Shown here in pieces: positions 1-64,000 of a stretch of 64,000 nucleotides of DNA (position 1 is the stretch's first letter; each line of letters opens with the position of its first letter). The stretch covers positions 3,073,001 through 3,137,000 of the forward strand of contig NZ_FNSK01000001.1 in assembly GCF_900105075.1 (NCBI RefSeq), written 5' to 3'. Made by a program: the position numbers and the translations under genes. The notes below the pieces were generated by a model, which saw only the letters and a list, made by a program, of their open reading frames with translations, was not told where the DNA came from and did not search any database. The stretch is from Rhodobacter sp. 24-YEA-8. GTDB taxonomy: Bacteria > Pseudomonadota > Alphaproteobacteria > Rhodobacterales > Rhodobacteraceae.

Positions 1-78
1 ATCCAGATCTGTTCGACCTCGTCCACCGTCAATGACATCCTGAATATGGCGGTCATGGCGGCCTGCAAGGTCGGCTGA
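1..78 (+). CDS. C-terminal fragment of an unidentified protein
   Basis: The first 25 codons of frame 1 stay open to a TGA at 76-78 and read as the tail of a protein that begins before the window. The tail contains Cys-Ser-Thr-Ser-Ser and ends in Cys-Lys-Val-Gly. I do not recognise the family from so short a piece. It is reported as coding only because the frame is open from base 1 and has ordinary codon use. Confidence 0.4.
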   Translation: MQICSTSSTVNDILNMAVMAACKVG

Positions 79-439
79 TATCCGACCCCGATCTTGCTGA
101 GGCGCTGCCGGAATTGCGGCGCCTTCAGCTTAAGGTCTGGGTCTGGATCGCCGGCCTTGCGGCGGGCGGCCTGATGCTGATCTGGCTGCTGACAAGTATC
201 AGGTGGCGAAGGGGCAGGGCACCGGCCAGGGGATCAGCACCGGCGGCGTGACATTGCGCGAAAGTCATACTCATCTGCCGGCGCAATATGTTCAGAGGCA
301 GCGGGTTATTCGCCGGGCGGCAGCAGATCTTGCGGGATTTGCGTCGGGCAAGCGCTGAGATCGGCCTCGTGCTGCATTTCGCGACCGAGGCGCTGAAGGC
401 AGAGCGGGGCCTTTCCGGTCCCGCCCTGCAAGGGGTCTG
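79..439. other. Region without a confident gene; possible decayed ORF
   Basis: A frame without a clear start codon (78-245) encodes one hydrophobic stretch (about 129-185) followed by Arg-rich residues, and resembles a short single-pass membrane protein. A second frame is open from GTG 203 to TGA 356-358, and a third from ATG 288 to TAG 441-443. No single frame spans the region. This looks like a gene broken by indels or simply a non-coding stretch downstream of argG. I see no clear terminator. Confidence 0.25.
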
Positions 440-1672
440 TTAGCCCTTATTCGCCACGCGGGCGTTGCGGGTGGCGATCAGCCGCAGCCGCAATGCGTTC
501 AGGCGGATAAAGCCTGCCGCATCTTTCTGATCATAGGCACCGGCATCTTCTTCAAAGGTGACATGCTTTTCGCTGTAAAGCGAATGGTCTGACCAGCGGG
601 CGACGGTGCGCGCGACGCCTTTGTAAAGTTTCAGCTTCACGGTGCCCGAGACATATTCCTGGGTCTTGTCGATCAGGGCCTGCAGCGCCTCGCGTTCCGG
701 CGAGAACCAGAAGCCATTGTAGATCAGCTCGGCATAGCGCGGCATGATCGAGTCCTTGAGGTGACCCGCGCCGCTGTCGAGCGTGATCTGCTCGATGCCG
801 CGATGGGCTTCCAGCATGATGGTGCCGCCGGGGGTCTCGTAAACGCCGCGCGATTTCATGCCGACGAAACGGTTCTCGACGAAATCGAGCAAGCCGATGC
901 CATGCTTGCCGCCCAGTTCGTTCAGTCGGGTCAACATGGTCGCGGGCGACAGCGCTTCGCCATTCAGCGCGACGGGATCGCCCTTTTCAAAGGTGATCTC
1001 GATGAATTCGGGTGTATTCGGCGCATCTTCCACGGCGACGATGCGCGAGGCGACATAGTCGGGTGCTTCAACTGCCGGGTCTTCCAGTACGGTGCCCTCG
1101 GACGAGGTGTGCAGCAGGTTGGCATCAACCGAGAAGGGCGCCTCGCCGCGCTTGTTTTTCGCAACCGGGATCTGGTTCGCCTCGGCGAATTCCAGAAGTT
1201 TGGTGCGGGACGAAAGATCCCATTCCCGCCAGGGCGCAATCACCTGGATCGACGGATCCAGCGCGGCCACGCCGAGTTCGAACCGGACCTGGTCATTGCC
1301 TTTGCCGGTCGCGCCATGTGCCACGGCATCTGCGCCGGTGGCCTGAGCGATCTCGACGAGGTGTTTTGCTATCAGCGGGCGGGCGATCGAGGTGCCAAGC
1401 AGATAGAGCCCCTCATAGACCGCATTGGCGCGGAACATCGGGAAGACGAAATCGCGCACGAATTCCTCGCGCAGGTCGAGGATGTGGATGTTTTCCTCTT
1501 TGATCCCCAGCAGCAGCGCTTTCTGGCGCGCCGGTTCCAGCTCTTCACCCTGGCCGAGATCGGCGGTAAAGGTCACCACCTCGCAGCCATATTCGGTTTG
1601 CAGCCATTTGAGGATGATCGAAGTGTCGAGGCCGCCCGAATAGGCAAGCACGACTTTGCTGGGCTTTTTCAC
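440..1672 (-). CDS. argG: Argininosuccinate synthase
   Basis: ArgG joins citrulline and aspartate with ATP to give argininosuccinate, the penultimate step of arginine synthesis, in the cytosol. The 410-residue product has the family's usual length. Its N-terminus carries the ATP pyrophosphatase loop AYSGGLDTS (about residues 10-18), and the conserved [13 protein letters not shown] segment lies near residue 120. The start is a GTG at 1670-1672 preceded by GGAG at a normal distance, with the family N-terminus starting a few residues later. It is divergent from ilvA with about 160 bp between them. Nothing unusual is seen; identity is certain on family motifs. Confidence 0.97.
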
Positions 1673-1830
1673 GGGAAGTGCTCCATTGCCGGTTTCGCCC
1701 GCGATTAGCGGGAAACCACAGGAAGGGCAAGCGAGGCCGCGTCATCCGGGTGTCGCCGGGCCCTTGTGACACGGCTTTTCGGCGCGGGACGGATCTTGCG
1801 CAACATCGCGCCTTGAGGCATGGCTCTGCC

Positions 1831-3078
1831 ATGACCGATTTTGTCCAAGCCGCAAGAGCCGCCGCGCGTGAGTTGCGCCAGCTGTTCCCCGAAACGCCGC
1901 TTCAGCGCAACGAGCATCTCTCGTCGCGTTATGAGGCCGATATCTGGCTGAAACGCGAAGATCTGACGCCGGTGCGCAGCTATAAGCTGCGGGGCGCCTT
2001 CAATGCGATGCGCAAGATGCGGGTGGCGGCGCCGGATCAGATGAATTTCGTCTGTGCCAGCGCGGGCAATCATGCCCAGGGCATGGCCTTTGCCTGCCGG
2101 CATTTCGGGGTGAATGGTATCATCTTCATGCCGGTGACGACGCCGCAACAAAAGATCGACAAGACCCGGATCTTTGGCGGGCCGAATGTCGAGATCGTGC
2201 TGACCGGCGACTATTTCGATCAGACGCTCGCGGCGGCGCAGGCCTTTTGCCTTGAACGCGGCGCGCATTTCCTCGCGCCTTTCGACGATCCGGATGTGAT
2301 CGAGGGCCAGGCCAGTGTCGGTGTCGAGATGCTGGAACAGCTGGGCCGGATGCCTGATCTTGTGGTTGTGCCGGTTGGCGGCGGCGGGCTGGCCGCAGGG
2401 GTGACGACCTATCTGCATGCCGTCTCGCCGCAGACCGATTTCCGCTATGTCGAGCCCATGGGCGGCGCCTGCCTGGCCGAGGCGGTGCGCCTTGGCGGGC
2501 CGCAAAAGCTGGCAAAGGTGAACAGTTTTGTCGACGGAGCGGCGGTGGCGAGATTGGGGCAGATGACCTGGGACCGGCTGAAACATGTCAGGCCCGATCA
2601 GGTGCTGCTGGCGCCCGAAGACCGGGTCTGCATCACCATGCTCGAGATGCTGAATGTCGAGGGGATTGTTCTGGAACCCGCCGGCGCGCTGTCGATCGAT
2701 GTGCTGCCGGAACTTGCCGGTCAGATCCGTGGCAAGACGGTGGTCTGTGTCACTTCGGGCAGCAATTTCGATTTCGAACGGCTGCCGGAGGTCAAGGAAC
2801 GCGCGCAGCGCTATGCCGGGCTGAAGAAGTATTTCATCCTGAGAATGCCGCAGCGCCCCGGTGCCCTGCGCGAGTTTCTGTCGATGCTGGGTCCTGACGA
2901 TGACGTGACCCGGTTTGAATATATGAAGAAATCGGCGCGGAACTTCGGTTCGATCCTGATCGGGATCGAAACCAAAGTGCATGGCGATTTCGATGCGTTC
3001 ACGGCCCGTATGGATGCGGCCGGCTTTGCCTATCGCGATATCACCGATGATGAGGCACTGGCCGAGTTTCTGATCTGA
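1831..3078 (+). CDS. ilvA: Threonine ammonia-lyase (threonine dehydratase)
   Basis: This PLP enzyme deaminates threonine to 2-oxobutyrate, the first step of isoleucine synthesis. The product is 415 residues. The PLP lysine sits in SYKLRGA (Lys52), SAGNHAQG follows near residue 77, and the phosphate-binding glycine loop GGGGLAAG is at about 183-190. A single ACT-like regulatory domain occupies roughly residues 330-415, as in the shorter IlvA class. The upstream in-frame extension to 1678 has no family resemblance, so ATG 1831 is chosen. It is divergent from argG and apparently monocistronic. A catabolic serine/threonine dehydratase is the alternative, but the C-terminal regulatory domain favours IlvA. 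Confidence 0.93.
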   Translation: MTDFVQAARAAARELRQLFPETPLQRNEHLSSRYEADIWLKREDLTPVRSYKLRGAFNAMRKMRVAAPDQMNFVCASAGNHAQGMAFACRHFGVNGIIFMPVTTPQQKIDKTRIFGGPNVEIVLTGDYFDQTLAAAQAFCLERGAHFLAPFDDPDVIEGQASVGVEMLEQLGRMPDLVVVPVGGGGLAAGVTTYLHAVSPQTDFRYVEPMGGACLAEAVRLGGPQKLAKVNSFVDGAAVARLGQMTWDRLKHVRPDQVLLAPEDRVCITMLEMLNVEGIVLEPAGALSIDVLPELAGQIRGKTVVCVTSGSNFDFERLPEVKERAQRYAGLKKYFILRMPQRPGALREFLSMLGPDDDVTRFEYMKKSARNFGSILIGIETKVHGDFDAFTARMDAAGFAYRDITDDEALAEFLI

Positions 3079-3141
3079 CGGTCTCTTTCATCCTCGTGAC
3101 CCTGAAATCCGGCAAGGCCGAGGGTGCCAGCGGGTCTGATC

Positions 3142-3744
3142 TCACTGGCCTGTCAGGGTCATAAGCGCTTCATGGCGGCTGACGAAATCACGCCGAACTT
3201 CGGCGGGCGGGCGCAGGACGATTTCAAGGCCGCGCGCCAGCGCCGGATCGGGGCGGCCGAAGAACCGGTTGGCCTCAGCCTCGGAAAAGCCCGCGATCTG
3301 CACCGCCTCCAGCCAGGCCGAGACATTATCGGCCAGCTTGATCTGTTTCTTGATCGCCGCCGGCAGCATTGAAGGCAGGCCGAATTTCAGATGGACCGCC
3401 GCTGTCAGCCTTGTGTCGAGCTCGCCATAACCTGGCCCGACGGCCGCTTTCACCGGGCTGATCATGTCACCGATCACATATTCGGGCGCGTCATGCAGCA
3501 GCGCCGCCAGCTGCCAGCGCGGCGCGATGCCGGGATTGGCGCGCGAAAAGATCGCCTCGACCAGCAGCGAATGTTCGGCGACCGAATAGGGCCAGTCGCC
3601 GCGCGTCTGCCCGTTCCAGCGCGCCACAAAGGCAAGGCCATGGGCGATATCGGCAATCTCGATATCCATCGGTGTGGGGTCCAGCAGGTCCAGCCGGCGC
3701 CCCGAGAGCATTCTTTGCCAGGCACGCGCCTGTTTCGCTGCCAT
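3142..3744 (-). CDS. HD-domain phosphohydrolase, YfbR-like
   Basis: A 200-residue cytosolic HD-family metal-dependent phosphohydrolase. The metal ligands are visible as AEHS (His58), LLHDAPE (His84-Asp85, Glu88) and a later LADN aspartate, the arrangement of YfbR-type 5'-deoxynucleotidases. The exact substrate cannot be read from sequence. It converges on ilvA and starts about 190 bp upstream of ahcY on the opposite strand. The assignment to the HD family is firm; nucleotidase activity is family knowledge, not shown here. Confidence 0.85.
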
Positions 3745-3932
3745 TCACGGCCTCCCGCCCGGGCGCAGCCCGGAATTCTGTCGGGGCACAGCGGAAACCG
3801 ATCCGGAAACGGTCCCTGGATCGGGCATTCCGGCTGGTCCCGGGCCGTGCCGGAACCATCTTATTGCCCGTTTCCATTGCCGATGGTAAGGGGGCGCCGA
3901 GAAGGTTCAGCGGTCAGGTTCAGGAGAGAAGT

Positions 3933-5333
3933 ATGGCAACGGATTATATCGTCAAGGATATCGGCCTCGCGGATTTCGGCCGCAAGGAACTGGTTATCGC
4001 AGAGACAGAAATGCCGGGCCTGATGTCCTGCCGTGAGGAATTCGGCCCGTCGCAGCCGCTGAAAGGCGCGCGGATCGCAGGCTCTCTCCACATGACGATC
4101 CAGACCGGCGTGCTGATCGAGACGCTGAAAGCGCTCGGTGCCGATGTCCGCTGGGCGTCTTGCAATATCTTCTCGACCCAGGATCATGCGGCTGCCGCGA
4201 TTGCTGCCTCGGGCACCCCGGTCTTCGCGATCAAGGGCGAAAACCTTGAAGAATACTGGGAATATACCGACAAGATCTTCCAGTTCGGTGGCGAGGGCGG
4301 CACCTGCAACATGATCCTCGACGATGGCGGTGACGCCACGCTCTATATCCTGATCGGCGCCCGCGTTGAGGCAGGTGAGACGGATCTGATCGAGAATCCA
4401 GGCTCGGAAGAGGAAATCTGCCTCTTCAACCAGATCAAAAAGCGGCTTGCTGCGACCCCCGGCTGGTTCACCAAACAACGCGCCGAGATCAAGGGCGTGT
4501 CCGAGGAAACCACCACCGGCGTGCATCGTCTGTACGAGCTGCACAAAAAGGGCCAGCTGCCCTTCCCGGCGATCAACGTCAATGACTCGGTCACCAAGTC
4601 GAAATTCGACAATAAATATGGCTGCAAGGAATCGCTGGTCGACGGTATCCGCCGCGCCACCGACACCATGCTGGCCGGCAAAGTTGCGGTTGTCTGCGGC
4701 TATGGCGATGTGGGCAAAGGCTCGGCGGCTTCGCTGCTTGGCGCTGGTGCCCGGGTGAAAGTCACCGAAGTCGACCCGATCTGCGCGCTGCAAGCGGCTA
4801 TGGACGGGTTCGAGGTCTGCACGCTGGAAGACGCCGTCGCCACTGCCGATGTCTTCATCACCACCACCGGCAATAAGGACGTGATCCGCATCGAGCATAT
4901 GCATGCGATGAAGGACATGGCCATCGTCGGCAATATCGGCCATTTCGACAATGAAATTCAGGTCGCGAACCTGAAAAACCACAAATGGACCAATATCAAG
5001 GACCAGGTGGACATGATCGAGATGCCCTCGGGCGCCCGGATCATCCTCCTGTCGGAAGGCCGTCTGCTGAACCTCGGCAATGCGACCGGTCACCCGTCCT
5101 TCGTGATGTCAGCCTCTTTCACCAACCAGACGCTGGCTCAGATCGAGCTGTGGACCAAGGGCGAAGAGTATCAGCCCGGCGTCTATATCCTGCCGAAAGC
5201 GCTGGATGAGAAAGTGGCCCGTCTGCATCTCAAGAAAATCGGCGTTAAACTGACCGAGCTGAAAGCCGATCAGGCCGCCTATATCGGCGTGAATGTCGAC
5301 GGACCCTACAAGGCCGAACACTACCGCTACTGA
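3933..5333 (+). CDS. ahcY: S-adenosylhomocysteine hydrolase (adenosylhomocysteinase)
   Basis: AhcY splits S-adenosylhomocysteine into adenosine and homocysteine, removing the inhibitor left by SAM-dependent methylation. The product is 466 residues, with N-terminal substrate-binding motifs ([14 protein letters not shown]), the conserved DNKYGCKES segment, the NAD-binding loop [10 protein letters not shown] (about 256-265), and the family C-terminus ending in KAEHYRY. ATG 3933 is preceded by CAGGAGAG, while the longer upstream frame to 3672 is unlike the family. An intrinsic terminator lies just downstream, so the gene looks monocistronic. No convincing SAH or SAM riboswitch is seen in the leader. 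Confidence 0.97.
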
Positions 5334-5359
5334 TCGCTCACGCCTTTCGGCATATGCGC

Positions 5360-5395
5360 GCGCCCCGTCTCTTCTGAGGCGGGGCGCCATTTTTT
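5360..5395 (+). terminator. Intrinsic terminator of ahcY
   Basis: An 8-bp GC stem (5360-5367 pairing with 5380-5387), with further CTC/GAG pairing inside the loop, is followed by a run of six T at 5390-5395. It lies 26 bp after the ahcY stop codon. Confidence 0.85.
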
Positions 5396-5480
5396 CCCAT
5401 TGCCGTTTGAGGCTGACCGCATAAACTCTGCCGCGACCCCGTATTGTGGGGGGGTTTCTGGGAAAATAGCGAGGACAGCT

Positions 5481-5822
5481 ATGGGCAAGCGGGACGAACT
5501 GATCGCCAAATATGCCGACGATCTGAAGAACAAATGCGGCGTGACGCCGGATCTGGACCTTCTTACCAAGGTCACAATCGGCTGTGGTCCGACGATCTAT
5601 AACGCGGATTCCTCGACCGTCGCGGCCTCGGATCCGGAAGAGCTGGCCCGGGTGAAAGCCAGTTTCCTGATCAAGAAGCTGGGCCTTGCCGACAGCGCGG
5701 CGCTGGATGAAGGCATCAATGCCGCGATTGAGACCTATGGTAAATCCGAGCGCAACAAATACCGCGCCGTGTTCTATTATCTGCTTGTTAAACATTTCGG
5801 AAAAGACGGCGCTTACGCCTGA
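5481..5822 (+). CDS. DUF2853 family protein
   Basis: A 113-residue, soluble, lysine-rich protein with the conserved DUF2853 pattern: a KYADDLK N-terminal helix, a GVTPD turn, and a KYRAVFYYLLVKHFGK C-terminal helix. The function of the family is unknown. ATG 5481 follows GAGGA at a suitable distance. The gene stands alone between two terminators (5360-5395 and 5886-5919), so it has its own promoter somewhere in 5396-5480. Confidence 0.85.
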   Translation: MGKRDELIAKYADDLKNKCGVTPDLDLLTKVTIGCGPTIYNADSSTVAASDPEELARVKASFLIKKLGLADSAALDEGINAAIETYGKSERNKYRAVFYYLLVKHFGKDGAYA

Positions 5823-5885
5823 TCACGCCGGTCCGGATCCGCTCCGGATTGTAACCGGATCAATCCGACAGATTGTCATTCTCTT

Positions 5886-5919
5886 AAAGCCGCGTCATGG
5901 TGACGCGGCTTTCTGTTTT
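5886..5919 (+). terminator. Intrinsic terminator of the DUF2853 gene
   Basis: A perfect 12-bp stem, 5886-5897 with 5901-5912, encloses a TGG loop and is followed by a T-rich tail to 5919. It lies between the DUF2853 gene and the Fsr-like transporter and argues against any start of the latter inside the stem. Confidence 0.9.
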
Positions 5920-5932
5920 CGCGCAGGTCGTC

Positions 5933-7135
5933 ATGTCCACCAATGTCCAAAGCAGCACAACCGTGGAAACCACGGTGGTTCCGATCGTGCTCGCCGTCTC
6001 TATGGGTCATCTTCTCAATGACCTGATGCAAAGCCTTATCCCGGCTTCCTTCCCGTTATTCGAGGAGAAATTCTCGCTGAGCTTTACCCAGATTGGGCTG
6101 ATTACCCTTGTTTTTCAGGGGATTGGTTCGATCTTGCAACCGCTGGTCGGTTATTACACGGACCGGCGTCCGATGCCCTATGCGCTGTCGCTCGGGATGC
6201 TGTCGACCGGGGTCGGGCTGATCGCGCTGGCCCATGCCACAAGTTTCGCGATGATCCTCTGGTCGGTCGCGCTGGTCGGGCTGGGCTCGGCGATCTTCCA
6301 TCCCGAGAGTTCGCGCATCGCGCGGCTGGCGGCAGGGATGCGGCCGGGCTTTGCGCAAAGCCTGTTCCAGGTCGGCGGCAATGCCGGCACCGCGCTTGGC
6401 CCGCTGGCAGCGGCCTTTGTCGTCATGGCCCAGGGTCAGCTTTCGATCCAGCTTTTCGCCGGGGTCGCGCTCGCGGGGATGCTGCTGCTGGCGGCGGTCG
6501 GGCGCTGGTATACCCAGGTGGGCGCCGGCCGGCTGGTTGCGCGCAAGACGCGGCTGAAGACCGTGGTGCCGCTGCCGCCCGAGGTCGTGCGTCGGGGCAT
6601 GTTCCTGCTGATCCTGCTGATGATGTCGAAATTCATCTATTCGGTCAGTTTCTCCAGCTACTACACCTTCTACCTGATGAAGCAGTTTGCCATTCCGGCC
6701 GAACAGGCGCAGGTCTGCCTCTTCATCTTCCTCTCTGCTGTGGCGGCAGGGACGATCATCGGCGGTCCGATCGGCGATAAGATCGGACGGCGGAAGGTGA
6801 TTCTCTGGTCGATCTTCGGCATTCTGCCGCTGACCATCGTATTGCCCTGGCTGCCGCTGATCCCGAATGTGATCGTGGCCTCTGTGGCGGGGCTGATGCT
6901 GGCCTCGGCCTTCCCGGCAATGGTGGTCTATGCCCAGGATCTGATGCCGCAAAATACCGGCATGGTCGCCGGTCTTCTGTTCGGCCTGGCCTTTGGCATC
7001 GCGGCCATCGGGGCGGCGGCGCTTGGCGTGCTGGCGGATGAATATGGCATCATCACCGTCTACAAGATCTGCGCCTTCCTGCCTTTGATCGGCGTTGTCG
7101 CGATCTTCCTGCCCAATCCGCGCGTTACACACTGA
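5933..7135 (+). CDS. MFS transporter, fosmidomycin-resistance (Fsr) type
   Basis: A 400-residue inner-membrane protein with about 12 hydrophobic segments. It resembles the Fsr branch of the major facilitator superfamily: an N-terminal SMGHLLNDLMQSLIPA signature, a YYTDRRPMP loop between early helices, and GDKIGRRKV in the second half. Family members export fosmidomycin and other small molecules; the natural substrate here is not known. ATG 5933 is chosen because the alternative start at 5897 falls inside the upstream terminator stem. A strong terminator follows at 7159, so the gene is a single-gene unit. Confidence 0.85.
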   Translation: MSTNVQSSTTVETTVVPIVLAVSMGHLLNDLMQSLIPASFPLFEEKFSLSFTQIGLITLVFQGIGSILQPLVGYYTDRRPMPYALSLGMLSTGVGLIALAHATSFAMILWSVALVGLGSAIFHPESSRIARLAAGMRPGFAQSLFQVGGNAGTALGPLAAAFVVMAQGQLSIQLFAGVALAGMLLLAAVGRWYTQVGAGRLVARKTRLKTVVPLPPEVVRRGMFLLILLMMSKFIYSVSFSSYYTFYLMKQFAIPAEQAQVCLFIFLSAVAAGTIIGGPIGDKIGRRKVILWSIFGILPLTIVLPWLPLIPNVIVASVAGLMLASAFPAMVVYAQDLMPQNTGMVAGLLFGLAFGIAAIGAAALGVLADEYGIITVYKICAFLPLIGVVAIFLPNPRVTH

Positions 7136-7158
7136 ACCCGTTGGATTTGCGATAAATG

Positions 7159-7195
7159 AAGGGCGCTTCGGATTTGTCCGAAGCGCCCTTTTCTG
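7159..7195 (+). terminator. Intrinsic terminator of the Fsr-like gene
   Basis: A perfect 14-bp stem (7159-7172 with 7177-7190) encloses a four-base loop and runs directly into TTTTC. It is the strongest terminator in the window. Confidence 0.9.
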
Positions 7196-7302
7196 TCACT
7201 GTAACCCTGTCGGCGGCAGAAGCCCGGGACCTTTATCTCAACACGTGCGGGGTGCATGTGGGGTGGAAGGAGGGTCCTGCAGGGGTGCGGGGCCCTCCGA
7301 AT

Positions 7303-7725
7303 TTAATACGGCTCAACCCCACCCATAAGACAGATGATTTCCCATTCCGCAGGGCTGACAGGCTGAACTGAAAGCCGCGTATTGTTCACCAGAACCATCT
7401 GTTCCAGGCCCGGGGTCACCTTGGCCTCATCCAGCGTGATATGCCGCGTCAGCGGTTTAATCGCCCTGATCCAGACGCAGTCCCAGCGGGGATCCTCGGT
7501 GGTGCTGTCGGGGGCGCTTTCGCGGCAGACCTCGACAATGCCGACCACTTCCTTGCCGATATTCGAATGGTAGAAAAAGCCGCGATCGCCGATCTTCATC
7601 GCCCGCATATTGTTGCGCGCCTGGTAGTTCCGCACGCCGTTCCATTCCTCGCCCACGTCACCTTTGGCAACCTGGGCATCCCAGGACCAGGTGTCGGGTT
7701 CGGATTTGAAAAGCCAGTAATTCAT
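7303..7725 (-). CDS. EVE domain protein
   Basis: A 140-residue protein made of one EVE domain (PUA-like fold). The hallmarks are MNYWLFKSEP and WSWD at the N-terminus, WNGVRNYQARNNMR near residue 35, and GFFYHSNIGKEVVGIVEV. EVE domains are thought to bind modified bases or nucleotides. ATG 7725 gives an ATGA overlap with the upstream yciI-like gene and the family N-terminus, so it is preferred over ATG 7743. It is the last gene of the tsaD-gpsA-yciI-EVE unit; a tRNA- or nucleic-acid-related role would suit the tsaD context but is inference. Confidence 0.88.
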   Translation of the reverse strand: MNYWLFKSEPDTWSWDAQVAKGDVGEEWNGVRNYQARNNMRAMKIGDRGFFYHSNIGKEVVGIVEVCRESAPDSTTEDPRWDCVWIRAIKPLTRHITLDEAKVTPGLEQMVLVNNTRLSVQPVSPAEWEIICLMGGVEPY

Positions 7726-7994
7726 CCGATCACCTTTTTCCATTCGCGGATGGTGACATCCTGGAACAATCCGGCCTGGGCGTAAGGGTCTGCCGCGGCC
7801 CAGGCGCGGGCCTGGTCAAGGCTGTCAACGGTCAGGATCACCAGGCTTCCGATCATCGCGCCATCGCTGTCCAGAAACGGGCCGGCCATTTCTACGATCC
7901 CGGTCCCGGCAATATAGGCCAGATGGGCATCACGATTGGCCTTGCGGGTCTCGAGATGGCCCGGCTTATCGATGCAGATGAGGGCTGCGCGCAT
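7722..7994 (-). CDS. YciI-like protein
   Basis: A 90-residue YciI-family protein of the dimeric ferredoxin-like (alpha-beta barrel) fold. HLAYIAGTGIVEMAGPF holds the conserved His and GPF, and DPYAQAGLF the conserved Asp-Pro-Tyr. The family is small and cytosolic, with poorly defined, sometimes dehydrochlorinase-like, activity. It starts 3 bp after the gpsA stop and overlaps the EVE gene by four bases, so it is co-transcribed and probably translationally coupled. Confidence 0.85.
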   Translation of the reverse strand: MRAALICIDKPGHLETRKANRDAHLAYIAGTGIVEMAGPFLDSDGAMIGSLVILTVDSLDQARAWAAADPYAQAGLFQDVTIREWKKVIG

Positions 7995-7997
7995 GTC

Positions 7998-8948
7998 TCA
8001 CTCCTGTTTCAGCGGGCGCGACATCAGGTCCCTGACCGCTTCTCCCAGATTGATTTCGCCTGCGACCAGCCGGGCGACCATGGCGGTCACCGGCATGTCG
8101 ATCTTCTTTTCACCTGCGAGCCGCGTTGCCGCCTGGGCGGTCGCGACCCCCTCGACCGTGGCCTTTACCGCGTCGCGGCCCTGTCCAAGTGCCAGCCCAT
8201 GCGAGAAATTCCGCGACTGTTCCGAGGTGCAGGTCAGGATCAGATCGCCCAGACCCGAGAGGCCTGCCAGAGTTTCGGCGCGCGCGCCAAGAGCGACCGC
8301 GAGCCGGCTCATCTCGGCATAGCCCCGGGTGATCAGCGCGGCACGGGCGGAATCGCCAAAACCCGCGCCGATCACAACGCCGGCGGCAATCGCGATTACG
8401 TTTTTCAGCGCGCCGCCCAGTTGTGCGCCGGTCACATCATCGCTGCGATAAAGCCGCAGCGTCTGGGTCGACAGCAGATGTTGCAAAGCCTCGGCGCGGG
8501 GGCAATCACTGGCGAGCGTCAGCGCCGTTGGCAGGCCCCGCGCGATGTCGGCGGCAAAGCTCGGGCCGGTCAGCACGGCTTTCGCCCCGCTAGCCCCCGC
8601 CGCCGCCATCACTTCGGCCGGGCCTTGCAGCGTGGTCAGGTCAATGCCCTTGGAACAGGCGACGAGGTCGGTGTTCAGAAGTTCCGGGGCCTCGGCAAGG
8701 AAACCGCGCATCGCCTGCATCGGCATGGCCAGAAGAACCGCCTCGCATTCTGCCAGATCCGCCAGCGTGTCACGGATCGAGATCCGTTCCGGCAGCGAGA
8801 TGCCCGGCAGTTTGTCCGCCTCGCGCTGGCTGCGCATCCGGTCGCGTGCCGCGGTATCGCGGGCCCAGAGCCGCACTTCGCGCCCGTCTTTGGCCAGTGT
8901 GACCGCAAGGGCCGCTCCGAAGGCCCCGGCACCTGCGATCCCGATCAT
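7998..8948 (-). CDS. gpsA: Glycerol-3-phosphate dehydrogenase [NAD(P)+]
   Basis: GpsA reduces dihydroxyacetone phosphate to sn-glycerol-3-phosphate for phospholipid synthesis. The 316-residue product begins with the Rossmann motif [13 protein letters not shown]. It has the conserved ACSKGID segment containing the catalytic region, VLTGPSFA, and GDLILTCTS with SRN of the C-terminal domain. The start overlaps the tsaD stop as ATGA. Coupling to tsaD and yciI is common in this order. No anomaly is seen. Confidence 0.95.
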
Positions 8949-10027
8949 GCCTTCGCCCCCCGTTTCCCTGACCCCAGCATCGGCGCGGCGCTTTCATCCA
9001 GCGGCCAGCGCGAGCGGGCGATGAGGGCCGAGCTGTCTTGCGCATCAGAAAGAAAACGCTCGATCCCGGCCCAGGCGATCATCGCGCCATTATCGGTACA
9101 AAGCCGCAAGGGGGGGGCCAGGAAATCTGCGCCGGCGGCATCACAAACAGTCTCTAACCTTGCCCGAATGGCCTGATTTGCTGCGACACCGCCCGCCACT
9201 GCCAGCACGGGCGCGGGAAAAAGCTCCAGCGCACGCCGGGTCTTTTCGGCCAGAACCGAGGCCACAGCCTCCTGAAACCCGGCGCAAAGATCTCGGCGGT
9301 CTTGCAGCATCAGCCCGCCTTTCTCTGCGATGATCGCATCGCGCGCCCGCAGCACGGCGGTTTTCAGCCCCGAGAACGACAGATCGCAGCCCGGCCGATC
9401 CAGCAGCGGGCGCGGAAAGCGGAACCGTTTCGCATCGCCGAGGGCGGCCTCGCGTTCAACATGCGGCCCGCCAGGTTGTGGCAGGCCGAGGAGTTTCGCG
9501 ATCTTGTCAAAAGCTTCGCCCGGCGCATCATCGATGGTCGACCCGAGGCGGCGGAAGTTTTCCGGCCCTTCGACAGCAAGAAACTGGCAATGCCCGCCCG
9601 AGACGAGCAGCATGAGATAGGGATAAGCGATGCCATCGGTCAGGCGCGGCGTCAGCGCATGGCCGGCGAGGTGGTTCACCGCGACCAGAGGCAGGCCGGT
9701 TGCCGCAGCGAGACCTTTTGCCAGCATCAGCCCGGACAAAAGCCCGCCGATCAGGCCCGGGCCCGCCGTGACCGCGATTCCATCAAGGTCACGCAGCCCG
9801 AGGCCCGCCTCGCGCAAGGCGGCCTCGACCGCATAGTCCAGCCGTTCGGCATGGGCACGGGCGGCGATTTCAGGCACCACGCCGCCAAAGGGCGCATGCA
9901 ATGTCGCCTGACCCTCGACCACGGAAGACAGGATTTCGGCCTCGCCTGTGGCATGGCGACGCACGACCGCGGCCGCCGTATCATCGCAGCTTGATTCAAT
10001 CCCGAGAAAGATCGTCGTTTCCGTCAT
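8945..10027 (-). CDS. tsaD: tRNA N6-threonylcarbamoyladenosine transferase TsaD
   Basis: TsaD, with TsaB, TsaE and TsaC elsewhere, transfers threonylcarbamoyl to A37 of ANN-decoding tRNAs. The 360-residue product shows [10 protein letters not shown] at the N-terminus, the metal-binding His pair in NHLAGHAL (His119, His123), [21 protein letters not shown], and [12 protein letters not shown]. Start ATG 10027 fits the family N-terminus; an in-frame ATG at 10039 would add only four residues. It is the first gene of a four-gene operon divergent from hemD. Confidence 0.96.
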
Positions 10028-10145
10028 GGCGCCTGGCATTCCCGGGCGGCGCGGCTTGTGGCGCGACCCTTCCTGCAGGTAGCATCCGCCCCGGCATCAG
10101 ACAATGCCGGAAGACAATCCAGCCAGCGCGGAGAGGCCCCGGCGC

Positions 10146-10868
10146 ATGCCGTCCCAGATCATCCTCAACACCCGACCGGAACCTCAGGCCAGCCGCTTCA
10201 CCGCCGAACTTGTGGCCAGCTTCGGGGATCGGGCGCTTGTGGTCGCCTCGCCTCTGATGCTGCCGGAGTTTGTTGCGCCGGCCTTTCCGGATGGGGATTT
10301 CCAGGCGCTGGTCCTGACATCAGAGGCTGGCGCGCTTGCGGCTATACGTTTGCAGGCAGAGGGTGCGCAGTTGCCGCCCTGTGCCATCTGCGTCGGGGAT
10401 CGCACGGCGGAAGTGGCAAAAAACGCAGGCTTAGAGACTGTTTCGGCGAGTGGAGATGCCGGGGATCTTGTCCGGCTGATCATCTCGCGGCAGGAGGACC
10501 GGCTGTTATACCTGCATGGCGAGGACCGGGCGGCAGATCTTGGGGCGGCCCTTATGCCTTTCGGGCGCAGGGTCACATCACTGGTGGTCTACCGTCAGCG
10601 CGCCTGTCCTCTGACCGCCCGCGCGCGGGCCGCGATTGCGTCGGGCGAGCCTCTGATCCTGCCGCTGTTTTCGCCGCGTTCGGCGCGGCTTTTTCTTGAG
10701 GCGGCTGAAGGGCTGCCTTTGTCGCATCTGCAGCCGGTGGTCATCAGCGAGAATGCGCGGGTGATTCTGCCAGAGGCGCTGGCCGATCTGGCGCTGGTCG
10801 CGGCGCGGCCGGACGGGCCGTCGATGCTTGCGGCGATTGCCCGCTGCTTTCCGCCGCTTGCAGGCTGA
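10146..10868 (+). CDS. hemD: Uroporphyrinogen-III synthase
   Basis: HemD cyclises hydroxymethylbilane to uroporphyrinogen III, the branch point of haem, sirohaem and cobalamin synthesis. The 240-residue product is poorly conserved, as is usual for HemD, but has the N-terminal LNTRPEPQA, ALVLTSEAGA, a central CVGDRTAEVA, LYLHGEDRA and a late LFSPRSARLF. ATG 10146 fits the family better than the in-frame ATG 10104. It heads the hemD-mic60-hemY cluster typical of Rhodobacterales, and this context strengthens the call. Confidence 0.87.
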   Translation: MPSQIILNTRPEPQASRFTAELVASFGDRALVVASPLMLPEFVAPAFPDGDFQALVLTSEAGALAAIRLQAEGAQLPPCAICVGDRTAEVAKNAGLETVSASGDAGDLVRLIISRQEDRLLYLHGEDRAADLGAALMPFGRRVTSLVVYRQRACPLTARARAAIASGEPLILPLFSPRSARLFLEAAEGLPLSHLQPVVISENARVILPEALADLALVAARPDGPSMLAAIARCFPPLAG

Positions 10869-10943
10869 CGGCGGGTTGAACAGAGGGGGCCCTGGGGCTT
10901 ACCTTGCAGGCATATCGGAATGCGTCTGACGGAGTGACCCTGA

Positions 10944-12086
10944 ATGGCAGTGGAAGAAGATCCGGCTCGGGTGACGGGCGAAGCCACCGCAGCCATTTCG
11001 CCAGATGCGAAGGAGGCGGCACCGGCGGAAGCTGTGTCTGCCGTTGAACCCGCCGCGGAATCTGCGCCCGTTGATAATGCGACTACGGGCATTCATCGCG
11101 CGCCGCCGCCACGCAGGGGCGGCTTTGTTGCGCCTTTTCTGGGTGGCGTTGTCGCTGCGGCCCTGGGGTTTGGCCTGTCGCATTTCAACGTATTTGGCCT
11201 GAGGGCCGATCTCGATGCCGAAGGGATCAGGGCCGAGATTGCACAGCTCGGGGCGCGGCTGACCGAAGAGGGGCAGACCGCTGCGGGCGCGAGCAAGGGG
11301 GCAAGCGATGCGGCGGCGGCAGCCGACAGCGCGGCCCGGGCGGTTGGCGAACAGGTTTCCGCGCTGGCCGGGCGGATTGACGGGCTTGACGCGCAGGTGC
11401 GGGCTCAGGCCGAAGCTCTGCCGGACGGGACCATCCCGCCTGCGGCCTTTGCGGCGCTGAAAGCCGAGGTTGATACGCTGAAAAATGCGCCTGTCAGTCA
11501 GCCCGGTAGTCAGATCGATGCCGATGCCCTGCGTCAGCAGATCACCGCCGAACTGGATGCCCGCGCCGGCGAGGTCGCGGCCGAGGCCGAGCGCGCGGCA
11601 GAGGCCACGCGCCAGGCTGCGTTGCGGGATGCGGCCTGGATCACGCTGAATGAGGCGGTCAAAAACGGCCAGCCCTATGCCGACGCGCTGACCGCGCTTG
11701 GCGTGACAGCGGTGCCCGAGGCGCTTGGCGCCCATGCGGCGGAGGGTCTGCCTGGCGTGCAACAGCTTGCCGCGAGCTTCCCCGATGCGGCGCGCGAAGC
11801 GCTGGATATTTCGCTGCGTTCCGATGAGGCGGGCGGTTTTGGCGACCGTGCGCTTTCATTGCTGCGCGTCACCACCGGCCAGCGTTCGCTGACGCCGCAG
11901 GCGGGAACCGATCCCGATGCGGTGCTGTCGCGCGCCGAAGCGGCGGTTATCGCCGGGGATCTGCCTGCCGCGCTGACCGAATTGAAGGGTCTTCCCCCCG
12001 AGGGGCAGGTCGCGATGGAGCCTTGGGTTTTGCAGGCCCAGGCGCGCATTGATGCCGAAGCGGCGCTTGCCGCGCTGAAGCCGTAA
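10944..12086 (+). CDS. Mic60/mitofilin-like membrane protein
   Basis: A 380-residue protein with an Ala/Pro/Glu-rich cytosolic N-terminus (1-60), a single membrane segment (about 62-80, GFVAPFLGGVVAAALGFGL), a long alanine-rich helical region compatible with coiled coil (about 90-240), and a C-terminal mitofilin-like domain. Alphaproteobacterial Mic60 homologues sit in the inner membrane, shape intracytoplasmic membranes, and are encoded between hemD and hemY, exactly as here. Identification relies on architecture and position as well as weak C-terminal similarity. Confidence 0.8.
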   Translation: MAVEEDPARVTGEATAAISPDAKEAAPAEAVSAVEPAAESAPVDNATTGIHRAPPPRRGGFVAPFLGGVVAAALGFGLSHFNVFGLRADLDAEGIRAEIAQLGARLTEEGQTAAGASKGASDAAAAADSAARAVGEQVSALAGRIDGLDAQVRAQAEALPDGTIPPAAFAALKAEVDTLKNAPVSQPGSQIDADALRQQITAELDARAGEVAAEAERAAEATRQAALRDAAWITLNEAVKNGQPYADALTALGVTAVPEALGAHAAEGLPGVQQLAASFPDAAREALDISLRSDEAGGFGDRALSLLRVTTGQRSLTPQAGTDPDAVLSRAEAAVIAGDLPAALTELKGLPPEGQVAMEPWVLQAQARIDAEAALAALKP

Positions 12087-12096
12087 GGAGGGCATC

Positions 12097-13626
12097 ATGC
12101 TCTGGTCGCTGGTCAAAATTGCGGTGTTCCTTGGTCTGGTAACCCTGCTGGCGGTGATCGCCGGTGGCATGTCCGAACAAGGCGGGACGGTGCGGCTCTG
12201 GGCTTTTGACCAGGAGTTCACGCTGAACCCGCTCGCGGCGCTGGTTGTGCTCTTGCTGGCGGTGGTGCTGGTCTGGCTCGGGCTGAAACTGGTCGGGCTA
12301 TTGTTCGCGGTGCTGCGGTTTCTCAACGGCGACGAGACCGCGATCAGCCGCTATTTCGACCGCAACCGCGAGCGCCGTGGCTATGCCGCGCTCTCGGACG
12401 GGTTGATTGCGCTGGCCTCGGGCGAGCCGAATACTGCGCTGGCCCGTGCGCGTACTGCCGAGCGTCTGCTGCAAAAGCCGGAACTCACGCGGCTTCTGAC
12501 CGCGCAGGCTGCCGAGGCTGCCGGGGATGGCCGCGCTGCGACCGAGGCCTGGAAGGCGCTTCTGGCGGATGAACAGACGCGCTTTGTCGCGGTGCGTGGG
12601 CTGATGCGGCAGAAGCTGGCATCAGGCGATACCGCAACCGCGCTGAAACTTGCGGAACAGGCGCTGGCCCTGAAGCCGAAACATTCCGAGACCCAGGACG
12701 TTTTGCTGAAACTTCAGGCCGAAGGGGGCGACTGGGCCGGGGCGCGCGGCACCTTGTCGCAAAAGCTGCGTTCGGGGGAATTGCCGCGCTCGGTCTATCG
12801 GCGCCGGGATGCGCTGCTGGCGCTGCAAGAGGCGAAAACGGTGCTGGATGAGGGCTCGACGATCGAGGCGCGTGAAGCGGCGATCGAGGCCAACAAGCTC
12901 TCGCCCGACCTGATCCCGGCGGCGGTGATCGCGGCGCGGGCGCTGGTGGCGAAGGGCGATACCAAAAGCGCGACCCGGGTGCTGAAAAAGGCCTGGGAGG
13001 CGCAGCCGCATCCCGATCTGGCGGCGGCTTTCGCGGCGATTGAACCGTCCGAGACGGCGGAGCAGCGTCTGAAGCGTTTCCGTGCATTGCTGGCATCGCG
13101 CCCCGATCACGAGGAAAGCCGGCTGACCGAGGCCGAACTTCTGCTCGGGGCCGAGGATTTCCGCGGCGCGAAAGCGGCACTTGCGACCATCCCGGCGGAT
13201 CACCCGACGCAGCGCTCGCTTGCGATCCTGGCGGCGGCAGAACGCGGCATGGGGGCCCCGGATGAAGAGGTGCGCGCAGTGCTTGCCCGCGCCCTTGCTG
13301 CGTCGCGCGGGCCGGAATGGGTTTGCGACAAATGCGGCACGGTTCATGCGCAATGGGTGCCGATCTGTGCGTCGTGCAGCGGTTTCGACACCCTGTCCTG
13401 GCGCGAACCCGATGGCATCCAGGGCAGCCGCCCTGCGACCAGTGCCGGCCTCGCGCCGCTTTTATTCGCGGCGACACGTCCGGCGCCGGTGCCGGAATTG
13501 GTCAGTCTGCCGGACCCCGAAGAGGCCGAGGTGATCGAGACCAGCGCGCCTGTGCTGCCCGACAAGGCCGAAGAGGTGCCGGATCAGGCGATCACGCCGG
13601 ATGAAATCCTGCGCCGGGTGACCTGA
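12097..13626 (+). CDS. hemY: HemY-type membrane protein with TPR region and C-terminal zinc ribbon
   Basis: The gene is found in haem operons, but the biochemical role of this HemY (not protoporphyrinogen oxidase) is unclear. The 509-residue product has two N-terminal membrane segments (about 1-25 and 45-70), the HemY_N signature around RNRERRGYAALSDGLIALASG, and TPR-like helical repeats to about residue 400. A CxxC pair set follows (Cys410, Cys413, Cys424, Cys427), forming a rubredoxin-like zinc ribbon, and then a Pro/Glu-rich tail. It starts 10 bp after mic60 with a GGAGG site. The zinc ribbon is an addition to the enterobacterial form and is probably lineage-specific. Confidence 0.85.
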   Translation: MLWSLVKIAVFLGLVTLLAVIAGGMSEQGGTVRLWAFDQEFTLNPLAALVVLLLAVVLVWLGLKLVGLLFAVLRFLNGDETAISRYFDRNRERRGYAALSDGLIALASGEPNTALARARTAERLLQKPELTRLLTAQAAEAAGDGRAATEAWKALLADEQTRFVAVRGLMRQKLASGDTATALKLAEQALALKPKHSETQDVLLKLQAEGGDWAGARGTLSQKLRSGELPRSVYRRRDALLALQEAKTVLDEGSTIEAREAAIEANKLSPDLIPAAVIAARALVAKGDTKSATRVLKKAWEAQPHPDLAAAFAAIEPSETAEQRLKRFRALLASRPDHEESRLTEAELLLGAEDFRGAKAALATIPADHPTQRSLAILAAAERGMGAPDEEVRAVLARALAASRGPEWVCDKCGTVHAQWVPICASCSGFDTLSWREPDGIQGSRPATSAGLAPLLFAATRPAPVPELVSLPDPEEAEVIETSAPVLPDKAEEVPDQAITPDEILRRVT

Positions 13627-13642
13627 GGGGCGGTTGCGCCCC
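13627..13642. terminator. Possible hairpin between hemY and benE-like gene
   Basis: A 6-bp GC stem (13627-13632 with 13637-13642) with a four-base loop lies directly after the hemY stop, between two convergent genes. There is no T run, so it may be a Rho-dependent pause or only a chance stem. Confidence 0.35.
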
Positions 13643-13660
13643 GGAAGGCGGGTTGTGAGA

Positions 13661-14863
13661 TCAGCCGGGCTTTCGGTCCCGCCTCGTCAGCACCGCCCAG
13701 GCGATCAGCCCGATCACCAGGCCCCAGAACGAGCCGCCAATCCCCAGCATCCGGATATTTGCGGCCGAGGCGAGAAAGGTGATCAGCGCCGCCTCGCGGA
13801 GCCTCGGCTCTGCCATCGCGGTGGCAAGGCTGCTGCCGATGGTGCCTAGGAGGGCGAGCCCCGCGAGTGTGCTGATGAAACCGGCCGGAAGGGCCATGAA
13901 CACCCCCACCAGCGCCAGGCCGAAAACGCCTGTCAGCGTGTAGAACAGCCCCGCCGCGATGCCGCCGATCCAGCGCTTTGACGGGTCTTCATGCGCTTCG
14001 GGTCCGGTCACGATGGCCGCCGTGATTGCCGCGACATTGAAGGCATGCGAGCCGAAGGGCGCCATCACCAGCGAGCCAAGGCCGGTAACCGTTACAATCG
14101 GGTTGGCACTTGTCGTATAGCCATCATTTCTGAGCACGAGCATCCCTGGCATATATTGCCCGGTCAGCGTGATCAGGAACAAAGGTAATGCGACACTGAG
14201 CGCTGCGTTCAGGGTGAAGACGGGCGCGGTGAAAAGCGGCATGGCCGGCTCGAATTGCAGGCCGGAGAACCCGACCTCGCCGCGCAGCAACAGCCAGGCG
14301 AGGCCGATGGCGAGGATCCCCACAATCGCATAGCGCGCGGTAAAGCGTCTGAGGATCAGATAGCTGCCGACCAGCACGCCAACCAGGGCCGGGTCGACGC
14401 TGGCGCCTCCGAAAGCATCGATCCCGAATTGCAGCAGGATCCCGGCCAGCAGGGCGGCGGCGATGGCAGGGGGGATCAGGCGGATCAGGCGGTCGAAACA
14501 ACCCGAGACGCCCAGAATAACGAAACCCAGGGCCGAGAGCATATAGGCGCCGATGGCCTCGGGATAGCTGACGCTCGCAAGTGCTGTGACGAGGAAGGCG
14601 GCCCCGGGTGTTGACCAGGCGGTTATGACGGGGGCGCGGCAGCGCCAGCTGAGGAACAGGCCGGTCAGGCCCACCCCCACAGAAACCGACCAAACCCATG
14701 AGGCGGTCTGTGCGAGGTCGAGCCCGGCCATGCGCGCCGCCTGGAACACCAGGATGAAAGTGCCGCCGTAATTGACGATGACCGAGATCAGCCCGGCGGT
14801 GACCGGATGCAGAAGATCCCGGGCGCCGATTTTGGCTGTGGGGGCAGAGATGGGCGCAGACAT
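13661..14863 (-). CDS. BenE/YdcO-family membrane transporter
   Basis: A 400-residue inner-membrane protein with about 11-12 hydrophobic segments of the BenE (benzoate:H+ symporter) family. The family motifs ITAWSTPGAAFLVT, PPAIAAALLAGILLQFG, LFLITLTGQYMPGMLVLRNDGY and APFGSHAFNVAAITAAI are visible. The substrate is not fixed by homology. Start ATG 14863 is chosen over the longer frame because it follows the putative operator at 14924-14955 and gives the family N-terminus. A matched operator in front of yggS suggests control by the neighbouring MocR-type regulator. A vitamin B6 vitamer or related aromatic acid is therefore a plausible substrate (inference). Confidence 0.85.
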   Translation of the reverse strand: MSAPISAPTAKIGARDLLHPVTAGLISVIVNYGGTFILVFQAARMAGLDLAQTASWVWSVSVGVGLTGLFLSWRCRAPVITAWSTPGAAFLVTALASVSYPEAIGAYMLSALGFVILGVSGCFDRLIRLIPPAIAAALLAGILLQFGIDAFGGASVDPALVGVLVGSYLILRRFTARYAIVGILAIGLAWLLLRGEVGFSGLQFEPAMPLFTAPVFTLNAALSVALPLFLITLTGQYMPGMLVLRNDGYTTSANPIVTVTGLGSLVMAPFGSHAFNVAAITAAIVTGPEAHEDPSKRWIGGIAAGLFYTLTGVFGLALVGVFMALPAGFISTLAGLALLGTIGSSLATAMAEPRLREAALITFLASAANIRMLGIGGSFWGLVIGLIAWAVLTRRDRKPG

Positions 14864-14923
14864 GGGGGATTCCGGATTGCGATCAGTGGCCTCAGGGAGT
14901 AGCCCGAAAATGGCCGGAACGAT

Positions 14924-14955
14924 CCGGCCAATTATTGCAATTGATACCAGCCAAT
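14924..14955 (-). promoter_or_regulatory. Putative MocR operator: two direct repeats, 23-bp period
   Basis: On the minus strand, ATTGGCTGG (14955-14947) and ATTGGCCGG (14932-14924) are direct repeats whose starts are 23 bp apart. They lie 60-92 bp upstream of the benE-like start and about 100 bp upstream of the divergent regulator. The same 9-mer pair with the same spacing precedes yggS. Direct repeats about two helical turns apart are known for MocR/GabR/PdxR regulators. Confidence 0.6.
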
Positions 14956-15052
14956 CTGGCCGGGGATGGCGCATCCCGGCGTCTCGGCCTCGCATTCAGG
15001 TGGCATTGCTGGCAGGATACGAGTTCCGAAATGCGCCAGAGGAGCAGACCAA

Positions 15053-16567
15053 TTGTTCCGCCATTCCCAGCTTGAAACCGTCAAGGCCTGGCTCCTCCAT
15101 CCTGATCAGGCCGGCCTGCCATTGCATGGCCGCATCCAGCGGGCGATCCGTCAGCTGATCCTTGACGGCGCGCTGGCGGCTGACAAACCGCTGCCGGCGA
15201 CGCGGGGGCTGGCGGTGTCGCTCGGGGTATCCCGCGATACGGTCGAGGCCGCTTACAACCAGCTCCATGCCGAAGGTTTCATCCGCCGCCGCGTAGGCAG
15301 CGGCAGTTTCGTGGCGGCGATCCGCGATCTGCGTCCGGTGTCGCGCCGCGCCTCAGGCCCGGGGGCGCAGGCTTCGGGTGAGGTCACTGCGCCGGGCGGG
15401 CTCAGCGCGCGGGGCGCCGCGATTGTGGCCAATGGCGGCACGCATACCGGCCCGCCGGGGCGGATTTTTCAGCAGGGCCTGCCCGAGACGCGCAATTTCC
15501 CGATCCGGATCTGGGAACGGCTGGAGCGCCAGGTGCTGCGCGATCATGGCACCAGCGCCCTGATCATGACCGACCCACAGGGGGCAGAGCCGCTGCGTCA
15601 GGCGATTGCCGACCATGTCAATCTGGAACGCGGGGCGCGCGCGACCGCGGATCGGGTGCTGATCCTTACCAGCTCGCAACAGGCGATGGCGCTGACAGCC
15701 AATCTGCTGCTTGATCCGGGCGACAGGATTTTCGTCGAAGACCCGGGCTATCACGGCGCGCGGCAGGCTTTTGCGGCGGCGGGGGCGGTGCCTGTGCCTG
15801 TACCGCTTGATGACCAGGGCATCCTGGTCGACCGCATGCTCGAGGCGCCGGACCGGGCGCGGGCGGTGTCATTGACCCCTTCGCACCAGTTTCCGACCGG
15901 TGCGACCCTGTCGCTGGAGCGCCGCCTTGCCCTGATCGGCTGGGCTGCCGAGCATCGCGGATGGATCATCGAGGATGATTATGACAGCGAATTCCATTAC
16001 ACAGGCCGGCCGACCGCCTGCGTTCAGGGGCTCGATCCGCATGGGCGCACGATCTATATCGGCACTTTCACCAAATCGCTGTTTCCCGGGCTGCGGCTTG
16101 GCTATCTGATCCTGCCGCCCGATCTGGTGCAGCCCTTCACGCTTGCGCGGACGCAGCAGGATGGTCACCCCGCCTCGATCCCGCAGCTTGTGCTGGCGCG
16201 GTTCATGCAGGGCGGACATTTCGGCGCGCATATCCGGCTGATGCGTGCGATCTATGCGGAAAGGCTGCGGATTCTGGCGCGGCTGGTCGAGACGCATCTT
16301 GCGGGCCTCGTCGAGGCGCGGATGCCGGCGGGCGGGTTGCAGATGCCCTGTCTCCTGACCTGTGCGCTGTCAGAGGCCCAGGTGATTGACGCAGCCGCAA
16401 AGGCCGGGCTTGGTCTCACCGGTCTGACCGGATTGCATGCGACCGCACGGCCGAGGCCGGGATTCCTGCTTGGGTTTGCCGCCTTTACCCCCACGGAACT
16501 GGAAAGCGGTGTGCGCAGGCTGGCCGCCATTCTGAATGGCCTGCTGCGTGACCGTGACGGCGCCTGA
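15053..16567 (+). CDS. MocR/PdxR-type transcriptional regulator (GntR wHTH plus aminotransferase domain)
   Basis: A 504-residue regulator. The N-terminal GntR winged helix (about 25-95) contains LPATRGLAVSLGVSRDTVEAAY. A class I aminotransferase-like effector domain follows, with DPGYHGAR, EDDYDSEFHY and the PLP-binding lysine in TFTKSLFPGLRLGY (Lys341). MocR proteins sense PLP or amino compounds and often control vitamin B6 or GABA genes. The start is a TTG at 15053-15055 with AGAGGAG about 9 bp upstream; the longer ATG frame at 14966 has no family likeness. It lies between the benE-like gene and yggS, both preceded by matching repeats. It is therefore likely a PdxR-like regulator of B6 homeostasis (inference). 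Confidence 0.88.
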   Translation: MFRHSQLETVKAWLLHPDQAGLPLHGRIQRAIRQLILDGALAADKPLPATRGLAVSLGVSRDTVEAAYNQLHAEGFIRRRVGSGSFVAAIRDLRPVSRRASGPGAQASGEVTAPGGLSARGAAIVANGGTHTGPPGRIFQQGLPETRNFPIRIWERLERQVLRDHGTSALIMTDPQGAEPLRQAIADHVNLERGARATADRVLILTSSQQAMALTANLLLDPGDRIFVEDPGYHGARQAFAAAGAVPVPVPLDDQGILVDRMLEAPDRARAVSLTPSHQFPTGATLSLERRLALIGWAAEHRGWIIEDDYDSEFHYTGRPTACVQGLDPHGRTIYIGTFTKSLFPGLRLGYLILPPDLVQPFTLARTQQDGHPASIPQLVLARFMQGGHFGAHIRLMRAIYAERLRILARLVETHLAGLVEARMPAGGLQMPCLLTCALSEAQVIDAAAKAGLGLTGLTGLHATARPRPGFLLGFAAFTPTELESGVRRLAAILNGLLRDRDGA

Positions 16568-16599
16568 ATTGGTCGGCTGACCTGTCCGGAATTGGTGGG
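16568..16599 (+). promoter_or_regulatory. Putative MocR operator upstream of yggS
   Basis: ATTGGTCGG (16568-16576) and ATTGGTGGG (16591-16599) are direct repeats with a 23-bp period, reading toward yggS. The proximal copy ends 51 bp before the yggS ATG. Sequence, orientation to the target gene and spacing match the pair in front of the benE-like gene. The distal copy begins directly after the regulator's stop codon. Confidence 0.6.
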
Positions 16600-16650
16600 G
16601 TCGGCACCACCGGTTCCGGGCCAGAATGGGCGGCCCCCAGTCTGCGAGAT

Positions 16651-17460
16651 ATGCCCATGCCGACGACCATTGCCCCGTCACCCCAGCCTGGCGCTGACCT
16701 GAGCGCGGCTGATATCGCCCGTTTTGGCCCCGATCCGCGGCAGAGATTCGCGCAGGGTCTTGCGGATACAGAGGCCCGGATCGCGGCCGCCTGCCTGCGT
16801 TCCGGGCGTGACAGGCGCGAAGTGCGGCTTTTGCCGGTCACCAAGACCCTGCCCGCGCATATTCTGCGCCTCGCCCATGCCGCCGGGATCCGCGATTTCG
16901 GTGAGAACAAGCTGCAGGAGGCGCGAGAGAAGCAGGCGGCGTTGTCGGATCTGGCGATCCGCTGGAGCATTATCGGCCATCTTCAGACCAATAAGGTGAA
17001 ATATCTTGTAAGATTTGCTTCCGAATTTCATGCTTTGGACAGCCTGCGCCTCGCGGCAGAGCTGAACCGGCGGCTGGATGCCGAGGGGCGCGACCTGGAT
17101 GTCTTTATCCAGGTCAATACCTCGGGTGAGGAGAGCAAATACGGCCTCAGCCCCGAAAGGCTCCACGAATTTCTCGGCCAGCTGGATGGTTTTGCGCGCC
17201 TGAAGCCACAGGGGCTGATGACACTGGCCATTCTCAGCCCCGATCCGGTGCGCGTCAGGCACTGCTTTGCGCTTTTGCGCCGGTTGCGCGATGAGGCCCA
17301 GGCCCTGCATCCGGAGATTTCGCGCCTTTCCATGGGGATGACCAGCGATTTCGAAATCGCAATAGAAGAGGGGGCCGATGTGGTTCGGGTTGGTCAGGCG
17401 ATCTTTGGCCCGCGCCCGAAAGAGGCCGGGCCGTTCTGGCCGGGCCTCGATGATCTCTGA
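16651..17460 (+). CDS. YggS/PLPBP family pyridoxal phosphate homeostasis protein
   Basis: A 269-residue member of the PROSC/YggS family, which binds PLP in an alanine-racemase-like barrel and buffers vitamin B6 rather than acting as an enzyme. The PLP lysine is in LLPVTKTLP (Lys65). Further conserved motifs are FGENKLQEAREK, WSIIGHLQTNK, VNTSGEESKYG, LMTLAI and LSMGMTSDFEIAIEEGADVVRVG. It has a 35-residue N-terminal extension relative to short family members. ATG 16657 is an alternative start two codons in. Position next to a MocR-type regulator with an operator-like repeat pair agrees with a B6-homeostasis role. Confidence 0.92.
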   Translation: MPMPTTIAPSPQPGADLSAADIARFGPDPRQRFAQGLADTEARIAAACLRSGRDRREVRLLPVTKTLPAHILRLAHAAGIRDFGENKLQEAREKQAALSDLAIRWSIIGHLQTNKVKYLVRFASEFHALDSLRLAAELNRRLDAEGRDLDVFIQVNTSGEESKYGLSPERLHEFLGQLDGFARLKPQGLMTLAILSPDPVRVRHCFALLRRLRDEAQALHPEISRLSMGMTSDFEIAIEEGADVVRVGQAIFGPRPKEAGPFWPGLDDL

Positions 17461-17594
17461 ACCGCCTGCTGCATCTCGTGACGTTGCAGGACGGCGCGAA
17501 CGTGGCCCGGCCACCACCAGCGAGGGCTGGGATAATAGCCTCCACGCGCGACGGGTTCAGAGAGATTGCCTTTTCCGCCAGCGCCCCGATCAGA

Positions 17595-18017
17595 TTGAAG
17601 GTGCGGCATCCGACCAATGCGGCGGATTTCTCATCCTACCTGTTACAGGCGCAAAGCAGCGGTGCCGATGTCATCGCGCTGGCGAATACCGGCGGTGATG
17701 CCAGCAATACGCTGAAACAGGTAGCGGAATTCGGCAGGGTTGGCGGTGGCCAGAGATTCGCCGGGATGCTGATGTTCCTTTCGGACATCCATTCTACCGG
17801 CCTTGAAACCGCACAGGGCCTTTTGCTGACCACCGGCTTCTGCTGGGAACGCAATGAAGAGCCCCGCGCCTTTGGCGAGCGCTTTGCCAAACTGAACAAC
17901 GGGCGCAAGCCGACGATGAACGAGGCCGGCGATTATGCGGCGACGATCGCCTATCCTGAGGCGGTCGCCGTGATCGGCTCGCCCGAAGATGGGGCCTGCC
18001 CGCTGATCGCGCCGTAA
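17595..18017 (+). pseudogene. Remnant of a branched-chain amino-acid-type ABC substrate-binding protein
   Basis: Codons from about 17598 encode the middle-to-late part of a type I periplasmic binding protein (Leu/Ile/Val family): VRHPTNAADFSSYLLQAQ, GADVIALANTGGDASNTLKQ, GLETAQGL and PTMNEAGDY. The N-terminal half, including signal peptide, is missing, and the upstream in-frame sequence (17478-17594) is unrelated. The C-terminus ends early, about 20 residues after the conserved YPEAV region. No function is expected. It is the first of three consecutive remnants up to 18.8 kb. Confidence 0.7.
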
Positions 18018-18089
18018 CGCGCCTGACCTAGGCCCGCCGGGGATCTCTGGCGGGCCGAGCCCTTTTCCTGAACAGAACGAGAGACCCCG

Positions 18090-18623
18090 ATGCCCGTAAC
18101 ACCGGCAAATAGCGAAGTATTGCGTTTCGACAGGCTTTATATCGGTGGCGAATGGGGGCTGCCGGAAGAGGGCGGTCTGATTGAAAGTATCGACCCCTCA
18201 ACCGGTGCGGTCTGGGCTTTGGTTGCCCGGGCTGGGCGCGGCGATGTCGACCGCGCGGTGGCGGCGGCGCGCCTGGCGCTGGAAGGGCCATGGGGCAGGA
18301 TACCTAGGCATGAACGCGTCGCGCTGATGCGTCGGTGTGCCGATCTTTATCAGGCGCGGGCGGGCGAGCTGGCAGAGCTGGAATCGCGTAATTCCGGTCG
18401 CGCGATCCGCGCGGCGCGGGCCGATATTGGCGGCCATCACAATGGCTGTCACTGATGGGCATCGCTGGCCGACAAGGTCTCGGAGCGGACAATCCCCTTT
18501 GACAATACGGTTCACGCTTTTACCAGCCGCGTGCCGGTCGGCGTGGTGGCGACGATTACGCCCTGGAATGTGCCGCTGATGGCGGCGGCCTGGAAGCTCG
18601 GTCCCGCGCTGGCGGCGGGCTGC
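18090..18623 (+). pseudogene. Aldehyde dehydrogenase remnant with in-frame stop and truncation
   Basis: The frame starts at ATG 18090 with a normal ALDH N-terminus (LYIGGEW, IDPSTG, RHERVALMRRCADL). It is interrupted by TGA at 18453-18455 and continues in the same frame with family sequence ([45 protein letters not shown]) to 18623. There the homology stops abruptly, before the catalytic glutamate and cysteine regions. This is a premature stop plus a 3' deletion, not a frameshift. The encoded fragment cannot be active. Confidence 0.75.
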
Positions 18624-18805
18624 ATACGATCCGCGCCGATCTGTCGAAACCCGAAGAAATGCGCTCGTTGATCAATGAGGGCGCGGTGTTGCCGGGCGGG
18701 ATTGATGTGCTCTGGGACCATGCCGGCATCCCCGGTCCGGGCGGCGTCGAAGCCCTGGATGTTGATGCCTGTAACCTTTCCATGACGCTGCCGGCATTCT
18801 TGTCG
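18624..18805 (+). pseudogene. Short-chain dehydrogenase fragment (3-hydroxybutyrate dehydrogenase-like)
   Basis: Immediately after the ALDH break, a different frame reads [30 protein letters not shown] and NLSMTLPAF, the central strand/helix region of an SDR of the 3-hydroxybutyrate dehydrogenase type. The Rossmann start and the Ser-Tyr-Lys active site are absent, and Asn of the usual NNAG is replaced (DHAG). After about 18805 the similarity ends. About 230 bp of featureless sequence follow before the next gene. Confidence 0.55.
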
Positions 18806-19036
18806 CATCTGGCAGGCGCGAGGGCGGTGTCGGCTGAGTGTTCGCTCCATCGTCTTGCCGCAGGATCAGCCTGTCGTAACCCGGTCCGCCTGCATGTTTC
18901 GCGGAGCCTTAGGCTTCGGCCCTTTTGAACAGGTGGTCATGGCCGGGCTTGGGGATCGCGATAAGCGGCTTGTCCTGTGGGGTCGCGACGGAAGAAAATT
19001 ATTTATCAGCGTGTTGAACCTCATGCGAGGTTGGTT

Positions 19037-20269
19037 TCACGTCCTGACGCTTACATGGGCGCTTCTGGCCCCATGCCAGCGCGTTCCGGCGGTTGCGGCC
19101 ATCGAGATCAGCGTGGCGATCAGGAAAAGGCCACCATAGCCGAGCTTTGCAGCGATAAAGCCCGAGGCAACGCCGCCAAACTGATAGACGATCATCTGCG
19201 CGCAGGCGAGGAGGGTGAAATCGGTTCCGGGCTGGTCCGAGGAACAGACCTGCATGAACAGCGAATAAAGCGCCACGATTTCCATATAGCGGATCAGGGT
19301 CTGGAACACCGCCGCTGCTCCAACCGGGTAGAGGCCCCCGAGAATGCCGAAGGCATGCAGCGTGAAAATCGCAAAACACAGGCTGCGCAGGCTGCCCAAA
19401 AGCACCAGCGTCTGATGTGCGCCGCGACCCTTTACCAGGATCGCCGCAAGGGCCGCGCCACCCAGGCCCACACTCGCCGCGGCCGCGCCCGAGAGATAGC
19501 CGATCCAGTCAAGCGGCATTCCGGCATCGACGAGATAGGCGCCTTCCATCGCTTTCACGAGCCCTTCTGAGGCGCGGTAGAAGAGCGCAAGGCCGAGGAC
19601 GCTGAGCGCTTCGGGGCGGGCGAGGAAGGCCCGGATCGAGGGCCGCCGGCGTGGGGCCGGGCGGGCCTGATCCTCATACATCCATGGCAGGATGATCAGC
19701 GGCAGAAGCGTGACAAAGCCCATGATGATCATGGTCACCTGCCAGCCGAAATGCTGGTAGATCAACAGGCTGGCCGTGCCGCCGATCAGAACCGAGGCGG
19801 CAACCGCGCCACCCTGGATCGCATTGCCGGTGGCGCGTTCCTGTGGCGCCAGGGTCAGCACCGCATAACCATCAGTGGCGATGTCCTGGGTCGATGTTGT
19901 CAGAGCCAGCGCGAGGCCGATGACAAACAGCGCCGGGATATTGGTCGGCGCGATCAGCGCGAGGGCGAAGATGCACAAGGCGGTGGCAAGCTGCATCGGC
20001 ACGATCCAGCCCCGCCTTGGCCCAAGGGCGCGCAGCGGATTGAAGCGTTCGATCCAGGGCGCCCAGAGGAATTTCAGCGCCAAAGGCAGCATGATCAGCG
20101 CCAGCATCCCGATCGCTTCTTTCGACACCCCGTTTTCGCGCAGGATCGGCGGCACGGCGGCAGCGACAACATAGGACGGCACCCCCTGCGCGATATACAG
20201 CGCGGCCAGAACCGCATAGCGGCGCATCGGGCCGGGCAGGGTCTCACCTGTCTGCGAAAAGCCGGTCAT
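19037..20269 (-). CDS. MFS permease, RhtX/FptX siderophore-importer type
   Basis: A 410-residue inner-membrane protein with about 12 hydrophobic segments. N-terminal LYIAQGVPSYVV, LALKFLWAPWIERF and STQDIATDGYAV are typical of the AmpG/RhtX/FptX branch, which carries intact ferric siderophores (rhizobactin, pyochelin) across the inner membrane. ATG 20269 is chosen; earlier in-frame codons lack similarity. It overlaps the small upstream ORF by 26 bp and is the last gene of a receptor / small protein / permease operon. A muropeptide permease is the alternative, made unlikely by the TonB-receptor context. Confidence 0.82.
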   Translation of the reverse strand: MTGFSQTGETLPGPMRRYAVLAALYIAQGVPSYVVAAAVPPILRENGVSKEAIGMLALIMLPLALKFLWAPWIERFNPLRALGPRRGWIVPMQLATALCIFALALIAPTNIPALFVIGLALALTTSTQDIATDGYAVLTLAPQERATGNAIQGGAVAASVLIGGTASLLIYQHFGWQVTMIIMGFVTLLPLIILPWMYEDQARPAPRRRPSIRAFLARPEALSVLGLALFYRASEGLVKAMEGAYLVDAGMPLDWIGYLSGAAAASVGLGGAALAAILVKGRGAHQTLVLLGSLRSLCFAIFTLHAFGILGGLYPVGAAAVFQTLIRYMEIVALYSLFMQVCSSDQPGTDFTLLACAQMIVYQFGGVASGFIAAKLGYGGLFLIATLISMAATAGTRWHGARSAHVSVRT

Positions 20270-20636
20270 GGAGGGCGAGGAAAGCGGCCTCGGCGATGCT
20301 TTGGTCATCATAAACCTCGACGGGGATAGACCAGAATTGCGAGAAGGCGGCCCGCTTGCGCTCGGTCGGGGTATCGGTGACGAGCACCAGCCCCCGGATC
20401 CGCTCGGCGGTGGCCGCACGGCTGGCTTTGGCCAGCTGGTTCTGCGCCACCTCGCCGTCGTGATCAAGACGGAAGCCCCTCAGATCGGAATAGAGCACGA
20501 AGGGGCAGTCATGGCGGGCGAGCCGGTCGAACAGCGCCAGGTAGCCGGCGCTGTCGGTGATATCCTGAGGTGGCTGGAAGCGCAGGGACAAAGCCGAAGC
20601 CATATCCCGCGCCGCATGGCGGCCAAAATGGATCAT
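20244..20636 (-). CDS. Small protein of unknown function in siderophore operon
   Basis: A 130-residue soluble protein that I do not recognise. It has no signal peptide or membrane segment. Visible features are SLRFQPPQDITDSAGYLALF near the N-terminus, FVLYSDLRGFRLDHDGE in the middle and RGLVLVTDTPTERKRAAFSQ, a pattern of alternating strands and helices that could be a STAS-like fold. It sits 1 bp after the receptor stop and overlaps the permease start by 26 bp, so it is surely expressed with them. A role in handling or regulating siderophore uptake is inference from position only. Confidence 0.65.
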   Translation of the reverse strand: MIHFGRHAARDMASALSLRFQPPQDITDSAGYLALFDRLARHDCPFVLYSDLRGFRLDHDGEVAQNQLAKASRAATAERIRGLVLVTDTPTERKRAAFSQFWSIPVEVYDDQSIAEAAFLALHDRLFADR

Positions 20637-20637
20637 A

Positions 20638-22911
20638 TCAGAACGAAACCCGGTATCCGACGGTCACTGTGCGGCCGAGGCCCATGCTGTCGACATTGCG
20701 CGTGGCGGTGGCGGTGGGGTTGGCGTAACCCTTGTCGAAGAGGTTTTCGACCGCGACCGAGAACAGCCCCGGCCCGATCTGTTTCGACACGCTCGCATTG
20801 ACCAGGTTGACGCTTTGCAGATCGATCTCGCCCGGCGCGCGGTCACGGCCCGCCAGATGCAGCGCCTCGACCCGGGCCCGCCAGCCATTCCCGAACTCCT
20901 GCGTCACCCCGAGCCGCGCCCGCAACGGCGAGCCGATCCGGTTATTGCCGATCCAGGCGTCGACATTCCCGTCGCCGTTTTTGTCAACGCGCCCCTCGCG
21001 ATAGGCGATCATGCCATCGAGAACCGTCGCGTCGGAAAGGGCATACATGCCCTGGGCCTCGATGCCCCAGATCTCTTCGTGCTGCTGGCTGACCTGATTG
21101 GTGACCGGGTTGAAATTCACCCCCTCATCCGAAGTCGAATACCAGGCCGAGATCTGGCCGTTCCAGGCCTCTTCCTCGTGACGCAGCCCGATCTCCCAGG
21201 TGTCCACCACCTGCGGCTTCGGCCCGATATCGGCATAGGAGAGCGCATAGGTTCCGGGGGTGCTGCAGCCATAGGCGCCGGCGATCAGCGGGTTGTCATT
21301 GCCGTAAGCGGTGCAGATCTCGGCCACCGAATTCATCCCGGCGCGGCGGGTAAAGCTGCCGATATCGGTCAGCGAATAGCCCTGGGACCAGCCGCCGAAC
21401 AGCTGCGTTGCCTCGCTGAGTTTCCAGGTGAAGCCCAGATTGCCGGTGAATTCTTCGAAGGTGAATTCACCGCCGGTCACGCTGACCGGGGCCAGATCCA
21501 GCCCGACCCGGTAGGCCGGAAAGTAGTAATAGGCGCGCGGGCGGGAGAAATTGCCGACCGTCAGATCGTAATGGTCGTACCGGATGCCGCCCGAAAGCGT
21601 CAGCGCGTCATTCACCGGCAGGGTCAGCTGCGCAAAGAGCGCCCGGCTGTCGCTGTCGAGCGGCGTCGAAATCGCCTGGCCGTTGATTGCATTCTGCCTT
21701 GTCTCGTCCGTTCCGGCCTCAAAGCCCCAGCTCAGCCCTGCTTCACGCCCGAAAATGGTCAGCGGGCTGTCGATGGCCACCGTGAGCGTGTTGCGCAGGC
21801 TTTCCAGTTCCGACTGGTTGTAATCGGCGGTCGGATCGGCCGGATTGCCGCTGTAATAGACCAGCGTATTGACCACCGGATCAAAGACGTTGAACGAAAA
21901 CCGCTTCATCACGTCATTGCGGGAAAAGGTGACCGCGAGCTTGCCGAGGGCGAAATCCTGATCGGTGTAGCGCAGCGTCAGATAGTTGGAATCCTCGGTC
22001 ACCGGCTTGCCGTAATAGGGGCGGCTCAGATCCGGCGCGACCGGCGAAACGGTGTAGCTGGTGAAATATTCCGGCCGCTGGTCGAGGCGAACCTGTTCAA
22101 AGCTCAGCTCGATCCGTTTGGCATCGTCGATATCATAGCCAAGGCGCAGACCCAGATTGGCGGCTTTGGTATGGTCACCGCCGCCCTGGCCCAGCATCGG
22201 ATCCGAGGGCAGAAGATTGCCAGCCCCGTCAAAAGTCTCGCGGCTTTGCCAGCCGGACAGGGTAAAGGCATAGTCAAAGGCACCGATCTTTTGGTCGACC
22301 TGAACCGAAAGCTCGGGCGCGATTGAGGCACCGATGTCAGTCGTGAAGGCTTTGGCGCGCAGATCCACCGTCACCCGCGCGGTGCCATCGGCATTGGCGC
22401 CCGACCGGGTGATGAAATTGACCACGCCCCCGGTGGCCCCGGCGCCGTAAAGCGAGGAGGCGCCGCCGATCACCTCGATCCGTTCGACCGAGGCGAGGTC
22501 GATCAGCGACAGCGTCCGCGAGCTGTCGCGCAAGGGCGTGTTGCGTGGCACGCCATCCACCATCACCAGAAGGCTGCGGCCCCGGAAGGTCTCGGACGCG
22601 CCAGAAAGCGTCTGATTGCCAAAGCTGAAGCCCGGCACCAGCCGCGCCAGCAGGCTGGTTGCGTCACCGCCCTGTTCGATCTGGGTGGTGATCTCGTCTT
22701 CGCCGATCACCTGGACTGCGCCGGGGATCGCAGAAACCGGGCGTTCGCTGCGATTGGCGGTGACGACGATGGTGCCGAGAAAGACCGGCTCCTCTGTTTG
22801 CGCCCGGGCGGGCGGGGCAATCGTGATCAGGCAGGTGGTCAGCAAAAGCCCGGCAACGCCGGTCCGCTGGCGACAGCGGGCAAGGGCACGGGGCGAACTT
22901 GTGGTCGGCAT
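20638..22911 (-). CDS. TonB-dependent siderophore receptor
   Basis: A 757-residue outer-membrane receptor. A signal peptide covers about residues 1-37 (GVAGLLLTTCLITIAPPARA then Gln). A TonB-box-like stretch GTIVVTANR follows, then a plug domain (about 55-170, with VERIEVIGGASSLYGAGATGGVVNFIT) and a beta-barrel ending in a terminal aromatic strand TVGYRVSF. The start at 22911 has a GAAGGGA site; the longer frame to 23034 lacks a signal. The ligand is not given by sequence, but the RhtX/FptX-type permease and divergent AraC regulator indicate a ferric siderophore. Confidence 0.9.
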   Translation of the reverse strand: MPTTSSPRALARCRQRTGVAGLLLTTCLITIAPPARAQTEEPVFLGTIVVTANRSERPVSAIPGAVQVIGEDEITTQIEQGGDATSLLARLVPGFSFGNQTLSGASETFRGRSLLVMVDGVPRNTPLRDSSRTLSLIDLASVERIEVIGGASSLYGAGATGGVVNFITRSGANADGTARVTVDLRAKAFTTDIGASIAPELSVQVDQKIGAFDYAFTLSGWQSRETFDGAGNLLPSDPMLGQGGGDHTKAANLGLRLGYDIDDAKRIELSFEQVRLDQRPEYFTSYTVSPVAPDLSRPYYGKPVTEDSNYLTLRYTDQDFALGKLAVTFSRNDVMKRFSFNVFDPVVNTLVYYSGNPADPTADYNQSELESLRNTLTVAIDSPLTIFGREAGLSWGFEAGTDETRQNAINGQAISTPLDSDSRALFAQLTLPVNDALTLSGGIRYDHYDLTVGNFSRPRAYYYFPAYRVGLDLAPVSVTGGEFTFEEFTGNLGFTWKLSEATQLFGGWSQGYSLTDIGSFTRRAGMNSVAEICTAYGNDNPLIAGAYGCSTPGTYALSYADIGPKPQVVDTWEIGLRHEEEAWNGQISAWYSTSDEGVNFNPVTNQVSQQHEEIWGIEAQGMYALSDATVLDGMIAYREGRVDKNGDGNVDAWIGNNRIGSPLRARLGVTQEFGNGWRARVEALHLAGRDRAPGEIDLQSVNLVNASVSKQIGPGLFSVAVENLFDKGYANPTATATRNVDSMGLGRTVTVGYRVSF

Positions 22912-23097
22912 GGCGGCAAATCCCTTCAGGAGGCAGGGGAAGATCGGGGGTATGCGATCAGGGTTAGACATTGCTGACGAAAATAGTAAGTTTAGCTTGT
23001 CCCGCCTCAGGATTTGTCTGGACCCATGTTCCATCCATCTGGATTTTCACGACAGAGTGCTGCGCCACCCGGGTCTTCACCAGGGGCGGGCGGGGCG

Positions 23098-24036
23098 ATG
23101 CACGCTTCCGGGGCAGGGGGGCAGCTATGGGCAGCCGACCGGCTGACACGACGACATTTCGCGCGGCCGCGCTTTCGGACGGCGCTGCGGGTGGCGGCCG
23201 GGCTCTGGGGCAGGCTGATCGAGGCCAGGGCTGTGGTACGTCAGGCAGCCACGGAGGACGGGCATTTCCAGGCCATCGAGATCGGCGATGTGCTGTTGTC
23301 GACGCTGGATCTGGGCGGCGGCGAGCAGAGCTGGCATTTCACCCCGACCCCGGGATCTGCCGGGCGGGTGCTGCTGCTGTTGCGCCTGATCCGGGGCGGC
23401 TGGCTGCAGGAAGGCGACGGGCCACGGGTCTGGCTCCCTGCCGGGCAGATCGCGCTTCTGACCCCCGCAGGCCCGTTTGATCTCGGGCTGCCGGATGGCG
23501 GGCGCTGTGATCTGGGGCTGATCGAAAGCGATGCGGCCCCTGGCCCGGGTGTGCGGGTGCTGGCGGGCACCATGCCTTCGGTCAATCATCTCGCCTTTGT
23601 CGCGGGGTACCTTCTGCGCTGCGCCCCCCATCCGGAAGGCCGCAGCCAGGAGCTGAAACAGATGCTGTTTCGCGCGCTGGATCATGTGCTCAGCGATCTG
23701 GGCGGCAAGAACAATGGCAGCGCCGAAACCCCGTTCGAGCGGTTCAAATTCCTGATCGGCGCCAATCTGGGCCGGGCGGATCTGTCGCTGGAAGAGGTGG
23801 CGGCGGCGATGGAGCTCAGCCCGCGCCAGCTCCAGCGCTTTTTGCAAAGTCATGGAACCAGCTTCCGCGCCCATCTTCTGCTGCGGCGCCTGCATCACGC
23901 TCATGATCTGATCGAGGCCGCGGGCCAGGCAAAGCTGCGGATCGCCGACCTCGCCTGGCGCTGTGGTTTTCGCGATCCGAACTACTTTTCAAGGGCCTAT
24001 GCGAAACACTGGAAAGTGCCGCCCAGCCGGGATTAG
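23098..24036 (+). CDS. AraC-family regulator of the siderophore locus (PchR-like)
   Basis: A 312-residue regulator with a variable N-terminal sensing region and a C-terminal AraC double helix-turn-helix (about 220-312). LSLEEVAAAMELSPRQLQRFLQ gives the first HTH and IADLAWRCGFRDPNYFSRAY the second. Its position divergent from a TonB receptor resembles PchR/YbtA-type regulators activated by the ferric siderophore. The start is uncertain: ATG 23098 is chosen, but ATG 23014 or 23026 are in frame and overlap the receptor promoter region. Confidence 0.82.
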   Translation: MHASGAGGQLWAADRLTRRHFARPRFRTALRVAAGLWGRLIEARAVVRQAATEDGHFQAIEIGDVLLSTLDLGGGEQSWHFTPTPGSAGRVLLLLRLIRGGWLQEGDGPRVWLPAGQIALLTPAGPFDLGLPDGGRCDLGLIESDAAPGPGVRVLAGTMPSVNHLAFVAGYLLRCAPHPEGRSQELKQMLFRALDHVLSDLGGKNNGSAETPFERFKFLIGANLGRADLSLEEVAAAMELSPRQLQRFLQSHGTSFRAHLLLRRLHHAHDLIEAAGQAKLRIADLAWRCGFRDPNYFSRAYAKHWKVPPSRD

Positions 24037-24041
24037 GCGCC

Positions 24042-25217
24042 TCAGACGGCCAGCAATTCGACCGCGACCCCCTGGCCGACGCCGATGCAAAGCGTGGCAA
24101 GCGCCGAGGCACCGCCCGTTTCTGCAAGCCGTCTTGCCGCGTTTGCGACGATGCGGGCGCCCGACATGCCGAGCGGATGGCCCATGCTGATGCCGCCGCC
24201 TTTGGCGTTGACGCGCGGATCAGCATCGCTGAGCCCCCAGGCCCGGGTACAGGCCAGAACCTGGGCAGCAAAGGCCTCGTTCAGCTCGATCACATCCTGA
24301 TCGGCGGGCGGCTTTGCGCCCCGTGCGACCAGGCGCTCTGTCGCCGCAATCGGGCCGATTCCCATGATCCGGGGCGCAACCCCGGCCGAGGCCGCGCGCC
24401 CGATCCGCGCCAAAGGCGTCAGGCCAAGCGTGCTGACGCCTTTGGCCGAGGCCAGCAGCACCGCCGCCGCACCATCATTCACGCCCGCCGCATTGCCTGC
24501 GGTCACCGTGCCGCCGTCGCGAAACGGTGCCGGCAGGGCAGCGAGCTTTTCAATTGAGGTCGCGCGGGGATGTTCGTCGGCACTGACCACGGTGTCACTT
24601 TTGCGGCCCCGGATCGTCACCGGAAGGATATCCGCCGCATGCCAGGCTGCATCATAGCGGGTCTGCGACGACAAAGCGTAAATGTCCTGATCCTCACGCG
24701 AGATGCCGTAGTCTTCCGCGACATTCTCGGCGGTCTCGGGCATCGACTCGATCCCGAACTCCTTTGCGATCCGCTTATTGACGAAGCGCCAGCCGATGGT
24801 CGTGTCATAGATCTCGGCCTGGCGGGCAAAGGCCGCATCCGCCTTGGGCATCACGAAAGGCGCCCGACTCATCGATTCCACACCGCCCGCGATGATCACA
24901 TCGGCCCCGTCCCGGATCGCCCGTGCCCCCGCAATCACCGCATCCATCCCCGAGGCACAAAGCCGGTTCACCGTCAGCCCCGGAACGGAAACATCCAGTC
25001 CTGACAACAGAACCGCCATCCGCGCGACATTGCGATTGTCCTCGCCCGCCTGGTTGGCGCAGCCAAAGATCACCTCATCCGGGGTCAGATCCGGATACAG
25101 CGCCAGCAGACCGTCGATCACCTGCGCCGCCATATCATCGGGCCGCACCAGGGCCAGCGCGCCGCCATAGCGCCCGATCGGCGTGCGGCGCATCGCGCAA
25201 AGAAAGACGTCATTCAT
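24042..25217 (-). CDS. Acyl-CoA thiolase (PaaJ/PcaF-like acetyl-CoA acyltransferase)
   Basis: A 391-residue thiolase that would cleave a 3-oxoacyl-CoA with CoA. The nucleophile is in [11 protein letters not shown], the active-site His in [16 protein letters not shown], and the second Cys in [13 protein letters not shown] is also present. Similarity is closest to 3-oxoadipyl-CoA thiolases of aromatic pathways. It is the last gene of the ten-gene 2-aminobenzoate operon, 34 bp after the CoA ligase. It probably performs the terminal thiolytic step on the ring-opened product, releasing acetyl-CoA. Confidence 0.9.
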
Positions 25218-25251
25218 CGGGAGGCTCCGGTTTCACAGAAAAAGTGGCCGT

Positions 25252-26877
25252 TCAGGATTTCGCGGGCTGGCGCAGCTGGAAGCGCTGGATCTTGCCGGTC
25301 TGGGTCTTGGGCAATGCGCCGGTAAAGATCACGCGGCGCGGGTATTTATAGGGGGCGATCACCTTTTTCACATGGTCCTGCAGCGCCCTGATCATCAGCG
25401 CATCACCTTCATGCCCCGGAGCGAGGATCACATGTGCCTCGACAATCTGGCCACGATCCGCGTCAGGCGCGCCGATCACCGCGCATTCCTGCACCGCCGG
25501 ATGCGAAAGCAGCGCCGCCTCGACCTCGGGCCCGGCGATATTGTAGCCGGCCGAGAGGATGATGTCGTCGGTCCGGGCGGCAAAGTGGAAATAGCCCTCT
25601 TCATCCTGCCAGAACGTGTCGCCGGTCAGGTTCCAGCCATCCCGGACATAAACCTCCTGGCGCGGGTCATCCATGTAGCGGCAGCCTGTCGGGCCGCGCA
25701 CCGCAAGGCGCCCGGTCTGACCGCGCGGCTTTTCGTTCATGTCTTCGTCAACGATCTTCGCCTCATAGCCGGTGATGGGCTTGCCGGTGCAGCCGGGGCG
25801 GTGATCGTCAAAGCGGTTGGTGATGAAGATATGCAGCATCTCGGTCGCGCCAATGCCGTCAAGCATCGGCTTGCCGGTCTTTGCCTGCCATTCCTCATAG
25901 ACCGGCGCCGGCAGGGTCTCGCCCGCCGAAACCGCCGCGCGCAGCGAGGAAAGATCCGCCCCCTGATCCATCGCGGCCAGCATCACGCGATAGGCGGTCG
26001 GCGCGGTAAAGCAGACGGTGGCGCGGTGCTCTTCGATCATGCCGATCATATTGGGCGGGCTGGCCTGTTCCAACAGCGCCGCCGTCGCGCCAAAGCGCAG
26101 CGGAAAGACCGCGAGGCCCCCCAGCCCGAAGGTAAAGGCCAGAGGCGGGCTGCCGATGAAGATATCATCGGGCGTGACGTTGAGGATTTCCTTTGCATAG
26201 CCATCCGCGATGATCAGCAGATCGCGGTGGAAATGCATCGTCGCCTTCGCGTCCCCGGTCGTCCCCGAGGTAAAGCCCAGAAGCGCCACATCGTCGCGCC
26301 CGGTCTGCACCGCGTCAAATCGGACGGGTTTTTTCAGCGCAATCCGGTCCAGTTCCGCATCATGATTGGCGGTGCCGTCAAAGCCGATCACTGTCGTAAG
26401 AAAAGCACTGTCATTCTTGCAATGGATCAGGTCTTCCATCAGCCGTGTATCGCAAAGCGCATGGCTGATCTCGGCCTTGTCGATCACCTTTGCCAGCTCG
26501 CCTGAGCGCAGCATCGGCATGGTATTGACCACCACCGCCCCCGCCTTGGTTGCCGCAAGCCAGCAGGCCACCATCGCCGGATTATTGGCAGACCGGATCA
26601 GCACCCGGTTGCCGGGCTTCAGACCATAATCCTCGACCAGGGCATGGGCGATGCGGTTGGTCCAGTCGGTCAGCTCCTTATAGGTGCGGCTGCGGCCATT
26701 GCCGATCAGCGCAATATGGTCACCAAAGCCCTTTTCGACCATGCGGTTGGTCAGCTCGACCCCCACATTCAGCCATTCGGGATAGTCAAAACCCGTCAGA
26801 TCCAGCCCCGGCCAGGTCTCTGTGGCGGGCAGGCGGTCGCGGGTGAAAGTGTCCAGATGGCCCGTTGGTCCCATCAT
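25252..26877 (-). CDS. 2-Aminobenzoate/benzoate-CoA ligase family protein
   Basis: A 541-residue ANL-superfamily acyl-CoA synthetase. The P-loop is GFTSGTTGDAKA, the A5 region DGIGATEMLHIF, the adenylate aspartate region VRDGWNLTGDTFW, and the hinge/C-terminal lysine region ALPKTQTGKIQRFQLR. The sequence falls in the benzoate / 2-aminobenzoate ligase group. With a 2-aminobenzoyl-CoA monooxygenase/reductase in the same operon, anthranilate is the most likely substrate: anthranilate + ATP + CoA to 2-aminobenzoyl-CoA. Benzoate or salicylate activation cannot be excluded from sequence. Confidence 0.88.
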   Translation of the reverse strand: MMGPTGHLDTFTRDRLPATETWPGLDLTGFDYPEWLNVGVELTNRMVEKGFGDHIALIGNGRSRTYKELTDWTNRIAHALVEDYGLKPGNRVLIRSANNPAMVACWLAATKAGAVVVNTMPMLRSGELAKVIDKAEISHALCDTRLMEDLIHCKNDSAFLTTVIGFDGTANHDAELDRIALKKPVRFDAVQTGRDDVALLGFTSGTTGDAKATMHFHRDLLIIADGYAKEILNVTPDDIFIGSPPLAFTFGLGGLAVFPLRFGATAALLEQASPPNMIGMIEEHRATVCFTAPTAYRVMLAAMDQGADLSSLRAAVSAGETLPAPVYEEWQAKTGKPMLDGIGATEMLHIFITNRFDDHRPGCTGKPITGYEAKIVDEDMNEKPRGQTGRLAVRGPTGCRYMDDPRQEVYVRDGWNLTGDTFWQDEEGYFHFAARTDDIILSAGYNIAGPEVEAALLSHPAVQECAVIGAPDADRGQIVEAHVILAPGHEGDALMIRALQDHVKKVIAPYKYPRRVIFTGALPKTQTGKIQRFQLRQPAKS

Positions 26878-26955
26878 GAGGTTAGCTCCCTGTTGGCCCC
26901 GCCGATGTCTGGTCGCTGTCTTGTCGCAGCTTGCGGGGGATGTTCTGTCTTATGG

Positions 26956-27354
26956 TCAGGCCGGGATCACGGCCGTGGCCTCGATCTCGACCTTGGCGCG
27001 GTCTTCCATCAGGGCGATGACCTGGACCACGGCCATGGCGGGGTAGTGGCGGCCGATGATCTCTTTGTAATGCGCGCCAAGACGCTTGAGCCCGCCGAGA
27101 TATTCGTCTTTGGTGGTGATATACCAGGTCAGCCGCACCAGATGTTCGGGCCTGGCGCCGGCTTCGGCCAGCACCGCGACGATATTGCGCAGGGTCTGCG
27201 CGGTCTGATCGACGAAATCATCGCTCTCGAATTCGCATTGCGCATTCCAGCCGACCAGCCCGCCGGTCACGACGATCCGGCCCTCGGCGGCCATGCCATT
27301 CGCATAGCCTTTTGCGGGTTTCCAGCCTTCGGGATGCAGGGTCTGAATGCTCAT
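26956..27354 (-). CDS. RidA/YjgF-family enamine/imine deaminase
   Basis: A 132-residue RidA-family protein. Conserved parts include VVTGGLVGWNAQ, DFVDQTAQTLRNIVAVLAEAGA and LTWYITTKDEYL. The classical C-terminal Arg-Pro-E stretch is changed to AKVEIEATAVIPA, keeping the terminal Glu. RidA proteins hydrolyse reactive enamines/imines to ketone plus ammonia. Here the ring product of the monooxygenase/reductase, 2-amino-5-oxocyclohex-1-enecarbonyl-CoA, is an enamine, so this protein may catalyse or speed release of the amino group (inference). Its start overlaps the thioesterase stop by ATGA. Confidence 0.88.
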   Translation of the reverse strand: MSIQTLHPEGWKPAKGYANGMAAEGRIVVTGGLVGWNAQCEFESDDFVDQTAQTLRNIVAVLAEAGARPEHLVRLTWYITTKDEYLGGLKRLGAHYKEIIGRHYPAMAVVQVIALMEDRAKVEIEATAVIPA

Positions 27355-27773
27355 GGTTTCTCCTGAAATGCTATGATCCGGGCCCGGACATCCTCCGGCC
27401 AGGGATGGGATTGCCCCGATCCGTCAACATAGACCAGCGTCAGACCAGCGGTCAGACGGTGGCTGCCCGCGCCGTTCTCATCGGAATGATGCGCCTCGAT
27501 ATGGCAGGTGATCGAGGCGCGGCCGATCCGTTTGATGGTCAGCTGCCAGTCCAGCACCTCACCGAGGCGCGAGGGCGCATGGAATTCCGCTGTGACCTGG
27601 GCCAGCGGCACACCATTGCCGCCGGCCATCATCACCTCATAGGGCAGGCCCGCCACCTCCCGGAAAAAGTTCTCGGCAACCGAATTCGTCATCTCGAAAT
27701 AGCGCGGATAGAAGACGATCCCCGCCGGGTCGCAATGGTTGAACTCTATCCGGATGGGGCGGTGCCAGATCAT
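27351..27773 (-). CDS. 4-Hydroxybenzoyl-CoA thioesterase-family protein
   Basis: A 140-residue hotdog-fold acyl-CoA thioesterase. FNHCDPAGIVFYPRYFEM carries the family's active-site Asp-Pro-Ala-Gly motif, followed by a helix and strands with LTIKRIG and HRLTAGLTLVYV. Start ATG 27773 gives the usual N-terminus; the longer frame does not. Thioesterases in hybrid CoA pathways rescue CoA from dead-end thioesters such as 2-aminobenzoyl-CoA, and similar genes are known from 2-aminobenzoate and phenylacetate clusters. It lies 10 bp after the cupin gene and overlaps ridA by four bases. Confidence 0.88.
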   Translation of the reverse strand: MIWHRPIRIEFNHCDPAGIVFYPRYFEMTNSVAENFFREVAGLPYEVMMAGGNGVPLAQVTAEFHAPSRLGEVLDWQLTIKRIGRASITCHIEAHHSDENGAGSHRLTAGLTLVYVDGSGQSHPWPEDVRARIIAFQEKP

Positions 27774-27783
27774 TTCCCGTGCC

Positions 27784-28236
27784 TCATTCGTTGGCTTCGG
27801 GCGGCAGGAAATCAACCGCATGTGCAGCCGAAACGCGGACGACCTCTTCCACATCGGTCATGTTGTGCAACTGCTCGAACAAAGCGCGCAGATCTCCGGC
27901 AGGAGAGACCCAGAACAAAGCGCGCGACGGCACATCGCCCTTGTTGAAATAGCCATGCGGCACGCCTCTGGGCATCTTCACCAGATCGCCGGGCCGCGCC
28001 ACCGACCAGACACCATCGAGTTTCACATGCAGCTCGCCCTCCTGGACCAGAATGAATTCATCCTGGGTCGGGTGGATATGCACCGGCACGAACTGGCCCG
28101 GTTCGGAATTGGTCTCGAAGGAAAAAGTGCTGCCGCAATCGGCTTTCGGGAAATAGCGCTGGCCCAGAATGTTCCATTCCACGCCTTCGATGCCCGTACC
28201 CAGCCGGGTGATGCCGCCGTCAAGTGCTTTGGTCAT
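27784..28236 (-). CDS. Cupin-domain protein
   Basis: A 150-residue single-cupin protein. Motif 1 is VPVHIHPTQDEFILVQEGEL, with the metal ligands His-x-His and Glu, and motif 2 is PGDLVKMPRGVPHGYFN with the last His. No other domain is seen. The reaction is unknown: cupins in aromatic operons can be dioxygenases, isomerases or regulators of flux. It lies between acyl-CoA dehydrogenase (41 bp gap) and thioesterase (10 bp gap), so it belongs to the 2-aminobenzoate operon. ATG 28236 is preferred to ATG 28281, which would overlap the upstream gene. Confidence 0.8.
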   Translation of the reverse strand: MTKALDGGITRLGTGIEGVEWNILGQRYFPKADCGSTFSFETNSEPGQFVPVHIHPTQDEFILVQEGELHVKLDGVWSVARPGDLVKMPRGVPHGYFNKGDVPSRALFWVSPAGDLRALFEQLHNMTDVEEVVRVSAAHAVDFLPPEANE

Positions 28237-28277
28237 TGCCGTATTTCCCTGTTGTTGATGGTCGTCCTGAAATCCTG

Positions 28278-29411
28278 TCACAGAAGGCTGCGCGCAATCA
28301 CCACGCGCTGCACATCCGAGGCGCCCTCATAGATCCGGAGCGCGCGGATATCGCGGTAAAGCTCCTCGACCTTCATGCCGCTGCGCACCCCGTCACCGCC
28401 ATGCAGCTGCAGCGCCGCGTCAATCACCTCCTGGGCGGCCTCGGTCGCGTAAAGTTTCGCCATAGCAGCCTCGCGGCTGACCCGGGCGGCGCCCTGATCC
28501 TTGGTCCAGGCGGCCCGGTAGACCAGCAAAGCCGCCGCATCGATCTTGAGCGCCATATCGGCCAGATGCCCCTGCACCAGCTGCAGGGAAGACAGCGGTT
28601 CACCCTGGATCCGGCGGCTCTGCGTGCGGCTCAGCGCCTCATCCAGCGCGCGCCGTGCCATGCCCAAAGCCGCCGCCCCCACGGTCGAACGGAACACATC
28701 CAGCACCGACATGGCCTGTTTGAACCCGGCCCCCGCCGTGCCGATCAGCGCAGAATCGGGCAGGAATACCTGATCCAGTTTCAGCCGCGCCAGAGGATGC
28801 GGTGCCATCACCGAGATTCGTTCCGCGATTTCCAGCCCCGCCACATCGGCCGGCATCAGAAAGGCCGAAAGCCCGCGTGCGCCCGGCGCCTCGCCGCTGC
28901 GGGCAAAGATCACATAAAGATCCGCGATGCCCCCGTTCGAGATATAGGTCTTCTCACCAGAAAGCCGCCAGCCGCCCCCGACCTTTTCGGCCATGGTGGT
29001 GCTGTTGGCCACATCCGACCCCGATCCCGGCTCGGTCAGCGCAAAGGCTGAAATCGCCCGACCTTCCCGCGTCTTTTTCAGCCAGAGCCGCTGCTCGGGC
29101 GTGCCGAACAGCGAGACCGCTCCCATGCCAAGTCCCTGCATGGCAAAGGCAAAATCCGCCAGCGCATCATGGCGCGAAAGCGTCTCGCGGATCAGACACA
29201 GGCTCCTGACATCAAGCGTCTCGCCCGCATCGGCGCCTGAATGCCGCAGAAAACCCGCCGCCCCCAGATCCCGCACCAGGCCTTTGCAGGCGGTATCGAC
29301 ATCACTGTGATCCACCGGCAGATGCCCGGCGGCCCATTCCTCCAGCGCCGCTGACAACTCACGGTGACGCGTCTCAAAGAAGGGCCAATCCAGAAAACTG
29401 CGGTCGCTCAT
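28278..29411 (-). CDS. Acyl-CoA dehydrogenase
   Basis: A 377-residue FAD enzyme of the acyl-CoA dehydrogenase family. [18 protein letters not shown] and [10 protein letters not shown] are the substrate/FAD motifs, and [12 protein letters not shown] plus [10 protein letters not shown] are the C-terminal FAD region and catalytic-Glu loop. In the Azoarcus-type 2-aminobenzoate route a dehydrogenase acts on the ring-reduced CoA ester, which fits this gene's place. The start ATG 29411 touches the end of a dispersed repeat (29411-29462), whose own ATG gives only Met-Lys-stop. Confidence 0.9.
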
Positions 29412-29462
29412 TTCATCTGTCCAAAAATATCCTGCGGGGGTCCGGGGGTGCAAAACCCCCGG
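29411..29462 (-). repeat. 52-bp dispersed intergenic repeat, copy A
   Basis: Read on the minus strand, this 52-bp element begins with a 7-bp hairpin (CCGGGGG / CCCCCGG), continues with ACCCCCGCAGGATATTTTT and ends in GGACAGATGAAA. The plus-strand copy at 45655-45706 matches at 46 of 52 positions. It fills most of the gap between the enoyl-CoA hydratase and acyl-CoA dehydrogenase genes. It resembles the hairpin plus ATATTT elements I know as common between Rhodobacterales genes. Confidence 0.75.
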
Positions 29463-29484
29463 TCATCGGCCAGAATCCCAAAGC

Positions 29485-30312
29485 TCAGTCGCCCTGGAAT
29501 ACGGGTTTTTCTTTCGCGACAAAGGCGTGATAGGCACGTTCAAAGTCCCGGGTCTGCATGCAGATCGCCTGGGCCTGGGCCTCGGCCTCGATCGCCTGTT
29601 CCAGCCCCATATTCCATTCCTGGTTCAGCTGGGTCTTGGTGATGCCATGCGCAAAGACCGGCCCTGACGCGATCCGTGTGGCGAGTTTCAGTGCCTCCGC
29701 CTCCAGCGCCTCCGCCGGATGGACCCCGTTCCAGAACCCCCAGGCCGCACCTTCCTCAGCCGACATCACCCGTCCGGTATATAAAAGCTCAGCCGCGCGG
29801 CCCTGACCGATGATCCGGGGCAGCATGGCGCAGGCGCCCATATCGCAGCCAGCGAGGCCTACCCGGGTGAACAGAAACGCGCATTTCGCCTCGGGCGTCG
29901 CCAGCCGCAGATCCGAGGCCATGGCGATGATTGCGCCAGCGCCGACACAGATCCCGTCCACCGCCGAAATGATCGGCTTGCCGCAGCCGATCATCGCCTT
30001 GACCAGATCCCCGGTCATGCGGGTAAAGGCCAGAAGATCCTTCATATCCATGCCGACCAGCGGGCCGATAATGTCATGCACATCGCCGCCCGAACAGAAA
30101 TTGCCGCCATTCGGGGCAAAGACCACCACATCCACATCTGTCGCATAGACCAGCGCCCGAAATGTGTCGCGCAGCTCGGCATAGCTCTCGAAGGTCAGCG
30201 GGTTCTTGCGGTCCGGCCGGTTCAGCCGCAGCGTCGCGATCCGGTCCTTCACCTCCCAGAGGAAATGTTCCGGTTTCAGCCCGGCCAGTTCGGTCCTCGT
30301 GAGATTGCTCAT
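29485..30312 (-). CDS. Enoyl-CoA hydratase/isomerase family protein
   Basis: A 275-residue crotonase-fold protein. [15 protein letters not shown], the oxyanion-hole segment [14 protein letters not shown] and [16 protein letters not shown] are clear, and the position equivalent to the hydratase catalytic Glu region reads [10 protein letters not shown]. The second catalytic Glu of classical hydratases is not evident there, so it may be an isomerase, hydrolase or ring-opening enzyme rather than a simple hydratase. It overlaps the upstream marR by ATGA within the 2-aminobenzoate operon. Confidence 0.87.
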
Positions 30313-30740
30313 TTCTTCATCGCCTTCTTCAGAATTTCCGTCAGAACATCGACATCCGCATCGTCGAGCCCGGCAAAGATCTTCGCCACCTCTGCCTCAT
30401 GCCCCGAGGCGAGGGCTTCGAACTGGCTCAGCCCTTCGGGCGTCAACCCGACATAGACCGTGCGGCGGTCGGTCTCGGACGGGCGGCGCGCGACCAGCCC
30501 GTCTTTCTCCAGCCGGTCCACCACGGTCGTTGCGTTGCCGTTCGAGACCAGCAAAAGCCGGCTCAGCTCGCTCATGGTGCAGCCTTCGCGCCGCCGGTAA
30601 AGCGCCGCCAGCACGTCAAAGCGCGGCAATGTCGTGTCATGCGTCAGCCGCAGGAATTCGCGCAGACCGGCTTCAGAACTGCGCGTCACTGCCAGCATCC
30701 GGATCCAGAGTTTCAGCCTGCGTTTGGAACCCTCACTCAC
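30309..30740 (-). CDS. MarR-family regulator of the 2-aminobenzoate operon
   Basis: A 143-residue MarR protein. The winged helix is [44 protein letters not shown], with the Asp-Arg-Arg of the wing. Flanking helices form the dimer. It overlaps both neighbours by ATGA (SDR upstream, enoyl-CoA hydratase downstream), so it is embedded in the operon and probably autoregulatory. The inverted repeat at 33809-33835 in front of the operon is a candidate operator. Its ligand is probably a CoA thioester or anthranilate (inference from related regulators). Confidence 0.88.
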
Positions 30741-31477
30741 ACCTCGCCTCCTGCAATGGCCAATGCCTGACCATTGATGCCCTCACTGCCCACACCGCAC
30801 AACCACAGCGCGGCAGAGGTCACTTCGGCGGGCTGGATCAGGCGCAGTTGCGGATTGGTGGCGGCAAGTGTCCTGCGCGCATCATCCGCATTCATCCCGG
30901 TCTTTCCGACGATATTTGCGACCGAACGGTCGGTCATCTCGGTATCAAGAAAGCCCGGGCAAAGCGCATTCACCGTGACCGGTTTCTTCGCGACTTCCAG
31001 CGCCAGGCTTTTGACCATGCCGACCACGCCATGTTTCGCCGCCGCATAGGGTGCGACATAGGCATAGCCTTTCAGCCCGGCGGTCGAGGCGACCGCAATC
31101 AGCCGCCCCCAGCCGTCAAACTGCGACAGCGCCTCGCGGAAGGTCAGGAAAACCCCGGTGAGATTGACCGCAAGCATCGCGTTCCAGTCCGCCAGCGAGG
31201 TCTTCGCCAGAGGCGCCGAGGCTGCGGCCCCGGCATTGGCGATCACAATGTCGCAGCGCCCGGCCTCGGTGAACAGGCGTTTCACATCCGCCTCATCCGT
31301 CACATCGGCCTGCAGGGCCTGCGCGCCAATCGGCCCGGCCACCGCCTGCAAAGGTGCGAGACGGCGCCCGCAGATCACCACTTCGGCGCCCCGGGCGGCA
31401 AAGCCCCGGGCGAGATCGGCCCCGACGCCGGTGCCTCCGCCGGTGATCAATACGCGCTTGCCTGCAAGATCCGTCAT
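30737..31477 (-). CDS. Short-chain dehydrogenase/reductase
   Basis: A 246-residue classical SDR. The NAD(P) loop is ITGGGTGVGADLARG, the structural NAG is IVIANAGA, the catalytic Ser is in AVASTAGLKG, Tyr-x-x-x-Lys is YAAAKHGVV, and the C-terminal PG motif is CPGFLDTEMTD. It probably reduces or oxidises a hydroxy/oxo group of a ring-reduced or ring-opened CoA ester in the pathway. ATG 31477 overlaps the monooxygenase/reductase stop by ATGA. A longer frame to 31552 is inside that gene and rejected. Confidence 0.88.
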   Translation of the reverse strand: MTDLAGKRVLITGGGTGVGADLARGFAARGAEVVICGRRLAPLQAVAGPIGAQALQADVTDEADVKRLFTEAGRCDIVIANAGAAASAPLAKTSLADWNAMLAVNLTGVFLTFREALSQFDGWGRLIAVASTAGLKGYAYVAPYAAAKHGVVGMVKSLALEVAKKPVTVNALCPGFLDTEMTDRSVANIVGKTGMNADDARRTLAATNPQLRLIQPAEVTSAALWLCGVGSEGINGQALAIAGGEV

Positions 31478-33759
31478 GCCCTTATCGCCTCTTGCTGGCG
31501 CTGATGCAGCCGGGTCAGAGTCACCTGGCCATGGCGGTATGGGGCAGGCCATTCGGCATGGGTCTCGCCCTGGTCAATCGCGGCATGCAGCGTCCAGTTG
31601 GCATCGGCCAGATGCATCCGTCCGATCATCACCAGATCGGCGCGGCCTGCCATCAGGATGCCATTTGCCTGATCCCAGTCGGTGATATTGCCGACCGCCA
31701 TGGTCGAAAGCCCCGCCTCGTTGCGGATGCGGTCGGAAAACGGCGTCTGGAACATGCGGCCATAGATCGGTCGTTCGGCCGGGTCGGTCTGCCCGGATGA
31801 GACGTCGATGATATCGGCGCCCGCCGCGCTGAACTGGCGCGCGATCTCCACCGCCTCTTCCGGCGTCACGCCGCCTTCGATCCAGTCATGAGCCGAGATC
31901 CGCACCGACATCGGCTTTTCCTCGGGCCAGACCGCCCGCATGGCGCGGAAGACTTCCAGAGGATAGCGCAGGCGGTTTTCCAGGCTGCCGCCATATTCGT
32001 CGCTCCGCCGGTTGGTGACCGGGCTGATGAAGGAAGCCAGCAGATAGCCATGCGCCGCATGCATCTCGATCATATCGGCGCCGGCGCGCTGGGCCATTTC
32101 GGCGCCCGCGACGAATTCGGCTTTCACCGCGGCCAGATCGGCCTTGTCCATCTCTTTCGGCACCGCAAGGTCGGGCTTGTAAGCGATGGGCGAGGCCGAG
32201 ATCACCGGCCAGTTGCCGGTCTTGAGCGGCGCGTCGATACCACCATCCCAGGGAACACAGGTCGAGGCCTTGCGCCCGGCATGGCCGATCTGGATGCAGA
32301 GCTTCGCCGTGGTCTCGGCATGAATGAAATCCGCGAGCCGCTTCCAGGCTGCCTCATGTTCCGGCGCGTAAAGCCCCGGGCAACCAGGAGTGATGCGACC
32401 AGTGGCCGAGACACAGGCCATCTCGGTATAGATCAGCGCGGCACCGCCCTTGGCGCGTTCCGCGTAATGGATCAGGTGCCAGTCGGTCGGGCAGCCATCA
32501 ACCGCCTTATATTGCGCCATCGGCGACATCACGATGCGGTTCTTCAGCTGCATGTCCCGCAGCTTATAGGGCGCGAACATCGGGCGGCTGCCCTTCTGGC
32601 CGCCTGCCTGTTCCTGGAACCAGTCTTCCGCGCTGGCAAGCCATTCGGGGTCGCGCAGCCGCAGGTTTTCATGGCTGATCCGCTGGCTGCGTGTCAGCAG
32701 CGAATAGGCGAACTGGGGCGAGGGCATATCGAGGTAACGCTCGACCTGTTCGAACCATTCAAGGCTGTTGCGCGCCGCCGATTGCAGGCGCAGCACCTCG
32801 ACCCGGCGCTCTTCCTGATAGCGTTCAAACGCGGCCTGCATATCCGGCTCGGAATGCAGATATTCGGCCAGCGCAATCGCGGAATCAAAGGCCAGGCGCG
32901 TGCCCGAGCCGATCGAGAAATGCCCGGTTGCCGCCGCATCGCCCATCAGCACGACATTCTCATGATACCACTTGTCGCAGATCACGCGGGGGAATTGCGA
33001 CCAGACCGCCGAGCCGCGCAGATGCGCCGCGTTCGAGATCAGTTCGTGCCCGCCAAGATGCGCCTCAAAAATCTGGCGGCAGGTCTCGACGATTTCTTCT
33101 TTCGACATCGTGGCGAAACCGAATTTCTCCCATGTCTCGGGAAGGGTTTCGACGATGAAAGTCGCGGTGTTGTTGTCGAACTGGTAGACATGCGCCCAGA
33201 CCCAGCCGTGCTTTGTTTTCTCGAAGATAAAGGTAAAGGCGTCATCGAATTTCTGATGCGTGCCAAGCCAGATGAACTTGCATTTGCGCAGGTCGATATC
33301 GGGCTGGAAGACGTCCTTATATTCGTTGCGTACGATGCTGTTGATGCCGTCGCAGCCGACGACAAGATCGTAATCCCGGCGATACTCTTCGGCAGATTTG
33401 AAGATGGTCTCGAATTGCAGATTGACGCCCAGTTCGCGCGCACGGTTTTGCAGAAGGATCAGCATCGCCTTGCGCCCGATCCCGGCGAAACCATGCCCGC
33501 CGGAAACCGTGCGGACCCCGTCATGCACGACCGCAATATCATCCCAATAGGCGAAATCGGCGCGGATCGCCTCGGTCGAGACGGGATCGTTCTTCTGCAT
33601 CCGGCCAAGCGCGTCATCCGAGAGCACCACGCCCCAGCCGAATGTGTCATTGGCCTTGTTGCGTTCAAGCACCGTGACGTCATGGGACGGGTCGCGCAGC
33701 TTCATCGAAATGGCGAAATAAAGGCCCGCCGGACCCGCCCCGAGGCAAAGGATCTTCAT
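31474..33759 (-). CDS. Bifunctional 2-aminobenzoyl-CoA monooxygenase/reductase (salicylyl-CoA 5-hydroxylase-like fusion)
   Basis: A 761-residue fusion flavoprotein. Residues 1 to about 380 form a flavin monooxygenase with KILCLGAGPAGLYFA at the N-terminus and a GDAAATGHFSIGSGTRLA FAD segment. Residues about 394-761 form an Old Yellow Enzyme/NADH:flavin oxidoreductase domain beginning MFAPYKLRDMQLKNRIVMSP, with QIGHAGRKAST and HAAHGYLLASF. This architecture is that of 2-aminobenzoyl-CoA monooxygenase/reductase of aerobic anthranilate degradation in Azoarcus, which dearomatises the CoA ester to 2-amino-5-oxocyclohex-1-enecarbonyl-CoA. Salicylyl-CoA 5-hydroxylase lacks the second domain. It heads the ten-gene operon; the start is ATG 33759. 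Confidence 0.92.
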   Translation of the reverse strand: MKILCLGAGPAGLYFAISMKLRDPSHDVTVLERNKANDTFGWGVVLSDDALGRMQKNDPVSTEAIRADFAYWDDIAVVHDGVRTVSGGHGFAGIGRKAMLILLQNRARELGVNLQFETIFKSAEEYRRDYDLVVGCDGINSIVRNEYKDVFQPDIDLRKCKFIWLGTHQKFDDAFTFIFEKTKHGWVWAHVYQFDNNTATFIVETLPETWEKFGFATMSKEEIVETCRQIFEAHLGGHELISNAAHLRGSAVWSQFPRVICDKWYHENVVLMGDAAATGHFSIGSGTRLAFDSAIALAEYLHSEPDMQAAFERYQEERRVEVLRLQSAARNSLEWFEQVERYLDMPSPQFAYSLLTRSQRISHENLRLRDPEWLASAEDWFQEQAGGQKGSRPMFAPYKLRDMQLKNRIVMSPMAQYKAVDGCPTDWHLIHYAERAKGGAALIYTEMACVSATGRITPGCPGLYAPEHEAAWKRLADFIHAETTAKLCIQIGHAGRKASTCVPWDGGIDAPLKTGNWPVISASPIAYKPDLAVPKEMDKADLAAVKAEFVAGAEMAQRAGADMIEMHAAHGYLLASFISPVTNRRSDEYGGSLENRLRYPLEVFRAMRAVWPEEKPMSVRISAHDWIEGGVTPEEAVEIARQFSAAGADIIDVSSGQTDPAERPIYGRMFQTPFSDRIRNEAGLSTMAVGNITDWDQANGILMAGRADLVMIGRMHLADANWTLHAAIDQGETHAEWPAPYRHGQVTLTRLHQRQQEAIRA

Positions 33760-33808
33760 AGCCGGAACTCCCTGATTTGCGCCGATCCTTGCGGCTTTCA
33801 GAATAAAT

Positions 33809-33835
33809 TTCAAGTTTAAAATTTTTCGACTTGAA
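33809..33835. promoter_or_regulatory. Inverted repeat in divergent promoter, candidate MarR operator
   Basis: TTCAAGT (33809-33815) and ACTTGAA (33829-33835) form a perfect 7-bp inverted repeat with a 13-bp AT-rich centre. They lie in the 105-bp space between the divergent starts of the monooxygenase/reductase and the plus-strand enoyl-CoA hydratase. The position would let one protein control both directions. The operon-embedded MarR (30309-30740) is the first candidate; the second MarR (39466-39939) is another. Confidence 0.5.
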
Positions 33836-33864
33836 TATTCATCGTGAGAGGGCATTCTGCCATC

Positions 33865-34620
33865 ATGGAACATCTGATCGAGAGTGATGAGGGCGGCTGG
33901 ACAAAGCTGATCCTGAACCGGCCTGCGGCAAAAAACGCGCTGAATACGGGGCTTCTGGCGGATCTGGCGGCGGTGCTGAACCGGCTCGCAGGGGATCCCG
34001 GCTGCCGCGCGGTGCTGCTGCAAGGTGCCGAGGGAAACTTTGCCGCAGGCGCAGATATTGCAGAGATAGAGACGAAATCCAGCGCCGAGGCGGCGCTGGA
34101 TCCGCGCAAGACCCATTGGGCGGCGATCCGCGCCTTTCCCAAACCGCTGGTGGCGGCGGTCGAGGGTTTCGCGCTTGGCGGCGGGCTGGAACTGGCGCTG
34201 ATGGCAGATCTTTTGCTGGTCGGTGATACCGCGCGGCTCGGCCTGCCGGAAAGCAATCTCGGCATCATTCCCGGTGCGGGGGGCGGGCAGCGTCTTCTCG
34301 CCCGGGTCGGCCCGGCGCGGGCGGCGCGGCTGGTGCTGACCGGGGAAATCATCGACGCGGATACGGCTTTCGCCTGGGGGCTGGCCTCGCATCGCATGGG
34401 CGATGCCCTGGCCGAGGGTGCCACGCTGGCCACGCGTCTTGCGCTGCGCGCGCCGCTGGCACTGGCGGCGGCAAAGGCCGCGTTGGTCGAAGGCGCCGAG
34501 GCCCCGCTTGCGCTGACCGCAGAGCGGGCCGCATTCGAGACGCTTCTGGACAGCCAGGACAAGGCCGAGGGCATCCGCGCCTTCCGCGAAAAGCGTAAAC
34601 CCGTCTATCAGGGGAATTGA
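33865..34620 (+). CDS. Enoyl-CoA hydratase
   Basis: A 251-residue crotonase. LILNRPAAKNALNTGLL, the oxyanion-hole GNFAAGADIAEIE, and ALGGGLELALMADLLLVGD are present. PESNLGIIPGAGGGQRL carries the catalytic Glu (PE) and Gly-rich loop of true hydratases. It would hydrate a 2-enoyl-CoA made by the acyl-CoA dehydrogenase of the divergent operon. ATG 33865 fits the family; ATG 33844 adds seven unrelated residues. One base separates its stop from the 3-hydroxyacyl-CoA dehydrogenase start. Confidence 0.9.
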   Translation: MEHLIESDEGGWTKLILNRPAAKNALNTGLLADLAAVLNRLAGDPGCRAVLLQGAEGNFAAGADIAEIETKSSAEAALDPRKTHWAAIRAFPKPLVAAVEGFALGGGLELALMADLLLVGDTARLGLPESNLGIIPGAGGGQRLLARVGPARAARLVLTGEIIDADTAFAWGLASHRMGDALAEGATLATRLALRAPLALAAAKAALVEGAEAPLALTAERAAFETLLDSQDKAEGIRAFREKRKPVYQGN

Positions 34621-34621
34621 G

Positions 34622-35731
34622 ATGGCAACGGTTGCGGTGATTGGCCTTGGCACGATGGGGCTGGGGATTGCGCAGACCTATGCGGCGGCAGGGTTTGACG
34701 TGCTCGCCACCGATGCGCATGAGCTTGCCCGCGACAATGCGGTCGAACGCCTGACGGGCGCGCTCGCGCCCCGGGTCGAGGCCGGCAAGCTGACACCGGA
34801 GGCTCGCGATGCGCTGCTGTCGCGGTTCCAGGTTGTGCCGGATGCCGGGGCGATGGGGGCCGCAGACCTCGCCATCGAGGCGGTGGTCGAACGGCTTGAG
34901 GTCAAGACCGCGATCTTCACCGCGCTTGAGGCGGTTATGGCCCCGGACGCAGTGCTGGCGACGAATACCTCCTCGCTGTCGGTTGCTGCGATGGCCGAGG
35001 GGCTGCGCAACCCGGGGCGCCTTCTGGGCCTGCATTTCTTCAACCCTGCGCCGGTGATGAAACTGGTGGAGCTGGTCGCGCATGACGGATCTGCGCCAGA
35101 GGCGCTTGCCCGTGCCCGTAATCTGACCGAGGCTGCGGGCAAGACCGTGATCGCCTGCCCGGATCGCCCTGGTTTCATCGTCAACCGCTGCGCGCGGCCT
35201 TTCTATGGCGAGGCACTGGCGCTGCTGGAAGAGGGACGCAGCGCAAGCGAGATCGACGCCGCGATGCTGGCGGCGGGCTACCGGCTGGGGCCGTTCGGGC
35301 TGATCGATCTGGTCGGAGCCGATATCAACCTTGCCGCCACCGAAAGCCTGGCGCGCGCGATGGCAAACAACCCGCGCTACCACGTCTTTGACGCGCTGAA
35401 AGCCCAGGTCGCGAGCGGCAATCTGGGGCGCAAGACCGGCAAGGGTTTTCTCTTCCCTGACCGCCCCGAAACGCCGCCCGCCGATGCTGCAGCGATCGCG
35501 CTCAGGATCGAGGCCACGCTGGTGAATGAAGCCGCCTGGCTCCTCGCGGAAGGTGGCACGACCCGGGACGGTATCGATACGGCGCTGAAGCTCGGGCTGA
35601 ATTTCCCGCGCGGCCCGTTTGCGATGCTGGAGGCCCATGGCCCGGCGCGCATTCGCGCGGTGCTTGCCGGGCTGGAATACGCCGCACCGCCCGCGCTGAA
35701 AAGGCGCTATCTGCCTGCGCCGGGTCTGTAA
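34622..35731 (+). CDS. 3-Hydroxyacyl-CoA dehydrogenase
   Basis: A 369-residue NAD-dependent dehydrogenase (PaaH/HbdA-like). The Rossmann loop is VIGLGTMGLGIAQTYA, followed by TNTSSLSV, the catalytic His region LHFFNPAPVMKLVEL, DRPGFIVNR and YRLGPFGLIDLVG. It is about 80 residues longer than 3-hydroxybutyryl-CoA dehydrogenase because the C-terminal domain is partly duplicated. It would oxidise the product of the adjacent hydratase before thiolysis. A bidirectional terminator follows. Confidence 0.92.
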   Translation: MATVAVIGLGTMGLGIAQTYAAAGFDVLATDAHELARDNAVERLTGALAPRVEAGKLTPEARDALLSRFQVVPDAGAMGAADLAIEAVVERLEVKTAIFTALEAVMAPDAVLATNTSSLSVAAMAEGLRNPGRLLGLHFFNPAPVMKLVELVAHDGSAPEALARARNLTEAAGKTVIACPDRPGFIVNRCARPFYGEALALLEEGRSASEIDAAMLAAGYRLGPFGLIDLVGADINLAATESLARAMANNPRYHVFDALKAQVASGNLGRKTGKGFLFPDRPETPPADAAAIALRIEATLVNEAAWLLAEGGTTRDGIDTALKLGLNFPRGPFAMLEAHGPARIRAVLAGLEYAAPPALKRRYLPAPGL

Positions 35732-35754
35732 GTCGGGGTACATGCGAACAAAAG

Positions 35755-35779
35755 GGCCGGGAGATCAACCCGGCCATTT
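35755..35779. terminator. Bidirectional intrinsic terminator
   Basis: A 7-bp GC stem (35755-35761 with 35769-35775) lies between the convergent 3-hydroxyacyl-CoA dehydrogenase and iorB genes. ATTTG follows on the plus strand and TTTTGTT (from 35753 downward) on the minus strand, so it can serve both transcripts. Confidence 0.7.
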
Positions 35780-35782
35780 GCG

Positions 35783-37324
35783 TTACAGAAAGCTCTGGAT
35801 CGTCTGGATCGCGCCGTCGAGATCCTTGCCTTCCTCATCCTTCAGTGCGGCCTCGCGCAGGCGCCGCGCCCAGTCGGCGGCATCCTCGCGATCCGCCACC
35901 AGATCAATCGCCGCCAGCACACGGTCGAATTTCGACAGGCCCCGCGCATGGGTGTCGGAATAGCCCTTGATCAGACGGCGGCAGCGGATCAGCTCGACTG
36001 CGAGCGGATAGTTGCGGTCGACCTCGGCCATCGCGCGGGTCAACCAGGCTTCGAGATGCGCCACTTCCTGTGCGTGGCGGAGCGTGCGGCGGCGCCAGAA
36101 TTTCATCCCGCCCAGCACATAAAGCATCGCATAGCCGCGAAAGCTGTCGGTGCGGATGCGTCGCCCATGACCAAACCAGCGATTGAGCCGCGCCATGGAT
36201 TTCGGACTGGCCTCGACCTTCGCCCCCCATTTGCGGGGTAACATGCCGGCGATTTCCTCGGCGCGGGGATGCATGAATTCGGTCAGCTGCATCAATTGCT
36301 GATCTTTCGCGCCCATCTCGCCCCGGATCCGCTGAAAACGGCTGCTGCGGGTTTTCAGATCGGCGACCCGGATCACATCATCATAACACATTGCATTGGC
36401 GACATATTTCGCCGCCTGGACCGATAGATCCCAGGGGGCATGGTCCCGCGCCAGCACCGTCGCCAGCCGATCGAGATAGTCGGCGCCATAGGCGATGTCC
36501 TGAAACCCGACCACCTTGCGCAGCCCGTGTTCCGCCATTTCAGCGACCGGAGCGGGCATTGCGCTGACCCGGGTCATCAGTTTTTCCCAGGCCGCCATCA
36601 GCTTTGCCGGGCCGCGCACGGGGGTATCCGGGCTGACGGGCGCGGGTTCGTTCTTGCCGATATCACCCTGCAGCGCGGCGTCATAACCTGCGCCAAAGGC
36701 ACGAATACTGGCCTCGATCCCCTTGCCGCCGGACTGGCGGATCGCCTCTTCAAAAGCCTCGCGCGGGAAAGGGAGTGCGCCCGAGGCTGCCAGTGCCCCG
36801 AACAGGGTCGAGGAAATGACCGAGCCGTTTTTTACCGCCACCGCCTCATAATCGGCGGCTAGCAGGCGTTTCGCGGTCTGGGTTGCCGCTTCGCGCACGG
36901 CCTCAGGGTCGGCGACACCGTCGCCCGGCACCATCTTTTCGGACACCGCCAGATTGCGATGGGTCGAGGCGATCAGCGTGGTGCGGTCCGGCGTGACAAA
37001 GCCGCGAATGATGGCACGCCCGGCCTCCATCCATTCGGCAGCGATCATCACATCGACATCACCCGCCGCTGGCATCAGCGAGAAAACCGGCTGGCCGCCC
37101 TCCATCGGGGCCATTTCGACATAGTAGATCGTGGCGCCGGTACGCTGCGACACGCCCGCGACCGAGGTCGCCTGGGCCGCAAAGCCCTGCGCGCGGGCGA
37201 CATCCTCGATCCAGCCGGTGAGCACGCCGCCACCCTGGCCACCGACGGCATAGATCGCGACTTTGATGATGGATGTCAGCTTTTCATCGGGCTGGCGTGG
37301 GGGGATGACCTCGTGCAGGCTCAT
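35783..37324 (-). CDS. Indolepyruvate-type 2-oxoacid:ferredoxin oxidoreductase, beta/gamma part (IorB-like)
   Basis: A 513-residue IorB-type subunit. Residues about 20-210 form the POR gamma domain (IYAVGGQGGGVLTGWIEDVA, SVAGVSQRTGATIYYVE). The rest is the additional C-terminal region (about 300-513, with MCYDDVIRVADLKTRSSRFQ) typical of proteobacterial and haloarchaeal fused IorAB proteins. With IorA it would convert a 2-oxoacid plus CoA to acyl-CoA and CO2, reducing ferredoxin. Start ATG 37324 overlaps the iorA stop by ATGA. The annotated substrate indolepyruvate is only family default; isatinate is proposed here (see findings). Confidence 0.87.
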   Translation of the reverse strand: MSLHEVIPPRQPDEKLTSIIKVAIYAVGGQGGGVLTGWIEDVARAQGFAAQATSVAGVSQRTGATIYYVEMAPMEGGQPVFSLMPAAGDVDVMIAAEWMEAGRAIIRGFVTPDRTTLIASTHRNLAVSEKMVPGDGVADPEAVREAATQTAKRLLAADYEAVAVKNGSVISSTLFGALAASGALPFPREAFEEAIRQSGGKGIEASIRAFGAGYDAALQGDIGKNEPAPVSPDTPVRGPAKLMAAWEKLMTRVSAMPAPVAEMAEHGLRKVVGFQDIAYGADYLDRLATVLARDHAPWDLSVQAAKYVANAMCYDDVIRVADLKTRSSRFQRIRGEMGAKDQQLMQLTEFMHPRAEEIAGMLPRKWGAKVEASPKSMARLNRWFGHGRRIRTDSFRGYAMLYVLGGMKFWRRRTLRHAQEVAHLEAWLTRAMAEVDRNYPLAVELIRCRRLIKGYSDTHARGLSKFDRVLAAIDLVADREDAADWARRLREAALKDEEGKDLDGAIQTIQSFL

Positions 37325-39462
37325 GCCGGGAACTCCAGCCTGCGGGCCGCGCGACGACGGGCAAGCCATCCGATCAGGCGGCCACTGAGACCGGCCCGCC
37401 ATTTCTCGAACCCGGTCGGGTTATGAACCACATCGGCGCGGTAAAAACTGGGGCAGAGCACAGCCGCATCGGCCACCTCGCCGCAATTGCCACAGCCGAC
37501 GCAGGTCTGGTCGATCCAGGCCACCGGATCGTCGCGCAGCGGGTCATTTGTATGTTTCAGCCCCAGAGACGGGCAGCCCGACAGCCGCATACAGGCGTGA
37601 TCACCGGTGCAGACCGCTGCATCCACGCCAAAGCGCGGCGCCTCGACCCGGCGCCCCTCTTTGATCGCCCGGGCTTTCAGCGGGCGCTCGCGGCGCTGCT
37701 TGTTCAGCATACATTCCGACGAGGCGACGATGACCTTGGGGCCCTTTTCCGGCGTAGTCAGCGCCTCGGTGATGGTCGCTTTCAGCTTCGGCACATCATA
37801 GGTGTGATCGATCTGGCGCACCCATTTCACACCGATCCCCTTCACCGCCTGCGAGATCGGGTTGTTGGTGGCCTTGGTGTCGTTTGCCGCGCGCGACGAC
37901 ATCACATCCTGGCCGCCGGTCGCCGCCGAATAATAGTTGTCGACCACCACAACGAGGCCGTCGGATTTGTTGAACACCATATTGCCGATCGAGCTGTTCA
38001 GCCCGTTATGCCAGAACCCGCCATCGCCGATGATCGAGATCGGCCGCCGCTCGCCGCCGCCGTCAAAGGCCGCATTGGCCGCCGGGCCAAGCCCGTAGCC
38101 CATCGTGGCGCCGCCGACGTAAAAGGGCGGCATCGAGCCGAAGAGATGGCAGCCGATATCGGCGGTGATCTGATGCTTGCCGCGTTCCTGCTGCACCATT
38201 TTCAGCGCGGCAAAAATGGGTCGCTCGGGGCAGCCGGTGCAGAACCCCGGCGGGCGCATCGGCACGACTTTGGTCAGATCGGGCAGTTGCGGCTTGTCTT
38301 CATTCGGCGCGCGCACCGTTGCCGGCAGCATTCCAGGCGCCGCGATTTTCAGGAACGCCGTCAGGCTGTCGAGCATGACCTGGCCGGTATATTCGCCCCC
38401 CATCGGCAGGATGCCCTTACCATGGAGTTTGACCGATGACCCGGCGCGGTAGAGATAGGTAGAAAGCTGCTGCTCGATGAACTCCGGATGGCCCTCTTCG
38501 ACGACAAGGACATGGTCCTTGCCTTCGCAGAAGCCCAGAAATTCCGACGAAACCAGCGGATAGGCCACGTTCAGGCAATAGATCGGCACTTCGGTATTGC
38601 CGTAAAGATCGGCGAGGCCCATGCGCTGCAAGGCCCGGATCACGCCATTATACATGCCGCCCTGGACGATCAGCCCGGTTTTGCCCCCTTTGGGGCCGAA
38701 GAATTCGTTCAGCTTGTGGTCGACAATGTATTTCTCGGCGGCGGGCCAGCGATTGTTGATCTTGTCCTGCTCGTGCAGATAGGTGAAGGGCGGCAGCACG
38801 ACGCGGGTGAAATCGGTCTGCGGGTTCTTCAGCGCGTCTTTCACCGTCAAAGCAGGGCGCCTGTTGTCGCGGCATTCAAACGTGCCGGTGACATGGCAGG
38901 ACCGGATCCGGACGATCATCATGACGGGCGTATTCGTCGCCTCGGACATGTCGAACCCGTAATGCACCGCATCGACCATCGCCTGGAGGTTCGGGCGCGG
39001 GTCCAGCAGCCACATCTGCGACTTCATCGCGAAAGCATGGCTGCGTTCCTGCATGATCGAGGACCCCTCGCCGTAATCCTCGCCCACGATGATCAGCGCG
39101 CCGCCATTCACGCCGGAATCCGTCAGGTTCGCCAGCGCATCTGACGCCACATTGACGCCGACCGGCCCTTTGAACGTCACCGCGCCGCGGATCGGATAAT
39201 GCACCGAGGCCGCCAGCATCGCCGCCGCGCCCGCCTCATTGGCATTGGCCTCGAACCGGACGCCCAGCTCGGCCATCAGCTCTTCGGCATCGGAAAGCAC
39301 ATCCATCATGTGAGAGATCGGCGCGCCCTGATAGCCGCCGACATAGCCGACGCCGGATTCCAAAAGCGCCTTGGTGAGCGCCAGAATCCCTTCGCCCGTA
39401 AAGGTCTCGCCCGCGCCTTTGCGCAGGTGTTCGACCTCGGCTTTGAAACTGCGCTCTGCCAT
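37321..39462 (-). CDS. Indolepyruvate-type 2-oxoacid:ferredoxin oxidoreductase, alpha part (IorA-like)
   Basis: A 713-residue TPP enzyme. The N-terminal pyrimidine-binding POR domain (about 20-190) has GGYQGAPISHMMD and FEANANEAGAAAM. The TPP pyrophosphate-binding domain (about 410-600) has GCHLFGSMPPF and GDGGFWHNGLNSSIGN ending in VDNYY. A C-terminal ferredoxin-like region has CTGDHACMRLSGCP and CVGCGNCGEVADAAVLCP, enough ligands for two [4Fe-4S] clusters. It lies 3 bp after a marR gene. In proteobacteria the two halves are often one chain; here they are split with an ATGA overlap. Confidence 0.9.
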   Translation of the reverse strand: MAERSFKAEVEHLRKGAGETFTGEGILALTKALLESGVGYVGGYQGAPISHMMDVLSDAEELMAELGVRFEANANEAGAAAMLAASVHYPIRGAVTFKGPVGVNVASDALANLTDSGVNGGALIIVGEDYGEGSSIMQERSHAFAMKSQMWLLDPRPNLQAMVDAVHYGFDMSEATNTPVMMIVRIRSCHVTGTFECRDNRRPALTVKDALKNPQTDFTRVVLPPFTYLHEQDKINNRWPAAEKYIVDHKLNEFFGPKGGKTGLIVQGGMYNGVIRALQRMGLADLYGNTEVPIYCLNVAYPLVSSEFLGFCEGKDHVLVVEEGHPEFIEQQLSTYLYRAGSSVKLHGKGILPMGGEYTGQVMLDSLTAFLKIAAPGMLPATVRAPNEDKPQLPDLTKVVPMRPPGFCTGCPERPIFAALKMVQQERGKHQITADIGCHLFGSMPPFYVGGATMGYGLGPAANAAFDGGGERRPISIIGDGGFWHNGLNSSIGNMVFNKSDGLVVVVDNYYSAATGGQDVMSSRAANDTKATNNPISQAVKGIGVKWVRQIDHTYDVPKLKATITEALTTPEKGPKVIVASSECMLNKQRRERPLKARAIKEGRRVEAPRFGVDAAVCTGDHACMRLSGCPSLGLKHTNDPLRDDPVAWIDQTCVGCGNCGEVADAAVLCPSFYRADVVHNPTGFEKWRAGLSGRLIGWLARRRAARRLEFPA

Positions 39463-39465
39463 GGC

Positions 39466-39939
39466 TTAAACCTCTTGCTTGCAGATATTGGCCAGCATTT
39501 TTTGCAAAGTGCCGACGAAAGCATGCCGCTCGTCATCGGAGATCCCGCGAAACATCCGCTCGGCGGCGAGGGCCATATGCGGCCAGATCCGTTCAAACGC
39601 GGCACGGCCGAGATCGGTCGAATAAATCCGCGTGGCGCGGCTGTCATTCGGGTCGGCTTCACGCCGCACGAGCCCTTCGGCCTGAAGCTGGTCGAGCGCG
39701 CGTGACAGTGTCGATTGCTCGGTCACGGCGAGTTCCGCCAGCTCGCGGATCAGCGGGCCGTCCATCACGGAAAGCACGCCAAGCGCCCGCATCTTGGCGG
39801 TGGTCAGGCCCATATCGGCCATCTCGCTGCGCAAAATGCCGTTATACTGGCCCATCAGCCGGTTCATCAGATAGGGGGGGAAGGAAGACAGCCCGATCTG
39901 GCCAAGGCGCTGCGCGGGGGCAGGGGGTTCACTGCTCAT
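39466..39939 (-). CDS. MarR-family regulator of the isatin/2-oxoacid module
   Basis: A 157-residue MarR protein. LTTAKMRALGVLSVMDGPLIRELAELAVTEQSTLSRALDQLQAEGLVRREADPNDSRATRIYSTD spans the winged helix with the conserved Asp-x-Arg wing. It is not closely similar to the other MarR at 30309-30740. It overlaps the flavoprotein upstream by ATGA and lies 3 bp before iorA. The bidirectional promoter at 42293-42462 is its likely target. MarR control is known for bacterial auxin-catabolism loci, which agrees with an indole-type substrate (inference). Confidence 0.87.
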   Translation of the reverse strand: MSSEPPAPAQRLGQIGLSSFPPYLMNRLMGQYNGILRSEMADMGLTTAKMRALGVLSVMDGPLIRELAELAVTEQSTLSRALDQLQAEGLVRREADPNDSRATRIYSTDLGRAAFERIWPHMALAAERMFRGISDDERHAFVGTLQKMLANICKQEV

Positions 39940-41495
39940 GCGCCCAGCCTCTTCGCTGCATTATAGCCAGAGCCGCCGCCCAGCCCCGGCCCCGGATGGG
40001 TCGAGGCGCCGATATGGATCAGCCCGCGCACCGGGCCAGTGCCATTGGTGGCATTGTAAAACGGCCGCCAGATGAAGAACTGATCCACCGCGCAGGAACC
40101 GCCATAGGGGTCGCCGCCGACAAGGTTAACGTTCATCCGTTCCAGATCTTTCGGGCTATAGGCGCGGCGTGCCAGAACGAGCCTGTCGAAATCTTTGATA
40201 TGGCTGGCGAGAATGGCCTGAAGGCGGTCGGCGAAAGCCTCGCGCGCCTCGTCCCAGTCGCGGGCCTGGATCTCGCCCGCTGCGTCGCCTTTGATCTCGG
40301 TCGGTGCATCGGGGATCTGCATCCAGATCACGGCCTTGCCTTCCGGGCAGCGCGTGGGGTCCAGCCGCGAGGGCTGACCGACGCAGATCGTCGGCCTTGC
40401 AGGAAAGAGTCCACGTTCGGCCTCGTTAGACGATTTCGACACCGCATCGACGCTTTCCGCCAGATGGATCAGCGCCACCTGATCAAGGCCCGGTGTCTTC
40501 CATTCCGGCACCCCGTCCAGCGCGAAATGCAGCTGGAAATCGCCGCGCCCATGGCGGAAGCGTTTCAGCGCGACCTTCTCTTCGGGCAGGTTCACGTCTT
40601 TGAGCAAGCGGTTGTAAAGCTGCCCCGGCGCGACCGAGGCCAGTACCGATTTCGCCCGGATCGTGACGCCATCCTTCAGCCGGACGCCGGTCACCCGGCC
40701 CTTTTCCACTGTGATTTCATCAACATCGGCATTGCAGCGCACCTCGCCGCCATTGGCTTCGATCAACGAGACGAAAGCTTTCGCCGCCTGGCCTGCGCCG
40801 CCCTTCGAGATGGGCGCGCCAGCGGCCTCCAGCGCGAAGGCGATCACGCGACCCATGGCGCCGGAATAGGCATTCTCGACCGTCAGTCCGCAATGCAGCG
40901 CCCAGGGCGCAAACAGCGCACGGGTGTCTTCAGATCTGAAAGTGGTCTCAAGCCAGCCGCGCATCGGGTCAAGCTGCTGGCCCATCCAGCCCGCGAGGCC
41001 ACGAAGCCCGCGTTTGCGGGTCTCTTTCAGCAGCACTTTCAGCGTGGCCCAGGACCAGAGTGGCTGACCCAGGATCGCGAACATGAAAGGCGCATCCGCC
41101 GCCAGCCGGTCGACCTCGGCGGCAAAGGCATCGCCGTCACCGGGCGCGGCCGCGTTCAGCGTTGCAATATTCTCTGCCCGATTGGTCGAGAGCACCAGCG
41201 CCCGCCCGTCCGGTCGCAAAACTGCGGTCGGATGCGGCGTATGGCAATAGTCAAACCCGTGTTTCGCCAGATGTGGCCCAAGCGCCGCCCCGGCCGGGCT
41301 GGTCATGAAAAGAACGAATGTGGCCGCCATCGGATCATGCAGGAAACCGGGATGCAGCTCGGTCGTGCGCAGGCAACCACCCGCAACCTCCTCGCGTTCC
41401 AGCACCAGGACCTTGCGGCCCTTCAGTGCCAGCAGACTGGCGGCAACCAGCCCGTTGATCCCGGATCCGATAATGATGTGGTCGACAGCGGCCAT
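39936..41495 (-). CDS. FAD-dependent oxidoreductase, phytoene-desaturase-like (copy 1)
   Basis: A 519-residue flavoprotein of the NAD(P)/FAD-dependent oxidoreductase (phytoene dehydrogenase-like) family. The dinucleotide loop is HIIIGSGINGLVAASLLA with LEREEVAGGCLRT. The C-terminal FAD segment is HIGASTHPGPGLGGGSGYNAA. No carotenoid genes are nearby, so a carotenoid role is unlikely; the substrate is probably a small cyclic molecule of the island. It lies 5 bp after the isatin-hydrolase-like gene and has a paralogue encoded divergently at 42463. Confidence 0.82.
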   Translation of the reverse strand: MAAVDHIIIGSGINGLVAASLLALKGRKVLVLEREEVAGGCLRTTELHPGFLHDPMAATFVLFMTSPAGAALGPHLAKHGFDYCHTPHPTAVLRPDGRALVLSTNRAENIATLNAAAPGDGDAFAAEVDRLAADAPFMFAILGQPLWSWATLKVLLKETRKRGLRGLAGWMGQQLDPMRGWLETTFRSEDTRALFAPWALHCGLTVENAYSGAMGRVIAFALEAAGAPISKGGAGQAAKAFVSLIEANGGEVRCNADVDEITVEKGRVTGVRLKDGVTIRAKSVLASVAPGQLYNRLLKDVNLPEEKVALKRFRHGRGDFQLHFALDGVPEWKTPGLDQVALIHLAESVDAVSKSSNEAERGLFPARPTICVGQPSRLDPTRCPEGKAVIWMQIPDAPTEIKGDAAGEIQARDWDEAREAFADRLQAILASHIKDFDRLVLARRAYSPKDLERMNVNLVGGDPYGGSCAVDQFFIWRPFYNATNGTGPVRGLIHIGASTHPGPGLGGGSGYNAAKRLGA

Positions 41496-41500
41496 AGGGT

Positions 41501-42292
41501 TCAGCTTCCCGCAACGAGCGCCAGCGCGCGGATCGGCGAGCCGGTGCCCTGTTTGATTTTCAGAGGGGCCGCAATCAGGATCGCGCCCTTCGCAGGCAAC
41601 TTGTCGAGATTGACCAGCGAGGCAAGGCCAAAGCGGTTATTGGCATGGAGCAGATTATGCGCGGGATAGGGCGGCGTCATGCCACCGGCGCAGCCCGCAT
41701 CGGTGCCAATACACTGGCTGCCCCAGCCGACAATGCCTTTGTCGATCAGATATTGCACCACTTCGGCGGTCGGGCCGGGGGTATGGGGGCCGGTCTCATT
41801 GGCGTTCAGGAAAAGCGCCTCGTCATGGTTGAACCGATCCCAGTCCGAGCGCAGGACGACCCATTCGCCGGCCCGGATTGCGCCATGTTTTGCCTCCCAG
41901 GCCTTCACATGGTCGATGGTCAGCAGGAAATCCGGATCGGCCGCGCATTCCGCGCTGAAATCGAGCACATTGACCGGCGCGATCAGGCGCTGGACGTCTA
42001 TTGTGTCGGTATAGCCTTCGGGGTTTTCGCGACCGGTGATCCAGTGATGCGGCACGTCGAAATGGGTGCCGGAATGCTCGCCCAGCTCTAACCAGTTCCA
42101 GGCCCAGAAGGGGCCATTCTCGTCATATTCGCTGATCTTGTGGATCTTAACCGGCGGCGTGTCTTTCGCGAATTCCGGTGGAAGTTTCAGAAGCGGCGTT
42201 TCCGGCCCGAGCGTCGCGGTCAGGTCAACCACCCTGACCCCACCCGAAGCCAGCAAACCCGCAAGCTGTATCAGCGCATTGGCTGCGGTCAT
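41501..42292 (-). CDS. Cyclase-family metal hydrolase, probable isatin hydrolase
   Basis: A 263-residue member of the cyclase/kynurenine formamidase-like Mn2+ hydrolase family. HSGTHFDVPHH gives the metal-binding set His73, His77, Asp79. RIAPVNV-like core sequence, WVVLRSDWDRFNH and GWGSQCIGTDAG follow. As I recall them, isatin hydrolases share this pattern (GWGSQCIGTDAG, NRFGLASLVNLDKLPAKG) more than kynurenine formamidases, which are about 210 residues. The reaction would be isatin + water to isatinate. Start ATG 42292 is chosen; the longer frame to 42433 runs into the divergent promoter. It is the first gene of a five-gene minus-strand operon. Confidence 0.78.
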   Translation of the reverse strand: MTAANALIQLAGLLASGGVRVVDLTATLGPETPLLKLPPEFAKDTPPVKIHKISEYDENGPFWAWNWLELGEHSGTHFDVPHHWITGRENPEGYTDTIDVQRLIAPVNVLDFSAECAADPDFLLTIDHVKAWEAKHGAIRAGEWVVLRSDWDRFNHDEALFLNANETGPHTPGPTAEVVQYLIDKGIVGWGSQCIGTDAGCAGGMTPPYPAHNLLHANNRFGLASLVNLDKLPAKGAILIAAPLKIKQGTGSPIRALALVAGS

Positions 42293-42462
42293 ATCCGTTC
42301 TCCCTGTCTGACCATCCGGTCTTTGATTGGTGTCCGGCGCGCCACCTGTTTTTCCAGGACCATTCCGGCGCGGCGTGACGCTTTTCTCAGCGCCTGTGAG
42401 AATCACGCTAGACAGAAATAAATGCGTTTGCAAATATATCTTAAAATGCAGGGATCAGAAAA
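42293..42462. promoter_or_regulatory. Bidirectional promoter region of the isatin-type module
   Basis: A 170-bp space separates the divergent isatin-hydrolase-like and flavoprotein genes. The part nearest the plus-strand gene (about 42415-42450) is AT-rich in contrast to its surroundings and contains the palindrome TTTGCAAA (42427-42434) within TGCGTTTGCAAATA. This is a plausible MarR site, but the symmetry is short, so the operator is not certain. Confidence 0.4.
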
Positions 42463-44040
42463 ATGTCCGACAGCTATGATGCGATCCTGATCGGGGCGGG
42501 GCATAACGCCCTTGCCTGTGCATTGCACCTTGCAGCAAAGGGTTGGAAAGTCGGGCTTTTCGAGCAGGCCTCTGCCCCGGGTGGTGCGGTGAAGACCGGT
42601 GAATATACCCTGCCGGGCTTTCGCCACGACTGGGCGGCAATGAACCTGAACCTCTTCGCCGGATCGGCGTTTTATAAGGATTATGGGCAGGAGCTGGCGC
42701 GGCATGGCTGCACGTTCCTGCCGGTGTCAAAGCCCTTTGCCTCGGCTTTTCCGGATGGAACCTGGCTTGGCGTGACCACGGATCGCGCCGAAACCCTCGC
42801 GCGGATCAAAGCCGAGGATCCCGCAGATGCCGAGGCCTGGGCAGGGCTGATTGAAAGCTTTCCGCAAACTGCCGAAGCGATTGGCGGCATCCTTTCAATG
42901 CCGATGAAATTCAATGCGATTGCATATTTCATGTTTAAAGTGCTGCACCGCAACAAAATCGGTGGCAGTCTGGATATTGCGCAGTTCATGGCGCAGACGC
43001 CGCGCCGCTTTCTGACAAAGACCTTCCGTTCGCCAAAGATGCAGGCGCTTCTGGGGGCCTGGGGGCTGCATCTCGATTATGCGCCCGATGTCGCGGGGGG
43101 CGGTATTTTTCCCTATCTCGAGGGAATGGTTGCACAAAATTTCGGGATGATGCTGGGCCAGGGCGGTGCAGACACCATCATCCGCGCCATGGTCGCGGCA
43201 ATTGAGGCGCGAGGCGGGCGGGTCGAATGTGGCGCCAGCGTCAGCCGCATTCTGCATGAGAATGGCAAGGCGAGCGGGATTGAACTGGCCGACGGGCGCC
43301 GCATTGCAGCGAGAAAAGCGGTGATTGCGGGGGTCGCGCCGCAGGCGCTCAGCCGGCTGACCGGCGCGACGGAGCCGCGTTTCGACAAGGCGATGACCGA
43401 TTACGCCTACGCGCCGGGCACGATGATGATTCATCTGGCGATGGACAGCCTGCCCGACTGGGCGGCGGGGGAGGAACTGAAGCGTTTCGCCTATATCCAT
43501 CTTGCGCCCAGCCTTGATCAGCAGGCGCGGGTTTATCAGCAGGCCCAGGCCGGGCTTTTGCCTGATGAACCGATCCTGGTGGTGGGCCAGCCGACCGGCC
43601 AGGATCCGTCGCGCGCGCCGGAGGGCAAGCACATCCTCTGGGTGCAGGTGCGGATGGTGCCGGGCGAGATCAAAGGCGATGCGGCGGGCCAGATCACCGC
43701 GCGCAACTGGGAGGCGGCCACCGCGCCGATGTCCGAGCGTGCGCTGGATATTCTGGAGCGCTACGCGCCGGGCACGCGCGCGAAGATCCTTGGGAAACGT
43801 GTGGTCTCGCCCCTGGATCTGGAGGCGGAGAATCCCAATCTGGTAGGTGGCGACCAGGTTTGCGGCAGCCACCATATTTCGCAGAATTTCATGTTCCGCC
43901 CGGCGCGGGGTCATTCCGATGGCTCGACCGCGCTGAAAAACCTGCATCTGACCGGCGCGGCGGTCTGGCCCGGCGCTGGCACCGGCGCGGGGCCGGGCTA
44001 TCTGCTGGCCCGAAAGCTGGCGGGGAGGGCGGCCCGGTAA
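42463..44040 (+). CDS. FAD-dependent oxidoreductase, phytoene-desaturase-like (copy 2)
   Basis: A 525-residue paralogue of the flavoprotein at 39936-41495. The N-terminus is AILIGAGHNALACALHLAAK with FEQASAPGGAVKT. Shared internal blocks include EGKHILWVQV, EIKGDAAGQITARNW, LEAENPNLVGGD and a C-terminal HLTGAAVWPGAGTGAGPGYL. The two copies could form one heteromeric enzyme or act on successive intermediates. It is the first plus-strand gene of the module and is followed after 82 bp by the ABC importer genes. Confidence 0.82.
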   Translation: MSDSYDAILIGAGHNALACALHLAAKGWKVGLFEQASAPGGAVKTGEYTLPGFRHDWAAMNLNLFAGSAFYKDYGQELARHGCTFLPVSKPFASAFPDGTWLGVTTDRAETLARIKAEDPADAEAWAGLIESFPQTAEAIGGILSMPMKFNAIAYFMFKVLHRNKIGGSLDIAQFMAQTPRRFLTKTFRSPKMQALLGAWGLHLDYAPDVAGGGIFPYLEGMVAQNFGMMLGQGGADTIIRAMVAAIEARGGRVECGASVSRILHENGKASGIELADGRRIAARKAVIAGVAPQALSRLTGATEPRFDKAMTDYAYAPGTMMIHLAMDSLPDWAAGEELKRFAYIHLAPSLDQQARVYQQAQAGLLPDEPILVVGQPTGQDPSRAPEGKHILWVQVRMVPGEIKGDAAGQITARNWEAATAPMSERALDILERYAPGTRAKILGKRVVSPLDLEAENPNLVGGDQVCGSHHISQNFMFRPARGHSDGSTALKNLHLTGAAVWPGAGTGAGPGYLLARKLAGRAAR

Positions 44041-44122
44041 AGCAAATTACTGCGCGCGCGACAAAACGGCATCAGACCGGCGCGCGATCACTGACCCATC
44101 CACATAAAAACGACAGGGAAAC

Positions 44123-45643
44123 ATGATGAAACTCAACCGCAGAGCCTTGCTGCAGCTCTCTGCTGCCAGTGTCACACTCGGCGTCTTCAGCCTGCCTGCG
44201 CTGGCTGAGATCGACGAGCTGGTGATCGCCTATAACGTCACGCTGCCCAGCTGGGACCCGACCACCGGCCCGAGTGCGGTGAACCCGACGATCCAGGGCA
44301 TTTACCAGTCGGTCTTTGACCAGTTCATTCTGCAACAGCCCGATCTGAAACCGGCGCCGGGGCTTTTGACCGAATGGGGCTGGAACGAGGATTACAGCCA
44401 GATCTGGATGGTGGTGCGCGAGGGTGTCAAATGGCATGACGGCTCGGACTTCACCGCCGAGGACGTCGCCTGGAGCCTGGCGCGGGTGGCAGACCCGGCC
44501 ACCGGCAGCCCGATCCAGTTCGTCTGGGGTACGCTGGAAAACCACCGGGTCGAGGGCAATCGTGTCATCGCCGATGTGAAGCAATTCGACCCCACGATCT
44601 TCAAATGGATGTATTTCCTGACCGGCTATGTGCTCCCCAAGACCTATTATGAAAAGGTCGGCGCGCAAGGTTTCGAGGCGGCACCGATCGGCACCGGCCC
44701 CTATATGGTTGAGAAATTCGAGCGCAATGCCTTTGTCCGGTTGAAGGCGAATGAGGCCTATTGGGGCGGCGCGCCCGAGTTCAAAACGGTGACGATCAAA
44801 TTCGTGACCGATGCGGCGGCGCGGGTGGCGGAAATCGAATCCGGCAACAGCCATGTCACGCTGGAAATGCCCTATGAGGAATATGACCGCCTTAAGGGCT
44901 CGATGAACGGCGTGGCGACGCCCATCTCGGATATCGGGATGATTTTCCTCAATGATATTGACGTGATGCTGGACCCGAATGTCCGCAAGGCCGCCGTTCA
45001 TGCGATTGACAAACAGGCGATCATCGACCGGCTGCTGTCGGGTTACGGCGTGAAAATCGACACGCTGGAGACGCCGGAATATGAGGCCTATGACCCGTCG
45101 ATCACTGTCGATTACAACCCGGAAAAGGCGGTCGAATTGCTGGCGGCCTCGGGCTATTCGACAGACAATCCGGTGAAGTTCAAAATCCAGACCACGCGGG
45201 GCTTCAAGCCCAAGGATTACGAGATGATCCAGGCGATTGTGGGTCTGTGGCGGCGCGTGGGGATCGAGGCCGAGATCGAGGTCTATGAGATCGCCAAACA
45301 TTACGAGCTGCGCGCGGCCGATCAGCTGGCGCCGGCGGCGTTTTACAACTGGGGGAACTCGGTCGGCGACCCGACCACGGGGACCGGGTTCGCGATGTAC
45401 GGGCCGAGCCCGCATTCGGTCTGGGACGGGCAGGATCTGATCGACATGATCGATCCGCTCTGGGGTGAGAAGGACGAGGCGAAGCGGATCGCGGGCTGGA
45501 AGGCGGTGGACCGGTTCATCGCGGAAGAGGCCCTGGTGATCCCGCTGTTGCAATATGTGCAGCCTATCCTCTCGGCGAAGGGTGTGGTGGTCACGCCGCA
45601 TGCTTCGGGCGCGCTGTTGCCGCATCTGATGACGCGCGGCTGA
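44123..45643 (+). CDS. ABC importer substrate-binding protein, peptide/nickel (family 5) type
   Basis: A 506-residue periplasmic solute-binding protein of family 5. The signal peptide has a twin-arginine-like start (LNRRALLQLSAASVTLGVFS, cleavage near ALA-E30). WHDGSDFTAEDVAWSLARV, APIGTGPYMVEKFE and VRKAAVHAIDKQAI are family motifs. Family members bind peptides but also many catabolic substrates. Its place next to the flavoprotein and isatin-hydrolase-like genes suggests the imported compound feeds that pathway rather than being a peptide (inference). Confidence 0.9.
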   Translation: MMKLNRRALLQLSAASVTLGVFSLPALAEIDELVIAYNVTLPSWDPTTGPSAVNPTIQGIYQSVFDQFILQQPDLKPAPGLLTEWGWNEDYSQIWMVVREGVKWHDGSDFTAEDVAWSLARVADPATGSPIQFVWGTLENHRVEGNRVIADVKQFDPTIFKWMYFLTGYVLPKTYYEKVGAQGFEAAPIGTGPYMVEKFERNAFVRLKANEAYWGGAPEFKTVTIKFVTDAAARVAEIESGNSHVTLEMPYEEYDRLKGSMNGVATPISDIGMIFLNDIDVMLDPNVRKAAVHAIDKQAIIDRLLSGYGVKIDTLETPEYEAYDPSITVDYNPEKAVELLAASGYSTDNPVKFKIQTTRGFKPKDYEMIQAIVGLWRRVGIEAEIEVYEIAKHYELRAADQLAPAAFYNWGNSVGDPTTGTGFAMYGPSPHSVWDGQDLIDMIDPLWGEKDEAKRIAGWKAVDRFIAEEALVIPLLQYVQPILSAKGVVVTPHASGALLPHLMTRG

Positions 45644-45654
45644 GTGTGGTGGCG

Positions 45655-45706
45655 CCGGGGGCTTCGCGCCCCCGGACCCCCGCGGGATATTTAAGGACAG
45701 ATGAAA
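45655..45706 (+). repeat. 52-bp dispersed intergenic repeat, copy B
   Basis: This copy has the same architecture as 29411-29462: hairpin CCGGGGG / CCCCCGG, then ACCCCCGCGGGATATTTAA and GGACAGATGAAA. Six of 52 positions differ, two of them in the spacer after ATATTT. It lies between the substrate-binding protein and the first permease and supplies a Shine-Dalgarno-like AAGGA and an ATG (45701) in frame with the permease. Confidence 0.75.
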
Positions 45707-45739
45707 GGGCCGGGCCTGCGGCGCTTTCGGGATGTGGCG

Positions 45740-46750
45740 ATGCAATTTTTCAGAACGGTAATGGGGCGGCTGGTGACGACATTGATCACGCTTTTTGGCG
45801 TGGCGGTGATTGTTTTTGTCGTCATCCGGGTGGTGCCGGGCAATCCGATTGCGATGATGCTGCCACCGGGCGCGAGCGAGGCCGATATCGCGCGGCTGAA
45901 CGCGCTTTACGGCTTTGACCGCTCGATTATGGAGCAGTTTTTCATCTGGCTGGGCGGGGTTGTGCAGGGCGATTTCGGCACCTCGATCACCGCGCGCCAG
46001 CCGGTGACGGCGATGGTTTTGAGGCGGCTTCCGGCGACGCTGGAACTCTCGGTCATGGCGCTGGCCATGGCCTGCGTCATCGGGGGGGGCCTCGCGCTTT
46101 GGGGCACAAGGCGGCGCGAGACCAGCACCGAGGCGGCGATTGATATTGCCAATGGGATGGCGCTTTCGGTGCCGGATTTCCTCTGGGGGCTTTTGCTGAT
46201 CCTGGGGTTTGGCGTGCTCTGGCCGGTGTTTCACATCTCGGGGCGGGTGACGCCGTCGCTGGATCTGCCCTTTGTGACGAATTTCTACCTGTTCGAGAGC
46301 CTGATCCGGCTGCGGTTCGATCTTTGGGCCGATATTGTCAGCCATATGTTCCTGCCGGCGCTGGCGCTGGCGATCCCGCTGGCGGCGATCATCGGGCAGC
46401 TTTTGAAGCAGAGCCTGAAAGAGACCATGCATCTGGATTACGTCACCCTGGCAAGGACGCGGGGCTATGGCGAGACGCGGGTCATTTTGCGTGAGGCCCT
46501 GCGCAATGCGGTGTTGCCGACGCTGACGCTGGTCGGCGTGCAGTTCACCTTTCTGATCGGCGGCACCGTCATCATCGAGCGGCTGTTTTCCTATGAAGGG
46601 CTTGGCAATATGGCCATTGAGGCGGTGATCAACCGCGATCTGCCGCTGATCCAGGGCATCGTGATCCTCTTCGCGCTGATCTTCACCGGGGTGAACCTGG
46701 TGGTTGATCTGCTTTATGCCGTTCTGAACCCGAGGCTGCGTCATGGCTGA
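45740..46750 (+). CDS. ABC importer permease, DppB-like
   Basis: A 336-residue inner-membrane permease with about six hydrophobic segments. The N-terminal MQFFRTVMGRLVTTLITLFG and VVPGNPI match DppB-type permeases. The EAA loop is near TLARTRGYGETRVILREALRNAVLP. The exact start is uncertain: ATG 45740 gives the family N-terminus, whereas in-frame ATG 45701 adds 13 residues and lies inside a dispersed repeat, though with a nearby AAGGA. It pairs with the DppC-like permease, which it overlaps by 8 bp. Confidence 0.88.
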   Translation: MQFFRTVMGRLVTTLITLFGVAVIVFVVIRVVPGNPIAMMLPPGASEADIARLNALYGFDRSIMEQFFIWLGGVVQGDFGTSITARQPVTAMVLRRLPATLELSVMALAMACVIGGGLALWGTRRRETSTEAAIDIANGMALSVPDFLWGLLLILGFGVLWPVFHISGRVTPSLDLPFVTNFYLFESLIRLRFDLWADIVSHMFLPALALAIPLAAIIGQLLKQSLKETMHLDYVTLARTRGYGETRVILREALRNAVLPTLTLVGVQFTFLIGGTVIIERLFSYEGLGNMAIEAVINRDLPLIQGIVILFALIFTGVNLVVDLLYAVLNPRLRHG

Positions 46751-47594
46751 TGCCCGATCGCTTGTGAAACGCCGGGCGGGGCCGCGGCTCTGGCTTTCGG
46801 CGGGCTGGATTGGTCTTGTGGTGCTGGCGGCGATCTTTGCGCCGCTGGTTGCGCCGCAGGATCCACTGGCGCAGGATCTGTTCCTGGGCCGGATGCCGCC
46901 CTTCTGGATGGCGGGGGCGGAACCTGGCTACTGGCTCGGGACTGACAGTCTGGGCCGTGATGTGCTGAGCCGGATCATCTATGGCGCGCGGGTGGCGCTG
47001 TCGGTCGCGCTGGTGGCGGGAGTGGTGACCTGTATCCTTGGCGCTGGGCTCGGGCTGATGGCAGGCTATATGCGCGGCTGGGTCGATACCGTGATTTCGC
47101 GCTTTATCGACATCTGGATGGCCTTTCCGCCGGTGCTGTTTTCCATCCTTTTGATCGCCGTGATGGGGCCGGGGCTCACCTCGATCATCGTGGCGATTGT
47201 GGTGATCGACTGGACGCGCTTTGCCCGGGTGATCCGGGCCGAGGCGATGTGCCAGGGGGCGATGGACTATGTCGCCTCGGCGCGCGTGGTGGGGCGGGGC
47301 CGGATTTCCACCATGCTGACCGAGATCCTGCCCAATGTCCTGCCGACCATCGTGGTGCTTCTGACGCTGGAGATGGGCATTGCGGTGATCATCGAGGCGA
47401 TCCTGAGCTTTGTGAACCTCTCGATCCCGACCGATGACCCGACCTGGGGCGGGATGATTTCCGAGGGGCGGATCTCGATCAACCAGGCATGGTGGGTGCT
47501 GGTCTTCCCGCTGATCACGCTTTTCCTGACCGTTCTCGCCTTTTCCCAGCTGGGGGAAGGGCTGAAGAACCGCTACGATCCGGTGCTGCGATGA
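46743..47594 (+). CDS. ABC importer permease, DppC-like
   Basis: A 283-residue permease of the DppC/OppC type with an N-terminal membrane anchor and about five further segments. Family features are HWLGTDSLGRDV-like sequence (WLGTDSLGRDVLSRIIYGAR), the EAA loop around YVASARVVGRGRISTMLTEILPN, and SIPTDDPTWGGMISEGR. It forms the transmembrane pore with the DppB-like subunit. Start ATG 46743 overlaps the previous gene by 8 bp; its end overlaps the next by ATGA. Confidence 0.9.
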   Translation: MADARSLVKRRAGPRLWLSAGWIGLVVLAAIFAPLVAPQDPLAQDLFLGRMPPFWMAGAEPGYWLGTDSLGRDVLSRIIYGARVALSVALVAGVVTCILGAGLGLMAGYMRGWVDTVISRFIDIWMAFPPVLFSILLIAVMGPGLTSIIVAIVVIDWTRFARVIRAEAMCQGAMDYVASARVVGRGRISTMLTEILPNVLPTIVVLLTLEMGIAVIIEAILSFVNLSIPTDDPTWGGMISEGRISINQAWWVLVFPLITLFLTVLAFSQLGEGLKNRYDPVLR

Positions 47595-48463
47595 ATTATC
47601 TTGAGCTGAAAGGCCTGTCGGCGCGGATCACCCGGCAGAACCACCCGCTTTTGCGCAATGTTTCGCTCGCGGTTGCGCCGGGCGAGGTGCGCGGGCTGGT
47701 TGGGGAAAGCGGCGCCGGCAAGTCGATGATCGGCAAAGCGGTACTGGGGATCCTGCCGAAAGCGGTGGAGCTGACCGGGGGCGAGATACTCCTCGGCGGT
47801 GAAGATCTGCAGCGCCTGTCGGAGCGGGACCGGCGGCACCGGATCGGCCAGACCTGCGCCCTGATCCCACAGGATCCGCTGACGGCGCTGAACCCCTCGC
47901 GCCGGATCGCGCCGCAGATTACTGACCGGCTGGTGGACATTCTGGGCTGGGACCGGGCGCGGGCGGTGGCGCGGGCCGAAGAGTTGCTGGATGAGGTCAG
48001 GATCCAGGACCCGGCGCGGGTGATGCGGGCCTATCCGCATGAGCTTTCGGGGGGGATGCGGCAGCGTATTCTGATCGCTTCGGCCTTTGCGGCTGAACCA
48101 AAGCTGATCGTCGCCGATGAGCCGACGACCGCGCTGGATGTGACGGTGCAAAAGCAGATCCTGAAACTGATCAGGGATATGCAGACAAGGCACGGCACGG
48201 CGCTGTTGTTCGTGACCCATGATCTGGGCGTGGTGTCCAAGGTCTGCAACCGGCTTTCGGTGCTTTATGGCGGCATGGTGGTCGAGGATAATGACGTGCC
48301 CGGCTTCTTTGCCGGCCCGCGCCATGCCTATTCGCGGGCACTGCTGGCGGCGACGCCGAAATATACCGATCCGGGCGCCAGCCTGACCCCGGTGCCTGAC
48401 CAGGTGATCGCGGAGGTGAGGGCGGAGATTGACGCATACGACCGGGGGGTGGCGCATGTCTGA
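47591..48463 (+). CDS. ABC importer ATPase, DppD-like
   Basis: A 290-residue ATPase. Walker A is GESGAGKS, the Q-loop IPQDPLTALNP, the signature LSGGMRQR, Walker B LIVADEPTTALD, and the switch His VTHDLGVV. The C-terminus carries the oligopeptide-type extension (HAYSRALLAATP) found in DppD/OppD, though without an obvious Cys cluster. ATG 47591 overlaps the DppC-like stop by four bases; a longer frame is rejected. It energises import with the DppF-like partner. Confidence 0.92.
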   Translation: MNYLELKGLSARITRQNHPLLRNVSLAVAPGEVRGLVGESGAGKSMIGKAVLGILPKAVELTGGEILLGGEDLQRLSERDRRHRIGQTCALIPQDPLTALNPSRRIAPQITDRLVDILGWDRARAVARAEELLDEVRIQDPARVMRAYPHELSGGMRQRILIASAFAAEPKLIVADEPTTALDVTVQKQILKLIRDMQTRHGTALLFVTHDLGVVSKVCNRLSVLYGGMVVEDNDVPGFFAGPRHAYSRALLAATPKYTDPGASLTPVPDQVIAEVRAEIDAYDRGVAHV

Positions 48464-49259
48464 CGAGCTTTACCGCGTCGAGGGGCTGCGCCTCTCGCTT
48501 CCCGATCTGAACCGCAAACCGCTTTGGGGGCCGGCGCCCCGCAATGAGATCCTGAAGGGGCTCGATTTCAGCATCGCGAAGGGTGAGATCATCGGGATTG
48601 TCGGTGGCTCGGGGTCGGGGAAATCGACCCTCGGGCGCTGTCTCGTGCGGCTCCTGGAGCCGACGGCGGGGCGCGTTCTGTTTGACGGGCAGGACATCAC
48701 GCATCTGGATGAGGCGGCGCTGCGGCCGCTGCGGCGAAGGTTCCAGATGATCTTTCAGGACCCGATGTCATCCCTGAACCCGCGCCACCGGGTCGGCCAG
48801 CTGATCGCCGCGCCTTTGCGCCTGCATGGCGTGGCGGATGTGCGGGGCCGTGTGGCCGAGGCGCTGGATCTCGTCGGCTTCCCGCAGGAGATGGCCGGCC
48901 GCTACCCGCATGAGATGTCGGGCGGTCAGCGTCAGCGGGTGGGCATCGCCCGCGCCATCGCCCTGCGTCCGGATTTCATCCTTGCAGATGAGATCGTCTC
49001 GGGCCTCGATGTCTCGAGCCAGGCGCAGGTGCTGAACCTGCTGGAGCGGCTGGTGAAAGAGCTTGGTCTGACGCTGGCCTTTATCAGCCATGACCTGAGC
49101 GTGATCCGGAGGCTGTGTTCCCGGATCATGGTGCTTTACCAGGGCGAGATCGTCGAAGCATCTGATACGGCAGCACTGTTCGACCAGCCCCGCGCGGCCT
49201 ATACGAGGGAGCTCCTTGATGCGATCCCCTTGCCCGATCCGGATCAGGCCTGGGCCTGA
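48456..49259 (+). CDS. ABC importer ATPase, DppF-like
   Basis: A 267-residue ATPase. Walker A is GGSGSGKST, the Q-loop FQDPMSSLNPRHRV, the signature MSGGQRQRVGIARA, Walker B ILADEIVSGLD (the usual Pro after Glu is Ile) and the switch ISHDLSVI. Start ATG 48456 overlaps the DppD-like gene by 8 bp. It is the last gene of the flavoprotein-importer transcript; no clear terminator follows within 100 bp. Confidence 0.91.
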   Translation: MSDELYRVEGLRLSLPDLNRKPLWGPAPRNEILKGLDFSIAKGEIIGIVGGSGSGKSTLGRCLVRLLEPTAGRVLFDGQDITHLDEAALRPLRRRFQMIFQDPMSSLNPRHRVGQLIAAPLRLHGVADVRGRVAEALDLVGFPQEMAGRYPHEMSGGQRQRVGIARAIALRPDFILADEIVSGLDVSSQAQVLNLLERLVKELGLTLAFISHDLSVIRRLCSRIMVLYQGEIVEASDTAALFDQPRAAYTRELLDAIPLPDPDQAWA

Positions 49260-49971
49260 GCGACTGCGCCACCCTGGCAATGGGCATCCGCGCCCGGATA
49301 TGGCCGGGATGATCGGCGGGACTGGTCAGGTCCGGGGCATTTGCCTCGCGGGGTGTGGCGCGTGACCTTTCAGCAAAGGAGGCGAAGGGCCCGCTAGTCA
49401 GGGGCGGAACACCGCCGCTGTCCTGATCGGCAGCGTCGCCCGGAGCGATTTGACAGGCGCTGTCATTCAGGGCGCCCTGGACATCTTGATTCCACATTGA
49501 TCCGGACCGACATGCCAAAGATCGTTCTGTGCCCGCCCAGGTATCGCGTGGGGCCGGGATGAGGTTGTGGGTGTCAAATAACGTATTGATAATAATAATA
49601 ACTTTACGTCATATTGCATGAAATCTCCTCAGGATGGCCTGCGGCAAAGGGTGGCGAGCTGTCTGGGGACGCTTGCCCTGAGGGGCGCCGTCTGGACGCG
49701 CCGCCGGCCCGCGGGGGGCGCCCCTTACGGCACCGCGCCAGTCCTATGTCCCGACCTCTCCAATGCGGGGGGCCGGATAAGGGAAATTGCCGTGAACGGA
49801 CACTGGACAAGAAGGCCTCGCGCGTTTAAACGAGCGCCTGCATGGCTCCGGTAACGCGATCGGCAGAGCTTTCACAGGCAGCGATTTCGGTGCCGGGTGA
49901 CAGGCAAAGCCAAAGAGTTCTGAGGCCATCGACGACAAGCAGGACAGAATTGGGGCCTGTATCTGGAATAT
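49260..49971. other. 712-bp intergenic region with AT-rich island
   Basis: No convincing gene is seen here. Short open frames on both strands (for example 49604-49854) lack family likeness and a good ribosome site. A conspicuously AT-rich stretch at about 49575-49620, with a TAATAATAATAA run, contrasts with the GC-rich surroundings. It could be a promoter, a remnant of transferred DNA or part of the boundary of the prophage remnant. The last 100 bases lead into the tRNA gene. Confidence 0.4.
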
Positions 49972-50047
49972 GCCGCTGTAGCTCAGCTGGTAGAGCACGT
50001 CATTCGTAATGATGGGGTCGGGGGTTCGAGTCCCTTCAGCGGCACCA
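49972..50047 (+). tRNA. tRNA-Thr (anticodon CGT)
   Basis: The cloverleaf folds by eye: acceptor GCCGCTG with CAGCGGC, D-arm GCTC / GAGC, anticodon stem CGTCA / TGATG with loop TTCGTAA giving anticodon CGT (reads ACG), T-arm with TTCGAGT, discriminator A and encoded CCA at 50045-50047. The length is 76 nt. It borders a prophage remnant, and tRNA genes are frequent integration sites. Confidence 0.95.
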
Positions 50048-50075
50048 GTAACTTACTGGAATACCAGCATAAAAT

Positions 50076-50099
50076 GGCCGTCCTTCGGGGCGGCCTTTT
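50076..50099 (+). terminator. Intrinsic terminator of tRNA-Thr
   Basis: An 8-bp stem (50076-50083 with 50088-50095, one G-T pair) closes a TTCG tetraloop and is followed by TTTT. It lies 28 bp after the tRNA 3' end. Confidence 0.85.
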
Positions 50100-50198
50100 G
50101 CTTTGGCAAAGTCGTGCAACCACGGCGGAACCAGTTCAGAAGCGGAGCAAGCGGGGGCATGATCGCGAACATGTGAAGCCTTCGAGACGCCTGCCGGG

Positions 50199-51815
50199 TC
50201 AGAGAAAGGCGAAGCCGCGTCCCTCATAGGGCGATGGCGTCACCTCATTGGCGATGATTCTGCCAACCGCCATTGCGGCCGCAACCGCTCCGTCGATCCT
50301 GCCCCGAGCCTTGGCCTTGGTGAACTTCTCATTCTCGTGGGCATCCTTCTCGCCCACCACGTTCCCGAAGCACATCCGCAGAAGCGGACTGTCGCCGTGG
50401 CGGAAATGCCCGGAAAGGATTGCACGCTTCAACTCTTTCACCGGCGCCGACATCGAGGCCATCCCCTGGCCGAACTGGTTCACCGTGAAACCCTCCTCCT
50501 GAAGAGCCGTGTTGACCGCAGTCAAGTTCCAGCGGTCGATCACGACTTCCTGGACAGCGAAGCGTTCGGCCAGATCGTTCAGATAAGCAATGACTGCGGA
50601 GTGATCGACCACATTGCCCGGGGTCAGGGTCAGGAAGCCTTCGTCCGCCCAGCGCAGGTAGTCCGCCTGATCCTTCTCGCTCTTCATGGCGATGTTCGCC
50701 TCGGGCAGGAAGAACATCGGCAGCACATCATAGCGGCGGGCCTCACCATCACCCTCGGCGAACACCGCAACGGCGGCGGTCAGATCCTCGACGCTGGAGA
50801 GGTCAACGCCGATCCAACACGGCCGCCCCTCAAGGGCGGAAATCGGGGTCATAGCCTCAGCCCTGTCATAAACCTCCAGAGCAAGCCAGGGCTCTGCCGC
50901 CCCTTCCTGCCAGAGGTTCAGGTGGAAGCGTTTGAAGTCCGCGATCTCGGCGGGGAAATGCTCAATCCGGCGGGATTTGGTCTGAAGCTCCTCCATTGAG
51001 AGAAACCCTGCCTCGATGGCCGGGTTTGCCATGCGCCAACCTTGTTCGTCTCGCCAGTCCAGCTTCGGATCGGCCGCCAGGATGATAGGTGCGAAGCTCG
51101 GGTCTTCGACCTCTCCGGTCGCCACCTTGTGCGAATAGTTCCACATATCCCATGCGAGACCACCTTGGCCCTCGCCTGCCGTGGTGATGATCACGCTGAG
51201 AGGGTTCGAGCGTTTCACCATCGAGTCAGTGACGGTCTTGAATAGCTTGCGACCCTCGGCGGCAGGCCATGCGTGGATCTCATCGGCAAGGAAGAACGAG
51301 ACGTTCAGACCATGCTTGGAATAGGCCTCCGACGAGATTGCCTTGAGGGTGCTTTTCGACTTCGGATGGATGAGCGTCTTGCGGCTCTCGAGCGGACGGA
51401 CACGCTGGCTCAGGGCCTCCTCCTGAAGCACGAACTGATGTGCCGAGTTGAAAGCGATCCCAGCGTTTTCACGGTCGGCGGCGGCCATGACAACCTGGCC
51501 GCCTGCCTCGGTCTCCGGCCCCATGAAATGCGCAAGGCCCAGAGCCGCCGCCAGAGTGGTCTTGGCATTGCCCCGTGGGATCCAGATGCAGGCAATCTTC
51601 ACAGCCCGGCCACCATCCTCTTTCGTGGGGCCATAGATGCGCCGGATAATAGCTTCCTGAAACGGATGCAGGGCGAAGGCGCTGCCAGCGAAATCCCCCT
51701 CCCAGAGGGTGAGGTTGCGGACGAACCGGCACATGCGATCCGCCCGTCCCGATAGGTCGGGATAGAGCGCAGGATCAGGCACGAAAATCGGGGAGCGGGC
51801 AGCTTTTGCGGTCAT
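50199..51815 (-). CDS. Phage terminase large subunit
   Basis: A 538-residue TerL: an ATPase that packages DNA into proheads plus a C-terminal nuclease. The Walker A-like loop is IWIPRGNAKTTLAAA, Walker B is VSFFLADEIHAW with the catalytic Asp-Glu, and the coupling motif is SVIITTAGEG. The nuclease domain (about 320-538) has WIGVDLSSVEDLTA. HPFQEAIIRRIYG near residue 55 is the adenine-binding region. Start ATG 51815 has AGGTG upstream and follows terS by 14 bp. It appears full length despite the decayed neighbourhood. Confidence 0.92.
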   Translation of the reverse strand: MTAKAARSPIFVPDPALYPDLSGRADRMCRFVRNLTLWEGDFAGSAFALHPFQEAIIRRIYGPTKEDGGRAVKIACIWIPRGNAKTTLAAALGLAHFMGPETEAGGQVVMAAADRENAGIAFNSAHQFVLQEEALSQRVRPLESRKTLIHPKSKSTLKAISSEAYSKHGLNVSFFLADEIHAWPAAEGRKLFKTVTDSMVKRSNPLSVIITTAGEGQGGLAWDMWNYSHKVATGEVEDPSFAPIILAADPKLDWRDEQGWRMANPAIEAGFLSMEELQTKSRRIEHFPAEIADFKRFHLNLWQEGAAEPWLALEVYDRAEAMTPISALEGRPCWIGVDLSSVEDLTAAVAVFAEGDGEARRYDVLPMFFLPEANIAMKSEKDQADYLRWADEGFLTLTPGNVVDHSAVIAYLNDLAERFAVQEVVIDRWNLTAVNTALQEEGFTVNQFGQGMASMSAPVKELKRAILSGHFRHGDSPLLRMCFGNVVGEKDAHENEKFTKAKARGRIDGAVAAAMAVGRIIANEVTPSPYEGRGFAFL

Positions 51816-51829
51816 GTCTTCACCTGCGA

Positions 51830-52237
51830 TCAGGCGAGAAGCCCATCGCCCCATTTGTCTTCCTTAGGAGATTCAGCAGGCTTCGAGCCTTTTCGATGCG
51901 GGGTCAGCCCCAGTTCGGCGGCCAGCAACCGGGCTTCACGCATGGCAGCGCTCTGCATCCTGAAGGCAGGGTGAGGTGCCATCCCTTTTTCAGTCTGAAC
52001 CATACGGCCATCACGCCCCATCATCTCCTCGGCCTCGCGCACCATGCCAGCGGCGATACAGTAGCTTTCCAGCATGGCGGTGGTGTCGGGCGTCAGCAGG
52101 TTCCGGCTGAACAGTTCGGGCGCGGCACGCTTCCATTCGGCCTTCGCCTGGGCTGTCAGCCATGCCGGGGCCGAAGGGCACTTGCCCCTGACAGAGCCCC
52201 CATCGATTGCGGTCAGCTTCGGCTTCCGGCCCTTCAT
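51830..52237 (-). CDS. Phage terminase small subunit, P27 family
   Basis: A 135-residue P27-type small terminase starting MKGRKPKLTAIDGG, the usual N-terminus of the family. A helical core (WLTAQAKAEWKRAAPEL, TAMLESYCIAAGMVREAEEMM, MQSAAMREARLLAAELGLTP) follows, with a charged tail. It would recognise phage DNA for packaging with TerL. ATG 52237 overlaps the HNH stop by ATGA and is preferred to upstream in-frame ATGs at 52252 and 52273. Confidence 0.88.
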   Translation of the reverse strand: MKGRKPKLTAIDGGSVRGKCPSAPAWLTAQAKAEWKRAAPELFSRNLLTPDTTAMLESYCIAAGMVREAEEMMGRDGRMVQTEKGMAPHPAFRMQSAAMREARLLAAELGLTPHRKGSKPAESPKEDKWGDGLLA

Positions 52238-52662
52238 CCCCAGAAATCCCATTTTCCAGATGTTTGCGCGCAAGACTGAGGCGCGGGTCCGGCAACCGGA
52301 GGGTCAAATTTCCGATCCCCCCTGGTCGGTCGACCAAAGCCGCCGTCCTCGGTCGCGGTTTTGCGATTGTGGCAGGAGGCACAGAGCGGCTGCCAGTTGG
52401 ACCGATCCCAGAACAGCTTCTTGTCACCCTTGTGCGGCACGATGTGGTCCACCACCGTGGCAACAGCGCCGCAGGAACAGGTCGGGTGCGATCCGAGAAA
52501 GCCCTCCCGTGCCTTCTCCCACTTGCTGTCATATCCGCGCTTGCGGGCTGTAGGGCGGGCAGCATCTACCCGTGCCTGAGCCGCGGCAGCACAGACAGGA
52601 CAGCGGCGGCCGGTGAAGGACGGGTGGCCGGCGGCGCAATGGCGGGGGGGGGGGCAGCCCAA
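52234..52662 (-). CDS. Phage HNH endonuclease with poly-G tract at its start
   Basis: A 142-residue HNH nuclease. Cys-rich fingers (CAAGHPSFTGRRCPVC and CSCGA), the HNH core VVDHIVPHKGDKKLFWDRSN, and LCASCHNRKT are visible. HNH proteins beside terminases assist cos-type packaging. The open frame begins at a weak TTG (52660-52662). The natural-looking ATG (52665-52667), which overlaps the connector stop as TGATG and begins MPWAA, is out of frame because the run of 11 G (52644-52654) is one short of the 12, or two more than the 9, needed. The gene is either inactivated, misassembled at the homopolymer, or slippage-dependent. Confidence 0.8.
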   Translation of the reverse strand: MGCPPPRHCAAGHPSFTGRRCPVCAAAAQARVDAARPTARKRGYDSKWEKAREGFLGSHPTCSCGAVATVVDHIVPHKGDKKLFWDRSNWQPLCASCHNRKTATEDGGFGRPTRGDRKFDPPVAGPAPQSCAQTSGKWDFWG

Positions 52663-52666
52663 GGCA

Positions 52667-53062
52667 TCAGAACCCCCAGACGCGATAGTTGCGGATCAGG
52701 TCATCCTCGCCCAGCGGCAGTCCAGCCACACTCTCACCGATCACCACGCTTTCACGGTTGGCATAGAGATGGCCAACGCGGAGGAGGATGGCGGCACGGA
52801 TTGGGTCTGGCGTTATACTATAACCCGCCGTGAAGGTTATGCTGGCGCTGTCCGTCTCAGGCCAGTCACCCACCGGATTGATGCGGGCGACATCGCCAAT
52901 ACCCCGGACACGATACATGGATGAGCCCAGCGCCTGCTGCTTACCATCCTTGTCCAGATAGGTGATCGAGGTAAATTTGACAGGGCGGCAGAGGAAGAGT
53001 GATAACCCCACGCAACTCATCCAGATCGAGCCGCCACATCTGAGGCATGAGGCAGCGCCCCA
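52667..53062 (-). pseudogene. Truncated, frameshifted phage head-tail connector (gp6/phiE125 gp8-like)
   Basis: The C-terminal part, SITYLDKDGKQQAL, FTAGYSITPDPIRAAILL, VGHLYANRESVVIGE and LPLGEDDLIRNYRVWGF, is typical of phage head-tail connector proteins. The preceding family sequence (RLDLDELRGVITLPLPPC) is in another frame, so a frameshift lies at about 52975-52995. The N-terminal half is gone: at about 53062 the sequence becomes host phosphatase. Its stop overlaps the HNH ATG, showing that connector-HNH was the native phage order. Confidence 0.72.
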
Positions 53063-53590
53063 GATATCCGAGATGATCGAAAGCCCCTCGGTCGGCACCA
53101 GATGGGCGACACCTTCGAAACGTTCCCCTGCGCCGTCGCGGCTGGTGTGAAAGCGGATCAGGCGGTCATCGCCCGGGGCAGGGATCCTGAGCCGCGCCGA
53201 GACCCGGCCGCCGCGATCCGTGGCGGGGAGGAGGCTTTCCGGCGCGTCCGGGCCATCGAAACCGTCGAAACGGATCAGCAATTCCTTGCCGCGCTCGGAA
53301 TCTGTCAGAAACCAGCGACTGCGTTCGGCGAAGATCTTATTTGCTTCAGGGCCTGCGACTTCCATGTCGATGCCGAGCGCGGTGGTGAATGCAAGCCGCG
53401 CACCGGGGCGGCGTTCGAATTCAAACACCCAGGCCTCGATATTGACCTCGATGAGGCCCGGCAGAATCCCGCGCGCATAGCCGGGCAGGAAAAGCACCGT
53501 TTCATCGGCTTTCAGCCCGCGCGCAAGCAGCCGCCCCGGCAAGGCCGTCAGACCGATCCCCGCCAATACCCCGCGCCGTGTCAGCATCAT
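53063..53590 (-). pseudogene. Truncated APP1-like phosphatase (host gene cut by the prophage remnant)
   Basis: From ATG 53590 the frame encodes a Tat-type signal (LTRRGVLAGIGLTAL), EVNIEAWVFEFERRPGAR, RIRIPAPG-like sequence and FEGVAHLVPTEGLSIISDI, the N-terminal half of an APP1-type phosphatidate phosphatase domain protein. The family continues with an Asp-x-Asp-x-Thr catalytic loop directly after SDI, but here the sequence switches to phage DNA at that point. The catalytic residues and the C-terminal half are lost. The fused open frame continues to 52667. Confidence 0.65.
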
Positions 53591-53634
53591 CCGCCCTCCG
53601 CCTGAGGTCATGATCGGCGCCGCGCCTGCCGTGG

Positions 53635-55599
53635 TCAATCCGGGCTGTCATCCGCCATCGGCAGGAAGATGCGGAAACTGGTGCCCCCGTTCTGAGGGCT
53701 GTCTGCGGTCAGGCTGCCGCCCTGACGGGTCACGAGGTTCAGGCAGATCGGCAGGCCGAGGCCGGTGCCGCCCATCCGCCCCCGCGTGGTGAAGAAGGGA
53801 TCAAAGGCGCGCGCGAGGGTGGCTGGATCCATGCCCGGCCCGTCATCGCTCAGCGTGATCACCACGCCCTCGCGCCCGCTTTCCGCCCCGTCTTCCAGCC
53901 GCAATGTGATCTGCCCGCCCTGTGGCATCGCCTGGACCGCATTCGAGACAAGGTTGATCAGCACCTGCTGCAATTCATGCGGGTTCATGCGGATCGGGCG
54001 CGTCGGATGGATCTCTTCCACCAGCACTACGCCGGAGCGCGCCAGCAAATGGCGGATCAGCGGTTTCAGCCCCTGGATCGCGGCGGCGGGGTCGGTGCTG
54101 AGCGGGCCATCGGTGAATTCCTCGGGCCGGGCGAACTGCAACAGCTGCGACACCAGCCCGTTGATGCGGCGGATCTGTTCGTCGATCAGCCGCAATTCCG
54201 GCGCGATATCAGAGTCGCGATCCGCCAGCACCATGCGAATGACTTCCAGATTGCCGGAAATCACCGCCAGCGGGTTGTTGATCTCATGCGCGACCCCGGC
54301 GGTCACCTCGCCGATGGTGGCGAGTTTTTCCGCAAGGATCAGCTGGCGGCTGGTGATCTGAAGCGCCTGATTGGCGCGGGTCAGGTCCTGGGTGCGCGCC
54401 TCGACCCGGGCGTTCAGATCGGCGTTGAGATTGCGCAGCTCCTGCTCGCGAGACGACAGCAGGGCGAGCAGCTCATCCAGATGGGTCGAAACCAGGGCAA
54501 TTTCAGCGGCGCCCGGAACCGGTCCGGTGCGTGCCCCCATATCGCCGGCCTCGACCAGCGCGATCGTGTCCCGCATCGCCGCAAGCGGGCGGAAAATGCC
54601 GCGCGCCCAGCTGAGTGCAAGCGGCACGAAAAGCCCGCCGACCAGCAGGAAGGCCGCGCCGATCATCAACAGTGTCACCTGGCGGGCAGCGGTATAGGGC
54701 GCTTTCGGGATGCCGGCGTAGAGCATCCCGACCCGGTTTCCCTGCACATCCGTCAATGCCTCATAGGCCGAGATATACCAGCCATTCACCACGAAAGCGG
54801 TGTCATGCCAGGGTCGGCCTATGCCCAGCACCTGGGCCGAGACTGCCGCAGAAGCGCGGGTGCCGATGGCACGTTCGGACCCGGTGGGGCGCAGCGTGGT
54901 CGAGATGCGGGTATCGCCGAGGAACAGAGTGATGACGCCGCGATCAAGCTCTGCGTCGATCTCACCGGACAGCGCCGGATCGCTTGCCGGATAGACCAGC
55001 GCCGAGATGCGGTCGATGAAACCTTCATTTCGGTTCAAAAGAATGCCGCCGACCAGCAGTCCGTTCACGCCTTCGGGCAGGATCACCCAATCGGTGGCCA
55101 GAACCACGAGCCCGCGATCCTCGCTGGTTGCATCGGTGGGGCGGCTGCCTTCGGTTGTGATCAGCGGTACCGGGGCACGGGCGGCAAGTCCGGGGGAAAG
55201 CTGCTCCAGATCTGAAGGGGTGAAAACGGCCAGCCCGCCCTCTGGCACGGCAAAGATCCCGCCGGGCAGGCGCGCGCTGGTCAGCATCAGGAAATCCAGC
55301 CCGGCATGGCGCCGCGCTTCTTCCAGAAAGGCCGGCATCTCTGCCGCTGACGCATCGCGATACGCGGCCGAGCGGGCAATCGCCGCCACGTCGCGCGCGG
55401 TATTGGCGGTGAGATGGTCAAGATATTGCCGCCCGACAGTCAGGTCACTGGTGACCCGCGCGGCGAGGATCTGGTCGGTCCTGTTCAGCCAGCGCTGCAT
55501 GGTGATCCCCAACAGGATCGGGGTCAGAACCAGCATCGGCAAGAGCGCGATGATCAGCAGGCGTCCGCGTACCGAAGGCCAGCCGCCGGGCCGCGCCAT
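53635..55599 (-). CDS. Membrane-bound sensor histidine kinase
   Basis: A 654-residue kinase. Membrane segment 1 is about 14-34, followed by a periplasmic Cache-like sensor (about 40-300), membrane segment 2 (about 305-328, LLMIGAAFLLVGGLFVPLAL), HAMP (about 330-385) and a coiled coil. HisKA has the phospho-acceptor in GVAHEINNPLAV (His438). HATPase has NLVSNAVQAM, DDGPGMDP and GGTGLGLPIC. It is most like the kinases paired with NtrC-type regulators. Its start is 1 bp after the response-regulator stop. The signal sensed is unknown. Confidence 0.9.
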   Translation of the reverse strand: MARPGGWPSVRGRLLIIALLPMLVLTPILLGITMQRWLNRTDQILAARVTSDLTVGRQYLDHLTANTARDVAAIARSAAYRDASAAEMPAFLEEARRHAGLDFLMLTSARLPGGIFAVPEGGLAVFTPSDLEQLSPGLAARAPVPLITTEGSRPTDATSEDRGLVVLATDWVILPEGVNGLLVGGILLNRNEGFIDRISALVYPASDPALSGEIDAELDRGVITLFLGDTRISTTLRPTGSERAIGTRASAAVSAQVLGIGRPWHDTAFVVNGWYISAYEALTDVQGNRVGMLYAGIPKAPYTAARQVTLLMIGAAFLLVGGLFVPLALSWARGIFRPLAAMRDTIALVEAGDMGARTGPVPGAAEIALVSTHLDELLALLSSREQELRNLNADLNARVEARTQDLTRANQALQITSRQLILAEKLATIGEVTAGVAHEINNPLAVISGNLEVIRMVLADRDSDIAPELRLIDEQIRRINGLVSQLLQFARPEEFTDGPLSTDPAAAIQGLKPLIRHLLARSGVVLVEEIHPTRPIRMNPHELQQVLINLVSNAVQAMPQGGQITLRLEDGAESGREGVVITLSDDGPGMDPATLARAFDPFFTTRGRMGGTGLGLPICLNLVTRQGGSLTADSPQNGGTSFRIFLPMADDSPD

Positions 55600-55600
55600 G

Positions 55601-56806
55601 TCACTGCCCCATCAGATCGGGCGGAAAGGCCCCGAGGATCAGCGCCCGCTCCACCAGGTTTCTCAGTTCGCGCACATTGCCGGGCCAGGGCCGCGCCATC
55701 AGGGCGGCTTCGACCTCGGGTGTGATCGCGACCGGGGGCATGCCGAGCCGGCCCGACAGCGCCTCCATGAAATGCGCGGCAAGGTCGACCACATCGCGCC
55801 CGCGCGCGGCCAGCGGCGGCATCGGCAGCTGAAGGATATTTATGCGGTGCCAGAGATCCTCGCGCAGCTTTCCGGTTGCGACCAGCATCGCCGGATCGGC
55901 ATTGGTCGCGGATATCAGGCGGATATCGACCGGCAGCTCGCGTTCGGCGCCGACCGGGCGGATGCGGCGGTCTTCCAGGACGCGCAGCAGCCGGGCCTGG
56001 ATCGACAGCGGCAGCTCTGAGATTTCATCCAGAAACAATGTGCCGCCCTGGGCATGAAGAAAGAACCCGCGCCGCTCGCCCCCGACCTCGCCGAAGAGAT
56101 CGGCTTCGGCATGGTCCTCATTCAGGGTCGCGCTGTTGACGGGCACGAAAGGCGCATCGCGGCGGTCCGACATCGCATGGATCAGCCGTGCCGCGACCTC
56201 TTTGCCACTGCCCGAAGGGCCGGTCAGCAAGACCGAAGACGGCAAGGGCGCCACCCGTGCAATGGTCTCACGAATGGCGGTGATCCCGGGCGAAGTGCCG
56301 ATCAGCGCAACCGGGCCGGGCGTCATTTCCGAGCCGCGCCGCAGCTCGTGTTTCAGGACCTGGTTCTCGCCCATCAGCCGCGCCTGTTCGGCCGAGCGCG
56401 CCACCGCTGTCAGCAACTGGTTCGACCGGAAGGGTTTGAGGATCAGATCGACCACGCCGGCCTGCATCGCCTCGATGGCGATTTCCAGATCGGCAAAGGC
56501 CGAGATCAGGATCACCGGCGGCACGATGCCGCGCGCGCGCTGTGTCACCAGCCAGTCAAGGCCGCGCTCATTCCCGAGGATGTTATCCAGGACGATCACA
56601 TCGAAGGGCTCGACCGCGAGCCATTCCTGCGCCTCCTGGACCGAGGCCGCCAGTTCGATCCGCCGGCATTGCGGGCCAAGGATCCGCGCCATGAAATTGC
56701 GCATCCCCGGCTCATCATCCACCACCAGCACCGAAACGCGCGCCAGCTTTGCCGCGAAGCCGGGCGGGTTGGCGGTGCGTGTCAGGGGGCGGTCGGAAAG
56801 GGTCAC
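55601..56806 (-). CDS. NtrC-family response regulator lacking GAFTGA and DNA-binding domain
   Basis: A 401-residue regulator. The receiver (about 24-140) has VLVVDDEP, phospho-Asp74 in VIVLDN and KPF. The AAA+ domain (about 165-400) has Walker A GPSGSGKE, GGTLFLDEI and the arginine-finger region REDLWHRINI. The sigma-54 contact loop GAFTGA is replaced by a shortened stretch (LFGEVGGERRGFFLHAQ). The protein ends right after VRELRNLVERALILG, without the Fis-type helix-turn-helix. GTG 56806 with GAGGAG 8 bp upstream is the start. How it would act on transcription is unclear. Confidence 0.88.
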   Translation of the reverse strand: MTLSDRPLTRTANPPGFAAKLARVSVLVVDDEPGMRNFMARILGPQCRRIELAASVQEAQEWLAVEPFDVIVLDNILGNERGLDWLVTQRARGIVPPVILISAFADLEIAIEAMQAGVVDLILKPFRSNQLLTAVARSAEQARLMGENQVLKHELRRGSEMTPGPVALIGTSPGITAIRETIARVAPLPSSVLLTGPSGSGKEVAARLIHAMSDRRDAPFVPVNSATLNEDHAEADLFGEVGGERRGFFLHAQGGTLFLDEISELPLSIQARLLRVLEDRRIRPVGAERELPVDIRLISATNADPAMLVATGKLREDLWHRINILQLPMPPLAARGRDVVDLAAHFMEALSGRLGMPPVAITPEVEAALMARPWPGNVRELRNLVERALILGAFPPDLMGQ

Positions 56807-56897
56807 GCGGCGGTCTCCTCGGGGACGTGCTCTTCCCGTGTCTGGCATTTTGACCGGGCCGGAACAAGGTTGGGATCAGGGGCGGTGCTGCGAAGGG

Positions 56898-57770
56898 TCA
56901 GGCCGCCATCTGGCCGGAAAACCCGCTCAGCGCCTCTTCAAAGGCGCGCACCATCGGGGCCTGCGGCTCGCGCCGGATCAAAAGCGCGCCAAGGCTATGG
57001 CTTTCGCCCTGGTCGCTGACTGGCAGGAGCCGGATCTCGTCCTGCTCCGCCAGCAGCGCCGTCAGGCTGTCGGGCACCAGGCTGCACCAGGCGCCCGAAC
57101 GCAGATGCGCCAGAACCCCATCCAGCCCGGAACAAAGGATCGCAGGTTTCAGCGCCGGGCGCAGGAGCGGCAGATCAGCGGTCAGGCAAAGCGGTTGCGT
57201 GGTCACATCGGCCAGGCTGACCGGCCCGCCCGCAGCAAAGGGGTGGTCCTTGCGGCAGGCAAAATACAGCCGCATCTGCCAAAGCGGCAGGTGATGCGCC
57301 TGGTCTGATTTTGCCCTGCGTGCGGGCAGCCAGCCAAAGCCGCCATCCAGCGAAAAGTCAGTCAGGCCGGCCTCAATCCCCGCGCCATCCGCGAGCGAAA
57401 TCTGGATGCGCGCCAGCGGGTTGCGGGCCTCGAAATACTCACAGAACTGCGCCATCATCGGCATGGCCGAGGCGGCAACCCCCAACCGAAGCACCCCTGT
57501 CAGCCCGCCTTTGCGGCGCCCTGACAGATCGGCGCGCAGATTGCCATAATCCGAGAGGATCTGACGCCCCCAGATCAGCACTTTCTCGCCTTCGGCGGTC
57601 AGGCCCTGAAAGCGCTGGCCGCGCAGGATCAGGGGCATCCCCAGATCATCCTCGAGCTTGCGGATCGCCAGAGACAAGGCAGGCTGGCTGACACCGCAGA
57701 GTTCGGCCGCGCGTCCGAAATGCTCTTCCTCGGCAAGGGTCACGAAGAAGTCGAGATGGCGGATCAGCAT
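56898..57770 (-). CDS. LysR-family regulator, divergent from formate dehydrogenase
   Basis: A 290-residue LysR regulator. The N-terminal HTH is LIRHLDFFVTLAEEEHFGRAAELCGVSQPALSLAIRKLEDDLG; the effector domain is about 90-290, with LRLGVAASAMPMM and LDGVLAHLRSGAWCSLVPD. LysR proteins of this group neighbour formate dehydrogenase genes in several proteobacteria. It is divergent from the fdh operon across 461 bp containing an ATATG-N4-CATAT repeat, so it most likely controls that operon. Confidence 0.88.
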   Translation of the reverse strand: MLIRHLDFFVTLAEEEHFGRAAELCGVSQPALSLAIRKLEDDLGMPLILRGQRFQGLTAEGEKVLIWGRQILSDYGNLRADLSGRRKGGLTGVLRLGVAASAMPMMAQFCEYFEARNPLARIQISLADGAGIEAGLTDFSLDGGFGWLPARRAKSDQAHHLPLWQMRLYFACRKDHPFAAGGPVSLADVTTQPLCLTADLPLLRPALKPAILCSGLDGVLAHLRSGAWCSLVPDSLTALLAEQDEIRLLPVSDQGESHSLGALLIRREPQAPMVRAFEEALSGFSGQMAA

Positions 57771-58231
57771 GGCAATGTCCGGGGTTCAGATGCGGGGTCG
57801 CTGGCAGAGCTCGGAGGGTGGCAGGGCTGGTATACCCGGGAACGATATGTTTTCATATACATAACGAAACTGACGAATCACAGCCAAAACGGCACATCAA
57901 ACACCATCGTGCCTTTGTCTGTCCGGGTCATTCGGCCCGGCTGCTTCCTGCGGCGGGTGAAATCACCATATCACAGTTTCATGATTATCAATGCTTACTG
58001 CATCATAATCATTATAAATCACAAAATAAATCCATTGCGTGGCGGGGGGTTGGTAAGACCATGTAATTGCCTCGGAATTTATTCTGCCTGCGGATGCTGC
58101 ACCATGTCGCGGCCCTGCCCTGCATTGTGCATCTTCTGTCTTGCCCGCTGCCGGAGCCGGCAGCTACTGCGACAGGGTAACGGTGTGCCATCGCACACAA
58201 TCCCACTCAGTCAAGGGCAGGAGCGGTTGCC
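57771..58231. promoter_or_regulatory. Divergent LysR-fdh regulatory region and fdh leader
   Basis: This 461-bp region holds no gene. ATATG TTTT CATAT (57845-57858) is a perfect inverted repeat 75-88 bp upstream of the LysR start, fitting a T-N11-A-type LysR site. About 57960-58035 is AT-rich and may hold the fdh promoter. The leader before fdh has two stems: 58147-58154 with 58157-58164 (8 bp) and 58183-58188 with 58193-58198 (6 bp). Their function is unknown. GGAG at about 58220 serves the first fdh gene. Confidence 0.5.
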
Positions 58232-61200
58232 ATGTATGGTGCCAGTACAAAGATCGGGCGTCGCGGTTTACTGAAAATCCTCGGCGCCGGAGCAGCGGCA
58301 CTTTCGGCTCAGGCGATGGGGCTTTCAACTGCCGAGGCACAGGTCTCGGCGGGGGTGCGGCCGTTCAAGCTATTGCGCGCGAAAGAGACCCGCAACAACT
58401 GCACCTATTGTTCGGTCGGTTGCGGCATTCTGATGTACAGTCTTGGCGACGGGTCAAAAAACGCCAAACCGCGCATTTTCCATATCGAGGGTGACCCGGA
58501 TCACCCGGTCTCGCGCGGCTCGCTTTGCCCGAAAGGGGCGGGGCTTCTGGATATGATCCATTCCAAAGGCCGGCTGACGCATCCCGAATATCGCGCGCCC
58601 GGGTCAAGCGAGTGGGTGAAGATCAGCTGGGAGGATGCGACGAAACGCATCGCGCGGTTGTTGAAGGATGATCGCGACGCGAATTTCATCTCGCATAACG
58701 AACAGGGGCAGCTGGTAAACCGCTGGCTTTCCTCGGGGATGCTGGCCTCGTCTGCGGCCTCGAACGAGACCGGCGTGCTGGATTACAAATTCTCCCGCGC
58801 TCTGGGGATGCTGGGGATCGACTGCCAGGCGCGGCTTTGCCATGCGCCGACGGTATCGGCGCTGGCGCCCTCCTTCGGGCGCGGGGCGATGACGAACCAT
58901 TGGGTCGATATCAAGAACGCCAATGTGGTGATCGTGATGGGCGGCAACCCGGCCGAGGCGCATCCGGTGGGGTTCAAATGGGTGATCGAGGCCAAGATCA
59001 AGAACAAGGCCAAGGTGATCGTGGTCGATCCGCGGTTCAACCGGACGGCGTCGGTCGCCGATATCTTCTCGCCGATCCGGGCAGGTTCTGATGCGGCTTT
59101 CCTGATGGGAATGGTGCGCTATCTGCTTGAGACGGGTCAGATCCAGCATGAATATGTGCGCGACTACACCAATGCCGCGCTGATCGTGCGTGATGATTTC
59201 GCCTTTGATGAGGGTGTGTTCTCGGGCTTCAATGCCGAGAGCAACAGCTACGACAAGACGTCCTGGACCTATGCGCGCGGCGAAGACGGGCTGGCTTTGC
59301 GTGATGAGACGATGACGCATCCGCGGTCGGTCCTGCAACTGCTGAAGGCCCATGTCGACCGTTATACACCTGAAATGGTCGAGGAGATCACCGGCGTCAA
59401 AAAAGCCGATTTCCTGCAGATCGCCGAGGTGATCGGATCCTGTTCAGCCAAAAACAAGACCATGACCTGGCTCTATGCGCTTGGCTGGACCCACCATACC
59501 GGCGGCGCGCAGATCATCCGGGGTGCGGCGATGATCCAGCTGCTGCTCGGGAATATCGGCATGGCCGGTGGTGGCGTGAACGCGCTGCGCGGGCATTCGA
59601 ATATCCAGGGCTATACCGACCTTGGCCTGCTGTCCTTGCGCGTGCCGGGCTATATGAACCTGCCTTCGGACAAGCAGACCAGCCTTGCGCAATATCTGGA
59701 TGAGACCACGCCGAAGGATGTCACGCCCGGCCAGGTCAATTACTGGAAACACACGCCGAAATTCTTCATCTCTTATCTGAAGAACCAATACGGCCATCAC
59801 GCTACGAAGGAGAATGACTTCGCCTTCGACCTCCTGCCGAAATGGGATCGCAGCTATGACATGCTGGCCTATTTCGACATGATGTATAATGGCCAGGTCA
59901 ACGGCTATATCGCCCAAGGGTTCAACCCGCTGGCGGCGATGCCGGATAAGAACAAGACCTCTAAGGCGCTGGCGAACCTCAAGTTTCTGGTGATCATCGA
60001 CCCGCTGGCAACCGAGACCTCGAATTTCTGGCGCAACGAAGGCCGGTTCAATGATGTCCCGACCGAGGAGATCATGACCGAGGTCTTCCGCCTGCCCTCG
60101 AACTGTTTTGCCGAGGAAGACGGGGCGATTGTGAACTCGGGTCGCTGGCTGCAATGGCACTTTGCCGGGCAGGAACCGCCGGGCGAGGCGCGCCATGACC
60201 CGGCGATCCTTGGCGGTATCATGATGGAGCTGCGGCGGCTTTATGAGGCCGAAGGCGGCGCCTGCCCGGAGCAGGTTCTGCATATGACCTGGGATCACGA
60301 GACCTATCACGACCCATATTTCCCGCATCCCGAAGAAATGGCGAAAGAGGCCAATGGCTATGCGCTGGAGGATGTGTTCGACGAGAACGGCGTCCAGATC
60401 CTGCGCAAAGGCCAGCTCCTGGATAACTTTGGCCAGCTGCGCGATGACGGCACGACGCAAAGCTTCTGCTGGGTCTTTGCCGGGTCCTGGACCGAAAAGG
60501 GCAACCAGATGGCCAATCGAGACAATACCGATACCGGGCTGGGGAATACCCCCGGCTGGTCCTGGGCCTGGCCTGCGAACCGGCGGCTTTTGTACAACCG
60601 CGCGAGCATGGATAAAGACGGCAATCCCTGGGATCCGGACCGCCAGATCCTGCATTGGAATGGCGAGAAATGGGTTGGCTCCGACGTGCCCGACTTCCCG
60701 GCGACCATTCCGCCCGGGGCCGATGCCGCGCCGTTTATCATGCTTCCCGAAGGGGTTGGCAGGCTGTTTTCCGAGAAGGGTATGAATGATGGGCCCTTCC
60801 CCGAACATTACGAGCCGGTGGAAAGCCCGATTGCCAAAAACCCGCTGCATGAGGTCGTGACGCACAACCCGACCGCGCGCATCTTCCAGAATGACCGCGA
60901 GCGGATGGGGAACCGGACCGATTACCCCTATGTGGCAACGACCTATTCGGTGACCGAGCTGTTCCGCCACTGGACGAAACACAGCCATCTGAACGCCATG
61001 CTGCAGCCCGAGCAATTCATCGAAATGGGGGAAAAGCTGGCGGCGGAAAAAGGCATCAAACATGGCGATACCGTCAAGGTGACGACCAAACGTGGCTATA
61101 TCACTGCAAAAGCCGTGGTCACCAAACGGATGCGGACGCTGAATGTGGCGGGCCAGGAAGTCGAGCAGATCGGAATCCCCTGTCACTGGGGGTTCGAGGG

Positions 61201-61324
61201 CGCGACCCGCAAGGGCTATCTCGCCAATACGCTGGCGCCGGGCGTCGGCGACGCGAACTCGCAAACGCCTGAATTCAAAGCCTTCCTTGTCAATGTCGAA
61301 AAAGCGGTGGGGGAACTGGCATGA
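58232..61324 (+). CDS. Formate dehydrogenase catalytic subunit (FdnG/FdoG type, cysteine form)
   Basis: A 1030-residue molybdenum/tungsten bis-MGD enzyme that oxidises formate to CO2 in the periplasm. The Tat signal is [14 protein letters not shown]. One [4Fe-4S] site uses Cys57, Cys60, Cys64 and Cys99. The metal ligand is Cys203 in [10 protein letters not shown], where FdnG of E. coli has selenocysteine; the codon is TGC, so no selenium is needed. [11 protein letters not shown] and [11 protein letters not shown] are conserved. Start ATG 58232 follows GGAG. It heads an operon with the Fe-S, cytochrome b and FdhE genes; stop and next start overlap by ATGA. Confidence 0.96.
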
Positions 61325-62262
61325 ACTCGCAAAACATCGTCCGCCGCTCGGCGACCTCTGATCTGACCCCGGCCCCCCAGATCCGGGACCACCAGATGGA
61401 GGTCGCCAAACTGATCGATGTCTCGATCTGTATCGGCTGCAAGGCCTGTCAGGTCGCGTGCAATGAATGGAATGATCTGCGCGGCCCGGTCGAAAACAAT
61501 GTGGGTGTCTATGACAACCCCGCCGATCTGCATCCCGAGACCTGGACGCTGATGCGCTTTACAGAACATGTCGATGAAAACGACAAGTTCGAATGGCTGA
61601 TCCGCAAGGATGGCTGTATGCATTGTGAGGATCCTGGCTGTCTGAAAGCCTGCCCGATCCCCGGCGCGATTGTGCAATATGCCAATGGCGTGGTCGATTT
61701 CCAAAGCGACCTCTGCGTCGGCTGCGGCTATTGCGTCGCGGGCTGCCCCTTCAACGTGCCGCGCATCTCGAAGACCGATCACAAGGCCTATAAATGCACG
61801 CTTTGCTCTGACCGTCTGGCGGTGGGCCAGGCCCCGGCCTGTGCGAAAACCTGCCCGACCGGCGCGATTGCTTTCGGCTCGAAAGAGGAAATGAAAGACC
61901 TCGCCGCGACCCGTGTCGCCGAGCTGAACGAGCGCGGCTATGACAATGCCGGTCTTTACGACCCCGCAGGCGTTGGTGGCACCCATGTGATGTATGTGCT
62001 CCAGCACGCCGACGACCCCGAGCGGTATGCCGGCCTGCCGAAAGATCCGAAAATCTCGCCCATCGTTGAGGGCTGGAAGGATCTGCTGAAACCCGCCGCT
62101 GCCGTTGCCGGTGCGGTCGCGGTTGGCGCGATGGCGGCGCATTTCATCGGGGTTGGCCCCAATACCACCGATGATGATGACCACCCCGAAGGCTCGGATG
62201 GCATGCTGCCGGAAGCGCCGCCGGACAATGTCACACCTTTCCCGCAGCACGCGGCAGAGTGA
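61321..62262 (+). CDS. Formate dehydrogenase iron-sulfur subunit (FdnH/FdoH type)
   Basis: A 313-residue electron-transfer subunit with four [4Fe-4S] clusters. [44 protein letters not shown] and CTLCSDRL with CAKTCP supply the ligands. A C-terminal hydrophobic segment (about 262-284, [20 protein letters not shown]) anchors it to the membrane, as in FdnH, followed by an Asp-rich tail. It passes electrons from the catalytic subunit to the cytochrome b. The start overlaps fdh alpha by ATGA. Confidence 0.95.
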
Positions 62263-62272
62263 GGGGCACGCC

Positions 62273-62914
62273 ATGGCAAAACCCAAAAAAGACCAGATCC
62301 TGCGCACGAAATTCCTTGAGCGGCTTTGCCACTGGAGCATCGTTCTGTGCTTCTTTTTCGCCGCAACTTCGGGGATCTCCTGGTTCTTCCCGACCTTTTC
62401 CTGGCTGTCCGGTTTCCTCGGCTCGCCCCAGATGGCGCGGGTGCTGCACCCGTTCTTCGGGATCGCGGTGTTCCTCGGGCTTTGCTACATGTTCAAACGT
62501 TTCATGCATCACAATCTGCCGGCCCGGACCGATAAGATCTGGTTTAAGAACGTGGTGCCGGTGCTGGCGGGCGATCACTCCCGCAAACTGCGGATCGGCA
62601 AATACAATGCCGGGCAGAAAGTGCTCTTCTGGCTGATCATGGCCTCGATTGTGGCGCTGCTGATTTCCGGCCTGATCATGTGGCGCGCCTATTTCGCGGA
62701 ATATTTCCCGATCTGGGTGCTGCGCCTTGCCATCCTCGCGCATTCCGTGGCCGGGATCGGGCTGATCCTCCTGATCCTCGGGCATATCTATCTTGCGATC
62801 TGGGTCAGGGGTTCGATCACGGGCATGGTGACGGGCTATGTCTCGAAACGCTGGGCGGCGCAGCACCATGACCGCTGGGCCGAAGAAGTTGAATCCGGGA
62901 AGGCCGACCATTGA
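62273..62914 (+). CDS. Formate dehydrogenase cytochrome b556 (gamma) subunit
   Basis: A 213-residue integral membrane cytochrome with about four hydrophobic segments. The haem-ligand regions are ERLCHWSIVLCFFF, LHPFFGIAVF and LAILAHSVAGIGLILLILGHIYLAI, as in FdnI/FdoI. It reduces quinone with electrons from the Fe-S subunit. Start ATG 62273 is 10 bp after the Fe-S gene, and earlier in-frame codons lie inside that gene. Its stop overlaps the fdhE start (TTGA). Confidence 0.94.
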   Translation: MAKPKKDQILRTKFLERLCHWSIVLCFFFAATSGISWFFPTFSWLSGFLGSPQMARVLHPFFGIAVFLGLCYMFKRFMHHNLPARTDKIWFKNVVPVLAGDHSRKLRIGKYNAGQKVLFWLIMASIVALLISGLIMWRAYFAEYFPIWVLRLAILAHSVAGIGLILLILGHIYLAIWVRGSITGMVTGYVSKRWAAQHHDRWAEEVESGKADH

Positions 62915-63753
62915 GCATCCACCCCATCCCCGAGGCGCGCCATTTCGACCCGATCCTGCGCGAGGATCTCGGCGCGCTTTATACCGCCCGCGCGACGCGG
63001 CTGCGGGCTCTGGCCGAGGGGCATGAGCTTTCGGCATTCCTGAACCTTGCGGCTGAGATTGCGTTCGCGCAGCACGCCGCGATCAGGGCCAGTTATACGG
63101 GGACAGAGCCGGTTGACGCCGCCCGTATCGCGGTATCGGGATGCTGGCTCCCGGGGCTTGAAACGATGATCACGCAGATTGGCGGGCGCGTTCCCGAAGG
63201 GGTCCATCCGCATCTCGACCGTCTTGCTGCGCTGCCCGAAGCCGACAAGATCACAGCCGCTGTGGCCCTGACCGAAAGCCGTTTCGACGCAGTCGATCCG
63301 GCGCTGGCTCCGTTTATCTGGGCTGCCTTGTCGGTTGAGGTGGCCCAGGCCGCCCGTGCCGCGCCCTTGCCGCCGATGGGCGATGAGGAAACGACATATT
63401 GCCCGATCTGCGGTTCGCACCCGGTGGCAAGCCATATCCATACCAGCGAACGCCAGGGGCTGCGCTATCTGCATTGCGCGCTATGCGATTGCGAATGGCA
63501 TATGGTGCGGGCGAAATGTTCCTGTTGCGGCGAAGCGGGGCAGCTGGATTACCTCAGTTTCGACACGCCCGAAGCGGCGATCCGGGCCGAGGCCTGCAAT
63601 GACTGTGGCGGTTATCTCAAAGTGATCAGCGCCGAGCGTGACCCGGATATCGAGACCGTGGCCGATGATCTGGCCAGCCTGGTGCTGGATGATGCAGCGG
63701 TGTCTGAAGGCTTTGGCCGCACCGGGTTCAACCCTTTCGCGCTTCCGGGCTGA
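62911..63753 (+). CDS. fdhE: Formate dehydrogenase accessory protein FdhE
   Basis: A 280-residue cytosolic maturation factor that checks or assembles the formate dehydrogenase before Tat export. Four Cys-x-x-Cys pairs are visible: YCPICGS, HCALCDCEW, KCSCCGE and CNDCGG, forming two rubredoxin-like iron sites. The start is TTG 62911, with GGAAGG about 8 bp upstream and overlap with the cytochrome stop, giving translational coupling. The sulfurtransferase fdhD is not within the window on this side. Confidence 0.92.
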   Translation: MSIHPIPEARHFDPILREDLGALYTARATRLRALAEGHELSAFLNLAAEIAFAQHAAIRASYTGTEPVDAARIAVSGCWLPGLETMITQIGGRVPEGVHPHLDRLAALPEADKITAAVALTESRFDAVDPALAPFIWAALSVEVAQAARAAPLPPMGDEETTYCPICGSHPVASHIHTSERQGLRYLHCALCDCEWHMVRAKCSCCGEAGQLDYLSFDTPEAAIRAEACNDCGGYLKVISAERDPDIETVADDLASLVLDDAAVSEGFGRTGFNPFALPG

Positions 63754-63777
63754 GGCGTAAGGGGCCGGGCCGCAGGA

Positions 63778-63793
63778 ACCGGAATGGTCCGGT
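63778..63793 (+). terminator. Weak hairpin after fdhE
   Basis: ACCGGA (63778-63783) and TCCGGT (63788-63793) form a 6-bp stem with a four-base loop, followed by CATTTCG. It could end the fdh operon, but the T tract is poor. Confidence 0.3.
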
Positions 63794-63868
63794 CATTTCG
63801 CCGCAATGGCTTTTCCTGAACCGCGCGGCAGGGGATAAGCCTCTGACCGGGATCAGAGCGGTGGGACC

Positions 63869-64000
63869 ATGGCTGCGTTTGACTATATCATCATCGGGGC
63901 TGGATCGGCCGGCTCGGTTCTGGCGGAACGGCTGAGTGCCTCGGGCAGGTTCTCTGTCCTGGTTCTGGAGGCCGGCGGCAGCGACCGGCGGTTCATGATC
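63869..64000 (+). CDS. GMC-family oxidoreductase, N-terminal part (cut by window end)
   Basis: From ATG 63869 the frame stays open to the end and gives 44 residues. [19 protein letters not shown] is the FAD-binding loop, and [12 protein letters not shown] is the second strand with the ribose-binding Glu of GMC oxidoreductases such as choline or alcohol dehydrogenase. The substrate cannot be judged from this piece. It begins 115 bp after fdhE and is probably a separate unit. Confidence 0.85.

Follow-up and report, generated by a model that had tools for sequence, protein, structure and literature searches.

Azoarcus is the organism used here for comparison with the 2-aminobenzoyl-CoA pathway, which in Azoarcus and Cupriavidus shares with the present locus a bifunctional monooxygenase/reductase, a CoA ligase and beta-oxidation genes. 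The pathway is named in the accessible passages of the indole review PMC6221969, where the iif/ind indole clusters of Acinetobacter and Cupriavidus likewise lead to anthranilate. According to passages of PMC9613470, the anaerobic iaa indole-acetate pathway of Aromatoleum ends at 2-aminobenzoyl-CoA, and the iad loci of Variovorax, Achromobacter and Bradyrhizobium have a MarR regulator and a route through isatin and isatinic acid, as proposed here. The iad loci also have IorAB homologs as their markers iadA and iadB (PMC9613470), to which the IorAB pair studied here is matched by family only; the available iad passages give these genes a family name and no function.

As for isatin itself, the passages of the 2018 review PMC6221969 count its role and fate during indole degradation among the open questions. 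Isatin-hydrolyzing activity is published for the isatin hydrolase B of Labrenzia (Roseibium) aggregata, PDB 4j0n, and the parts of PMC6117287 on this enzyme define its signature motifs: a metal motif, GLAS or GLQC, and a W-x-W or F-x-W pocket.

Layout of the region and its isatin hydrolase

The window, that is, the whole stretch of 64,000 nucleotides from Rhodobacter sp. 24-YEA-8 that was analyzed, contains at 24042-49259 two adjoining units: an 11-gene isatin module and a 2-aminobenzoyl-CoA-type operon. In the module, the genes for IorB, IorA, MarR, flavoprotein A and isatin hydrolase diverge from the flavoprotein B gene and the five genes of a peptide-type ABC importer. Each unit has its own MarR gene, MarR1 in the CoA operon and MarR2 in the isatin module. 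All the gene classes named in the original prediction are present (isatin hydrolase, IorAB, two flavoproteins, two MarR genes, the five-gene importer and the CoA operon). The features are as follows.

24042..25217, minus strand: thiolase resembling 3-oxoadipyl-CoA thiolase, closing the CoA operon (552 bits to NF006551, under its cut-off of 605; both Pfam thiolase domains, N and C)
25252..26877, minus: aryl-CoA ligase, probable 2-aminobenzoate-CoA ligase (341 bits to the benzoate-CoA ligase family TIGR02262, under its cut-off of 375)
26956..27354, minus: RidA-family protein (PF01042 above cut-off)
27351..27854, minus: 4HBT thioesterase-like protein (PF13279 above cut-off)
27784..28281, minus: cupin protein (PF07883 above cut-off)
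28278..29453, minus: acyl-CoA dehydrogenase (PF00441, PF02770 above cut-off)
29485..30312, minus: enoyl-CoA hydratase family protein (NF006107 482 bits, above cut-off 330)
30309..30740, minus: MarR1, regulator within the CoA operon (PF12802)
30737..31477, minus: SDR oxidoreductase (PF00106; start at an internal ATG overlapping the preceding stop)
31474..33759, minus: bifunctional FAD monooxygenase/old-yellow-enzyme protein, probable 2-aminobenzoyl-CoA monooxygenase/reductase (NF006101 1251 bits, above cut-off 1078; C-terminal PF00724 domain)
33844..34620, plus: enoyl-CoA hydratase (PF00378)
34622..35731, plus: 3-hydroxyacyl-CoA dehydrogenase (PF02737, PF00725)
35783..37324, minus: IorB-like subunit with DUF6537, overlapping the IorA stop (NF006179 674 bits, above cut-off 348; PF01558, PF20169)
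37321..39462, minus: IorA-like TPP subunit whose C-terminal part has Fe-S-type cysteines (281 bits to TIGR03336, under its cut-off of 650.9)
39466..39939, minus: MarR2, which probably regulates the isatin module (PF12802)
39936..41495, minus: flavoprotein A, CrtO/CrtI-like (NF045689 164 bits, below cut-off 1000; PF01593, PF13450)
41501..42292, minus: putative isatin hydrolase, type B (PDB 4j0n, E 6e-132; metal, GLAS and W-x-W motifs)
42400..42438, no strand: conserved element in the gap that separates the divergent isatin hydrolase and flavoprotein B genes (present in 76 of 77 such gaps)
42463..44040, plus: flavoprotein B, CrtO/CrtI-like (family matches below cut-offs; AlphaFold model near 4rep)
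44123..45643, plus: SBP_bac_5 solute-binding protein (PF00496)
45701..46750, plus: ABC permease (PF00528, PF19300)
46743..47594, plus: ABC permease (NF045474 222 bits, below cut-off 300)
47489..48463, plus: ABC ATPase, true start probably later (DppD/NikD-type matches below cut-offs)
48429..49259, plus: ABC ATPase, true start probably later (OppF/NikE-type matches below cut-offs)

A plus-strand open reading frame at 31888-33819 was rejected as a gene, having no family match and lying opposite the monooxygenase/reductase. The NCBIfam name of the NF006101 family is salicylyl-CoA 5-hydroxylase/oxidoreductase; the substrate proposed here is 2-aminobenzoyl-CoA rather than salicylyl-CoA.

The isatin hydrolase has the metal motif HxG[T/A]HxDxPxH as HSGTHFDVPHH, together with GLAS and the W-x-W pocket (WAWNW), and it is 70% identical to 4j0n, which has the same motifs. 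From this identity the published activity may be carried over, and the window protein would be an isatin hydrolase of type B. The counterpart of the module in Roseibium aggregatum IAM 12614 encodes exactly the 4j0n chain (261 of 263 residues compared), which places the crystallized isatin hydrolase B of this species in the same module type.

Co-occurrence of the two parts and the proposed isatinate step

The original prediction proposed to look for its two halves together in other genomes, and there they are found. Isatin hydrolase is present in 43 of the 292 genomes of the order (E ≤ 1e-60; E ≤ 1e-50 in the class sample), and all 43 have both IorA and the monooxygenase/reductase. IorA was counted at ≥60% identity, which gives 46 of the 51 genomes matched at E ≤ 1e-40 and drops five at 30-54%; the monooxygenase/reductase is found in 120 genomes, in 3 of the 43 only at 47-48%, with partial matches counted in G110 (order) and in G394, G397 and G403 (class sample). 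These searches scored the best few candidates per genome. By genus, the count is 29/29 within 64/113, and the class sample (n = 139) has two isatin-hydrolase genomes, both with both partners. A CoA ligase ortholog occurs in 117 of the 292 genomes, every one with a monooxygenase/reductase match, at E ≤ 1e-150, a threshold that a more divergent ligase could escape. The distance from IorA to isatin hydrolase is at most 20 kb in 40/43 genomes, and that to the monooxygenase/reductase at most 25 kb in 14/46. These data support a co-occurrence of the isatin part and the anthraniloyl-CoA part well beyond chance, with p-values that overstate independence because the genomes are related.

The named loci comprise the best 80 of 551 candidates. 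Sixty of them have long enough flanks, and 59 of these carry every one of the ten partners of flavoprotein B. The importer, described originally as the island's own, is an invariant component of the isatin module (62/62 of these best 80 with enough downstream sequence). Gene order is identical in most of the module maps drawn, and since the module genes recur together in many genomes, the arrangement is not due to chance. The module and the CoA operon adjoin in a minority of genomes: CoA-operon genes lie within the 10-kb flanks of at least 17 of the best 80 loci, a lower bound because some loci are short.

What, then, might such an island do? Our main reading, to which we give a probability of about 0.55, is that it degrades an indole-type compound via two functional modules, with IorAB taking isatinate to anthraniloyl-CoA. 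The ABC importer would take up an indolic substrate, and flavoproteins A and B would oxidize it to isatin without an iad-type Rieske oxygenase. Isatin hydrolase would convert isatin to isatinate, the reaction published for the Roseibium aggregatum enzyme, and IorAB would decarboxylate isatinate oxidatively to 2-aminobenzoyl-CoA (anthraniloyl-CoA), with electrons passing to its Fe-S centers. Judging by protein families, the CoA operon may then turn anthraniloyl-CoA into central metabolites by means of the monooxygenase/reductase and steps resembling beta-oxidation, with the CoA ligase used when free anthranilate arrives. The isatin module would be under MarR2, acting at the divergent promoter, and the CoA operon under MarR1.

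The key step is that of IorAB. The pair has the traits of an IOR-type 2-oxoacid:ferredoxin oxidoreductase, namely a TPP motif (GDG...N from residue 479 of IorA), Fe-S-type cysteines (618, 624, 630, 654, 657, 660 and 670) and a POR gamma domain. IorA falls below the equivalog cut-off for the indolepyruvate ferredoxin oxidoreductase alpha subunit (TIGR03336, 281 vs 650.9 bits), and a PDB sequence search with it gave no match. Isatinate is 2-aminophenylglyoxylate, an aryl-2-oxoacid, and we infer that IorAB is an isatinate:acceptor oxidoreductase giving anthraniloyl-CoA. Eleven genomes have both isatin-hydrolase types; ten have one IorA match, as expected of a shared downstream step, and G265 has two partial matches on two contigs. 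More tentatively, this decarboxylating, CoA-acylating enzyme may be the common junction at which at least two isatin-forming routes, the Rieske iad route and a Rieske-independent one via the two carotenoid-desaturase-like flavoproteins, reach anthraniloyl-CoA without free anthranilate. The available literature passages on this topic hold no description of such a reaction.

Could IorAB instead act upstream, on indolepyruvate or another aryl-2-oxoacid, while isatinate becomes anthranilate otherwise or spontaneously and is then activated by the CoA ligase? The family names do point to indolepyruvate. A CoA ligase is kept in the window operon and in 41/43 isatin-hydrolase genomes, which counts against a direct IorAB route, where a ligase is unneeded, and IorA relatives are found without isatin hydrolase in 3/46 genomes of the order and 14/16 of the class sample. 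According to passages of PMC12633357, PMC10374108 and PMC9613470, a Variovorax construct without iadA, and without iadB as read from its gene numbers, strongly accumulates C8H7NO3, which matches isatinic acid by formula and was not identified as such; this accumulation speaks for the isatinate reaction, whereas the construct still restores anthranilic acid, and isatinate can thus reach anthranilate without IorAB. However, IorA accompanies isatin hydrolase in all 43 genomes whatever the upstream system, iad-type loci included, and iad loci begin at indole-3-acetate, with no need for an indolepyruvate step. Moreover, two isatin-hydrolase genomes, G084 and G157, lack a ligase ortholog at E ≤ 1e-150 and carry IorA no more than 9 kb from the monooxygenase/reductase, and the module has no other obvious isatinate-converting enzyme, the flavoproteins being possible candidates. 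On balance, we consider an upstream role unlikely, though deserving of attention, and keep the isatinate reaction as the preferred reading.

Flavoproteins, regulation and entry substrate

Both flavoproteins score below the cut-offs for phytoene desaturase (TIGR02734, 107 and 131 vs 238 bits) and CrtO ketolase (NF045689, 164 and 168 vs 1000 bits). A carotenoid-desaturase-like fold is predicted for flavoprotein B by an AlphaFold model (pLDDT 79.4; best PDB match 4rep, TMq 0.76). Its ortholog occurs in 26 genomes of the order (n = 292, leaving out G171, which has fragments only), and 24 of these carry isatin hydrolase B; domains within long fusion proteins are not counted among the type B loci. 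The other two, G108 and G254, have no isatin hydrolase in the genome. The flavoprotein/importer unit also stands without a neighboring isatin hydrolase in L158 and L152 and without any isatin genes close by in Mesorhizobium loti and Neorhizobium; the latter holds too for more distant relatives, found in Cedecea, a haloarchaeon and Dietzia. This would suit flavoproteins and an importer that serve an unrelated substrate and are merely co-located with the isatin genes. Against this, beside the 24/26, stands a shared divergent promoter element, which marks both halves of the module where they are separated, in G166 and G105; such an unrelated role is quite improbable.

This 39-bp element is found in 76 of 77 copies of the intergenic region between isatin hydrolase and flavoprotein B. 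It matches the window once (0 expected), at 42400-42438, with a score of 59.4 against -11.1 for the next best site, and it probably comprises overlapping promoter-like sequences and a MarR2 operator. It is weak or missing at several type B isatin hydrolases without flavoprotein B (G155 13.0, G211 -31.4, G042 -13.2, G117 -13.1), which counts against the main reading; the stretch scanned in G192 excludes the intergenic region and is uninformative. Eight open reading frames scanned beside the type B enzymes of G155, G211 and G042 include none fitting an alternative isatin-forming enzyme. A branched-chain-type ABC permease lies beside the one in G042. A single regulon for the whole island was rejected, since the element is at the isatin module only. 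Of the single joined pathway first suggested, the co-occurrence of the halves has stood, while the locus itself resolves into two modules with separate regulators.

And what enters the pathway? The importer (44123-49259, plus strand) belongs to the peptide/nickel family, and no more specific substrate is readable from its sequence. The original prediction saw no first-step oxygenase, and for the iad type this extends to the whole genome: Ring_hydroxyl_B, the Rieske beta subunit, has no match anywhere in it, and the eight Ring_hydroxyl_A (Rieske alpha) matches all lie outside the window. By comparison, Ring_hydroxyl_B lies within 10 kb of type A isatin hydrolase in 20/23 type A genomes, a count that omits one of two G078 copies and drops beta matches below the family cut-off (G187 being the only genome lost). 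Filing the locus as iad was rejected because the Rieske beta gene is absent from the genome. The best PDB matches of MarR2 are 3cjn (6.5e-52) and then 7kym (9.9e-21). At the IadR pocket positions Ser28, His32, Trp45 and Arg46, with numbering transferred via the 3cdh alignment, MarR2 has Asn32, Arg36, Met49 and Arg50, keeping one residue of four (the Arg), which would weaken indole-3-acetate as its ligand. With this pocket and the missing iad-type Rieske pair, indole-3-acetate as entry substrate is unsupported.

Alternatively, the cyclase-family enzyme could be a formamidase acting on N-formylkynurenine, in an island whose tryptophan/kynurenine pathway ends in anthranilate. This is very unlikely: the arylformamidase model TIGR03035 matches weakly, and five related genomes have an isatin-hydrolase-like domain inside a longer protein (with a kynureninase-like domain in 4/4 scanned), but GLAS and the W-x-W pocket, and not the I(L/I)E motif of KynB (from the passages of PMC6117287), are found in the window protein as well as in the fused domains, the crystallized isatin hydrolase B comes from this module, and the genes scanned in 24042-49259 include no kynureninase or tryptophan dioxygenase.

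Comparison with known systems

The arrangement is common to many relatives and could account for the link between the isatin branch and central metabolism. If true, a dedicated isatinate-to-anthraniloyl-CoA enzyme closes a gap on the fate of isatin and explains IorA in all 43 sampled isatin-hydrolase genomes, and the two flavoproteins are a new way of making isatin. The novelty of the module is provisional, a prior description being possible given a limited literature search.

The module gives the crystallized isatin hydrolase B a genomic setting: the accessible passages of PMC6117287 lack the words "operon" and "gene cluster" and any mention of the module partners. Two systems are set apart by description only: the iaa pathway, highly divergent from iac and iad according to passages of PMC9613470, and the iif/ind clusters, without a gene for forming or using isatin according to those of PMC6221969. 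Compared with the 2-aminobenzoyl-CoA pathway, the window operon, of a type predicted from its genes, is joined to isatin hydrolase and IorAB. Finally, the iad loci have an IadDE-type Rieske pair, of which the window has none and the genome none by Ring_hydroxyl_B, and a type A isatin hydrolase; unlike them, the window combines a type B isatin hydrolase with two CrtO-like flavoproteins and a direct junction to the CoA operon.

Conservation of the isatin module

In the window, the isatin module comprises 11 genes: IorB, IorA, MarR2, flavoprotein A and the isatin hydrolase, and, divergent from these, flavoprotein B with a five-gene ABC importer. Within the sample of 292 genomes of the order, 26 (own included) have a flavoprotein B ortholog, which in the other 25 is 53-69% identical (in two pieces in G254, partial in G105). 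When the surroundings were read, the full set was found in 19 of these 25, with altered gene order in G084, G192, G223 and G225. As for the remainder, the module is interrupted by a contig end in G265 and split in G166 and G105, flavoprotein B is surrounded by neither IorAB nor MarR2 in G139, and it has no partners around it in G108. Among the 80 best named loci (of 551 candidates), all five left-hand genes occur in 67 of the 69 with enough upstream sequence, all five importer genes in 62/62 with enough downstream sequence, and the complete set of partners in 59 of the 60 with both flanks long enough; the exceptions are L131 (without IorAB) and L152 (without IorAB, MarR2 and isatin hydrolase). 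Genes at least 55% identical to those of the neighbouring CoA operon lie within the flanks of at least 17 of the 80, a lower bound because no flank extends beyond 10 kb or past a contig end.

Among the matches listed, which may omit records of the own genome, the best named match to flavoprotein B is from Paracoccus sp. IB05 (95%), followed by one from Pseudogemmobacter hezensis (89%), which makes a host within Rhodobacterales probable. The module also appears in L133, a record titled Nocardioides marinus that is probably mislabelled or contaminated. A Mesorhizobium loti plasmid (L160) carries flavoprotein B and five importer genes near xanthine-dehydrogenase-type genes, with the isatin genes absent nearby.

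The window, positions 3073001-3137000 of contig 1, belongs to a 5.0-Mb genome, and family searches recovered all the gene classes named in the original prediction. Start codons were re-set from reading of the protein sequences:

33759, monooxygenase/reductase start (protein reading)
37324, IorB start (protein reading)
42292, isatin hydrolase start (agrees with the start of PDB 4j0n)

Downstream of the importer, a phage-type terminase large subunit lies at 50199-51854, and the stretch 53635-61324 includes a large molybdopterin oxidoreductase (58232-61324), near which lie genes for a histidine kinase, a LysR regulator and a sigma-54-type response regulator.

Co-occurrence and the isatin hydrolases

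The two halves of the region, predicted to form one pathway, do go together: IorA and the monooxygenase/reductase are present in all 43 isatin-hydrolase genomes of the order sample, the monooxygenase/reductase of G002, G199 and G228 being only 47-48% identical. The single totals are 46 for IorA (at least 60% identity), 120 for the monooxygenase/reductase and 117 for the CoA ligase; G089, G184 and G289 have IorA without isatin hydrolase. Fisher p-values for co-occurrence are very small but ignore the relatedness of the genomes; by genus, the monooxygenase/reductase occurs in 64 of 113, and these 64 include all 29 genera with isatin hydrolase (p 1.8e-9). In the class sample (139 genomes besides the own), isatin hydrolase occurs in two (G292, G355), both with both partners. 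IorA (16 genomes) and the monooxygenase/reductase (22) occur together in 12 (p 1.3e-8), most of which have no isatin hydrolase. From these counts, isatin hydrolase implies IorAB in these samples, and the converse does not hold. The class-sample IorA relatives are mostly 51-60% identical, and they often have the monooxygenase/reductase in the genome without isatin hydrolase; IorAB may therefore act on further aryl-2-oxoacids.

The window's isatin hydrolase matches 4j0n, crystallised isatin hydrolase B, at E 6e-132, and it retains the metal motif, GLAS motif and W-x-W pocket, which form the isatin hydrolase signature in PMC6117287. Over the 261 of its 263 residues available for comparison, the 4j0n chain is encoded without change in locus L130 of Roseibium aggregatum IAM 12614, where IorB, IorA, MarR2, flavoproteins A and B and the ABC importer surround it in the window's gene order; the crystallised enzyme is thus a member of this module.

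An isatin-hydrolase domain also ends long proteins at L187:8543-10534, L185:8712-10721, L184:7932-10001, L188:9792-11822 and L186:9761-11803, with GLAS and W-x-W retained in 5/5. A kynureninase-like aminotransferase-V domain precedes it in all four scanned; at a guess, such fusions could split dioxindolylalanine into isatin and alanine by a PLP retro-aldol reaction. In L187 and L185 the fusion is followed by a two-cupin protein, and L185, L186 and L187 have a peptide-type ABC importer in the vicinity; an M20 peptidase is encoded in L187 as well.

A shared element between the divergent genes

A 39-bp element at 42400-42438, consensus GAATCATGCTAGACAGATTTAAATGCATTTGCAAATATC, occurs in 76 of the 77 isatin hydrolase-flavoprotein B intergenic regions (window and 76 named loci). 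We read it as two promoter-like pairs, each with a 17-base spacer, that face one another around a dyad, an arrangement that would suit a putative MarR operator. The score matrix was built from 76 copies, so that loci outside these serve as independent tests. In G166 and G105, where the flavoproteins lie apart from isatin hydrolase and IorAB on the same contig, the element stands at both halves (43.1-44.4). It is found 5' of flavoprotein B on a Sulfitobacter indolifex plasmid (44.4), and in L152 (38.1), and G194 and G171 have it at their isatin hydrolase (47.1 and 49.0). The isatin hydrolase loci of G155 (13.0), G042 (-13.2), G117 (-13.1) and G211 (-31.4) scored weak or negative; G084, G157 and G223 have only a similar core (-8.6, -1.8, -10.2), G225, G139, L131, G108, G254, Mesorhizobium and Neorhizobium each score below -11, and twelve loci without the module score -17.1 or less. 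The window has one copy; its CoA operon has none, and the next best site scores -11.1. By this distribution, the element links the flavoproteins and importer with the isatin genes and sets them apart from the CoA operon.

Two proposed isatin routes and the proposed IorAB step

Two types of isatin hydrolase can be told apart in the order sample: type A, 45-52% identical to the window's (23 genomes), and type B, at least 62% (31 genomes); 11 genomes have both. A Rieske beta subunit lies within 10 kb of type A in 20/23, as expected for the published auxin-degradation (iad) loci. Of the other three, G228 lacks the subunit, and G265 and G139 have it on a different contig. Only two of 20 type B-only genomes have one over the cut-off, neither near (G098, other contig; G157, 34 kb off), and a genome-wide search of the window genome found none. 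This genome has eight Rieske alpha matches, all outside the window, for which a role in the pathway is possible. At C1:2833320-2836422 and 2838188-2839953 (L047, L048), a second tandem CrtO-like flavoprotein pair stands beside two Rieske alpha genes; similar pairs occur in other genomes of the order.

Isatin hydrolase B is present in 24 of the 26 flavoprotein B genomes (absent from G108 and G254). Conversely, seven type B genomes (G042, G117, G155, G157, G171 with fragments, G194, G211) are without flavoprotein B, so that the upstream part of the route seems exchangeable. A swap is also suggested by G042 (L177:5463-11625), where an isatin hydrolase-MarR2-IorAB cassette adjoins a branched-chain-type ABC permease in place of the flavoproteins. 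Both flavoproteins are CrtO/CrtI-like and under family cut-offs; the flavoprotein B model (pLDDT 79.4) is nearest to the gamma-carotenoid desaturase 4rep (TMq 0.76), and our guess is that a ring carbon of an indolic or oxindolic compound is desaturated or ketolated. The solute-binding protein is similar to proteins that bind peptides, nickel, heme and agrocinopine, and therefore the importer does not name the substrate.

Where does IorAB act? Ten of the 11 two-type genomes have a single IorA match (G265 has two partial ones on two contigs, jointly spanning nearly the entire query), which suits a step below isatin. IorA retains the TPP motif and a C-terminus rich in cysteines; the POR domain and DUF6537 are present in IorB. 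IorAB-type enzymes use aryl-2-oxoacids, the class to which isatinate belongs, and phenylglyoxylate oxidoreductase offers an analogy. IorA is less than 9 kb from the monooxygenase/reductase in G084 and G157, in which no CoA-ligase ortholog was found at E<=1e-150.

Isatinic acid has the formula C8H7NO3. The Variovorax nine-gene construct iadC-K2 strongly accumulates C8H7NO3 and C7H7NO, the former not named as isatinic acid in the part of PMC12633357 available. Going by the gene numbers of PMC10374108 (construct, genes 62-70) and PMC9613470 (iadA, gene 72), the construct is without iadA and, we infer, iadB (gene 71). It restores anthranilic acid as well (PMC12633357), so that an IorAB-independent route exists, which counts against the proposed IorAB step on isatinate. 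In a limited literature search, the available parts of PMC9613470, PMC11630574, PMC12633357, PMC10374108, PMC6117287 and PMC6221969 describe neither this module nor IorAB activity on isatinate, and the novelty of both is provisional. The fragmentary iad-like clusters of Sphingomonas and Sphingopyxis (PMC11630574) might be related to this module.
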